Positions 1-29,487 of a stretch of 29,487 nucleotides of DNA are shown here, in pieces; position 1 is the first letter of the stretch; each line of letters starts with the position of its first letter. Below the pieces are notes generated by a model, which was given only the letters and a program-made list of their open reading frames with translations, ran no database searches and was not told where the DNA came from. Source of the DNA: a virus; IMG/VR virus record IMGVR_UViG_3300005264_000060, positions 1 to 29,487 of that record. One strand, written 5' to 3'. The translations under genes were made by a program, and so were the position numbers.

Positions 1-19
1 ATTATATACTAATTTAATA

Positions 20-196
20 TTATTTCAAGTATTTTTTTATTATATTTCTTTTATAATTCCTTGTAAGTCTTTTTGATAATAATTTGACACTGAGAAATGA
101 TGTTGAAATAAAATTAAAATTTCTAATATCATCATCACTACCATACTTTTCAATTAAATTTTTTAACTTATTAATTTCTATAGAAGTTATAGACAT
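20..196 (-). CDS. Small basic protein of unknown function (58 aa)
   Basis: This 58-residue frame begins MSITSIEINKLKN and ends in the lysine-rich stretch RNIIKKYLK. Its ATG lies 10 bases inside the end of the upstream RNA ligase gene, so the two are probably translationally coupled; no separate promoter is visible. The protein is rich in Lys, Asn and Ile, has no transmembrane segment, signal peptide or cysteine motif, and I do not recognise its family. Downstream of its stop only 19 bases remain in the window. Support is the intact frame, the phage-typical overlap and the absence of any competing frame. Function unknown. Confidence 0.6.
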   Translation of the reverse strand: MSITSIEINKLKNLIEKYGSDDDIRNFNFISTSFLSVKLLSKRLTRNYKRNIIKKYLK

Positions 197-1110
197 TTAT
201 TCAACCATTTTACTACTATTTTACTAAAATTAAAAATATCTTTATCTTGTTTTTTAGATAAATTAATAGTTTTATATTCAGGATAATCTTTAATAAAATC
301 TTTTCTTACATCAATAAAATATTCTTTAATATAATTTCCAATTTGTTTTGGAAATTCAATAAGTCCCATTTTACTAAATAAATTATTAAGTCTTGCTTCA
401 GTAACATAATTAAGTACCAATGGTCTCCATGATTCAACTATTGGGTCAGTTTTTTTGGGTATTTTATTTCTTTTTTCAGAATTTTCTTTGAACTTTTTAG
501 ATTTCTTTTTTAAAATAAATCTATCATGCCCAAAAAATAATTCTTTTGAACTTGGTCTACCAATAATACCTTCTGCAATATTACCTGATTTATTAAGAAT
601 TTTTGAAATAAGAGTTTCTACTTCAAAATTTATAAATTCTTCAAAAGTTACATTTCTCTTAATAACAGGTACCACAGGTAAATTAAAATCTATCATAAGA
701 TTTTCAAAAAACTCAAAATCTTTATATACTGATCCTATTTTAATATCAAAAAAATTAATTAGTTTTTCATTTTGATATTTAACACCTTTATTAACCCCTT
801 TACCAAACAATTCACCATATAATCTTACTGGATAATTTGCGTTTTTTGTAAAATTTATTATATCATCAAGATTAAGTTTTTTAACGGCATCTTGCCAATT
901 ATAAAAATTTTCATCAGAACTAAGTATACGTTTCCTTGTACAAAATTCAACTGTACCGTCAATGTCAATAGCAATTTGAAAATTAGCACCATGAAGTTTT
1001 TCTAGAATAATAAAAGATATTTTATCCAAATCATCAAATTTTTTTTTAAATTTTTTAATAAATTTTTGTCTATAAGAATTTTCAATATCATAATATTTGT
1101 TAAATTCCAT
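187..1110 (-). CDS. rnlB: T4 Rnl2-like RNA ligase (double-strand nick-sealing type)
   Basis: ATP-dependent RNA ligase of the covalent nucleotidyltransferase superfamily, closest in motif layout to T4 RNA ligase 2, which seals nicks in duplex RNA through a lysyl-AMP intermediate. Motif I is EKLHGANF (residues 37-44, nucleophile Lys38), matching the EK-hG-N pattern of Rnl2. Motif III is YGELFGKG (98-105), motif IV EGIIGRP (180-186) and motif V LKKKS (200-204). The length, 307 aa, is slightly under that of T4 Rnl2 (about 334). The C-terminal third is the likely Rnl2-specific domain. It starts its own unit behind a TTGACA-type promoter and overlaps the next small ORF by 10 bases. It is the first of two RNA ligases in the window; the other is Rnl1-like, as in T4, which also has both. 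A kinetoplastid-type editing ligase relationship is the only realistic alternative. Confidence 0.9.
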   Translation of the reverse strand: MEFNKYYDIENSYRQKFIKKFKKKFDDLDKISFIILEKLHGANFQIAIDIDGTVEFCTRKRILSSDENFYNWQDAVKKLNLDDIINFTKNANYPVRLYGELFGKGVNKGVKYQNEKLINFFDIKIGSVYKDFEFFENLMIDFNLPVVPVIKRNVTFEEFINFEVETLISKILNKSGNIAEGIIGRPSSKELFFGHDRFILKKKSKKFKENSEKRNKIPKKTDPIVESWRPLVLNYVTEARLNNLFSKMGLIEFPKQIGNYIKEYFIDVRKDFIKDYPEYKTINLSKKQDKDIFNFSKIVVKWLNKCL

Positions 1111-1142
1111 AAATAACCTCTTTTTTAAATGATTAATGATTA

Positions 1143-1171
1143 ATATTAAATAAAATAATATTATATGTCAA
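1143..1171 (-). promoter_or_regulatory. Sigma70-like promoter for the Rnl2-type ligase
   Basis: On the minus strand a TTGACA -35 (1166-1171) is followed after 17 bases by TAATAT (1143-1148). The -35 sits directly beyond the stop codon of the M15 peptidase gene. A 13-bp inverted repeat ATTAATGATTAAT (1132-1144) lies around the expected start point. The -10 is only a 4/6 match, so the call is tentative. Confidence 0.45.
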
Positions 1172-1172
1172 G

Positions 1173-1676
1173 TTAAAATTTATTACCATAAATATTTTTT
1201 ATTTCTTCATAAGTCATTTTTTTATAATTATGATTTTTATCTTTTAATTTCAATTGTTTATTATTGGCACCTTTTCTATACGTTACATGTATCCATCCAT
1301 GAGGAAAATATTCCGCAATAAGTTCTCTAAATTCACAATTATTATATATCCAATCTAAAATAGACCACAATGAAATTGTTGAATCATATGGTTCGATGTC
1401 TGCTGATTCACCTTTTGCATGATTTGAATATTTTGAACTACCGATGGCTTCACATAATTCTACACTTCTAAAACCTGATGTAATTCTAATACTCCCAAAC
1501 TTGTCTCTAACTGGTTGTAATATATTATTAGTTAAAATTTCAATATTTTTCCATTGATCTGGTGTTGGTATATTTTTTATATTAAGTCTTTGTGCCACAT
1601 TTGATTTAATAAATTCACCATATTCAAAATTAGAATCCATAGTTTTTATAATTTGTATCTTATCAGTTAATTTCAT
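1173..1676 (-). CDS. M15-family zinc peptidase (D-Ala-D-Ala carboxypeptidase/endolysin-like)
   Basis: Predicted peptidoglycan cross-bridge hydrolase of the M15 (Hedgehog/DD-peptidase fold) family. The zinc-binding signature SNHAKGESADI (residues 84-94) supplies His86 and Asp93, and GWIHVTY (127-133) supplies the third ligand His130. The preceding ITSGFRS (65-71) is the usual strand-and-turn of phage M15 enzymes. At 167 aa it is a single catalytic domain without a cell-wall-binding module, and no signal peptide is present, so release would need a holin or similar. The ATG follows an AAGGTG sequence. It lies 9 bases after the metallophosphoesterase. It may serve as the endolysin, alongside the membrane-anchored transglycosylase at 24416-25054, or act in peptidoglycan remodelling; the sequence does not decide this. 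Confidence 0.85.
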   Translation of the reverse strand: MKLTDKIQIIKTMDSNFEYGEFIKSNVAQRLNIKNIPTPDQWKNIEILTNNILQPVRDKFGSIRITSGFRSVELCEAIGSSKYSNHAKGESADIEPYDSTISLWSILDWIYNNCEFRELIAEYFPHGWIHVTYRKGANNKQLKLKDKNHNYKKMTYEEIKNIYGNKF

Positions 1677-1685
1677 TTATTCACC

Positions 1686-2444
1686 TTATATATTTATTAT
1701 TAATTTATTATTAAAATCTTTAACCTGATCATGTTTAAAATAACCAAATCCGTTTTCGATAAACAATGTTTCAAATTTTTCAAATTTCTTAAATTGATGA
1801 TAATGTCCAGATACCCAAACATCTGGCTTAAACATTTGAATTATATCTGACCAATCATTAGCAAAAAATGAATTTAAATTACTACCCAAATATTTTGATG
1901 GTATAAAATCTAATAATGGAGAATTATGTGTTACACAAATAATTTTTTTATCTTGGAACTTTTTAAATGACATTTTAAAAAATTCTTTTGATATATTATT
2001 CCATGTCATACTTTTATATTTATTTTGTGATAAATCTTTTATTAATACAAAATCATTCATCATTTTAGCACCAAGACTATTAAATTTATCGTTCCATCCA
2101 CAAGCACCAATAATAACAGTCTTATCATCAATAAATATATAATCATTTTCGAGAAAAGTAATATTATTATATTTCTCTGATTTTTTCATTAATAAATTTT
2201 CCATTTTTTCTTTATTAGAATAATAATACTCATGATTTCCCGGTATAAAAATAACTTTTGTATTATTGAAAATATTAGATATACAATCCATCTGTATATC
2301 CAAATATGTAATATTAAAAGTATCACCAGCAAGAAGAAGAATATCAGCATTAGTTTTAAGAGTTTTTAAAAATTTTCTTATTTCATATAAATCACTCCCA
2401 AAAAATTCAAGATGTAAATCACTTGCTATTTGAACAGTAGACAT
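1686..2444 (-). CDS. Calcineurin-like metallophosphoesterase
   Basis: A 252-aa metallophosphoesterase with the full set of di-metal motifs: D9-L-H11 (SDLHLEF), GD with Asp41 (LLLAGDTF), GNHE (69-72), His173 (CVTHNSP) and GHYH (213-216). The family hydrolyses phosphomonoesters, diesters and cyclic nucleotides. This compact single-domain form with a terminal GHxH resembles cytosolic phage and bacterial enzymes of uncertain substrate rather than SbcD/gp47, which carries extra capping domains. It heads a short leftward unit with the M15 peptidase downstream and has its own predicted promoter just upstream. Possible substrates are nucleic-acid ends or nucleotides; given the RNA-repair genes in the window, a role on RNA 3' or cyclic phosphate ends is possible but unproven. 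Confidence 0.85.
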   Translation of the reverse strand: MSTVQIASDLHLEFFGSDLYEIRKFLKTLKTNADILLLAGDTFNITYLDIQMDCISNIFNNTKVIFIPGNHEYYYSNKEKMENLLMKKSEKYNNITFLENDYIFIDDKTVIIGACGWNDKFNSLGAKMMNDFVLIKDLSQNKYKSMTWNNISKEFFKMSFKKFQDKKIICVTHNSPLLDFIPSKYLGSNLNSFFANDWSDIIQMFKPDVWVSGHYHQFKKFEKFETLFIENGFGYFKHDQVKDFNNKLIINI

Positions 2445-2473
2445 TTTATTTAAATTCCTTATTTTATTTCATA

Positions 2474-2507
2474 TATTTATAATATACGAGTTTTCATATT
2501 ATATCAA
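2474..2507 (-). promoter_or_regulatory. Overlapping sigma70-like and T4-late-like promoter motifs
   Basis: Minus strand: TTGATA (2502-2507), 17-base spacer, TATTAT (2479-2484), giving a start near 2472. Overlapping it is an exact TATAAATA (2474-2481), the T4 late-promoter octamer, about 30 bases before the metallophosphoesterase ATG. Both are well placed; in such AT-rich DNA the octamer could be chance. Confidence 0.45.
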
Positions 2508-2758
2508 GTCTTTTTTTTAATTATATCTTTTTCAGTTTTGATATTTTGATATTTTGATATTACTATATCACTTCTACCTATCAATCGTAAGAAAATATTT
2601 TTTATTAAAGTTAAAATTTTATCATCTAAAGTTGTTTTTGTTTTTTGTGCTATTTTATCTAATATATAATATATAGTTAAAAGTGTTATTTTATTAATCA
2701 TTATAAAATCTATAATAATTTTTATATAAGACATAAATAAAACATCAAAAGAAATCAT
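2504..2758 (-). CDS. Small membrane protein of unknown function (84 aa)
   Basis: The first 32 residues are strongly hydrophobic (isoleucine-rich, about one to two membrane segments), followed by a polar segment DKIAQKTKTTLDDKIL and an amphipathic lysine-rich tail. That layout, N-terminal membrane anchor plus a TKTTLDDKIL-type helix, is common among small phage membrane proteins, some annotated as holin-like, but I cannot assign a function. The start overlaps the stop of the GGCT-like gene by ATGA, so translation is probably coupled. Its 3' part contains three tandem copies of an 8-mer (TTTTGATA on the plus strand, 2536-2559), encoding YQNIK-like residues. Confidence 0.6.
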   Translation of the reverse strand: MISFDVLFMSYIKIIIDFIMINKITLLTIYYILDKIAQKTKTTLDDKILTLIKNIFLRLIGRSDIVISKYQNIKTEKDIIKKKT

Positions 2759-3138
2759 AGATTACTCCCATTTTCATATATTCCACTACTATTAATATAA
2801 CAATTATTTTCATTATAATAGTCATTTGAAATAAAATATGTAAACACATATTTATATTTGTTATGTATTTTAACCCAAATAGGTTCTCTTTTATAAAATG
2901 TTGGATGACCTTCAAGATCATCTAAATTTGTTAAAATTTCATTATTAACATTATATACTTCACCAAAAACATAAGTTCTTTTTTTATGTTTTTGATTTTT
3001 TGTTAAAAATGGTATTCCCAATTCAAGAAATAAATATTTTTCAATAGTAACAGCATTACCACAAAATTTAGAATTTTGTAATATATAATGATTACCATAT
3101 CCTTTTTTTAATGTACCATAAACAAACACACTATTCAT
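2755..3138 (-). CDS. Gamma-glutamylcyclotransferase-like (GGCT/AIG2 fold) protein
   Basis: A 127-aa protein opening with VFVYGTLKKGYGNH (residues 4-17), the nucleotide-like YGTLxxG loop of the GGCT/AIG2 family, with a conserved acid at Glu76 in LDDLEGHPTFYKR, the position of the catalytic glutamate. Family members cyclise gamma-glutamyl amines to 5-oxoproline; phage homologues are frequent and their substrates are unknown. In phages a role in removing or protecting gamma-glutamyl groups on modified amines has been considered, but nothing here proves it. It lies between the helicase gene and the small membrane protein, overlapping the latter by four bases. Confidence 0.85.
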   Translation of the reverse strand: MNSVFVYGTLKKGYGNHYILQNSKFCGNAVTIEKYLFLELGIPFLTKNQKHKKRTYVFGEVYNVNNEILTNLDDLEGHPTFYKREPIWVKIHNKYKYVFTYFISNDYYNENNCYINSSGIYENGSNL

Positions 3139-3175
3139 AACAATACAATCTCATAATTTTTTTTCTTGTTTAATA

Positions 3176-4507
3176 TCAATTTTTTGTATTCCTTGAGTCA
3201 TTTGATATATTTGCATCATCAATCCATTTTTCATATTCACTTTCACAATACATTTTTAATGATCTAGTGTCAATAAAAAATTTATTAATATCACCAACTC
3301 TACCACCTAATCTATTTTTACCTATTTTATAATGTATTTCATTTTCATAAGTAAATTTATCTTCATCATCACCAAGAAATAACATAAAATCTGCAGTTGC
3401 TGCTATACCAGCACTTTCTGCCACATAATTATGATCAACCTCTTTTAAATCAAGTCTACTACCTTCTCTATTTATTTGTGTAGCAGTGACTATTGGAATA
3501 TTAAATTCTAAACTTAATGCTCTTAAATCTTCTGATACTTTTTTGACATCAATATATGTATTACCTGTTACATATTCAGGTTTCATTAATTGAACATAAT
3601 CACAATATAAAATATCTATATTAATTTTACGCATTTTCAATTCTCTTAAATATATTCTAAAATCATTAACAGATGCATTACCTGTTGGAAATTCTTTAAT
3701 AAACAAATTTCCTGTATTCTTTTTTGATCCTAAAATTAAAATTTCTTTTATCATTTTAATTTTTAATTTTTCATTAATATACATTTTATTAATATCAATT
3801 TTACTATAAATAGAATCAAATCTTTGAGCAAATGAATCTTCTGACATTTCCATTGACATTAATACAACATTATGTCCCATTTGTACTTGTCTTGATGCTA
3901 TATTTGCCATTAATAAAGATTTTCCTTTATGGATTGGTGCACCAATAACACTGAAAGAATAGGGTATAAATCCACCATTAAGATATTCATCTAATAAAGG
4001 ATAATATGTTGGTATTATTTTTAAATTTGATTTTTCAATATTTTCAATTCTCAGTCCAAAATCATTAAAATAATTTGTACCAAGATCAATTTTTATATCT
4101 TTACATAAGGCTTCTTCTATTAATTCTCTAATTTTTGATATTGGTTGTTTTTCATCAATAATATCAACGGATTGTATTATAGCAGTTTTAATTGCTTTAT
4201 CTTTTAAATAAATATTAGTTTTTTCCAATAACCATTCATAGTTTTTTGAAGGGTTAAAATCAATAAAATTTAATTCTTCAAAAAACTTTTTAACATCATC
4301 TTTATCTTTAACAGTATTAATAATAACATCTTTTTGTGGTAATTCATTATGATTTTGTAAATTTTGTTTAATTGATTCAAATATTGATGATACACCTGGA
4401 ATATCAAAATATTCAGTTTTAAATACAGAAGTTATCATAAATGCATATTCATCATCTTGCATCATAGTTTTTATGATACATTGTTCTATAAATAAATCTT
4501 CTGTCAT
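3176..4507 (-). CDS. 41: Replicative DNA helicase, DnaB/gp41-like
   Basis: Hexameric 5'-3' replicative helicase of the DnaB/RecA-fold superfamily, the equivalent of T4 gp41, which unwinds DNA ahead of the polymerase and partners with the primase. The N-terminal domain (about 1-150) begins with a DnaB-type start. The ATPase domain has Walker A GAPIHKGKS (189-197) and Walker B DILYCDYVQLM (298-308); downstream lie QINREGSR (a DnaB-type H4/arginine region) and SAGIAATADF. The length of 443 aa is close to T4 gp41 (475). The start codon abuts the stop of the upstream gene (TAAATG) behind an AAGGTG site. Neither primase (gp61) nor UvsX, which adjoin gene 41 in some relatives, is in the window. Confidence 0.93.
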   Translation of the reverse strand: MTEDLFIEQCIIKTMMQDDEYAFMITSVFKTEYFDIPGVSSIFESIKQNLQNHNELPQKDVIINTVKDKDDVKKFFEELNFIDFNPSKNYEWLLEKTNIYLKDKAIKTAIIQSVDIIDEKQPISKIRELIEEALCKDIKIDLGTNYFNDFGLRIENIEKSNLKIIPTYYPLLDEYLNGGFIPYSFSVIGAPIHKGKSLLMANIASRQVQMGHNVVLMSMEMSEDSFAQRFDSIYSKIDINKMYINEKLKIKMIKEILILGSKKNTGNLFIKEFPTGNASVNDFRIYLRELKMRKINIDILYCDYVQLMKPEYVTGNTYIDVKKVSEDLRALSLEFNIPIVTATQINREGSRLDLKEVDHNYVAESAGIAATADFMLFLGDDEDKFTYENEIHYKIGKNRLGGRVGDINKFFIDTRSLKMYCESEYEKWIDDANISNDSRNTKN

Positions 4508-4888
4508 TTATTCACCTTTATACTTTTCACAAACAATTAATTCAACTTTTGATGATTGTTTACAATCAAGTTCACATTTTTGACAAATAGCATTTATATA
4601 TTTCCACCAATATTTTTTGGTTTCTTTATTACTATTATCAGATGGTAATTCATTTATAAATAATAATTTTTTAATACCCATTAACGATAAATAATCTTTT
4701 ACTTCTTTTTTTGTTAATTTTAATCCAAATAATTTATGTTTATCATCAAAATTTAAATATAAATCAATATTTTTAATATCTTCAATTTTTTTAACATTTT
4801 TTAATGGTAAAAATTTTGGTTTTGTTTTATGAAATATAAAGTCTCCTTCAAATACTTTATTACCTTTCATTATAACAATAGATTTCAT
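4508..4888 (-). CDS. Unknown protein with C-terminal cysteine cluster (126 aa)
   Basis: I do not recognise this 126-aa protein. Its N-terminal part is lysine-rich and mixed alpha/beta in appearance; the C-terminal quarter carries CQKCELDCKQSSKVELIVC, four cysteines that could bind one zinc ion. It is translationally coupled to its neighbours: the start overlaps the previous gene by ATGA, and the stop abuts the helicase start. The position immediately before the helicase in one operon suggests a replication-related accessory role, for example a loader or a regulator, but no motif supports a specific function. Confidence 0.7.
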   Translation of the reverse strand: MKSIVIMKGNKVFEGDFIFHKTKPKFLPLKNVKKIEDIKNIDLYLNFDDKHKLFGLKLTKKEVKDYLSLMGIKKLLFINELPSDNSNKETKKYWWKYINAICQKCELDCKQSSKVELIVCEKYKGE

Positions 4889-5109
4889 ATAATCTCCTTT
4901 AAATACAATTCTTTAGCAATATTATCCATAAGTATATCTAAATTTGTAATATTTGTCAATTCAGTTTCATTCATTATATTATAATGATAATATAACTTTC
5001 CTTTTGTAAAACCAATTCCATATAATGATATTATCAATCCATTAAATTCAGTATCAAATAATTTTAATACATATAAGTCATCATCATGTTCAAGTATTTT
5101 AAATTCCAT
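4885..5109 (-). CDS. Unknown small protein (74 aa), first gene of the helicase operon
   Basis: A short acidic protein beginning MEFKILEHDDDLYVLKLFD, with predicted beta-strand character and no recognised family. It is the first gene of the leftward helicase unit, downstream of a TTGATT/TATACT promoter and with AAAGGAA upstream of the ATG. Its end contains AAGGAG, serving as the ribosome binding site for the next gene, whose ATG overlaps its TGA. Function unknown. Confidence 0.65.
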   Translation of the reverse strand: MEFKILEHDDDLYVLKLFDTEFNGLIISLYGIGFTKGKLYYHYNIMNETELTNITNLDILMDNIAKELYLKEII

Positions 5110-5140
5110 TTCAGATCAGTTCCTTTCTATTTTTTTTTAT

Positions 5141-5169
5141 AGTATACATTATTTAATAAAAAAAATCAA
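5141..5169 (-). promoter_or_regulatory. Sigma70-like promoter, leftward helicase operon
   Basis: Minus strand TTGATT (5164-5169), 17-base spacer, TATACT (5141-5146). The predicted start is about 25 bases before the ATG at 5109. It shares the 119-bp intergenic region with the rightward uvsY promoter. Confidence 0.6.
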
Positions 5170-5170
5170 C

Positions 5171-5207
5171 TTTACATTATCAATACAGTATGTTATCATT
5201 ATAAATA
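5171..5207 (+). promoter_or_regulatory. Rightward uvsY-uvsW promoter: sigma70-like plus TATAAATA late motif
   Basis: Plus strand TTTACA (5171-5176), 17-base spacer, TATCAT (5194-5199), immediately followed by an exact T4-late octamer TATAAATA (5200-5207) 21 bases before the uvsY ATG. In T4, uvsW is a late gene and uvsY has middle and late expression, so a dual promoter fits established biology. An AAGGAG site precedes the ATG. Confidence 0.6.
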
Positions 5208-5228
5208 CATATATTCAAGGAGAAATAA

Positions 5229-5678
5229 ATGACAACATTAGACGAAAAATTGTTATTAAAAATTCAAAATGATATTGATGAAAATGATATTTTATTAAAA
5301 TTATATCAAGATTATAAAATTAATGATTTACTCAAATTTAATGAATTTAATTTTTCAGAAAAAGTAAAAGATCAACCTTTTATTTCTGAACAATTTAGAT
5401 TATTATACCTTAAAGAAAAACATAATTTATTAAAAATAACTGATATATTTGAAAAAACTCAAGGTAAATTATATGATCACTATAAATTTGAATCTGAAAA
5501 ACCATTAACAAAAATAGAAATAGAAAAATATTATTTACCAAAAGATAAAGATTTAGGTGCTATTAAAAAACTAATATTAAAACAAGAACTTAGAACAGAT
5601 TTCTTTGAATCAGTTTGGAAAGCATTAGATCAACTAGCATGGAAAATGAAAATGTTCTATCAAGCGGAGAATAATTAA
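5229..5678 (+). CDS. uvsY: UvsY-like recombination mediator
   Basis: A 149-aa charged, largely alpha-helical protein directly upstream of uvsW, the T4 arrangement. T4 UvsY (137 aa) forms a ring that helps load the UvsX recombinase on gp32-coated single-stranded DNA. The N-terminal half is helical with a basic central segment (LYLKEKHNLLK), and the C-terminal helix FFESVWKALDQLAWKMKMFYQ resembles the final helix of UvsY, which ends with a similar IKHM-F-A pattern. Sequence similarity is weak by eye, so the call depends on order, size and this C-terminus. Its stop overlaps the uvsW start (TAATG), indicating coupling. Confidence 0.7.
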   Translation: MTTLDEKLLLKIQNDIDENDILLKLYQDYKINDLLKFNEFNFSEKVKDQPFISEQFRLLYLKEKHNLLKITDIFEKTQGKLYDHYKFESEKPLTKIEIEKYYLPKDKDLGAIKKLILKQELRTDFFESVWKALDQLAWKMKMFYQAENN

Positions 5679-7108
5679 TGTCAGATGATGTTCATTTAAA
5701 ATTAGTTGGAAAAAAAATAGTAATAGATAGTGATAATTTCAGATATTTAAATGATATTGCAAACCATTTCTCTTATTATGTTAAAAATTATAGATTTATG
5801 CCTCGTTTTATGTCTGGTTCATGGAATGGTAAGACATCTTTATTTAATAAGTCATCAAGAAAACTACCATTTGGTCTATTAGATGATCTTATAAAATTTA
5901 CATTAACTAAATACGATGATTTAAATTTGACAGTCAATGATAACATTAAAGAATTATTTTGTCCACCTAAACGTGAACCTATATATGATTTATTATATTA
6001 TCCTTATTGGTACCAAGAAGAAGTAATAGAAAGTGCTTTAAAACATAGTAAAGGTATTTTTCGGATGCCAACTGCAAGTGGAAAAAGTTTGTCGATCACC
6101 TATATTATTAAGACATTATTACCATTTAGTAATAAACAAATGATAATTGTACCAAATTTAGGACTTATTAAACAATTTTATGATGATTTAATTGAATATG
6201 GAATGTCTGAAAATCTTCTTGGTAAAGTTAATTCTACACATAAACAATTTGATAAACCTATTGTAATATCGACATGGCAAAGTCTCAAAAATAATCAACA
6301 TGAAGTACCAAAATTTGATACTGTTATAGTTGATGAGGTTCATGGTGCAAAAGGTAAAGTTTTAAAAAACATAATAAAACAATCTACTGCCCAATATATA
6401 TTTGGATTTACAGGTACAATACCTGATCACCCACTTGAAGAACAAGAAGTTAAATCATATATAGGACCAATTCTTAAAGAATATTCCAATAAAGAAATTG
6501 CCGATGGTGGTTATATATCCAAAGGTAATATTAATGTTGTTAATATTAAATATAAACAAAAATTTTCAAAAGATTATAATATTATGATAGAAGAAACATT
6601 TAATCATCCACTTAGATTAAATGTTATTAGATCAATTATTAATAATGCAGACGGTTCTATATTATTACTTGTTGGAAAAGTTGAAAAAGAAGGTGATGTT
6701 TTAAAAGAAATGCTTGAAAATTATCTTAAAGGAAAAACTATTAAATTTTTATCAGGTAGAGATGATGCTAACACACGTGCTAAATGGCAAAAAAAAGTTC
6801 ATGATAAAAAAAATATTGTATTAATCGCCACATATGGGATATTTCAAGCTGGTATTAATATAAAATCACTTAAACACTTAATTCTTGTTAGTTCGTTCAA
6901 AAGTAATATAAGGGTATTACAAAGTGTAGGCAGGGCTCTCAGAATGTATTTTAATAAAGAAGATTCAGGTGCATTTATATGGGATTTAGTCGATGACACC
7001 AAAATTATTAAAAGACATGGTAAACAAAGAATGAATTTTTATGAAAGGGAATCTTTTAATATTAATGAATTTGATGTCATCGAAGGTAAAACAATTAAGA
7101 TTTCTTAG
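5678..7108 (+). CDS. uvsW: UvsW-like superfamily 2 DNA/RNA helicase
   Basis: SF2 helicase matching T4 UvsW, which unwinds R-loops and branched recombination intermediates and helps switch replication from origins to recombination. An N-terminal domain of about 105 residues precedes the motor. Motif I is PTASGKS (131-137), motif II DEVH (219-222), motif III FTGT (244-247), and motif VI QSVGRALR (415-422). The 476-aa length is shorter than T4 UvsW plus UvsW.1 (587), the missing part being C-terminal. It is the last gene of a two-gene rightward unit, and its 3' end overlaps the convergent gene at 7095-7451 by 14 bases, with no terminator visible. Confidence 0.93.
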   Translation: MSDDVHLKLVGKKIVIDSDNFRYLNDIANHFSYYVKNYRFMPRFMSGSWNGKTSLFNKSSRKLPFGLLDDLIKFTLTKYDDLNLTVNDNIKELFCPPKREPIYDLLYYPYWYQEEVIESALKHSKGIFRMPTASGKSLSITYIIKTLLPFSNKQMIIVPNLGLIKQFYDDLIEYGMSENLLGKVNSTHKQFDKPIVISTWQSLKNNQHEVPKFDTVIVDEVHGAKGKVLKNIIKQSTAQYIFGFTGTIPDHPLEEQEVKSYIGPILKEYSNKEIADGGYISKGNINVVNIKYKQKFSKDYNIMIEETFNHPLRLNVIRSIINNADGSILLLVGKVEKEGDVLKEMLENYLKGKTIKFLSGRDDANTRAKWQKKVHDKKNIVLIATYGIFQAGINIKSLKHLILVSSFKSNIRVLQSVGRALRMYFNKEDSGAFIWDLVDDTKIIKRHGKQRMNFYERESFNINEFDVIEGKTIKIS

Positions 7109-7451
7109 ACATATTTTTTGCTTTTATTTTTGCTTTTTCAAATGCTTCTTTTTTTACTGATTCAATTTCTTCTTGAATTTTTTTTAATGATTCTACTGCA
7201 CTTTTCTTTTTTGATTTACCATAAATATCAAAAAAACATTCACCTACTACTTTATTAAATGATTCTTTATCAACACCATCAGGATAATCAAATTCTAATT
7301 CAACTTCTTCTTTTGTATCATCAGTAAATTCAACTGGTAATTTAATATGAACATATTTACCCTTAAATTCACCCATTAAAATTTTAAAATTTAACATATT
7401 ATTATTTTTAATTAATAATTGATATTGTTTTTGCTCTTGTTCTTTTAACAT
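7095..7451 (-). CDS. Unknown charged protein (118 aa), last gene of leftward replication operon
   Basis: The protein starts with MLKEQEQKQYQLL at an ATG preceded by AAGGAGATAAT, so the first methionine rather than the internal one is chosen. Residues 19-60 look beta-stranded (FKILMGEFKGKYVHIKLPVEF), and the C-terminal 45 residues are a lysine/glutamate-rich helix, probably coiled coil. I recognise no family. It is convergent with uvsW and overlaps its last 14 bases. Its location at the end of the clamp operon hints at a DNA-metabolism role only by association. Confidence 0.65.
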   Translation of the reverse strand: MLKEQEQKQYQLLIKNNNMLNFKILMGEFKGKYVHIKLPVEFTDDTKEEVELEFDYPDGVDKESFNKVVGECFFDIYGKSKKKSAVESLKKIQEEIESVKKEAFEKAKIKAKNMSKKS

Positions 7452-7460
7452 ATTATCTCC

Positions 7461-8015
7461 TTATATTTCTGCTATTATTTTTTTCTTCCACAATTTTTTT
7501 AATTCATTAAAAAAATCTATTTGTAATATATCAGTTTTATCAAGAAAAATTTTATATAGAGCACCTGTTTGTGTATTACCATATTCTTGTAATTCTACAT
7601 GTGCAGATATGATATTATCAGCAAAATTATTAGCTAAGTAGTTTCTAACAGATATATTATTTGGTATATCAAACATTTTATTTGTTTTTTTATTTAATAA
7701 AATTTCTCTATGTTGTAATCTTTTTTTAATAATATTTTTTAATTGTATCCATTTCATTCCTTCTTTAGACATACCACTACTTATACCTATTAAAATATCA
7801 CCATTAAAATATATATCATCAGAATTAAACATAGTATTTTTATCATCAGATTTAAAAAATTTTATATCATATTCAGGATAAAAACAAAGAGTAAAATATA
7901 ATACTGATTGATCATGATCAAAATAATTATCATGATCATTAAAAAATTTTAATACATTTTTAATACCACTATCAACTATCTTTATTGATTTATTCTCATA
8001 TTTATCTGTTTTCAT
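7461..8015 (-). CDS. Unknown protein in the clamp operon (184 aa)
   Basis: A 184-aa soluble protein with no motif I can name. It has a hydrophobic mixed core (DQSVLYFTLCFYPEYDIKF, DILIGISSGMSKEG) and a Lys-rich C-terminus (FFNELKKLWKKKIIAEI). The ATG lies inside the last codons of the upstream small gene (14-base overlap), which implies coupled translation. Nine bases separate it from the next gene. Although clamp-loader and translational-repressor genes lie here in T4, it does not match gp62 (found at 10052-10396) or RegA in length or sequence. Confidence 0.65.
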   Translation of the reverse strand: MKTDKYENKSIKIVDSGIKNVLKFFNDHDNYFDHDQSVLYFTLCFYPEYDIKFFKSDDKNTMFNSDDIYFNGDILIGISSGMSKEGMKWIQLKNIIKKRLQHREILLNKKTNKMFDIPNNISVRNYLANNFADNIISAHVELQEYGNTQTGALYKIFLDKTDILQIDFFNELKKLWKKKIIAEI

Positions 8016-8223
8016 TTGTTTTCATATTTCTATCAAAAGCATCTTGTGTAGTATCAACATCAAAACATATTTTCATAAATCTTGCTGCTGCCTTATTTGA
8101 TGATACATGATCCATACCTTCATCTTGTGAACATACTGCAATATTACAATGCCAACCCCATGCATACATGAAATCCTTTTGTAATTTATCTTTAATAATA
8201 TCAAACGCATTAGATATATCCAT
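8002..8223 (-). CDS. Conserved small phage protein (73 aa)
   Basis: The frame is open from an ATG at 8232, but the AAAGG site touches that codon; the second ATG at 8223 sits nine bases from it, so I take 8223 as the start (protein MDISNAFDIIKDKL...). The segment DFMYAWGWHCNIAVCSQDEG followed by SNKAAARFMKICFDVDT is, from memory, typical of a small conserved protein found in many unrelated tailed phages; its function is unknown. A Trp/His/Cys-rich centre is notable. It overlaps the next gene by 14 bases. The 126 bases upstream contain no convincing gene. Confidence 0.75.
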   Translation of the reverse strand: MDISNAFDIIKDKLQKDFMYAWGWHCNIAVCSQDEGMDHVSSNKAAARFMKICFDVDTTQDAFDRNMKTNENR

Positions 8224-8358
8224 TATATACATCCTTTTATTTTTTAGTGATTCTGTAACAACAGGAATTAAACAATATCATCATTATCTTCTTCATACCT
8301 GAAATTATATACAAATCACCTTTAATTTATTAAATTTAAAAATAATATGTTTTATCCT

Positions 8359-9099
8359 TTATTCTGTATATGATACAAAATAAAAATTTTCTGAGCCATC
8401 TGTTTTTTCAAATTTTAACATACCACCTTCTTCATCTTCTGTTATATGTAATTTAATAATATAATTATCGTAAGTTTTTGATATTAATGATAACAGTGCA
8501 TTAACATTTTTAAAATCAAAACAAAGAGTCAAATTTTTATAATCAACGTCACCTATTTCAAATTTCATGCTATTGGCAAACGTATTAGTTTTATCAGTTG
8601 TTTCAATATATAGTTTATTATCTTCTATAGTAAAATATATTTTACCAAATTTACCTGCTATTTTTTTGATTTTATTAAATTTATTTATAATATCATCATT
8701 AATTTTCTCGTTAAAAAACCAATTATCAATTTTTGGTTTGTCACCTTTATAAGATGATACAAAATCTGGTGAACTAAAATGAAATGTCATTTTTTGTTTT
8801 GATGATCCTAATTTAACTTTTGAATCATCAATAACAATATCAATTAGTTCATCATCAATTAAATCTAAAAATGGTTTAACATTAATATTTGGTTCTGTAA
8901 AATTGAACATAATATCATCTTTTGATTTTATATCAATAACATTATTATCAAGTTCCAACATAATAACAGCATCCATAGATGTTGAAATCATATTACTAAT
9001 TATTTTATCATTATTAAATTTTAACTGAATTGACGATATTAAATAATTCAATGTTGATCTTTTAATAACATCTTTTAAATTTTCTACATTTAATTTCAT
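8359..9099 (-). CDS. 45: DNA polymerase sliding clamp, gp45-like
   Basis: Likely trimeric processivity clamp equivalent to T4 gp45 (228 aa; here 246), which encircles DNA, tethers the polymerase and in T4 also activates late transcription. The protein begins MKLNVENLKDVIKRST, as clamps do with a helix after MKL, then runs as beta strands in two similarly built halves (helix INDDIINKFNKIKKIAG at about residues 133-149 starting the second half) and ends in a beta strand ENFYFVSYTE. The assignment depends on fold pattern, length and location in the same operon as gp44 and gp62; no catalytic motif exists to check. The two ORFs opposite it are shadows. Confidence 0.75.
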   Translation of the reverse strand: MKLNVENLKDVIKRSTLNYLISSIQLKFNNDKIISNMISTSMDAVIMLELDNNVIDIKSKDDIMFNFTEPNINVKPFLDLIDDELIDIVIDDSKVKLGSSKQKMTFHFSSPDFVSSYKGDKPKIDNWFFNEKINDDIINKFNKIKKIAGKFGKIYFTIEDNKLYIETTDKTNTFANSMKFEIGDVDYKNLTLCFDFKNVNALLSLISKTYDNYIIKLHITEDEEGGMLKFEKTDGSENFYFVSYTE

Positions 9100-9113
9100 A
9101 CAAATTCCTTTTT

Positions 9114-9284
9114 TTATTTAAGTGATACACCTAAAATTCTTTTAACAATTTTTTTGTAAGATACCCAATCCCCATTATTTACTATTTTTTCAATTTCTTT
9201 AATTTCTTTAGCTGTTGCTTTTTGATATAGTTGAACCATTTCAAGAGCACCAATATTTCCTTTATATGCTGCTTCATCAATCAT
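9114..9284 (-). CDS. Small conserved phage protein (56 aa)
   Basis: A 56-codon gene lying between the 254-aa protein and the clamp gene. Its ATG is inside the end of the preceding frame (8-base overlap), with GGAG a short distance upstream. The product starts MIDEAAYKGNIGALEMVQLY and ends DWVSYKKIVKRILGVSLK; it is helical and charged. The final SYKKIVKRILGV block looks like a motif recurring in small phage proteins, but I know no function. The gene leaves only 14 bases before the clamp ATG, which explains the apparent gap. Confidence 0.75.
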   Translation of the reverse strand: MIDEAAYKGNIGALEMVQLYQKATAKEIKEIEKIVNNGDWVSYKKIVKRILGVSLK

Positions 9285-10041
9285 TTAGCATTTCTCCATC
9301 AACTAATCGTTTGAGATTATCAACATCAGCATTATCAATCAATTTTCTATACTGTTTCATCTGTTCATCTGTTGATTCATTCATAAATTTTGTTAATTGA
9401 TCAAATTTGATAATATTATCAAGACTATCACTATTCTCTTCATAATATTTTTTCCATCCACCTTTAACCAATGCATTCATTGCCCATTTACCCATATTAT
9501 TAGTAGGTCTTTTAACATGTTGAAAATCTTCTTTCAGAATAAAAGGTCTACCATTAACTTTTGTGGACATTTGACCATCTTTACCAAATATAGGATTACC
9601 AAATTTACGAATTTTCCCATAACCCGGAAACCCATCAGGACAAGTATTTGTACCTATTAAAATACCTTCTTTACCACCTTTTGGTATAAACAAAATACTA
9701 TCTTGTTCATATTCTGCACCCAACTTTTTAAGCGTCTTTTTAAGATTGCCTGTATCATTGATATCTACCACAAGAAAAACATCTTCACCTACTTGTTTTT
9801 CATTTTTTGATCCATAATTTTCTATATATGAACCTTTAACTTTTGTAATAGAAAACTTTTTAGATAGTAATGATGCAAGTAAAACCTTATTTCTGGCTTT
9901 GTTTTCACCTTTGGTATATGGTTGACCATCACCACATTCTCTTGCATCTCTAAATGCTGTAATTGTTCCAGAATCATGTTTTTGCATATGATTCCACACT
10001 TTTGATAATGAATTTTCATTTATATAATCTTTAAATCTCAT
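9277..10041 (-). CDS. Conserved phage protein, possibly DUF3293-related (254 aa)
   Basis: The N-terminus MRFKDYINENS is of the kind seen on many T4-type phage proteins. The core reads GTITAFRDARECGDG, NKARNKVLLASLL, VKGSYIENYG, GEDVFLVVDI, LGAEYEQDSILFIPKGG and ILIGTN (residues about 25-130). This TAF-N-L-GxYIE-G-QDSI pattern resembles the DUF3293 type of small alpha/beta protein, a tentative match made from memory. The remaining C-terminal 120 residues are not recognised. It is transcribed between gp62 and the 56-aa gene within the clamp operon. No function can be given. Confidence 0.7.
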   Translation of the reverse strand: MRFKDYINENSLSKVWNHMQKHDSGTITAFRDARECGDGQPYTKGENKARNKVLLASLLSKKFSITKVKGSYIENYGSKNEKQVGEDVFLVVDINDTGNLKKTLKKLGAEYEQDSILFIPKGGKEGILIGTNTCPDGFPGYGKIRKFGNPIFGKDGQMSTKVNGRPFILKEDFQHVKRPTNNMGKWAMNALVKGGWKKYYEENSDSLDNIIKFDQLTKFMNESTDEQMKQYRKLIDNADVDNLKRLVDGEMLND

Positions 10042-10051
10042 TTCATATCCT

Positions 10052-10396
10052 TTAAATTGATATCATAGCCTCATTTTTACTAATATTATATGTATTACAT
10101 AAGATATCGATTTCTTTTTGTTTTTTCTTATTTACTTTACCCTTTTTAATCCATTTAATATATCTTCTTTTTTTAGGTATTTTCTTGAAGAAATATTTAA
10201 ATACAAGTTCATCAGGTAAAGAGTACAACATTTGATTAATCTTATCAACATAAAACATTAACTCCTTTTCATGTGATAACCACAGAGTTAACATATATGC
10301 ACTGGCAATTTTTTTATCATATTTGATATCTATTTTATTATTTATCGCATTTATTGTTCCAAAAAGATCATTTGATATTTTTTTATATTTTTTCAT
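10052..10396 (-). CDS. 62: Clamp-loader small subunit, gp62-like (short form)
   Basis: The 114-aa protein aligns by eye with the N-terminal half of T4 gp62, the subunit that joins the gp44 tetramer to load gp45. Shared features are F-x-x-I-x-AINNK (residues 11-22 here), a hydrophobic middle helix followed by FKYFFKKIPKKRRYIKWIKKG (T4 has FNYLMAAVPRGKRYGKWAK), and the closing YNISKNEAM (T4 YQVNTNDAI). T4 gp62 has 187 aa, so the C-terminal part is missing or reduced. It lies in the same operon as gp44, separated from it only by a broken methyltransferase gene. Confidence 0.75.
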   Translation of the reverse strand: MKKYKKISNDLFGTINAINNKIDIKYDKKIASAYMLTLWLSHEKELMFYVDKINQMLYSLPDELVFKYFFKKIPKKRRYIKWIKKGKVNKKKQKEIDILCNTYNISKNEAMISI

Positions 10397-10412
10397 ATAA
10401 AATCACCTATGT

Positions 10413-10737
10413 TTATATATTTGTATGGATGTAACTCTCTTTATGAAAACCAATGGTTTCTGTTATAGCAAAGATAAGATCAATACCATTCCCATGATAT
10501 GCTAATTTCTGAATCCAATCAAATGTCTTTAGGTGGATTACACCATACTCTCCCTTCCCACTTTTGATTTAAACCATTAACACTTTTAGTAAAATGGTTC
10601 TTTGCAGTACTCCATGGTCTAACATTTTCTTCTGGAGCACAAGGGTCTAAATCAAATTCACCAAGAGATTTAATAATATCTGGTGGAGTTAACCACTGTT
10701 CTTCATTATCTGTGTTTGTATTAAAATCATTTATCAT
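10413..10737 (-). pseudogene. Frameshifted and truncated Dam-type DNA N6-adenine methyltransferase
   Basis: The first frame (10519-10737, 72 aa) has the N-terminus of phage Dam-type methyltransferases: EQWLTPPDIIKSLG, FDLDPCAPEENVRP, and EGRVWCNPP, where NPP belongs to the catalytic NPPY/DPPY motif. It stops right there. The -1 shifted frame carries on with TFDWIQKLAYHGNGIDLIFA and ITETIGF, the expected continuation (family pattern W-x-KLA-HGNGI-LIFA-TET), and ends at a TAA at 10413-10415. So a one-base indel lies near 10520-10530, and the usual C-terminal 60-80 residues are gone. The catalytic tyrosine is lost too. The start overlaps the gp44 stop (ATGA). Programmed frameshifting is unlikely since the shifted product is also incomplete. 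Confidence 0.8.
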
Positions 10738-11654
10738 AATTTTATAGTTCCATCATTTAACATTTTAAAATACATTGACATAAAATTAATTTCTTTATTA
10801 GCCACTATACTATTTCTATATGATGCTTCACCTGTATGAATAATGGCACTACCATCATCAGTAAATAAATCATCATCAGTCATTAATTGTTCATATAAAT
10901 AATTATACAAACCATCATAATGAATAGTATTACTTTTCAAAATTTTTCTAACTTCACTTGGATCTTTCATCATATTATCAAGTATCTGTTTATATACTTG
11001 TTCAGATGCAGACTCCACAAGATTATCACTTAATACACCATCAATAACATTTTGTTGTAATGTAATTATTGTATTTCTAACATCAGGATAACATTTTTTA
11101 ACAAGAGAAATCAATGAATCAGGTTTAAATTTCACTTTTTCAGATAATAGAATTTTTTGACAATATTTAAAAATATCTACAGCAGGTGGAGACGTGATAT
11201 TATATACCTGACACCTTGATAAAATTTCAGGTATTACTAAATTTATATAATTTAAAACAAGAATAAATTGTGTATTATTTTGTGTTGATTCCATCAAATC
11301 ACGTAACATTTTTTGTGAACCTTGAGGTCCACTTGTTAATGAATCAGCCTCATTAAGATATACCAATTTCATTTTATCAATTGACATAGCAGTTGCAAAA
11401 GATTTAACCTTATCTCTCATAGCATCAATACCTGTTTCATCACTTGCATTAATTTTTAAAGTTAAACCATTTAAATCATTGTAATTTTTAAGAACTTCAA
11501 CAAATGTACCTTTACCAACACCTGGTGGTCCATATATTAACATATTTGGTCTTGTTTTTAATGCATCTTTTAGTGCAGGTTTGATATTATCATTTAATAT
11601 CATTTCATCAAATTTTGTTGGTGCATACTTAAATTCCCACAATTCCCTTCTCAT
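10734..11654 (-). CDS. 44: Clamp-loader ATPase subunit, gp44-like
   Basis: AAA+ sliding-clamp loader subunit equivalent to T4 gp44 (319 aa; here 306), which with gp62 opens gp45 and places it on primed DNA. Walker A is GPPGVGKGT (42-50). The Walker B region reads LVYLNEAD (97-104): the usual aspartate of DEAD/DExD is asparagine, while the catalytic glutamate remains. ILSRCQVYN contains the SRC arginine-finger motif. The C-terminal collar domain follows. The N-terminus LWEFKYAPTKFDEMI is typical (W-x-KY-P). It is followed by the Dam remnant and gp62, so the loader is split by an inserted gene. Confidence 0.92.
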   Translation of the reverse strand: MRRELWEFKYAPTKFDEMILNDNIKPALKDALKTRPNMLIYGPPGVGKGTFVEVLKNYNDLNGLTLKINASDETGIDAMRDKVKSFATAMSIDKMKLVYLNEADSLTSGPQGSQKMLRDLMESTQNNTQFILVLNYINLVIPEILSRCQVYNITSPPAVDIFKYCQKILLSEKVKFKPDSLISLVKKCYPDVRNTIITLQQNVIDGVLSDNLVESASEQVYKQILDNMMKDPSEVRKILKSNTIHYDGLYNYLYEQLMTDDDLFTDDGSAIIHTGEASYRNSIVANKEINFMSMYFKMLNDGTIKL

Positions 11655-11669
11655 ATTACATATATCCTT

Positions 11670-12755
11670 TTATTTAATAAAATTAAATAATAAATTAACT
11701 TTTTTATCTATTGATAAATTTTCAATAATATCTACTATGTTATTACCTTTTTTTAAACTAAATAGTATACCTGATATTGGTGTATCTTTAACTATCATAG
11801 CAAATTCTTTTTGATCTTTAATGTGTTTAGTTTTATTCCATAAATTATTAATTGAATCAATAAACTTATTATATGCATTAGTGTATTTGTTCATAATATC
11901 AGTATATTCAGAAAAATAACACAAAAATTCTTCTTCTTCTTGTTTAAATGCCAATTCAACAAATCCCTTTACCGAATTTTCACCTTCACCTTTCAATCTA
12001 TGAATTGCTACATAAGATGCATTTTTAATTTTAATTCTTTTTTGTGTATATTTGTCAAAACAAACAACTCCTTCATCCATAGCATCTCTACCTTCAACAA
12101 ATTTTATAATATCTTTTGGATTGTTTAAATTATAACTCGGGGCCAGACCATCAGTTTGCATATTAAAATCTGTTTTAGTATTAATACAATCATAATCAAC
12201 ATATAATCCAGTCAAATTATTTCTAATAGCTAATAAAGTTGTAGTTGTTTCATAATATCTTGTCACTATTCTATTTTCTGGTGAAGTAATTTCAAATATA
12301 TAAGTATGATGTTTTGAACAAAATTCAAAACCATGTTCTAAATCAGTACCAATAGCGTCAAGAAATAAATTGTAATAAGTTTTATCCATAGGTGTTTTAC
12401 CTTCTGCAAAAGCCGTTCCTCTTGTAGCAGCACACCATTTATTACCATCATGATACACATTAATTAAAGATCCATCTAATTTATTAAAAACAATACAATT
12501 ATTCCAGTTAAAACTATCTTTATCATCTCCTTCACCATAATTAAAAAATCTATCAAAACTTCTACATAATACTTTATAATCAGGCAATGATAAAATAAGT
12601 CCTCTACATTCAAGTACAATAGGATGAAATTTTGGTTTAGAGTCTATACGATAATTAAACACTATTCTATCATCATAAACTTTTGTATGAATACCAAAAG
12701 ATTTACTAATATCATCAATTGTTCCTGTCTGTAAAAATTTCTGTGTTTCTAACAT
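11670..12755 (-). CDS. rnlA: T4 Rnl1-like RNA ligase (tRNA repair type)
   Basis: A 361-aa ATP-dependent RNA ligase of the Rnl1 family (T4 Rnl1 374 aa), which joins 3'-OH and 5'-phosphate ends in single-stranded RNA and in T4 repairs tRNA cut by the PrrC anticodon nuclease. Motif I is FNKLDGSL (residues 90-97), nucleophile Lys92, the KxDGS form of Rnl1. ECRGLI (49-54) is the upstream conserved arginine motif; FEITSPENRIVTRY is motif IIIa-like, and EGVVCFD plus KRIKIKN are motifs IV and V. The C-terminal helical region is tRNA-specific in T4. It has its own TTGACA/TATATT promoter and sits 15 bases ahead of gp44. Confidence 0.92.
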   Translation of the reverse strand: MLETQKFLQTGTIDDISKSFGIHTKVYDDRIVFNYRIDSKPKFHPIVLECRGLILSLPDYKVLCRSFDRFFNYGEGDDKDSFNWNNCIVFNKLDGSLINVYHDGNKWCAATRGTAFAEGKTPMDKTYYNLFLDAIGTDLEHGFEFCSKHHTYIFEITSPENRIVTRYYETTTTLLAIRNNLTGLYVDYDCINTKTDFNMQTDGLAPSYNLNNPKDIIKFVEGRDAMDEGVVCFDKYTQKRIKIKNASYVAIHRLKGEGENSVKGFVELAFKQEEEEFLCYFSEYTDIMNKYTNAYNKFIDSINNLWNKTKHIKDQKEFAMIVKDTPISGILFSLKKGNNIVDIIENLSIDKKVNLLFNFIK

Positions 12756-12778
12756 AATTATTTCCTTTAATTTTTTCC

Positions 12779-12807
12779 AATATACACGTTATTAAAAATT
12801 ATGTCAA
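12779..12807 (-). promoter_or_regulatory. Sigma70-like promoter for the rnlA/gp44 operon
   Basis: Minus strand TTGACA (12802-12807), 17-base spacer, TATATT (12779-12784); predicted start about 17 bases before the Rnl1 ATG, with AAAGGAAA in between. The -35 adjoins the stop codon of the dehydratase gene. Confidence 0.65.
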
Positions 12808-12814
12808 GTTATTT

Positions 12815-13804
12815 TTATAGCCATTTATCCTTTTTATCAATAAACCATTTAACAGTTCTTTCAAGAGAATTTTCCAATTTCATTGGAATTTTCCAACCAT
12901 ATTCATTTAATTTTGATCCATCTAATGCATATCTAAGATCATGTCCAGGTCTAGCAGAATGAAAATCAACCATTTTTGTTTTTGCTTCTTTACCCATTAT
13001 ATCACCAATAGTTTTAGCAAGTGTTAAATTTGAAATTTCTTTTTCACCAACAATATTATAAAATTCAATATTCACCCTAACAGGTTTTTTTACAAGAAAA
13101 TCAATAGCACTTGCAACATTTCTTGCATGAATATAATATCTTGAACCTGATATTTTTCCATCTGGTGATGAGTGAATTATTATAGTTTCATTATTAAGTA
13201 TTTTATTAATACAAAGTGGTATAAATTTTTCAGGATGTTGTCTTTCACCAAAAATATTCATAGATCTTGTTACTGTAATTGGTATATGATAACAATTATT
13301 ATATGCTACACAAAATTGTTCAGCACTAGCCTTTGATGCAGAATAAGGATTTGTACAATTATATATATCGTTTTCTTTATAATTAATACCAATTGGTGCA
13401 GGTCCAAATACTTCATCAGTAGAAAAATAAAAAAAGTTTTCAAGATTATTAAGAGATTTTACAAATTCTAAAAAATATACAGTACCCATAATATTAGATT
13501 CTACAAACTGAACAGGAAAAGAAATTGATTTATCCACATGACTTTCTGCAGCCAGATGAATTATATAGTTTACATCAAGACACTCATTTCTTATACCAGT
13601 TGGTATAGGTTTTGTTAAATCACATGTAAAAATTATTACTCTCTTATCATCATATGCATCTATATCTCTTACTCTATCAAATCCATTACTAGCATATGAT
13701 AATTTATCAAAAATTATTATGTTCCAATCTGTATTTTTTAAATAGTGTTCTACAATATGATGACCCACAAACCCAGCACCACCAGTTATAAGTATTGTTT
13801 TCAT
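12815..13804 (-). CDS. NAD-dependent sugar-nucleotide 4,6-dehydratase (RmlB-like)
   Basis: Extended short-chain dehydrogenase of the RmlB type, which converts a nucleotide-glucose (usually dTDP-glucose) to the 4-keto-6-deoxy sugar. The Rossmann motif GGAGFVG is at residues 8-14. The dehydratase triad T129-D130-E131 (YFSTDEVFG) and YxxxK (Tyr154, Lys158 in NPYSASKAS) are intact; the TDE feature separates dehydratases from UDP-galactose epimerases. The C-terminal RPGHDLRYALDGSKL block is typical of RmlB. At 329 aa it is near full length. No partner epimerase, reductase or glycosyltransferase lies in the window. It is probably for DNA or virion/host-surface sugar modification. Its promoter overlaps a 32-bp palindrome. 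Confidence 0.85.
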   Translation of the reverse strand: MKTILITGGAGFVGHHIVEHYLKNTDWNIIIFDKLSYASNGFDRVRDIDAYDDKRVIIFTCDLTKPIPTGIRNECLDVNYIIHLAAESHVDKSISFPVQFVESNIMGTVYFLEFVKSLNNLENFFYFSTDEVFGPAPIGINYKENDIYNCTNPYSASKASAEQFCVAYNNCYHIPITVTRSMNIFGERQHPEKFIPLCINKILNNETIIIHSSPDGKISGSRYYIHARNVASAIDFLVKKPVRVNIEFYNIVGEKEISNLTLAKTIGDIMGKEAKTKMVDFHSARPGHDLRYALDGSKLNEYGWKIPMKLENSLERTVKWFIDKKDKWL

Positions 13805-13825
13805 TTTTACTCCACATTATTAAAA

Positions 13826-13857
13826 AAGGTATATTATGTATTTACATAATATACCTT
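13826..13857. promoter_or_regulatory. 32-bp perfect palindrome: operator and/or leftward terminator
   Basis: Two perfect 15-base arms (13826-13840 and 13843-13857) separated by TT. The centre is within about 3 bases of the start predicted from the dehydratase promoter, an operator-like position. Read leftward, the hairpin is followed by six U residues (complement of 13822-13827), so it could also end transcripts coming from the DUF2828 gene. Confidence 0.75.
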
Positions 13858-13874
13858 ATTATAAAAATTATCAA
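13846..13874 (-). promoter_or_regulatory. Sigma70-like promoter for the dehydratase
   Basis: Minus strand TTGATA (13869-13874), 17-base spacer, TATTAT (13846-13851). The -10 lies within the palindrome at 13826-13857, so a protein bound there would block RNA polymerase. Confidence 0.55.
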
Positions 13875-13875
13875 A

Positions 13876-15315
13876 TCATTTTGGTATTACTAAATCTTTG
13901 TTATATTTTTTAAGTGTTTCCATCATAATTGCCTTTGGAGAAAAATCATCACATGACAATATACTTTTTAATATTGATGGTGAAAATCCAGATACTAAAC
14001 CAATATTTTTTGAATCAACAGTATCAGGTGAACCACCATACCCAACAAGATTCCAATAAACAATTTTTGGTCTTTTAAATCCAGCATCATCCCATTTTTT
14101 TAATGATTGTTCAACCTCTGTTAATACAGAATTTGAATTACTTTTACATCCAATAGAAAATTGCATATCTGAACAAATCAATAACATTGATGGCATATCA
14201 TTATTTGTAACATTAAACATTTTACCTGTTAATAATATTAAATCTAATGCTTTATCAATTCTTGTTGATCCACAAGCACCATTAAAAAAATTATTTCCAT
14301 CCCAATTATCAGTCGGAAATGTATCAGCAAAATTAGTGTTTGACCAATCAGTAAATATACTTTCGGATTCAAACTGGATAAACTTTTTATAAAATGGGTT
14401 ATTTTTTGATAATTTACCTGAACAATATAATGCTAAAGATGTTGATACATCATATGCTGTAGTACTATTAGATATAGATGATAACATTGATCCTGATGAA
14501 TCACAAAGAACCATAATATTATTATCAGTCATATAATTAGGAAGATTATCAAATTGAGCATTTGCTATATCTTTGTCACCATTAATAGCTGTCTTTTTAC
14601 AATCATGTGGAAACAACACATCAGCATTAATTGTAACTTTATTTGATTTTAAATCATTTTTATATTTTATCATTCCAATTTCATCATGATTAATAAATGC
14701 ACTATTATATCTTGACATTGCAACGGATGGTACATTTTTATATTTAATATCTGTCCATCTATTATCACACATTTTAGATTCAACAATATGGTCTTTTCTA
14801 ATACCTGAAAGAAGTCTTCTAAAATCACCCATATTTTTAACAAAACCAGTTTTTTTCAAATCAACATACAATGGAATATCAGTTCTTTTAGCCCATTTAG
14901 CTGCCAAAACATCTTTTTCAATTAATGCTTCATTCCAAACATAAACCGCATCTTTATGACAATCAGAATTAAATAATTCTCTCATATCATCCCAACGACC
15001 ATATTTTGGTATTAATTTTATATTTTGTCTAATCCAATTAACACCATTAGGTTGTTTAGATAACCATTTTAAACACTTTCTAAATCCACTTCTATTACCG
15101 GCACCACCACGACAATCTCTTACCCACAACAAAAGTTTAAAAGAAATTTCTTTATCAACTATCCAAGCACGTTGAAATAAATTTAAAATATCTTCAATAT
15201 TATTATAAAAATAACTTGATTGTGTTGTATTATATAAAGAACCTGCCTTTGAAAAAAATTCTACACAATGATCTAATGAATGTTCATATTGAACTGATTT
15301 TTCATTAGTTTTCAT
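13876..15315 (-). CDS. DUF2828/TROVE-like RNA-binding ring protein with vWA domain
   Basis: A 479-aa protein with the architecture of the DUF2828 family, which resembles Ro60/TROVE: an N-terminal helical-repeat ring and a C-terminal von Willebrand A domain. N-terminal signatures are LLLWVRDCRGGAGNRSGFRK (residues 61-80), IPKYGRWDD (102-110), AKWAKR (139-144), FRRLLSGIRK (165-174) and VPSVAMSRY (195-203). The vWA domain has an intact metal-ion site DSSGS (272-276; D-x-S-x-S) and later ICSDMQF. Ro60 proteins bind Y RNAs and misfolded RNAs and act in RNA quality control with nucleases. Here the gene follows a structured 340-bp noncoding region. The start at 15315 has GGGG upstream rather than AAGGAG. 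The exact target is unknown. Confidence 0.8.
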   Translation of the reverse strand: MKTNEKSVQYEHSLDHCVEFFSKAGSLYNTTQSSYFYNNIEDILNLFQRAWIVDKEISFKLLLWVRDCRGGAGNRSGFRKCLKWLSKQPNGVNWIRQNIKLIPKYGRWDDMRELFNSDCHKDAVYVWNEALIEKDVLAAKWAKRTDIPLYVDLKKTGFVKNMGDFRRLLSGIRKDHIVESKMCDNRWTDIKYKNVPSVAMSRYNSAFINHDEIGMIKYKNDLKSNKVTINADVLFPHDCKKTAINGDKDIANAQFDNLPNYMTDNNIMVLCDSSGSMLSSISNSTTAYDVSTSLALYCSGKLSKNNPFYKKFIQFESESIFTDWSNTNFADTFPTDNWDGNNFFNGACGSTRIDKALDLILLTGKMFNVTNNDMPSMLLICSDMQFSIGCKSNSNSVLTEVEQSLKKWDDAGFKRPKIVYWNLVGYGGSPDTVDSKNIGLVSGFSPSILKSILSCDDFSPKAIMMETLKKYNKDLVIPK

Positions 15316-15344
15316 ATGTTATACCCCTTTTTTTAATTTACAGA

Positions 15345-15384
15345 TTGAAAAATTGAAAAATTGAAAAATTGAAAAATTGAAAAA
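15345..15384. repeat. Five tandem copies of the 8-mer TTGAAAAA
   Basis: Exact copies start at 15345, 15353, 15361, 15369 and 15377. They lie 30-70 bases upstream of the DUF2828 gene start and read TTTTTCAA on its coding strand. Phase 8 is not helical-repeat phased; slippage or iteron-like protein sites are both possible. Confidence 0.95.
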
Positions 15385-15587
15385 TTTTATTTATTTATTT
15401 TTTATTATTTGCTGAAATCAATCTTTTTTTAAAAGGTAAGTAAGTTAAAATTAATAATTTTCAAAAATCATTATAGTGATATATTAAACAGATTGATATT
15501 TTATGATTTTTTAAATTTCTTTTAATTTTAACTTTATTCATTCATCTAAGTAGGTAATTGCAGTAATCAATCTTTTAATCACTAAAT

Positions 15588-15647
15588 TTATAAGTAGTAA
15601 TATAACATATTACTACTTATAAGTAAAGTAGTTTTTTAAAAACTACT
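15588..15647. other. Two adjacent perfect hairpins with alternative pairing
   Basis: Hairpin A has 15-base arms 15588-15602 and 15608-15622 with a 5-base loop. Hairpin B has 10-base arms 15627-15636 and 15638-15647. ACTACTT (15612-15618) in A can instead pair with AAGTAGT (15626-15632), which includes most of B's left arm, so the structures are mutually exclusive, as in attenuators. B lies 8 bases beyond the HU stop codon. No long U-run follows on the leftward strand. Confidence 0.8.
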
Positions 15648-15655
15648 AAAAATTT

Positions 15656-15934
15656 TTATTCTGCATCTACTGCATCTTTAAGTCGTTTAGATGGTTTAAA
15701 CGCAACCACTTTTTTTGCAGGAACATTAATTGGATCACCTGTCTTTGGATTTCTTGCTGTATAAGCTTTTCTTGGATTAATTTTAAATTTACCAAATCCA
15801 AAAAGTTCAACATTTTCACCTTTACTAAGAGTATCAACCATTATATTCAATACATTATCAAGTAGTTCAGTTGCCATTTTCTTAGTTGTATTATTTTGTT
15901 CTGCCAACGAATTTACCAATTCTTTTTTATTCAT
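15656..15934 (-). CDS. HU/IHF-family histone-like DNA-binding protein
   Basis: A 92-aa HU-type DNA-bending protein. The frame is open further upstream, but AAGGAG lies seven bases before the ATG at 15934 and the protein from there (MNKKELVNSLAEQNNTTKK) has the exact HU N-terminus, so the longer start is rejected. ENVELFGFGKF (residues 40-50) and ARNPKTGDPINVPAKKVVAF (60-79), the beta-arm with its intercalating proline, are classic. Full length for the family. It would bend or compact phage or host DNA as a dimer. It has its own TTGACT/TACAAT promoter and is followed by the structured noncoding region. Confidence 0.95.
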   Translation of the reverse strand: MNKKELVNSLAEQNNTTKKMATELLDNVLNIMVDTLSKGENVELFGFGKFKINPRKAYTARNPKTGDPINVPAKKVVAFKPSKRLKDAVDAE

Positions 15935-15974
15935 TTTCTTTCTCCTTAAAACATTAACATTATTTTTATTTTTA

Positions 15975-16028
15975 TGATTATTAAAACCATTCAATAATCA
16001 TTGTATCAAACATATTTAGTAAAGTCAA
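15975..16028 (-). promoter_or_regulatory. Sigma70-like promoter and 5' inverted repeat for HU
   Basis: Minus strand TTGACT (16023-16028), 17-base spacer, TACAAT (16000-16005). Just downstream an 8-base inverted repeat (15975-15982 and 15993-16000, 10-base loop) spans the predicted start. The leader to the ATG is about 60 bases. Confidence 0.7.
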
Positions 16029-16038
16029 TCATTAATAG

Positions 16039-16518
16039 TTAATTAATAACCAATTTTGTTTTACATTTTTTACAAATTCTTACACTTCCATTAAGAATTT
16101 TTGTTCTCATATTTACTGTAATCATATGCGTCATACAAGAACATTTAACAGGTACTCTTTTTACTTTTCTTGCTGGTGCACATTTCATTATATGAGTTGT
16201 CTTTGGATCATTAATACCAAGTGCTATCATAACTGATTTCCATTCTTTACCATGTGGTCTAATATATTCAGGATGAAGGCATTTTGTTATATAATGAGCA
16301 ATTTCATGAACAACAGTTGTTTTAAAAACCTCTTTACCATTTTTTTTAGCAATATCCATATTATACCTAAAATACTCATTATCACCTTGAACACAATACT
16401 GTCCAGCACATTTACCTTGAATATCATATCTAATTTCTATTGGTTTAAAAGTTTTACCAAAAATTTCATTTGCTTTCATTAAAGTTGCTTTTGTTACTGA
16501 TTTAATATACTTTTCCAT
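16039..16518 (-). CDS. SprT-like zinc metalloprotease with zinc ribbon
   Basis: A 159-aa SprT/Spartan-type protein. HEIAH (residues 71-75, in TTVVHEIAHYITK) supplies two zinc ligands and the catalytic glutamate; His89 in RPHGKEW is the likely third ligand. A C-terminal zinc ribbon has CSC (126-128) and CKKC (149-152). Eukaryotic Spartan degrades DNA-protein crosslinks; the role of bacterial and phage SprT proteins is not settled. The gene has a perfect-consensus promoter within the end of the upstream gene, so it may be strongly transcribed. The 76-codon ORF opposite is a shadow. Confidence 0.9.
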   Translation of the reverse strand: MEKYIKSVTKATLMKANEIFGKTFKPIEIRYDIQGKCAGQYCVQGDNEYFRYNMDIAKKNGKEVFKTTVVHEIAHYITKCLHPEYIRPHGKEWKSVMIALGINDPKTTHIMKCAPARKVKRVPVKCSCMTHMITVNMRTKILNGSVRICKKCKTKLVIN

Positions 16519-16530
16519 AAATATAATCTC

Positions 16531-16578
16531 CTGTTTAATTTATAAACAGATTATACAGAGTTTTTATTATACTGTCAA
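16531..16578 (-). promoter_or_regulatory. Consensus sigma70 promoter with inverted repeat, SprT-like gene
   Basis: Minus strand TTGACA (16573-16578), exactly 17 bases, TATAAT (16550-16555): a full consensus match. A 7-base inverted repeat CTGTTTA...TAAACAG (16531-16549) covers the expected start point at about 16543 and lies ahead of the AGGAG site. The -35 is inside the upstream coding frame. Confidence 0.85.
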
Positions 16579-16902
16579 TATCTTTAGTGTATTTAATAAT
16601 TTTTTGTGATTATCAATTGTAAGTGAAATAACAAGTATATCATCAATTATATTTTCATCATCCTCTATAATTAACTTATTATCAATCAAATCAACAATAG
16701 GTAAATAATTTTTTTTAAATGATGTGTTTATTGTAAAATCTATATTAAAATTTTCGAGATATTTTATAAATTTAATATAATTTTTTTCTTTAACAGAAAA
16801 AACTACTATTTCATCAAAATTTTCATTTTCTGCAATCCATGTGTTTATACCTATCAATTTTAAATAATTTAATAATTTTTTATTTTTAATATAAACATTC
16901 AT
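16567..16902 (-). CDS. Unknown protein (111 aa)
   Basis: A 111-aa protein beginning MNVYIKNKKLLNYLKLIG, behind GAGGAG. Predicted alternating strands and helices (EIVVFSVKEKNYIKFIKYLE, DILVISLTIDNHKKLLNTLK) suggest a small two-repeat alpha/beta fold, perhaps ferredoxin-like, with two similar halves. No known motif, no membrane segment. The end carries the SprT promoter. About 120 bases upstream have no gene and no clear promoter. Function unknown. Confidence 0.65.
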   Translation of the reverse strand: MNVYIKNKKLLNYLKLIGINTWIAENENFDEIVVFSVKEKNYIKFIKYLENFNIDFTINTSFKKNYLPIVDLIDNKLIIEDDENIIDDILVISLTIDNHKKLLNTLKILTV

Positions 16903-17024
16903 CTAAATTTACTCCTCAATTTTAAACAATATTTACTTAAATCAGTTTTTATTTACCACAGGCATCAACAAAAAATACTGTCAATTTCGGAAAAATTCAT
17001 CAACAATCACTTTTTATTAATTTA

Positions 17025-18050
17025 CTAATTATAATATCCTAAAATAATTTCTTTAATTACATTGTTATCTTTTTTATTAAAAATTTTAAGATTTTCATCA
17101 TTAAGTTTATTATCGATTTCAATAATACCATCATAAATAAGTTTTTCAACTTTTTTAAAAGTTAACTTACCAAGTTTAATATCAAGAATTTCATTTGCAT
17201 TATATAAAGGATATTGAATATAACCACTATTAATTAATTGTTTCATTTGAAACAATGATCTTACTGCATGTGATAATGCCTTCCAATCAATACCATTATT
17301 TTTTTCTGCCTCTTCCGCCCTTTTACCATATTTTAAATAATCAGTGTTAATTCTTTTAATAAATTCAAGAAGTTTAATATTACCCTGATGAACTTTACCA
17401 CATAAAACTAATGATTTAACTGGATCATGACCATTTTTACTAATTAATTTAGTAAAACAATAAGAAGAATCAAAACATTTATTAATAATTTCATCAATAA
17501 CATATGATAATTTAATTTGTTTGATATCCATTTGAAGATTTGAAGATAATCCTTTAACTATTTCAGGAATTATGTCATTAACCTTTTTTAAAACACCAAG
17601 TCTTGACCCTTTAATTCCATATTTTTTTGCTTGTCCAATTGCATAACCAATAAATGATTTACAATGTTTAATATTAAATAATTTATTATATTGGTTATGA
17701 ATTTGACTCATTTGAGAATCACTATATTTAATAATTTCTGGATAAGTAAAAGAAAATAACAAATCAAGTGCGTTAGTTTCACCTTTTGAAACCAATTTAA
17801 GAAAGTAATGAAGTGACCATAATTGAACATCAATATCATCTTTTGTATTTTTGTTATTATCCCCCGTAGAAAATGTAATACTTTTACTTACATTCTGAAG
17901 TAATAATTGATCTTTAGATGGTAAAAATATTCCTTTATAATCAGTATCAGAATTAGGTGTATTAGTACCATATAAATGACTACCAAATTTAACAAAATAT
18001 ATTAATCTCACACCATGTTCATCACAAATATTTTGAACTTCATTTAACAT
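17025..18050 (-). CDS. RlaP-type polymerase-beta nucleotidyltransferase (RNA repair associated)
   Basis: A 341-aa protein of the PF10127 group, named RlaP for RNA-ligase-associated polymerase-beta-like proteins. The catalytic signature is FGSHLYGTNTPNSDTDYKGIF: Gly23-Ser24 and the metal-binding pair Asp35/Asp37. A helical C-terminal domain follows, including KGETNALDLLFS and NNGIDWKALSHAVRSLFQM, regular features of the group. Family members are linked by genome context to RNA ligases and are thought to add or modify nucleotides at RNA ends. In this window two RNA ligases and an HD-kinase fusion make the same association. It is last in a five-gene leftward unit headed by the HPr-kinase-like gene. 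Confidence 0.85.
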   Translation of the reverse strand: MLNEVQNICDEHGVRLIYFVKFGSHLYGTNTPNSDTDYKGIFLPSKDQLLLQNVSKSITFSTGDNNKNTKDDIDVQLWSLHYFLKLVSKGETNALDLLFSFTYPEIIKYSDSQMSQIHNQYNKLFNIKHCKSFIGYAIGQAKKYGIKGSRLGVLKKVNDIIPEIVKGLSSNLQMDIKQIKLSYVIDEIINKCFDSSYCFTKLISKNGHDPVKSLVLCGKVHQGNIKLLEFIKRINTDYLKYGKRAEEAEKNNGIDWKALSHAVRSLFQMKQLINSGYIQYPLYNANEILDIKLGKLTFKKVEKLIYDGIIEIDNKLNDENLKIFNKKDNNVIKEIILGYYN

Positions 18051-18063
18051 TTTAATTTCCTTT

Positions 18064-18282
18064 TTAATTTATACAAATGGCATTTTCAATTTCATTATCT
18101 AGTATATCATCATCCATGAAAAATTCACCATTATAATAAAAAACACCAACTGATGGTGTACAGTAAACTTCTTTATAAGTACTTCCTTTATCATCAACTG
18201 AATAAATAACATCAAAATTATTTAATTCTGGATTTTCTTTTACCATTTTATTTAAACTTTTAATATATTCTTTTAATTTCAT
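18064..18282 (-). CDS. Unknown small acidic protein (72 aa)
   Basis: The frame is open to 18345, but AAAGGAAATT lies just before the ATG at 18282 and protein from there, MKLKEYIKSLNKMVKENPEL, looks like a genuine N-terminus, so I choose 18282. The product has a short helix then strands (FDVIYSVDDKGSTYKEVYC, VGVFYYNGEFF) and an acidic tail. This arrangement, KEYI-L-NPE-L-V-Y--DD-G--Y, recalls a small conserved phage protein group of unknown function. The ribosome binding site overlaps the end of the preceding zinc-finger gene. Confidence 0.7.
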   Translation of the reverse strand: MKLKEYIKSLNKMVKENPELNNFDVIYSVDDKGSTYKEVYCTPSVGVFYYNGEFFMDDDILDNEIENAICIN

Positions 18283-18283
18283 T

Positions 18284-18463
18284 TTAATTTCCTTTTTTAA
18301 GACTTTTTTCCAAACAAGTATCACCACAAACACCATTATATACATATGTAAAATCAGAATTGAGTATTATGTTACCACAAACACAACAATGAATACTGGA
18401 ATAAATTTCATCAAACAAATTTTCTTCTTCTATGTTATTATATCTATCTAATTCACCTATCAT
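18284..18463 (-). CDS. Small zinc-finger-like protein (59 aa)
   Basis: A 59-aa protein with the ATG at 18463 preceded by GGAGG at a five-base spacing; the TTG four codons earlier overlaps this site and is rejected. It contains HCCVCGNIIL and GVCGDTCLEKS, two CxxC-type knuckles about 20 residues apart, consistent with one zinc-ribbon or treble-clef-like finger. The N-terminal part is acidic. The role may be nucleic-acid or protein binding. It ends one base before the next gene's start. Confidence 0.75.
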   Translation of the reverse strand: MIGELDRYNNIEEENLFDEIYSSIHCCVCGNIILNSDFTYVYNGVCGDTCLEKSLKKGN

Positions 18464-18486
18464 AAAAACCTCCAATTTATTTTAAT

Positions 18487-18915
18487 TTAATCACACCAAC
18501 TTATTTTTTTACCTCCATTATATATAACAGCTAATTGATTGTCAATTAATTTTTTAGAAATACTAACATCATCACAATAAACATCAGCTAAAATTCTAAA
18601 ATATTTACCTCTACTAATATTTCTTAAATCAATTTTTTTTGCTGATCTACACATATTTTCAACAAAAAATTTAGCATCTTGTGCTCTAAATTTTTCTTTA
18701 ATACATTTACCTCTAATTTCTGGTGTATCAATTCCAGATACACGTATATTAATTTTCTTACCAAGTAAAGGATGAACATTTTTTATATTAAATGTTATAG
18801 TATCACCATCATAGTTTTTAACATATTCAACATTATCAAAATTTCCAAATGTTTCACCAGCCCAAATATTTGTACAACAAATTAAAATTGTTATTACAAT
18901 TATATATTTAATCAC
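18487..18915 (-). CDS. Secreted thermonuclease (SNase family)
   Basis: A 142-aa staphylococcal-nuclease-like enzyme with an N-terminal signal peptide (KYIIVITILICCTNIWA, probable cleavage after Ala19). Catalytic features are Asp36/Asp38 (YDGDTITF), Arg58, Asp63 and Glu66 (IRVSGIDTPE) and Arg107 (KYFRILADVY), so the active site appears complete. The family cuts DNA and RNA with calcium. Export to the periplasm by a phage-encoded signal suggests action on incoming DNA of rival phages (superinfection) or in nucleotide scavenging, an inference. Cysteines 71, 89, 114 and 141 may form disulfides, which suits a periplasmic protein. Confidence 0.9.
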   Translation of the reverse strand: MIKYIIVITILICCTNIWAGETFGNFDNVEYVKNYDGDTITFNIKNVHPLLGKKINIRVSGIDTPEIRGKCIKEKFRAQDAKFFVENMCRSAKKIDLRNISRGKYFRILADVYCDDVSISKKLIDNQLAVIYNGGKKISWCD

Positions 18916-18927
18916 GTATCTATCTCC

Positions 18928-19752
18928 TTATAAAATATCATTTTTTATTTCTTTTAATATATCACCTGATAAATTAAAATATAAACTTTTTACTTCACAA
19001 TCTAACATATCTAATACATTACTAGTATAACTTTTTGATAAATTAAAAAAATCAACTCTAAAATCATTAAATATATTTTTGTAATTTTTGTAATTTTTAA
19101 TAAAGGAGATTTTATTTTTTTTTAATATATAAATTTTATCAATTCGACAATTTAGATTATTAACTTTATTATATGATCCATGTACCCAATGACCATACAT
19201 CTTATTATTATATATAACAGTTCTATCATCACATAATAACATCCAACCATCTTTTTCTAACATTTTTGTTAATGTTGATTTACCAGCACCAGATTCACCT
19301 AATAATAAAATACCTTTACCATTTTTATATAGACCATTACCATGAACAATCATACCATTATTTTTTAATAAATAAGGATACATCATAATATTATCAGAAT
19401 GAAACAAACATAATTGACTCATTATACCTTTATTATAGTATGGTTTCATTTGTTTTGGTATTAAAATTTTCCAATATGTATAAATATTATTTGATATTGC
19501 TTTTACATTATAAGGTTTATAATAATAAAATATATCATTATTACTTTCTTTTATTAGCCAATCATTATTATTTAATATAGTATTATATTTTTTTAATGGA
19601 TTTCGTATCCAATTAGTTACATGTTTAATAATAATATCTGGTGATGATGTTTTATTAAACTTAAATTTATGTATATTATCATCAAATACATTATTATATA
19701 GTGTAATGACTTTTATTACACACTTACCGAATTTATAATAATTACAATACAT
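18928..19752 (-). CDS. HPr-kinase-like P-loop protein
   Basis: A 274-aa protein with a Walker A loop GESGAGKST (residues 152-160) preceded by GNGLYKNGKGILL and followed by LEKDGWMLLCDDRTVI (165-180), the arrangement of the HprK C-terminal kinase domain (ligand-binding P-loop then h-hDD). The N-terminal 130 residues contain no recognised domain and are Asn/Tyr/Lys-rich. HPr kinase phosphorylates a serine of the sugar-transport protein HPr; bacterial paralogues of similar type occur near peptide- and capsule-modification genes. The phage substrate is unknown. The start overlaps no gene and is reached from a TTGATT/TATAAT promoter. Confidence 0.75.
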   Translation of the reverse strand: MYCNYYKFGKCVIKVITLYNNVFDDNIHKFKFNKTSSPDIIIKHVTNWIRNPLKKYNTILNNNDWLIKESNNDIFYYYKPYNVKAISNNIYTYWKILIPKQMKPYYNKGIMSQLCLFHSDNIMMYPYLLKNNGMIVHGNGLYKNGKGILLLGESGAGKSTLTKMLEKDGWMLLCDDRTVIYNNKMYGHWVHGSYNKVNNLNCRIDKIYILKKNKISFIKNYKNYKNIFNDFRVDFFNLSKSYTSNVLDMLDCEVKSLYFNLSGDILKEIKNDIL

Positions 19753-19789
19753 TATATACCTTTGATTATCTGTAAATATTCATCCCTGT

Positions 19790-19831
19790 AAAACATGTTT
19801 TTATTATAACAAAATAATATTAAAAAATCAA
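19790..19831 (-). promoter_or_regulatory. Sigma70-like promoter with palindrome at the start point
   Basis: Minus strand TTGATT (19826-19831), 17-base spacer, TATAAT (19803-19808). The 12-bp palindrome AAAACATGTTTT (19790-19801) is centred on the predicted start at about 19796. It drives the leftward unit ending with RlaP. Confidence 0.65.
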
Positions 19832-19863
19832 ATTAAAAAAAAAATAAATTAAAAAAAAATATG

Positions 19864-19892
19864 TTGATTTTTTATTTTAATATTGATATTCT
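19864..19892 (+). promoter_or_regulatory. Weak sigma70-like promoter, rightward unit
   Basis: TTGATT (19864-19869), 17 bases, TATTCT (19887-19892), start near 19899. It lies inside the over-long open frame that begins at 19861, supporting the ATG at 19939 as the true start. The -10 is a 4/6 match. Confidence 0.4.
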
Positions 19893-19938
19893 AAAAGAGA
19901 AATTAATAATTAACAATTTAAATAAAAGGTTAAATTAT

Positions 19939-20268
19939 ATGTCTTTTATAACATTACAAGAATTTACAAAACACATGAATATTATTAAAAATATTCATGA
20001 TAAACTTGAACCTATGTATGATATTTTTGGTATAGAAAGTAAAGTAATAGAGTTATTTCATGTTTCATATGATGAAACAATTGATCTTTTTTGTATGATC
20101 TGTGGAAATGTAGAAATTATTACAGATTATATAAATTGGTGGATTTATGAATGTAATTTTGGTAAAAATAATACAAAAATTTATGATGAAGAAAACAACA
20201 TAATTGCTGATTTGTCATCCATTGATGAATTGTATTATTATATTAAAATTAAAAATCTATATATATAG
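19939..20268 (+). CDS. Unknown protein (109 aa)
   Basis: Start chosen at 19939 because AAAGG lies nine bases before it, while the in-frame ATG at 19861 has only an A-run upstream. The product begins MSFITLQEFTKHMNIIKNIH and runs FGIESKVIELFHVSYDETIDLFCMICGNVEIITDYINWWIYECNFG, an amphipathic helical pattern with Trp-Trp near residue 80. This resembles, from memory, a family of small phage proteins of unknown function. No catalytic motif. First gene of the rightward unit. Confidence 0.7.
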   Translation: MSFITLQEFTKHMNIIKNIHDKLEPMYDIFGIESKVIELFHVSYDETIDLFCMICGNVEIITDYINWWIYECNFGKNNTKIYDEENNIIADLSSIDELYYYIKIKNLYI

Positions 20269-20283
20269 AAAAGAAGGTGTAAT

Positions 20284-20463
20284 ATGGGACATGTATCACA
20301 TTTTATGAGAGATGGAAATTTTTTATGTGGGTTTATGGGTGGTGGTATGGTTTTTGAAGCTGAAAATGAAGAAGATGTAACTTGCCCTGAATGTAAAAAA
20401 ATATTAGAATCAGAAAATAAAGTTGATTTAAGGAAAAAATTTGGTATTTATGAAGATGAATAA
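20284..20463 (+). CDS. Small cysteine-containing protein (59 aa)
   Basis: A 59-codon frame with AAGAAGG seven bases before its ATG, starting 15 bases after the previous stop. The product MGHVSHFMRDGNFLCGFMGG ends in a segment TCPECKKILESEN. One Cys at position 15 and a CPEC pair at 34-37, plus His3/His6, could complete a zinc site. Gly/Met-rich centre (GFMGGGMVFEAE). It resembles small phage zinc-knuckle proteins of unknown role. It is the last protein gene before the tRNA cluster. Confidence 0.7.
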   Translation: MGHVSHFMRDGNFLCGFMGGGMVFEAENEEDVTCPECKKILESENKVDLRKKFGIYEDE

Positions 20464-20513
20464 ATTTATTATCATATTATAAGTGATTATTAATAAAATT
20501 AATAAAATTAATA

Positions 20514-20542
20514 TTGACTATTAATACTAAATAAGTTATAAT
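20514..20542 (+). promoter_or_regulatory. Near-consensus sigma70 promoter for the tRNA cluster
   Basis: TTGACT (20514-20519), 17-base spacer, TATAAT (20537-20542). Predicted start near 20549, about 21 bases before tRNA-Asn. Confidence 0.8.
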
Positions 20543-20570
20543 GCTTTAAATTGATTTGACAAAAAATTAT

Positions 20571-20661
20571 TCCAGAGTACTCTAATTGGAAAGAGGTTGC
20601 GCTGTTAACGCAATGTATACCCTAATAGGTTATGGTGGTTCAAATCCACTCTCTGGAGCCA
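20571..20661 (+). tRNA. tRNA-Asn (GUU) with an unusual long variable arm
   Basis: Acceptor stem TCCAGAG pairs with CTCTGGA; D-arm CTCT-8-AGAG; anticodon arm TTGCG-CTGTTAA-CGCAA gives anticodon GUU (Asn); T-arm GGTGG-TTCAAAT-CCACT; discriminator G73; CCA is encoded. U1-A72 and G73 agree with bacterial tRNA-Asn. The variable region is 20 bases and can form ATACC/GGT(T)AT with one bulge, a class II arm normally found only in Leu, Ser and Tyr tRNAs. Confidence 0.88.
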
Positions 20662-20670
20662 AAATTATAA

Positions 20671-20757
20671 GCAGAAGTGGTGGAATTGGTTTACACAAAG
20701 GACTTAAAATCCTTCCCTCTTATGAGGTTGAGAGTTCAAATCTCTCCTTCTGTACCA
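20671..20757 (+). tRNA. tRNA-Leu (UAA)
   Basis: Acceptor GCAGAAG with CTTCTGT (G-U at 1-72); D-arm GTG...CAC; anticodon arm AAGGA-CTTAAAA-TCCTT, anticodon UAA reading UUA, the favoured leucine codon in this AT-rich genome; class II variable arm CCTC-TTAT-GAGG; T-arm GAGAG-TTCAAAT-CTCTC; A73; CCA encoded. Nine bases follow tRNA-Asn. The 152 bases after it show no tRNA or gene. Confidence 0.92.
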
Positions 20758-20909
20758 AAATTTTATTATCAAGAAGTGATAAATATTATTGATTATGTTA
20801 AACACTAAAATTTAATTATATCTTAAAAAATGTAATGTTTATGATTTAACAGTAAACTAACACTATTGATTTATTATGATGAACATAAATGGAAATACTA
20901 TAATTATAA

Positions 20910-20988
20910 AGGGGATTGGTGAAGTGGTTTAACACGCCAGGTTTTGATCCTGGTATTTTCGTAGGTTCGAATCCTACATCCCCTTCCA
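20910..20988 (+). tRNA. tRNA-Gln (UUG)
   Basis: Acceptor AGGGGAT/ATCCCCT; D-stem GTG/CAC; anticodon arm CCAGG-TTTTGAT-CCTGG, anticodon UUG (CAA); T-arm GTAGG-TTCGAAT-CCTAC; CCA encoded. The 1-72 pair is A-U and the discriminator is U, both unlike E. coli tRNA-Gln. A TATAAT (20899-20904) lies just before it without a clear -35. Confidence 0.88.
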
Positions 20989-20995
20989 ATAAAAT

Positions 20996-21844
20996 ATGAT
21001 ATTAAACACTCTTGATACAAAAACAAAAACTTTTTATCATGAAATTAATGACAATTTCAATTATAATACTATATCAGTAATTGACTATGAAAATAATATA
21101 CATGGTGATAAAAAGAAAATTAATAATTCTAAAACATATATTACAGATATGAGTATTATTGATGATGATAATTTTTTATTATGTTATTATCATAGATTAT
21201 TAAAAAAAATCATATGTAAAATAATTAATATAGATGGTGTTAATGTTAATTCTGGTCAAATGTGTATTATTGATGATAATACACATACAACTGTTATGTC
21301 TCTTATATCTATATCTTCTACTCGTGCCATATTAACATATAATGATACTTTAAATAATGTTGGTAAATCATTACTTTTAAATATAAGCAATGATTTTATT
21401 ACAATTATAGAAAAATATATATTCGCATATGAAAATATTCCAGAACTAGCATCTTTTAAACTTTCAGATACAGAATTTGTTTTATTTTATCAATTAAAAA
21501 ATAGTGGTATTGTTAGGCTTATTGAAATAAAAAACGATCAATTAGAATTAAAAGAAGAACAATTATTTTATAAAAATAGTGATTTATGGGGTCTTAGTAT
21601 TCAACGTATTCATGATTATTTCATTTTAGTATTTATTGATTCAACTCAAAGACTTATATTAAAAATTATTACAGCAAATAAAAAACTTTCTTTTTCATCA
21701 GGAAGAATATATAATCAACCAGTTATAGATGGTAAATTTGAATTGGTAACTATTGACAATGAATTTGCTATATGTTATTTTAATAATACAGCTCAAATTA
21801 TTTCAATAACTGATGGTAAAATGATAAAACCTGAAAATTTATAG
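20996..21844 (+). CDS. Beta-propeller-like repeat protein (282 aa)
   Basis: About five degenerate repeats of 45-50 residues can be seen, each with a DDDNFLLCYYH / SSTRAILTYND / SDTEFVLFYQL / HDYFILVFIDS / DNEFAICYFNN core strand, then a strand pair ending in hhxIxxD. This is the pattern of short WD/Kelch-like blades found in phage fibre-associated and surface proteins. No signal peptide or enzymatic motif. The ATG lies seven bases after the CCA of tRNA-Gln and has no Shine-Dalgarno sequence; internal ATG codons have none either. After tRNA 3'-end processing, the message could be nearly leaderless. Confidence 0.65.
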   Translation: MILNTLDTKTKTFYHEINDNFNYNTISVIDYENNIHGDKKKINNSKTYITDMSIIDDDNFLLCYYHRLLKKIICKIINIDGVNVNSGQMCIIDDNTHTTVMSLISISSTRAILTYNDTLNNVGKSLLLNISNDFITIIEKYIFAYENIPELASFKLSDTEFVLFYQLKNSGIVRLIEIKNDQLELKEEQLFYKNSDLWGLSIQRIHDYFILVFIDSTQRLILKIITANKKLSFSSGRIYNQPVIDGKFELVTIDNEFAICYFNNTAQIISITDGKMIKPENL

Positions 21845-21873
21845 ATTGATATTATATATAAGGAGATCAAATT

Positions 21874-22185
21874 ATGGGTACAAGTGCTACTATAATAGTT
21901 GAAGGTGTTAACTATTGTAAACTTTATAAACATTGGGATGGTGGTGTAACATTCACTTTAAAATGGCTTGAAGATTTTAATAAAAAATTTACTGAAATTA
22001 GAGGTGAAGATTGTAGTTATAAAATGGCACAATTAATTAGAAGTTCAGCATTTGATTGTAAAAAATACCATCTTGATCCATCCAAAACTACAGGATGGGG
22101 TGTTATTAGAATAGATGATTATAATGGTAATTATATATATAATCTTAAAATAGATGGTACAGTAACAGTTAAAAAGGGGTATTAA
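21874..22185 (+). CDS. Conserved phage/bacterial protein of unknown function (103 aa)
   Basis: Behind AAGGAG, this protein starts MGTSATIIVEGVNYCKLYKH and has WDGGVTFTLKWLEDFNKKF, SYKMAQLIRSSAFD and TGWGVIRIDDYNGNYIYNLK. I recognise this MGTxATIxVEG-LYKHWDG-FAQLLRSSAFD-TGWG arrangement as a conserved protein of phages and bacteria without known function. Mixed alpha/beta; no catalytic signature I can name. It is six bases before the HD-kinase gene, so the two probably share a message. Confidence 0.8.
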   Translation: MGTSATIIVEGVNYCKLYKHWDGGVTFTLKWLEDFNKKFTEIRGEDCSYKMAQLIRSSAFDCKKYHLDPSKTTGWGVIRIDDYNGNYIYNLKIDGTVTVKKGY

Positions 22186-22190
22186 ATTTA

Positions 22191-23255
22191 ATGTTAAATA
22201 TCAAAATAGATATATTAAAGGCATTTCTTGATAATACAGAATTATTTGAATCTATGAATAGTTGTAATCATTATGAAAATAGTAATAATTTTAATCCTTA
22301 TCATCTTGAAGGTAGTCTTTGGACACATACCATGTTAGTATATAATGCTGCAAATTCAGAAGATTATATAGAATTAATAATGGCACTTTGTCATGATATT
22401 GGAAAAGTAATTACAAGAAAAGTTAATGATAATGGTAAAGTATCTTTTTATGGACATGCTGATGCATCAATTCAACCTACAATAGATTTTGTTAATTATT
22501 TGTATACAAAAAATATTATTAACAGAAAAGAATTTGATAATTTTTTAAAATTTGGTCTTCCTGCAATGGCTAATCATATGATATATTATAAAAATAGACA
22601 TAAACTTAATTATTTTAGTAATAATAATACCATCATAAAAAATTATTATAAAAAAATGAATTATATTGATAGTATTGGTTCTATTTGTGAAGATGATGAT
22701 GATGAAGAAAATGTTATAAAAGATTTTGTTCTTAAACCATTTGATAAAGACCAACCAACAATAACAATTTGGACCGGATTACCTGGATCTGGTAAAGATT
22801 ATCTTGCCAAAAAAACTGGGGACCCTATTGTATCATGGGATGATATAAGAGTAGAAATATACAAAAATTATGTATCTGAAAATTATATTAATATGATGAC
22901 GAATAAGGAAATTTATGAAAATGCATTTAAATATTGTAAAGAAAAAAATATTAATATTAATAAACTTATGAAAAGAAAAATTAATGATATTGTTAAAACT
23001 GAAAAAAATATCAATATTTGTAATACTTCATTAACAAGAAAATCTAGACGTAATATCATTAATACAATAAGTACAAAATATAATTATGTGATCAAACAAG
23101 TTTTTGTTCCTACTAAATTAATATATGAAAGAAATACTATAAGAGATAGTAAAACTGTACCAATTAATGTTATTAATAATATGATGAAAAATATGACAAT
23201 AGCAACTTATTTTGAAAAAAACATTAATAATATTGAATACATTTTAAATATTTAA
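22191..23255 (+). CDS. HD-domain phosphohydrolase fused to polynucleotide-kinase-like domain
   Basis: Two domains in 354 aa. The N-terminal HD domain (about 1-165) has LEGSLWTHTMLVYN (His46), LCHDIGK (His68-Asp69), FYGHAD (His89) and MANHM (His129), matching metal-dependent HD phosphohydrolases such as those fused to CCA-adding enzymes. The C-terminal domain (about 188-354) has Walker A GLPGSGKD (196-203), then VSWDDIR (214-220) and a helical lid, as in T4 polynucleotide kinase and relatives. Expected activity: 5'-OH phosphorylation by the kinase, with removal of 3' or 2',3'-cyclic phosphate by HD, that is, end healing before RNA ligation. An acidic linker EDDDDEENV separates the domains. Activities are inferred from motifs. 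Confidence 0.85.
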   Translation: MLNIKIDILKAFLDNTELFESMNSCNHYENSNNFNPYHLEGSLWTHTMLVYNAANSEDYIELIMALCHDIGKVITRKVNDNGKVSFYGHADASIQPTIDFVNYLYTKNIINRKEFDNFLKFGLPAMANHMIYYKNRHKLNYFSNNNTIIKNYYKKMNYIDSIGSICEDDDDEENVIKDFVLKPFDKDQPTITIWTGLPGSGKDYLAKKTGDPIVSWDDIRVEIYKNYVSENYINMMTNKEIYENAFKYCKEKNININKLMKRKINDIVKTEKNINICNTSLTRKSRRNIINTISTKYNYVIKQVFVPTKLIYERNTIRDSKTVPINVINNMMKNMTIATYFEKNINNIEYILNI

Positions 23256-23267
23256 GGAGAAATTATT

Positions 23268-23417
23268 ATGTACTTACTAATTTTTGAAAATGGTGAAATA
23301 TCTAAAACAGAAGAATTAACTAATGTTATTATGGAAGAATTTAGTACAGGTGTTGTTGATATGAAAAAATAGAAAATTTATAATGAACATTGGATTGATA
23401 TAAATGAATTAAAATAA
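23268..23417 (+). pseudogene. Small ORF interrupted by an in-frame TAG (34 + 14 codons)
   Basis: With AAGGAG before the ATG, the product MYLLIFENGEISKTEELT ends at a TAG at 23370-23372. The frame stays open beyond it with KIYNEHWIDINELK to a TAA at 23415-23417. The tail resembles the YNGEW-DI ending of small phage proteins that begin with MYLLIFE, so the TAG probably interrupts an ancestral gene of about 49 codons. Elsewhere in the window TAG acts as a normal stop (for example uvsW), and no amber suppressor tRNA is visible, so reassignment is unlikely. The 34-aa form might still be functional. Confidence 0.6.
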
Positions 23418-23427
23418 AAAGGTAAAT

Positions 23428-24246
23428 ATGTTAAAATTAATTAATATAAATGCAGTAACATTACCAGATGCTTGGTTTCAACTTTTATATAAATGTATAG
23501 AAAAAGGTAGAGAATTTATAATTGATAAGGGGTCATTTAAAGGACAAAAAAGACTTGAATTTGATTGGGTTACTTGTCATATAATACATCCAGATAAAGG
23601 TGAATTATTACCACAACTTGCAGAAGGAAGTACAATACCAAATCCTGTTGCAGATGACTATCTTGATGATTATTTACCATATCTTATGACAGGTGAAGAA
23701 AAAGAAGGTGAATCATATACTTATGGACAAAGAATTTGTGCTTGTATACTTGAACCTAATTTTATATCATGTTATAATGATGATGATTATAAAAATATTA
23801 TTAATCAGGATATTGATAAAATAAAAAATAATAAAGAAATTCTTAATAGACAATATAATGACTGGTTATTAAATCAGATGGAATTATTAATATGGACATA
23901 TAAAAACAAAGGTTATAGGAACAATCAAATGATAATGCAAGTTGGTCAACCAACTGATATGATTTTACAAGATCCACCATGCCTAAGACATATTGATACC
24001 AGAATACAAGATGGAAAACTTCATTTCATGCCATACTTTAGATCATGGGATTTATTTGGTGGATTTCCTGCAAATCTTGCTGCTATAGAAATAATGAAAC
24101 AATATTGTGCATCACAAATAGGTGTTAAAAATGGTGAAATTATTGCCAGTTCAAAAGGTTTACATATTTATGATTATGTATGGGAATTGGCAGAGACAAT
24201 TAGAGGAAAATCAATTAATGATTTTCAAAAAGAAAATAAAAAATAG
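23428..24246 (+). CDS. Thymidylate-synthase-family protein (divergent)
   Basis: A 272-aa member of the thymidylate synthase/dNMP hydroxymethylase superfamily. Nucleophile Cys185 is in QDPPCLRHID; phosphate and base contacts are FRSWDLFGGFPANLAAI (204-220), with Asn216 at the position of E. coli Asn177, and LHIYDY (245-250) is the HxY motif. Asparagine at this point favours dUMP over dCMP. The protein lacks the usual N-terminal length and differs from E. coli ThyA, recalling divergent archaeal or phage forms. It may make dTMP, or hydroxymethyl-dUMP for modified DNA. A weak AAAGG site precedes the start. Ends with TAG. Confidence 0.8.
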   Translation: MLKLININAVTLPDAWFQLLYKCIEKGREFIIDKGSFKGQKRLEFDWVTCHIIHPDKGELLPQLAEGSTIPNPVADDYLDDYLPYLMTGEEKEGESYTYGQRICACILEPNFISCYNDDDYKNIINQDIDKIKNNKEILNRQYNDWLLNQMELLIWTYKNKGYRNNQMIMQVGQPTDMILQDPPCLRHIDTRIQDGKLHFMPYFRSWDLFGGFPANLAAIEIMKQYCASQIGVKNGEIIASSKGLHIYDYVWELAETIRGKSINDFQKENKK

Positions 24247-24261
24247 GAGTTTATGAAGTAA

Positions 24262-24429
24262 ATGGGTAAGACATATAGAAAAGATGGTAGTAATAGAAAT
24301 AAATATTATGTAAAATCAAAGAAAAATCAAAAAAAATTTACTATTAATGATTATAAACAAATAATTAATGATTATGAAGAAGATAATTTTATTAAAGAAT
24401 TAATAAGGAATGATAATGAAAAAAATTAA
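24262..24429 (+). CDS. Small basic protein (55 aa)
   Basis: A frame of 55 codons, MGKTYRKDGSNRNKYYVKSK, continuing with an acidic C-terminal half (NDYEEDNFIKELIRNDNEKN). GGAG lies 12 bases before the ATG and five bases before an intervening mini-ORF ATG-AAG-TAA whose stop overlaps the start base (TAAATG), a possible reinitiation arrangement. No known family; the basic N-terminus resembles nucleic-acid-binding tails. Its last 14 bases overlap the transglycosylase start. Confidence 0.6.
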   Translation: MGKTYRKDGSNRNKYYVKSKKNQKKFTINDYKQIINDYEEDNFIKELIRNDNEKN

Positions 24430-25054
24430 TAATTTTATAACAATAATTTCTATTATTTTTATAATGTTTATATTTATTACTATATATATAGATATACAAA
24501 CAAATAAACAACAATTTAAACAATTACAGTTAGATTATCAAAATTCTATAGAAAAAAATAAAAAATTAATTAATATACAAAATAAACTAATAAGTAATAA
24601 TCTTGAAATTAAAAAATTTTTATTGGATTCATTATATTATTTAAATCCAAATATTGATACACAGATTCAAATTCAAATAGTAGAATCATTAATTGTTGAA
24701 TGTAAAAAAGTAAATTTACCACCACTTTTAGTTTTATGTTTAATTAAAGAAGAAAGTATGTTTAATCCATTAGCAAAAAGTAGTATGGGTGCTATCGGAC
24801 TTATGCAAATAATACCCAAATTTCATAATGATAAAATAACTAAAAATAAATTGAAACCCAATGAAGTTTATTATATTAAAAATAATATTCAACTTGGTTG
24901 TGAAATATTAAAAGAATATTTTAATGATAAAAAAAATATTGTAGAAGCTTTACAAAAATATGTAGGTGCGATAAACAAAAAAAATGCATCAAAATATATT
25001 GAAAATATAATTAATAATTACATTACATTAGAAATAATGTATACTAAGCAATAA
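24416..25054 (+). CDS. Membrane-anchored lytic transglycosylase (SLT family)
   Basis: A 212-aa protein from the ATG at 24416, chosen because AAGGA is six bases upstream; the ATG two codons earlier touches that site. A transmembrane helix occupies about residues 5-26, followed by a coiled-coil stalk and a C-terminal SLT goose-lysozyme domain: LCLIKEESMFNPLAKS with catalytic Glu113, then GAIGLMQIIP (125-134) and KNNIQLGCEILKEYF. It cleaves murein glycan strands between MurNAc and GlcNAc. Being anchored, it suits entry, virion-associated or lysis functions in a Gram-negative envelope. Its end overlaps the convergent broken gene by 11 bases and is followed by a terminator-like stem. Confidence 0.88.
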   Translation: MKKINNFITIISIIFIMFIFITIYIDIQTNKQQFKQLQLDYQNSIEKNKKLINIQNKLISNNLEIKKFLLDSLYYLNPNIDTQIQIQIVESLIVECKKVNLPPLLVLCLIKEESMFNPLAKSSMGAIGLMQIIPKFHNDKITKNKLKPNEVYYIKNNIQLGCEILKEYFNDKKNIVEALQKYVGAINKKNASKYIENIINNYITLEIMYTKQ

Positions 25055-25419
25055 TTCTTTCAATAATAGTATCTGTAGAAAGATCAATTAATTTACCTGA
25101 TCTAGCATCACCATAAATTAATTGATCTTTTTTATTTAAAAATCCTATTAACGCATGTCTCATACCATTAGAAAACATAACTGAAACATCCATTGCAAGA
25201 ACATTACCATATCCTTTTTTACTTAACCATCCTCTAAGAATACGATTTCCATCATCACAATCTCTTGAATATATCTTTTAAATCTAACCAGTTTATATGT
25301 TTACCTTTTATTTTAAGACCCCAAAACCCCATAGTATGTTCCTTATTTTTATTGATTTTTATAATAGGTCTAACTTTAATTAATGATTGAAAAAATTGAT
25401 AATTTATTTTTTGTATCAT
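25044..25419 (-). pseudogene. Frameshifted transglutaminase-like (Cys-His-Asp) protein
   Basis: Two frames join: from an ATG at 25419 (or one at 25329 with AAGGA upstream) the product reads GFWGLKIKGKHINWLDLKD then stops after FKRL; the adjacent frame continues SRDCDDGNRILRGWL, VLAMDVSVMFSNGMRHALIG and QLIYGDARSGK to TAG at 25044-25046. Cys, His and Asp in DCDDGN, RHALIG and YGDAR are spaced as in transglutaminase-like cysteine peptidases. The total length, 376, is one base over a multiple of three, fitting a single insertion near 25258-25280. The start shares one base with the previous stop. An assembly error is possible. Confidence 0.75.
25079..25133 (+). terminator. Long-stem rho-independent-like terminator, rightward
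   Basis: Perfect 16-base arms (25079-25094 and 25115-25130) with a 20-base loop, followed by T-run 25128-25133, starting 24 bases after the transglycosylase stop. It lies within the 3' part of the convergent broken gene. The long loop makes it less typical. Confidence 0.65.
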
Positions 25420-25655
25420 TAATCAGAATTAGTATTATCTTCATCAAAATCTTCTATAATAGTTAATGGTTTTAATGTTCCATCATTTTCAAAATAAGAT
25501 TCTGGATTTTTAATAGATTTTCGTAATTTATAAATATCCTTAATTGTTGGACTATTAGATCTAATAGTACTTATTACACCTTCAATCATTGGAATACCAA
25601 ATCTTGCCACCAAATCAGTAATCATTAAAACATTTTCTACGTCTTTATATTTCAT
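25419..25655 (-). CDS. Unknown small protein (78 aa)
   Basis: A 78-aa protein, MKYKDVENVLMITDLVARFG, with a helical N-terminal half, IEGVISTIRSNSPTIKDIYKL, and an acidic tail (EDFDEDNTNSD). The start overlaps the end of the lipoprotein gene by 11 bases. No membrane segment or known motif. It sits in a cluster of envelope proteins and may be a partner of the lipoprotein; nothing more can be said. Confidence 0.65.
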   Translation of the reverse strand: MKYKDVENVLMITDLVARFGIPMIEGVISTIRSNSPTIKDIYKLRKSIKNPESYFENDGTLKPLTIIEDFDEDNTNSD

Positions 25656-26034
25656 TAGATACTATCTCCCTTATAAGATTTACAAATCTATTTTGAATTT
25701 GAATAAATTTATCAAATGATTCAGATACTTTAACATTTGACATATTACCTTCTGCATACATTTCTAATGCTAACGTAGCAATTTTATATGCTTCTACAAA
25801 ATCATTACCAAGATCAATCACTTTATTTTTTTGTTCATTAGTAATTTTACCTTGTTTATGTAATGATGCTATTATTTTCATAGAATTATCATATCCTATT
25901 TGTGTAGTTTTTAATACTTTATATGTATTATTTATAATAGCATCTCCACCTGTCATTGATATACATCCGATAGTAAATATCATCAGTATAATTGTTGCAA
26001 GATAAATTTTAATATCTTTCTTTTTTCCTAACAT
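25645..26034 (-). CDS. Small lipoprotein with helical periplasmic domain (129 aa)
   Basis: An N-terminal basic stretch (LGKKKDIK), a hydrophobic segment YLATIILMIFTIGC and a lipobox-like IGC-I place lipidation at Cys24. The mature part is helical and charged (EQKNKVIDLGNDFVEAYKIA; SESFDKFIQIQNRFVNLIRE), suggesting a coiled-coil domain. AGGAG precedes the start. It could be an outer-membrane spanin partner of the membrane coiled-coil protein at 28638-28937, but it is larger than most o-spanins and lacks their proline-rich tail; other envelope roles are equally possible. Confidence 0.75.
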   Translation of the reverse strand: MLGKKKDIKIYLATIILMIFTIGCISMTGGDAIINNTYKVLKTTQIGYDNSMKIIASLHKQGKITNEQKNKVIDLGNDFVEAYKIATLALEMYAEGNMSNVKVSESFDKFIQIQNRFVNLIREIVSNEI

Positions 26035-26093
26035 AAACAGTCTCCTTTTTTAATTTCACTTATTATTTATTTACATGTTCTTCTTTCACATAT

Positions 26094-27524
26094 TTATTCT
26101 TTTTGCATTCTTTTTGCGATTTCATATTGTATTTCTTTTAACAAGGTAATATTACCACCTGGCCACTGATTTTTATTTATAAAATTAAATCCACTTAAAT
26201 TAGTTATAGCTGGATGTCCACCTGATCCAGCCATAATTATTTCCCATGCATCTATAGTAACTTTTTTCATTATATTTTTTTGCTTTAATGATAATTTATT
26301 ATATGGTTTATTTGATATATCAATAATTAAATCTCTATATCCACCTTTTAATGGAATACCTTTTATTTTCTTACTATATAATGCCATAATATCAGAAAAA
26401 TTAAAACCAACAGCATTTTGAAGATTTCCTTTTATAATATTTTTTTCATATGTATATTTAATATAATCAAGTGTAATATCTATACTTTTTAATTTACTTT
26501 TAAATTTAGGCATCACATCTTTCATAACTAAATTACCTAAATGAAGTTTTTTATCTAGTTTTTTAAATGGGTTTTGTGATAATTGAACTAAACCAACAGG
26601 CCATGCTATAGTAAAATAATTTACTTCTGGATTTAATTTAAATGGTGTATATCTATCATATTGATTAAGTTTACCCATATATCCACCACCATACTGAACA
26701 AGTAAATTACCTATTTTGACAGATTCACCATTTTTTAATTTTTTAATATCACTAAGTTTACCATCTTTTATAATTTTGTCTTTTTGTTTTGATTGATAAT
26801 TTAATGAATCACTTTCTATCTGATCAACTGTTTTATATCCATCGGCTTGTGCGAGTTTTTTAATTGTATTGAACATAGATATTAAAGATGCTTTAGATGT
26901 CATTACTACATTTTCAAGAAATTGTGGTTTATTTTTATATGATAATAATAATTTATTAACGACAAATCCCATCATTTGATGATTTTTTGCAACTGGTATG
27001 TCTTTTCTAATATTAAAAGTAGCATTAATAATATCATCAGGGGTTAAACCTTGGCTTGCAAAATCAGCACTATCAACAGTATTAATTATTTTTAAATCTT
27101 GTTGAGGAAAAATATCTTTTGGTGATATTTCACCTGAAATAATACCAGCTCCACTTGGTGCGTGTTTAAAAGATGTTGACGTATTATCACCAACACCAAC
27201 TTGATCATCATGATGGTCTTGATGAATTTCAAACATTGGTTTACCATGTGCAAAATCAACTAGGACTTTCATTACACCTTTTTTACCTTTTGGTACAGCA
27301 TATTCTTTATCACCATATTGAATAGAATAAGCATTAATCACTTTAAATCCCTGATTTTCCAAATAATTTTTCATACCTATGGCTGATGTAACACCATCTA
27401 AATCCATATGAAAATAAATTTCCGCTTTATTAAATTGATTTCTTAATTTTTTTATATTTCTAATACCACTTTCACTTAATTGTATTTCACTATTGATTTT
27501 ATTTAATTTGTTTAAAATATTCAT
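26094..27524 (-). CDS. DHH-DHHA1 phosphoesterase (RecJ/NrnA-like)
   Basis: A 476-aa DHH-superfamily enzyme. Motif I is HMDLDGVTSA (Asp41, Asp43), motif II VLVDFAHGKP (Asp90), motif III HQDHHDD (101-107) with the name-giving DHH, and the C-terminal DHHA1 signature is GSGGHPA (433-439). Family members are manganese-dependent single-strand exonucleases, nanoRNases or cyclic-dinucleotide phosphodiesterases. The spacing between domains (about 300 residues) is longer than in NrnA and contains no recognised OB domain, so the subgroup is uncertain. Cyclic-dinucleotide degradation as counter-defence is an attractive but unsupported possibility. It is preceded by a 73-bp gap without a confident promoter. 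Confidence 0.88.
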   Translation of the reverse strand: MNILNKLNKINSEIQLSESGIRNIKKLRNQFNKAEIYFHMDLDGVTSAIGMKNYLENQGFKVINAYSIQYGDKEYAVPKGKKGVMKVLVDFAHGKPMFEIHQDHHDDQVGVGDNTSTSFKHAPSGAGIISGEISPKDIFPQQDLKIINTVDSADFASQGLTPDDIINATFNIRKDIPVAKNHQMMGFVVNKLLLSYKNKPQFLENVVMTSKASLISMFNTIKKLAQADGYKTVDQIESDSLNYQSKQKDKIIKDGKLSDIKKLKNGESVKIGNLLVQYGGGYMGKLNQYDRYTPFKLNPEVNYFTIAWPVGLVQLSQNPFKKLDKKLHLGNLVMKDVMPKFKSKLKSIDITLDYIKYTYEKNIIKGNLQNAVGFNFSDIMALYSKKIKGIPLKGGYRDLIIDISNKPYNKLSLKQKNIMKKVTIDAWEIIMAGSGGHPAITNLSGFNFINKNQWPGGNITLLKEIQYEIAKRMQKE

Positions 27525-27597
27525 TAAACAATTCCTTTTTTTAAGTTATTGAACATTTATCATTTATTTTGTTATATTCATATAATAATATTGTCAT

Positions 27598-27930
27598 TTA
27601 ATTATTTTTAATATGTGATATTAATAATGAACATAATACATCATTATCATTTTTAATTTTTAATTCTTTTAATGTTGACATACTATTTAATTTTAAATAT
27701 CCAACAGCATGACTAAGATAATTATCTTGTTCTGTTTCTGTTAATTTGTTAAAGTTTACTGGATATATACCAGTTATATTAAAAGAATAATTTAAAGAAT
27801 CCAATAAATCCTTTGTTAAAATTGGTTTCCATGTAGACATAGAAATTTTATCAATAATTACTTTACAAATTATTGTTAATAATATCAATAAATATATAAA
27901 CAAAATACTACTTAAATTAATAATTTCCAT
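27598..27930 (-). CDS. Single-pass membrane protein of unknown function (110 aa)
   Basis: A transmembrane segment (SSILFIYLLILLTIICKVII, residues 7-26) followed by an 80-residue soluble domain beginning MSTWKPILTKDLLDSLNYSF, with GIYPVNFNKLTETEQDNYLSHAVGYL. The start abuts the stop of the upstream gene. It may be an envelope or lysis-associated protein judging by neighbours, but no family is recognised. Confidence 0.65.
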   Translation of the reverse strand: MEIINLSSILFIYLLILLTIICKVIIDKISMSTWKPILTKDLLDSLNYSFNITGIYPVNFNKLTETEQDNYLSHAVGYLKLNSMSTLKELKIKNDNDVLCSLLISHIKNN

Positions 27931-28431
27931 TTAATTTCCATATGGTGAATATTTTTGTTGTGGTTGTGATTTAATAGAAGGTGGTGGAACATTATTTTGT
28001 TCTGGTGTATATCCTAAACCTTTTTCACCACTTAAACATTGTGATTGTATTATTTCATCTCTATCAAAAATTGGATTATCAAATGTATTAACTGAATCAA
28101 CTGCTGATCTTGCTATAATAGATTTATTTATACCTGCTTCTGTAGCACAAGAACATAATTCATCAAGTTCAACATTTTGTCCCATAGAATATAATAATTT
28201 AAGAACTATATAAGGATTATATTTTAAATCAATAGATATTTTCATTACTTCACAAATGGGACATTCTTTATTATCAAATAATAATTTATATTCTTTTTCT
28301 AAAATTAACACCTCGTCTTCTATATTACCACCACTATATTTTGTTAAATTTGATATTAATTGTTTTTCACCATCAAATGCGAATACATTTATACTAAACA
28401 ATATTATAAACAATACTATAAACTTTTTCAT
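27931..28431 (-). CDS. Secreted cysteine-containing protein (166 aa)
   Basis: Signal peptide KKFIVLFIILFSINVFAF with cleavage after Ala18. The mature protein has CPIC (a CxxC) and CSC pairs plus a final Cys, suitable for disulfides or metal binding, within a helical body (VMKISIDLKYNPYIVLKLLY, CSCATEAGINKSIIARSAV). The C-terminus is Pro/Gln-rich (VPPPSIKSQPQQKYSPYGN). This recalls a group of phage periplasmic proteins of unknown role. It overlaps the start of the previous gene's end by ATGA. Confidence 0.7.
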   Translation of the reverse strand: MKKFIVLFIILFSINVFAFDGEKQLISNLTKYSGGNIEDEVLILEKEYKLLFDNKECPICEVMKISIDLKYNPYIVLKLLYSMGQNVELDELCSCATEAGINKSIIARSAVDSVNTFDNPIFDRDEIIQSQCLSGEKGLGYTPEQNNVPPPSIKSQPQQKYSPYGN

Positions 28432-28613
28432 ATTATTTGTTCCTTTATATTTTTACCAAAAATCATTTCTTTTAATTTTGTATAAAATGATTTTTGGTAT
28501 GGTGGTTGACTCCATGGTTGTCGTTTATTTTCGTCTTCACCAGATACCCACCTAAACACAGTTTCAATTTCATTTGTTATTTTCTCAATTTCTGGTTTTT
28601 TCCATTTTTCCAT
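28428..28613 (-). CDS. Unknown small protein (61 aa)
   Basis: Behind AAGGAG, this gene makes a 61-aa soluble protein, MEKWKKPEIEKITNEIETVF, rich in charged residues and aromatic residues (FRWVSGED, RQPWSQPPYQKSFY). No membrane segment or cysteine. The ATGA overlap with the secreted-protein gene supports coupled expression. Not recognised. The overlapping rightward ORFs here lack ribosome binding sites and are rejected. Confidence 0.65.
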   Translation of the reverse strand: MEKWKKPEIEKITNEIETVFRWVSGEDENKRQPWSQPPYQKSFYTKLKEMIFGKNIKEQII

Positions 28614-28637
28614 AATAAACTCCTTTTTTACACATTT

Positions 28638-28937
28638 TTATTTTTTATCAATTTTTTGTTGTATTCTTATAACAATTTTTAACAAATCTTTTTGTTCATT
28701 TAATATAGTTTGGATTTTATCATATTGTCTATCTAATTGTTTATCTGTTGTTTTATCTTTTTCTTCAAGTCTTTTAATCATTTCTTGTAATGTTATATTA
28801 TCTACTTTATTATCTATTTTTTTATTTTGATCTGCTATAGTTAAACTAGCACCTGTAATAGATATAGTAACAAGAATACCTATTACCCATTTAAAAAAAT
28901 TAATTTCAATATCTTTTATTTTATTTAATACATTCAT
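28638..28937 (-). CDS. Membrane-anchored coiled-coil protein (99 aa), i-spanin-like
   Basis: N-in topology is suggested by the basic start MNVLNKIKDIEINFFK, then a membrane helix WVIGILVTISITGASLTI (17-34) and a charged coiled coil (LEEKDKTTDKQLDRQYDKIQ...). This is the layout of inner-membrane spanins and of several other phage membrane proteins. The start overlaps the HAD gene stop (TAATG). With the lipoprotein at 25645-26034 it could form a two-component spanin, but the two genes are separated by five others, whereas spanin pairs are usually adjacent. Confidence 0.6.
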   Translation of the reverse strand: MNVLNKIKDIEINFFKWVIGILVTISITGASLTIADQNKKIDNKVDNITLQEMIKRLEEKDKTTDKQLDRQYDKIQTILNEQKDLLKIVIRIQQKIDKK

Positions 28938-29487
28938 TATTTTATTCTCTGTAAACTTCCATCTGGTTTAACCCATAATGCAAAAAATTGTATTACAGGA
29001 AATGTTTCATCTTCTGGTATATTATAACGCATTTTTACAGCATTTTCAATATCTTTAGGTAAATTATTTTCAATATCAAGTAATGCTTTAACATTTGGTT
29101 TATGATCATCAATTAATCTTACTCTTCTATATTCACCACTTTTAAGATAATCAAGTATAATTTTCTTTTTTCTTTCTGGTATAGTACCTGATTTCATATT
29201 TCCACATCTAATAACATGAACTGTTGGCATATCCATTTTTATACCATGTTCTTCAAATGTATTTAAAAATTCATGTTTATTATCAAAATCTGATCTGGCT
29301 GTAAGAAAAATAATTTTACTATTTTTATTACTCTTTTTAATACCTTGTAACATTCTTTTAATACGTTTAATAGTTTGTGGTATTGGTATAGATGTTTTTT
29401 TAAATAATTTAGCATCTCTAAACTGTTGAAAATCATAATATTCATTATCTTTTAATTTATATGAATTAAATTCCATATTATCAAGTT
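28937..29487 (-). CDS. HAD-family phosphatase-like protein, 5' end beyond window
   Basis: The frame stays open to the right edge. The visible part has HAD motif II IIFLTARSD, a lysine (motif III) in PERKKKIILDYL and motif IV RLIDDHKPN with paired aspartates. The first ATG visible, at 29476, would leave out motif I (DxDxT), and the text just after it (EFNSYKLKDNEYYDFQQFRD) lies, in homologues I recall, some 40-50 residues after the DFDDT motif. So the true start is outside. The likely activity is phosphatase, for nucleotide or nucleic-acid ends; a link with the HD-kinase fusion and RNA ligases is conceivable. Confidence 0.8.
   Translation of the reverse strand, partial: LDNMEFNSYKLKDNEYYDFQQFRDAKLFKKTSIPIPQTIKRIKRMLQGIKKSNKNSKIIFLTARSDFDNKHEFLNTFEEHGIKMDMPTVHVIRCGNMKSGTIPERKKKIILDYLKSGEYRRVRLIDDHKPNVKALLDIENNLPKDIENAVKMRYNIPEDETFPVIQFFALWVKPDGSLQRIK

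What the first reader, a model, noticed from the sequence alone, without database searches (positions are those of the whole stretch)
187..23255. RNA repair network spread through the window
Two RNA ligases (Rnl2-like, 187-1110; Rnl1-like, 11670-12755), an RlaP-type nucleotidyltransferase (17025-18050), an HD-domain/polynucleotide-kinase fusion (22191-23255), a DUF2828/TROVE-like ring protein (13876-15315), a HAD phosphatase (28937 to edge) and three tRNA genes all lie within 30 kb. T4 pairs Rnl1 with Pnkp to reverse anticodon-nuclease damage. Here every step (end healing, sealing, possible nucleotide addition, RNA surveillance) has a candidate, with the HD domain taking the place of the Pnkp phosphatase. 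Catalytic motifs are seen; the joint pathway is inferred.
Basis: partly seen in the sequence, partly recalled or inferred. Interest (0 to 1): 0.78.

Follow-up and report, generated by a model that had tools for sequence, protein, structure and literature searches.

The report
Phage RNA-repair kit with HD-kinase
This virus of bacteria carries a set of enzymes that can mend cut tRNAs (an end-cleaning HD-kinase, a nucleotide adder and RNA ligases); the set is real and its core genes travel together in related phages, but the pathway was already proposed and parts of it are known from other phages.

Summary
The window is a 29.5-kb, 23% GC fragment of a T4-like phage. Rnl2, Rnl1, RlaP, HD-kinase and DUF2828 genes and three tRNAs lie at the stated coordinates. 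The HAD gene is cut by the contig edge and lacks motif I.

The network is real for its core. Among 26 T4-like records chosen only by UvsW, Rnl1 occurs in exactly the 7 with T4-type Pnkp. RlaP occurs in 6 of those and in none of the other 19. Phages with the HD-kinase never carry a full T4 Pnkp. Of 25 such records after thinning near-duplicates, 18 have Rnl1, 12 of them within 5 kb. Several uncultivated phages carry overlapping HD-Pnk–RlaP–Rnl1 operons, one with Rnl2 close by. So the HD-kinase replaces Pnkp.

The periphery is weaker. DUF2828 has a predicted Ro60/TROVE fold but is usually found without these ligases. The HAD link is unproven.

Parts and scheme are known: the RM378 HD-PNK was characterised in 2005, and RlaP gap-filling with ATP-grasp ligases and TROVE was proposed in 2016–2021. 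This is an unusually complete member of a known kind. Untested: whether RlaP refills a nucleotide removed by a RloC-type nuclease.

The parts
187..1110 (-). Rnl2-family RNA ligase
   Evidence: PF09414 1.1e-18 and T4_Rnl2_C 3.3e-9; T4 Rnl2 structure 9e-13; motifs I, III, IV and V intact
11670..12755 (-). Rnl1-family RNA ligase (T4 gp63-like)
   Evidence: PF09511 4.1e-15; T4 Rnl1 structure 2.2e-17; 64-65% identical orthologue in sister contig G050
13876..15315 (-). DUF2828/DUF7788 protein with predicted TROVE/Ro60-type fold (helical ring plus vWA with MIDAS DxSGSM)
   Evidence: Pfam about 1e-25; AlphaFold2 pLDDT 82; Foldseek top hits 9kop, 2nvo, 9nen
17025..18050 (-). RlaP nucleotidyltransferase (pol-beta fold; T4 nrdC.11 family)
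   Evidence: PF10127 4.8e-17; phrog_388 4.9e-68; catalytic GS...DxD...D seen
20571..20661 (+). tRNA-Asn(GUU), unusual long variable arm, CCA encoded
   Evidence: ARAGORN and Rfam
20671..20757 (+). tRNA-Leu(UAA)
20910..20988 (+). tRNA-Gln(UUG)
22191..23255 (+). HD-Pnk: N-terminal HD phosphohydrolase fused to C-terminal 5'-OH polynucleotide kinase
   Evidence: phrog_6931 2.5e-39; 26-sequence alignment with invariant HD and kinase residues; pLDDT 90 model with PNK kinase fold; profile matches PDB PNKs and HD proteins
28937..29485 (-). HAD-type phosphatase fragment (N-terminal motif I lost at contig edge); role in repair unproven
   Evidence: phrog_415 2.4e-4; motifs II-IV-like residues
1686..2444 (-). 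Calcineurin-like phosphoesterase two genes from Rnl2; possible extra end-healing activity, unproven
   Evidence: PF00149 2.3e-14; same gene order in G050

Best explanation
The phage carries a tRNA (RNA) end-healing, gap-filling and sealing kit against host anticodon nucleases. HD-Pnk removes the 2',3'-cyclic phosphate or 3'-phosphate with its HD domain and phosphorylates the 5'-OH with its kinase domain, doing the work of T4 Pnkp. RlaP adds back any nucleotide lost at the break. Rnl1 seals the anticodon-loop cut, while Rnl2 seals nicks in duplex RNA. Phage tRNAs replace losses. The TROVE-like DUF2828 may hold damaged RNAs but is optional. Shown here: family membership, intact motifs, non-random co-occurrence, operonic linkage in relatives, and replacement of Pnkp by HD-Pnk. 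Inferred: substrates, order of steps, and the anti-nuclease purpose.
For: All catalytic motifs are present. HD-Pnk set: 30 of 38 records have Rnl1. After thinning near-duplicates, 18 of 25 have Rnl1, 12 within 5 kb; combined positional p 9e-6 without the window. 12 of 25 have RlaP, 7 within 5 kb, p 8e-4. Operons with short gaps or overlaps: L011 and L039 HD-Pnk–RlaP–Rnl1, L012/L014/L026/L028/L029 HD-Pnk–Rnl1–RlaP, L021 Rnl2...HD-Pnk–RlaP–Rnl1, L025 RlaP–HD-Pnk. Background of 26 UvsW phages: Pnkp and Rnl1 in the same 7 records (Fisher 1.5e-6), RlaP in 6 of them and 0 of 19 others. No HD-Pnk record holds a full Pnkp. RM378 HD-PNK has measured kinase and 3'-phosphatase activity (Blondal 2005, cited in PMC1997131). 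RlaP gap-filling was proposed in PMC7824862. RloC excises the wobble nucleotide (PMC2610378).
Against: In the window itself the genes are dispersed over 23 kb on both strands (HD-Pnk on +, the others on -), not one operon. Records are related, so Fisher values overstate independence, and the HD-Pnk set consists largely of fragments. Rnl2 proximity to HD-Pnk is not significant (p 0.12). RlaP is missing from the Campylobacter phages and RM378, which have HD-Pnk and Rnl1. The P-loop GKD is non-canonical. In D. radiodurans HD-Pnk the measured 3'-phosphatase could not be ascribed to the HD residues (PMC1997131). No RNA substrate or host nuclease is known for this phage.
Confidence: 0.72

Rival explanations
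1. The genes are ordinary, independently acquired T4-like accessory genes with separate jobs: Rnl1 for tail-fibre attachment (T4 gp63), Rnl2 for mRNA or other RNA, HD-Pnk for DNA or RNA ends generally. There is no common pathway.
For: Rnl1 is annotated in phages as RNA ligase and tail fibre attachment catalyst; the window genes are dispersed; Rnl2 and DUF2828 are not significantly linked to HD-Pnk.
Against: Co-occurrence and overlapping operons of HD-Pnk, RlaP and Rnl1, and the swap of Pnkp for HD-Pnk while Rnl1 is kept.
Confidence: 0.2
2. RlaP is not a gap filler but a protein- or RNA-modifying nucleotidyltransferase (MNT-like antitoxin or toxin regulator), for instance AMPylating a host RNase, so that the kit neutralises the nuclease as well as the damage.
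For: Pol-beta NTases of the MNT class include AMPylating antitoxins (own knowledge); no direct RlaP activity was found in the papers read; RlaP is absent from some HD-Pnk + Rnl1 phages.
Against: Repeated operon position next to PNK and ligase and distribution tracking ligases (PMC7824862).
Confidence: 0.2
3. DUF2828 is a central RNA-surveillance ring of this pathway (Ro60/Rsr-like platform).
For: Predicted fold matches TROVE/Ro60 best; in the UvsW set all 3 carriers are Pnkp/Rnl1 phages; in the sister phage G050 RlaP–SprT–DUF2828–epimerase–Rnl1 keeps its order.
Against: Only 3 of 28 HD-Pnk records have it, and 21 of 22 DUF2828 contigs lack detectable Rnl1; RtcB is in 4 of 22. It is common in Mycobacterium, Listeria and Staphylococcus phages.
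Confidence: 0.25

Closest known systems
T4 Pnkp (PseT) / Rnl1 (gp63) tRNA repair against PrrC
   Same: Kinase plus 3'-phosphoesterase heals, Rnl1 seals; T4-like phages also carry Rnl2 and an RlaP homologue (nrdC.11)
   Different: Here healing is by an HD-kinase fusion with the domain order reversed and an unrelated phosphatase fold; a TROVE-like protein is added
Rhodothermus phage RM378 HD-PNK and Rnl1
   Same: Same HD-kinase fusion, full-length alignment, Rnl1 7.5 kb away; enzyme characterised in 2005 (cited in PMC1997131 and PMC2610378)
   Different: RM378 lacks detectable RlaP, Rnl2 and DUF2828
Campylobacter Fletchervirus/Firehammervirus HD-Pnk plus RNA ligase
   Same: HD-Pnk in 51 Campylobacter phage records, about 1 kb from an RNA ligase in F357; DUF2828 in a Fletchervirus record
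   Different: No RlaP or strong Rnl2; often annotated poly(A) polymerase
RlaP / ATP-grasp ligase / TROVE RNA-repair systems (Burroughs and Aravind 2016; Iyer et al. 2021, PMC7824862)
   Same: Same proposed cooperation, including HD-like phosphatases, RlaP restoring lost nucleotides and ROT/TROVE proteins in phages
   Different: The passages read do not describe HD-Pnk–RlaP–Rnl1 overlapping operons
Bacterial HD-Pnk (D. radiodurans DRB0098; Runella HD-Pnk from memory)
   Same: N-terminal HD plus C-terminal PNK
   Different: Cellular, linked to other partners (DRB0098-0100 operon)

Membership tests
HD-Pnk | N-terminal HD phosphohydrolase with H...HD...H...D metal ligands | tested here: met
   H46, H68-D69, H129 and D160 invariant in 26 sequences; profile hits HD parts of CCA/poly(A) polymerase and Cas3-HD structures
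HD-Pnk | C-terminal PNK kinase: P-loop, general-base Asp, Arg motif | tested here: met
   GLPGSGK, D217, R286 and R314; Foldseek hits Pnkp1 and Cth/T4 PNK. P-loop ends GKD, not GKS/T
HD-Pnk | 2',3'-phosphoesterase and 5'-kinase activity on RNA | not testable with these tools
   needs enzyme assay
T4-type Pnkp | C-terminal HAD phosphatase fused to N-terminal kinase | tested here: not met
   phrog_505 match stops at the kinase half; architecture is HD-kinase
Rnl1 RNA ligase | Nucleotidyltransferase motifs KxDGS, FE, EG, KxK and RNA_lig_T4_1 profile | tested here: met
Rnl2 RNA ligase | KxHGxN motif plus T4_Rnl2_C domain | tested here: met
   below the NCBIfam equivalog cut-off (112.8 against 197 bits)
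RlaP | PF10127 pol-beta core with GS and three carboxylates | tested here: met
RlaP | Association with an RNA ligase | tested here: met
TROVE/Ro60 | Helical ring plus vWA domain with MIDAS | tested here: met
   predicted fold only; Foldseek E 1e-6 to 4e-4 against 9kop, 2nvo and 9nen; DxSGSM invariant; no sequence-level match above chance
TROVE/Ro60 | Binding of misfolded or Y/tRNA-like RNA | not testable with these tools
   needs RNA-binding assay
HAD 3'-phosphatase of the Pnkp/SAK type | DxD nucleophile motif I | tested here: inconclusive
   motif lies beyond the contig end; only phrog_415 2.4e-4

The most novel reading that the evidence does not exclude
HD-Pnk–RlaP–Rnl1 is a dedicated three-step phage machine for tRNAs that have lost a nucleotide (RloC-type wobble excision): HD-Pnk heals, RlaP refills the gap, Rnl1 seals. 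That would be a repair pathway able to reverse damage thought to defy phage tRNA repair.
Probability: 0.35. Interest if true: 0.68.

Novelty: new member of a known kind. Interest (0 to 1): 0.42.

Why it matters
Kaufmann's group argued that RloC's removal of the wobble base could defy phage repair (PMC2610378). A phage operon that sets a nucleotidyltransferase beside the end-healing and sealing enzymes is the simplest candidate answer, and the overlapping HD-Pnk–RlaP–Rnl1 genes found here give a compact set to express and assay. The swap of Pnkp for HD-Pnk with Rnl1 retained also suggests that end healing is the conserved need and the enzyme fold is replaceable.

Tried and rejected
Single-protein scan of viral contigs with the HD-Pnk found nothing. 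Clamp-loader (A2) and six-member UvsW (A4) alignments had no motif usable for scanning; a three-member UvsW alignment worked. No near-identical phage in the phage collection. Bacterial genome scan with HD-Pnk returned hits covering only part of the HD half, mostly in unrelated bacteria; only one of these was examined further: a Campylobacteraceae MAG contig that holds a stand-alone HD protein without kinase. PADLOC gave no meaningful defence match. Idea that DUF2828 depends on RtcB instead of Rnl1: only 4 of 22. Idea that the HAD is the Pnkp phosphatase: no alignment to a T4-type Pnkp. Idea that the GUU tRNA is a tRNA-Ser with a changed anticodon: its acceptor ends (UCC...GGA, G73) suit tRNA-Asn, so it reads as tRNA-Asn with an enlarged variable region (sequence inspection).
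Full report
What is there. The window is a 29,487-base virus record with 23.3% GC. It encodes T4-type replication genes (DnaB-like helicase, UvsY, UvsW, sliding clamp, clamp loader gp44/gp62), so it is a fragment of a T4-like phage. No DNA-level relative is in the phage collection.

The listed genes are correct. Rnl2 (187-1110), Rnl1 (11670-12755), RlaP (17025-18050) and DUF2828/DUF7788 (13876-15315) pass curated or strong cut-offs, and Rnl1 and Rnl2 align with solved T4 ligases. The 22191-23255 protein is only weakly matched by Pfam but matches phrog_6931 (2.5e-39). Its relatives are the HD-kinase of Rhodothermus phage RM378 and proteins of Campylobacter phages often labelled poly(A) polymerase. 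In 26 aligned homologues the HD ligands and kinase residues are invariant or nearly so. The model (pLDDT 90) has a helical N-terminal half followed by a PNK-type kinase (Foldseek: Pnkp1, C. thermocellum and T4 PNK); the profile also hits the HD regions of poly(A)/CCA polymerases and Cas3-HD. The P-loop ends GKD; L057 shares it. The HAD ORF is truncated at the contig edge and its membership in a repair family is unproven.

Test of the joint pathway. I took 26 T4-like records chosen only by UvsW (14 phage records and 12 IMG/VR contigs of 64 kb or more). T4-type Pnkp (full phrog_505) is present in 7, and Rnl1 in exactly those 7 (Fisher 1.5e-6). RlaP exceeds its cut-off in 6 of the 7 and 0 of 19 others, and Rnl2 in 6 of 7 against 2 of 19. 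One of the 14, Vibrio phage nt-1, had first been fetched through its Rnl2 and DUF2828 genes, so it is not a blind choice. I then took records selected only for HD-Pnk. Rnl1 is in 30 of 38, the window included. After thinning near-duplicates, 18 of 25 have Rnl1 and 12 of 25 have RlaP. Rnl1 lies within 5 kb in 12 of 18 (combined positional p 9e-6 without the window) and RlaP within 5 kb in 7 of 12 (8e-4). Rnl2 is not significantly near (0.12). None of the 27 HD-Pnk records tested holds a full Pnkp, so HD-Pnk looks like a non-orthologous replacement. Caveats: the phages share ancestry, many records are fragments, and the tests are not tree-corrected.

Operons. In uncultivated phages the genes stand together: L011 HD-Pnk 4731-5798, RlaP 6091-7086, Rnl1 7064-8158; L039 HD-Pnk 9935-10942, RlaP 10927-11931, Rnl1 11885-12997 (both junctions overlap with the start codons taken); L012, L014, L026, L028 and L029 HD-Pnk, Rnl1, RlaP; L021 Rnl2 6502-7515, HD-Pnk 9962-11023, RlaP 11396-12499, Rnl1 12691-13785; L025 RlaP and HD-Pnk overlapping by four bases. 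Pfam confirms the members tested: RlaP and Rnl1 of L011, and all named genes of L021 and L039. A sister phage, G050 (36 kb), keeps the order RlaP–SprT–DUF2828–epimerase–Rnl1–gp44 with 50-68% identity for most genes, and has an RNA ligase of a different Rnl2-type sequence at the Rnl2 position. The window therefore carries, in dispersed form, a gene set that is operonic elsewhere.

DUF2828. The predicted fold (pLDDT 82) matches a TROVE protein, Deinococcus Rsr and human Ro60 as its three best PDB hits, though no sequence search finds them above chance. Genomically it is not tied to these ligases: 3 of 28 HD-Pnk records, 3 of 26 background records (all Pnkp/Rnl1 phages), Rnl1 in 1 of 22 (searched with the window's own protein, so distant Rnl1 could be missed) and RtcB in 4 of 22 DUF2828 contigs. 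It probably works like an RNA-binding ring, but it is an optional member.

Mechanism. Host anticodon nucleases leave 2',3'-cyclic phosphate and 5'-OH. HD-Pnk would heal both ends, RlaP would add back a lost nucleotide, Rnl1 would seal the loop, Rnl2 duplex nicks; phage tRNAs back this up. Shown: genes, motifs, co-occurrence, operons. From the literature: RM378 HD-PNK has kinase and 3'-phosphatase activity, without mutational proof of the HD active site (PMC1997131); T4 Pnkp/Rnl1 reverse PrrC damage, and RloC excises the wobble nucleotide, which may defy repair (PMC2610378); RlaP is predicted to restore lost nucleotides and tracks ligases in jumbo phages, some of which also use HD-like phosphatases and TROVE proteins (PMC7824862). 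Inferred: that these proteins act in one pathway on tRNA in this phage.

Novelty. Each part and the general scheme were described before. New here, as far as the papers I could read show, are this phage as an unusually full set, the overlapping HD-Pnk–RlaP–Rnl1 operons, and the clean Pnkp/HD-Pnk exclusion. The 2016 source paper (Burroughs and Aravind) was not available, so it may already list such operons.

Noticed in passing
20571-20661 (+): tRNA-Asn(GUU) with Asn-like acceptor ends but a variable region enlarged by roughly 15 nt (foldable small arm), unusual for a tRNA-Asn; not seen in the sister contig.
   Followed up: partly
9277-10041 (-): S-adenosylmethionine lyase-like protein (PF23780, 1e-11) inside the clamp/clamp-loader cluster; G050 has one there and further copies near 21.8-22.9 kb. 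Possibly anti-restriction or anti-BREX.
   Followed up: no
18928-19752 (-): HprK-like P-loop kinase (HprK_rel_A, ScmC-like, about 1e-8) in a phage, near RlaP.
   Followed up: no
26094-27524 (-): 476-aa protein with weak DHH/RecJ match and no PHROG match.
   Followed up: no
23428-24246 (+): Thymidylate synthase-like protein matched only over its C-terminal half; possibly a modified-base enzyme.
   Followed up: no
20996-21844 (+): 282-aa protein without any Pfam or PHROG match between the tRNA genes and HD-Pnk.
   Followed up: no
L314:15908-19027: Sister phage G050 has a tandem run of paralogues all starting MKIRNGFVSNSSSSSF; also a split DNA polymerase with tRNA genes between the parts and a protein ending in a PEP-CTERM-like tail.
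   Followed up: no
L018 (record G013, 84333-85421): An HD-Pnk phage without Rnl1 carries RtcB about 9 kb away, suggesting a different sealing enzyme.
   Followed up: partly
L317:295-780: A Campylobacteraceae MAG contig has a stand-alone HD protein about 40% identical to the phage HD half, near a gene that looks like a WYL-type regulator: possible cellular source.
   Followed up: partly
L021 (record G016, 16997-17539 and 23903-24409): Two RlaP genes in one phage, one on each side of HD-Pnk.
   Followed up: no
L087:2646-13301: Vibrio phage D69 packs a tRNA nucleotidyltransferase, RlaP-like nucleotidyltransferase, tRNA-His guanylyltransferase, Rnl1 and polynucleotide kinase within 11 kb: the T4-Pnkp-like version of the same kit.
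   Followed up: partly

What the first reader, a model, noticed from the sequence alone, without database searches (positions are those of the whole stretch)
13876..15655. Ro60-like protein beside a structured noncoding region: possible phage Y-RNA-type partner
Ro/TROVE genes in bacteria often have a Y RNA gene next to them. Here the only long noncoding stretch of the window (340 bp) lies directly upstream of a DUF2828 ring protein and folds into two perfect hairpins plus repeats. The classical Y-RNA binding consensus is not visible, so if an RNA is made it would be a new class.
Basis: partly seen in the sequence, partly recalled or inferred. Interest (0 to 1): 0.72.

Follow-up and report, generated by a model that had tools for sequence, protein, structure and literature searches.

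The report
Phage small RNAs beside Ro60-like gene
Just upstream of a gene for a Ro60-like ring protein, this phage carries two tandem copies of a small stem-loop RNA belonging to a family found here beside the same gene in many unrelated phages, and built like the "Class I" RNAs previously reported only from social amoebae.

Summary
The protein (13876-15315, -) is DUF2828; its predicted fold best matches Ro60/TROVE structures. The two perfect hairpins look like terminator structures behind an HU gene, and no conservation was found.

The rest of the 340-bp gap holds two tandem minus-strand copies (15488-15574, 15340-15425) of an RNA element also found beside DUF2828 genes of many other phages: 5'-AAG, 6-7-bp terminal stem, U(A/U)CAGCAA, variable AU-rich loop, complementary strand, CUG(U). 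Evidence: compensatory stem changes (28 stem sequences in 41 elements); all 118 covariance-model hits in 90 DUF2828 loci (two batches, E up to 5 and up to 1) on the DUF2828 strand; a pattern search blind to DUF2828 found 62 viral contigs, 38 with DUF2828 (base rate about 1.3% of phage records), and none in bacterial or archaeal genomes.

The architecture closely matches Dictyostelium Class I RNA (Rfam RF01414), published as unique to social amoebae. Some relatives instead carry tRNA-like RNAs with sub-threshold matches to bacterial Y RNA (YrlA).

Most likely function (inferred): Y-RNA-type partners of the phage Ro protein in tRNA/RNA repair. Binding, transcription in this phage, and homology to Class I RNA are unproven.

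The parts
13876..15315 (-). DUF2828 / Ro60-like protein, 479 aa; vWA MIDAS residues D272, S274, S276 (DSSGS), T351 and D383 invariant in 18 phage homologues
15488..15574 (-). RNA element copy 1 (87 nt): AAG, stem GATTGAT (15566-15572), motif TACTGCAA (15558-15565), about 60-nt loop, stem ATCAATC (15491-15497), CTGT (15488-15491)
   Evidence: model R1 15.6 bits (rank 3), model R2 18.7 bits, E 0.089 (rank 3); R1 and R2 were built without the window
15340..15425 (-). RNA element copy 2 (86 nt): AAG, stem GATTGA (15418-15423), motif TTCAGCAA (15409-15416), loop, stem TCAATC (15343-15348), CTGT (15340-15343); ends about 24 nt before the DUF2828 start codon
   Evidence: model R1 18.0 bits (rank 1), model R2 22.4 bits, E 0.015 (rank 1)
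15344..15386 (.). Tandem (ATTGAAAA) x 5.4; on the - strand (TTTTTCAA)n that supplies the 3' strand of copy 2 and alternative partners for it
15588..15622 (.). Perfect 16-bp hairpin between the HU gene and copy 1; read as a transcript-end or terminator-like structure (inference)
15627..15647 (.). Perfect 9-bp hairpin just behind the HU gene; terminator-like (inference)
15586..15592 (-). TATAAAT, 12 nt upstream of copy 1; similar to the T4 late promoter box (weak, the motif is common in this AT-rich DNA)
15656..15937 (-). HU-type DNA-binding protein, upstream neighbour (the mechanical ORF extends to 15994 from a TTG)
13826..13857 (-). 14-bp hairpin with T-run behind the DUF2828 gene (terminator)
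187..1110 (-). Rnl2-type RNA ligase (PF09414, T4_Rnl2_C): RNA-repair context
11670..12755 (-). Rnl1-type RNA ligase (PF09511, PHROG 562): RNA-repair context
17025..18050 (-). RlaP-type nucleotidyltransferase (PF10127, 'RNA repair pathway'): RNA-repair context
20571..20988 (+). tRNA-Asn, tRNA-Leu, tRNA-Gln

Best explanation
The gap encodes two tandem copies of a small, terminally closed stem-loop RNA (AAG - 6-7-bp stem - U(A/U)C(A/U)GCAA - variable loop - stem - CUGU), and the adjacent DUF2828 gene encodes its Ro60-fold partner. SHOWN by sequence: the family, its covarying stem, its same-strand linkage to DUF2828 across many phages, two copies in this window, and the Ro60-like predicted fold. 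INFERRED: the RNAs are transcribed during infection; the terminal stem plus UNCNGCAA motif is the binding site for the DUF2828 ring, as the lower stem of Y RNA is for Ro60; the variable loop gives each copy a different target or gating function; the RNP acts in tRNA/RNA surveillance beside the phage's tRNAs, two RNA ligases and RlaP, helping infection survive host nucleases that cleave tRNAs.
For: (1) Unbiased 8-mer strand test in noncoding DNA of 95 DUF2828 loci: besides tRNA T-arm words the top word is TACAGCAA, 40 segments on the DUF2828 strand against 1 on the other; CAGCAA 157 against 33. (2) Of 109 non-redundant motif instances, 47 have a 6-bp complementary partner followed by UG, against a mean of 7 and maximum of 15 when partners are permuted 200 times; 28 different 6-nt stem sequences among 41 elements. 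On a 31-sequence alignment 89.6% of stem cells pair against 57.6% shuffled, and sliding the partner by one column drops this to 47-53%. (3) Model R1 (31 phage elements, window left out): all 44 hits in 21 loci (E up to 5) and all 74 in 69 loci (E up to 1) lie on the DUF2828 strand, including loci not used to build it (L007 Listeria A511, L014 Enterococcus, L016 Mycobacterium phage). Over whole records it hits 14 of 15 DUF2828 records with E under 0.002, and 0 of 5 control phages without DUF2828 at E under 0.01 (one at 0.025). (4) Reverse test: an RNA pattern alone (5' strand, motif and 3' strand, 23 defined positions) found 62 IMG/VR contigs; 38 encode DUF2828 (27 in the fetched stretch, all same strand; 11 elsewhere in the contig), against 665 of 50,697 phage records overall; 0 matches in 257 Gb of bacterial/archaeal genomes. 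(5) Window: the element rule finds exactly two elements in 29.5 kb on both strands, both in this gap and on the DUF2828 strand; 1 of 20,000 shuffles of the gap has one and none has two. In isolation both copies fold with the terminal stem as minimum-energy structure. (6) Fold: best 12 PDB matches all Ro60/TROVE. (7) RNA-repair genes in the window.
Against: No transcript or binding data for this phage. The covariance-model scores in the window are weak (22.4 and 18.7 bits; E 0.015 and 0.089) and one hit inside a gene scores between them. Copies are long (86-87 nt; training-set median 65 including 11 flanking nt). Copy 1 has CUGCAA instead of CAGCAA; that variant was added to the search rule after it was seen in the window (it also occurs in other loci), so the shuffle test is not fully a priori for copy 1. 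Nearest relatives of the protein (44-50% identity) do not have the same gap, and in two of them (L019, L024) the elements lie more than 10 kb from DUF2828. About 40% of DUF2828 loci show no hit within 4 kb. The Ro60 match is by predicted fold (TM about 0.5), with no significant sequence similarity to Ro60 in the PDB.
Confidence: 0.7

Rival explanations
1. Cis-acting leader: the elements are binding sites in the DUF2828 mRNA leader through which the protein represses its own translation; no free small RNA acts in trans.
For: Copy 2 ends about 24 nt before the start codon, and in many phages copies lie directly upstream of DUF2828 (L007, L011, L012, L014, L023).
Against: In many other phages the elements lie only downstream of DUF2828 or among tRNAs (L006, L013, L015, L018; L031, L045, L085), or kilobases away (L002 record, about 6 kb; G049, G051), and come in arrays of up to about ten (L136). 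A leader operator need not recur behind the gene.
Confidence: 0.15
2. Phage-encoded Y RNA proper (YrlA family): the gap encodes a classical bacterial Y RNA with a tRNA-like domain.
For: Relatives carry tRNA-like RNAs with sub-threshold YrlA matches beside DUF2828 (L013 5661-5776, 40.1 bits; MiniLon record 42224-42295, 37.7 bits).
Against: The window gap has no YrlA or other credible Rfam match, no tRNA, no T-arm word.
Confidence: 0.04
3. DNA-level function: AT-rich origin or regulator-binding iterons (repeated AGATTGAT, ATTGAAAA octamers, HU gene next door), with the RNA resemblance accidental.
For: 16% G+C, tandem octamers and repeated AGATTGAT.
Against: The repeats fit the RNA family's paired architecture, including the fixed motif after the 5' strand and CTGT after the 3' strand, in both copies and on the DUF2828 strand; 1 in 20,000 gap shuffles gives even one copy. 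In other phages the two strands of the stem covary.
Confidence: 0.05
4. Only transcription terminators and low-complexity DNA; no RNA gene in the gap.
For: Perfect hairpins behind the HU gene, a terminator behind DUF2828; AT-rich DNA easily gives weak matches.
Against: Explains the hairpins but not the two elements downstream of them.
Confidence: 0.06

Closest known systems
Dictyostelium Class I RNA (Rfam RF01414; PMC7919456)
   Same: AAG start, CUGU end with its C paired to the first G, 6-bp terminal stem with many compensatory changes, conserved motif directly after the 5' strand (phage N-U-(A/U)-C-A-G-C-A-A against consensus CCUUACAGCAA), variable AU-rich loop, about 60 nt, clusters in intergenic DNA. 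RF01414 gives sub-threshold matches that mark the DUF2828-side elements in phages (best E 7.3e-6 per record).
   Different: Published as unique to dictyostelids. No phage match reaches the curated cut-off (best 33.4 against 41.5 bits). Motif position 3, a near-invariant T in amoebae, is variable in phages (T in 36 of 75), while position 4 is nearly always T (69 of 75); both window copies have T at 3 and 4. Window copies are longer (86-87 nt). The published partner is the RRM protein Rnp1A, not a Ro protein. Homology or convergence is undecided.
Bacterial Y RNA / YrlA (Rfam RF02553) with Rsr
   Same: Small RNA whose base-paired ends form the expected Ro-binding stem, encoded next to a Ro60-fold protein and RNA-repair genes.
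   Different: No tRNA-like module and no YrlA match in the window; binding not tested.
Listeria phage CKA15 putative Rsr/Y RNA (PMC12282133)
   Same: DUF2828 protein CKA15_055 was proposed there as Rsr with nearby abundant noncoding RNAs as Y RNAs. Three copies of the element lie directly upstream of CKA15_055 (L164 2453-2724).
   Different: The very abundant CKA15_059-061 RNAs discussed there do not match the model; the elements found here are a different region, and the passages of the paper read here do not report their expression.
TROVE/Ro60 proteins in phages (PMC7824862; PDB 9l5y and 9kop)
   Same: Phage Ro-fold proteins beside RNA ligases and RlaP are already known.
   Different: The DUF2828 branch and its RNA element were not described in the papers read.

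Membership tests
Ro60/TROVE fold protein | Ring of helical repeats plus vWA domain, fold match to Ro60 | tested here: met
   Predicted model (pLDDT 77, pTM 0.80): 12 best PDB matches all Ro60/TROVE, E 1.9e-6 to 6.7e-4, TM 0.38-0.57
Ro60/TROVE fold protein | Sequence membership in TROVE / Ro60 families | tested here: not met
   Window protein matches DUF2828 and DUF7788, no TROVE; one of 18 homologues weakly matches vWA_Ro60, E 0.0014; PDB profile search gives Ro60 at E 0.043 only
Ro60/TROVE fold protein | Binds Y-type RNA on the outer ring | not testable with these tools
   Needs binding assay
Phage DUF2828-linked RNA element (defined here) | Terminal stem, motif after the 5' strand, UG after the 3' strand, on the DUF2828 strand | tested here: met
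   Both window copies; copy 1 with CUGCAA variant
Phage DUF2828-linked RNA element (defined here) | Score with a model built without the window | tested here: inconclusive
   22.4 and 18.7 bits, E 0.015 and 0.089, ranks 1 and 3 in the window
Dictyostelium Class I RNA | AAG start and CUGU end, C paired with first G | tested here: met
   Both window copies. In 75 phage elements G 71, C 71, U 68, G 74, but final U only 30
Dictyostelium Class I RNA | 6-bp stem kept by compensatory changes | tested here: met
   (phage family)
Dictyostelium Class I RNA | Motif positions T3, C6, C9, A10, A11 | tested here: met
   All five in both window copies; in phages generally T3 is variable
Dictyostelium Class I RNA | Length 42-65 nt | tested here: not met
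   Window copies 86-87 nt; phage median about 55-60 without flanks
Dictyostelium Class I RNA | Rfam cut-off of 41.5 bits | tested here: not met
   Best phage match 33.4 bits; no match in the window gap
YrlA bacterial Y RNA | tRNA-like module / Rfam RF02553 match | tested here: not met

The most novel reading that the evidence does not exclude
Dictyostelium Class I RNAs and the phage DUF2828-linked RNAs are one ancient family of Ro-binding RNAs: Class I RNA would be a type of Y RNA, its missing core partner would be a Ro60/DUF2828-type protein, and the class would have spread between phages and amoebae.
Probability: 0.3. Interest if true: 0.93.

Novelty: new variant of a known kind. Interest (0 to 1): 0.82.

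Why it matters
It gives phage Ro60-like (DUF2828) proteins, known in hundreds of phages but without an assigned RNA, a specific and testable RNA partner found by covariation and by two-way genomic linkage. It also places RNAs with the architecture of Dictyostelium Class I RNA, published as unique to social amoebae and linked to the origin of their multicellularity, in bacterial viruses beside a Ro-fold protein. That makes the open question of what Class I RNAs bind and do directly testable in simple phage systems.

Tried and rejected
Rfam on the window: only tRNAs; S4-Fusobacteriales, snoZ13 and mir-251 matches far below cut-off. DNA similarity of the gap to phages: only short AT-rich scraps, none with a DUF2828 neighbour shown. 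Single-sequence searches for relatives of the DUF2828 protein (nothing), the HU protein (two distant loci) and the epimerase (nothing). Exact search for the 16-bp hairpin in viral contigs: none. Search for the window-specific repeat: one contig, without DUF2828 in the fetched stretch. YrlA model on the window: none. sigma-70 scan: no clear excess over shuffles. The T4-late-like TATAAAT upstream of copy 1 is suggestive only, since most copies of the motif lie inside genes. Dictyostelium genomes and proteins are not in the collections, so presence of DUF2828 or TROVE there could not be tested; a paper search gave nothing. I considered the CKA15_059-061 abundant transcripts as direct proof of expression and rejected this, because the model does not match that region.

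Full report
CHECK OF THE OBSERVATION. The window is a 29,487-base virus record, about 18-28% G+C along its length, with T4-like replication genes. The gene at 13876-15315 (-) is a 479-aa DUF2828 protein, with homologues in 665 of 50,697 phage records, at about 25-33% identity among those listed. The gap 15316-15655 is real, noncoding and more structured than shuffles, but it is not the longest noncoding stretch. The two perfect hairpins are real and non-random. They stand directly behind the HU gene as the other long hairpin of the window stands behind the DUF2828 gene, and the longer one has no match in viral contigs. I read them as transcript-end structures; this is inference.

FROM THE PROTEIN TO THE RNA. 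I fetched DUF2828 loci from 17 diverse phages and 80 IMG/VR contigs. Several phages carry tRNA clusters next to DUF2828, and three have about 110-nt tRNA-like RNAs with an insert. A shared word followed by a T-arm led to a strand-biased 8-mer count over noncoding DNA of 95 loci, for which no motif was chosen in advance. Besides tRNA words, TACAGCAA leads: 40 segments on the DUF2828 strand, 1 on the other. Listing all instances showed a closed stem: about six bases before the motif pair with bases 20-100 nt downstream that are followed by UG. Of 109 non-redundant instances 47 have such a 6-bp partner, against a mean of 7 and maximum of 15 when partners are permuted. 28 different 6-nt stem sequences occur among 41 elements. 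Pair counts on 31 sequences: 89.6% of cells paired, covariation 0.867 against 0.233 shuffled and about 0.21 when slid by one. Those 31 were chosen for having a partner, so the permutation test is the fair one.

THE FAMILY IS LINKED TO DUF2828 BOTH WAYS. A covariance model from 31 phage elements (R1, window excluded) hits 21 loci 44 times (E up to 5) and 69 further IMG/VR loci 74 times (E up to 1), always on the DUF2828 strand; by my count 54 of these 90 loci have a hit with E under about 0.05. Over whole records, 14 of 15 DUF2828 records have hits, most within about 1 kb of the gene, while T4, SPO1, phiKZ, K and P-SSM2, which lack DUF2828, have none at E under 0.01. In the reverse direction the pattern GGATAG-WUWCAGCAA-N22-52-CUAUCCUG found 62 viral contigs. 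27 have DUF2828 in the fetched stretch, all on the same strand, and 11 more elsewhere in the contig; most of the rest are fragments. The same pattern has no match in 257 Gb of bacterial and archaeal genomes.

THE WINDOW. The element rule finds exactly two elements in the window, both in the gap on the DUF2828 strand: copy 1 15488-15574 and copy 2 15340-15425. One of 20,000 shuffles of the gap has one element and none has two. They share the stem GATTGA(T)/(A)TCAATC and both start AAG and end CTGT. The 22-nt direct repeat in the gap is their 5' half. R1 and R2 (R2: 75 elements, still without the window) place them first and third in the window, with 22.4 and 18.7 bits in R2. The scores are modest because the loops are long and AT-rich, and one chance match inside a gene lies between them. 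Copy 1 carries CUGCAA, a variant seen in a few other loci and admitted to the rule after inspection.

WHAT THE PROTEIN IS. An AlphaFold model from the window and four IMG/VR homologues (pLDDT 77, pTM 0.80) matches only Ro60/TROVE structures significantly: 9kop, 1yvr, 2i91, the Ro60 of Thermus phage phiLo (9l5y), Deinococcus Rsr (2nvo) and others. Sequence search does not detect this reliably. The MIDAS residues are invariant. So 'Ro60-like' is supported by fold, not by family membership. PMC7824862 already described TROVE proteins with RNA ligases and RlaP in jumbo phages, and PMC12282133 proposed Rsr plus Y RNAs for a Listeria phage and found the protein in purified particles.

COMPARISON WITH KNOWN RNAS. 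Scans of the phage elements returned, unexpectedly, Rfam RF01414, Dictyostelium Class I RNA; over 24 records its best places are the DUF2828-side elements in many of them, down to E 7.3e-6, though none over the cut-off, and matches at E up to 1 also occur in unrelated control genomes. The published Class I features, AAG start, CUGU end, 6-bp compensated stem, motif with T3, C6, C9, A10 and A11, about 60 nt, clustered intergenic genes, are all present in both window copies except length. In phages at large T3 is variable and U4 nearly fixed. The paper reports the class as absent outside dictyostelids. I therefore file the phage RNAs as working like a Class I/Y-type RNA and closely resembling Class I, without claiming homology. 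Separately, some relatives have RNAs with sub-threshold YrlA matches beside DUF2828, and in L013 the stem-loop elements and YrlA-like RNAs lie side by side.

MECHANISM AND LIMITS. Most likely the RNAs and the DUF2828 ring form a small RNP with the terminal stem and motif as binding site, acting with the phage's tRNAs, Rnl1- and Rnl2-type ligases and RlaP in tracking or repairing damaged RNA during infection. The family, its linkage, its copies here and the fold are shown. Transcription, binding and function are inferred. A leader-type autoregulatory site remains the main rival for copy 2, which ends about 24 nt before the start codon.

Noticed in passing
L012 3618-3732; L009 5803-5912; L011 1458-1574; L013 5661-5776 and 5811-5913; L016 5490-5614: RNAs of about 100-125 nt near DUF2828 genes, tRNA-like or with sub-threshold matches to bacterial Y RNA (YrlA); some carry a TTA(A)C(A/T)GCAA word before the T-arm. 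Probably tRNA-mimicking Y RNAs coexisting with the short elements.
   Followed up: partly
L164 1220-1820 (Listeria phage cka15, CKA15_059-061): Region whose two top ORFs are reported to take about 67% of phage transcripts at 40 min (PMC12282133); does not match the RNA model built here, so it is a separate, unexplained abundant noncoding RNA.
   Followed up: partly
L136, L112, L107, L131, L156, L142: Arrays of up to about ten copies of the element along several kb of one contig, all on one strand.
   Followed up: no
window 187-1110, 11670-12755, 17025-18050, 22191-23255: RNA-repair set: Rnl2-type ligase, Rnl1-type ligase, RlaP nucleotidyltransferase, and a protein with an HD-like start (by eye) and a P-loop kinase-like half (AAA_33, E 2.9e-5).
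   Followed up: partly
window 10519-10737: 72-aa ORF that looks like the start of a phage-type DNA adenine methylase (LTPPDI...FDLDPCA) and then stops; possibly truncated. By eye only.
   Followed up: no
window 9277-10041: Protein with a match to S-adenosylmethionine lyase (PF23780, E 1e-11), a known type of phage counter-defence enzyme.
   Followed up: no
window 20758-20909 and 25055-25418: Other noncoding stretches (between tRNA-Leu and tRNA-Gln; and 364 bp between convergent genes) without a family match.
   Followed up: no
window 21658-21744 (+): Chance-level match of the RNA model inside a gene (TACAGCAA with a poor stem); shows the noise level of the model in this AT-rich DNA.
   Followed up: yes
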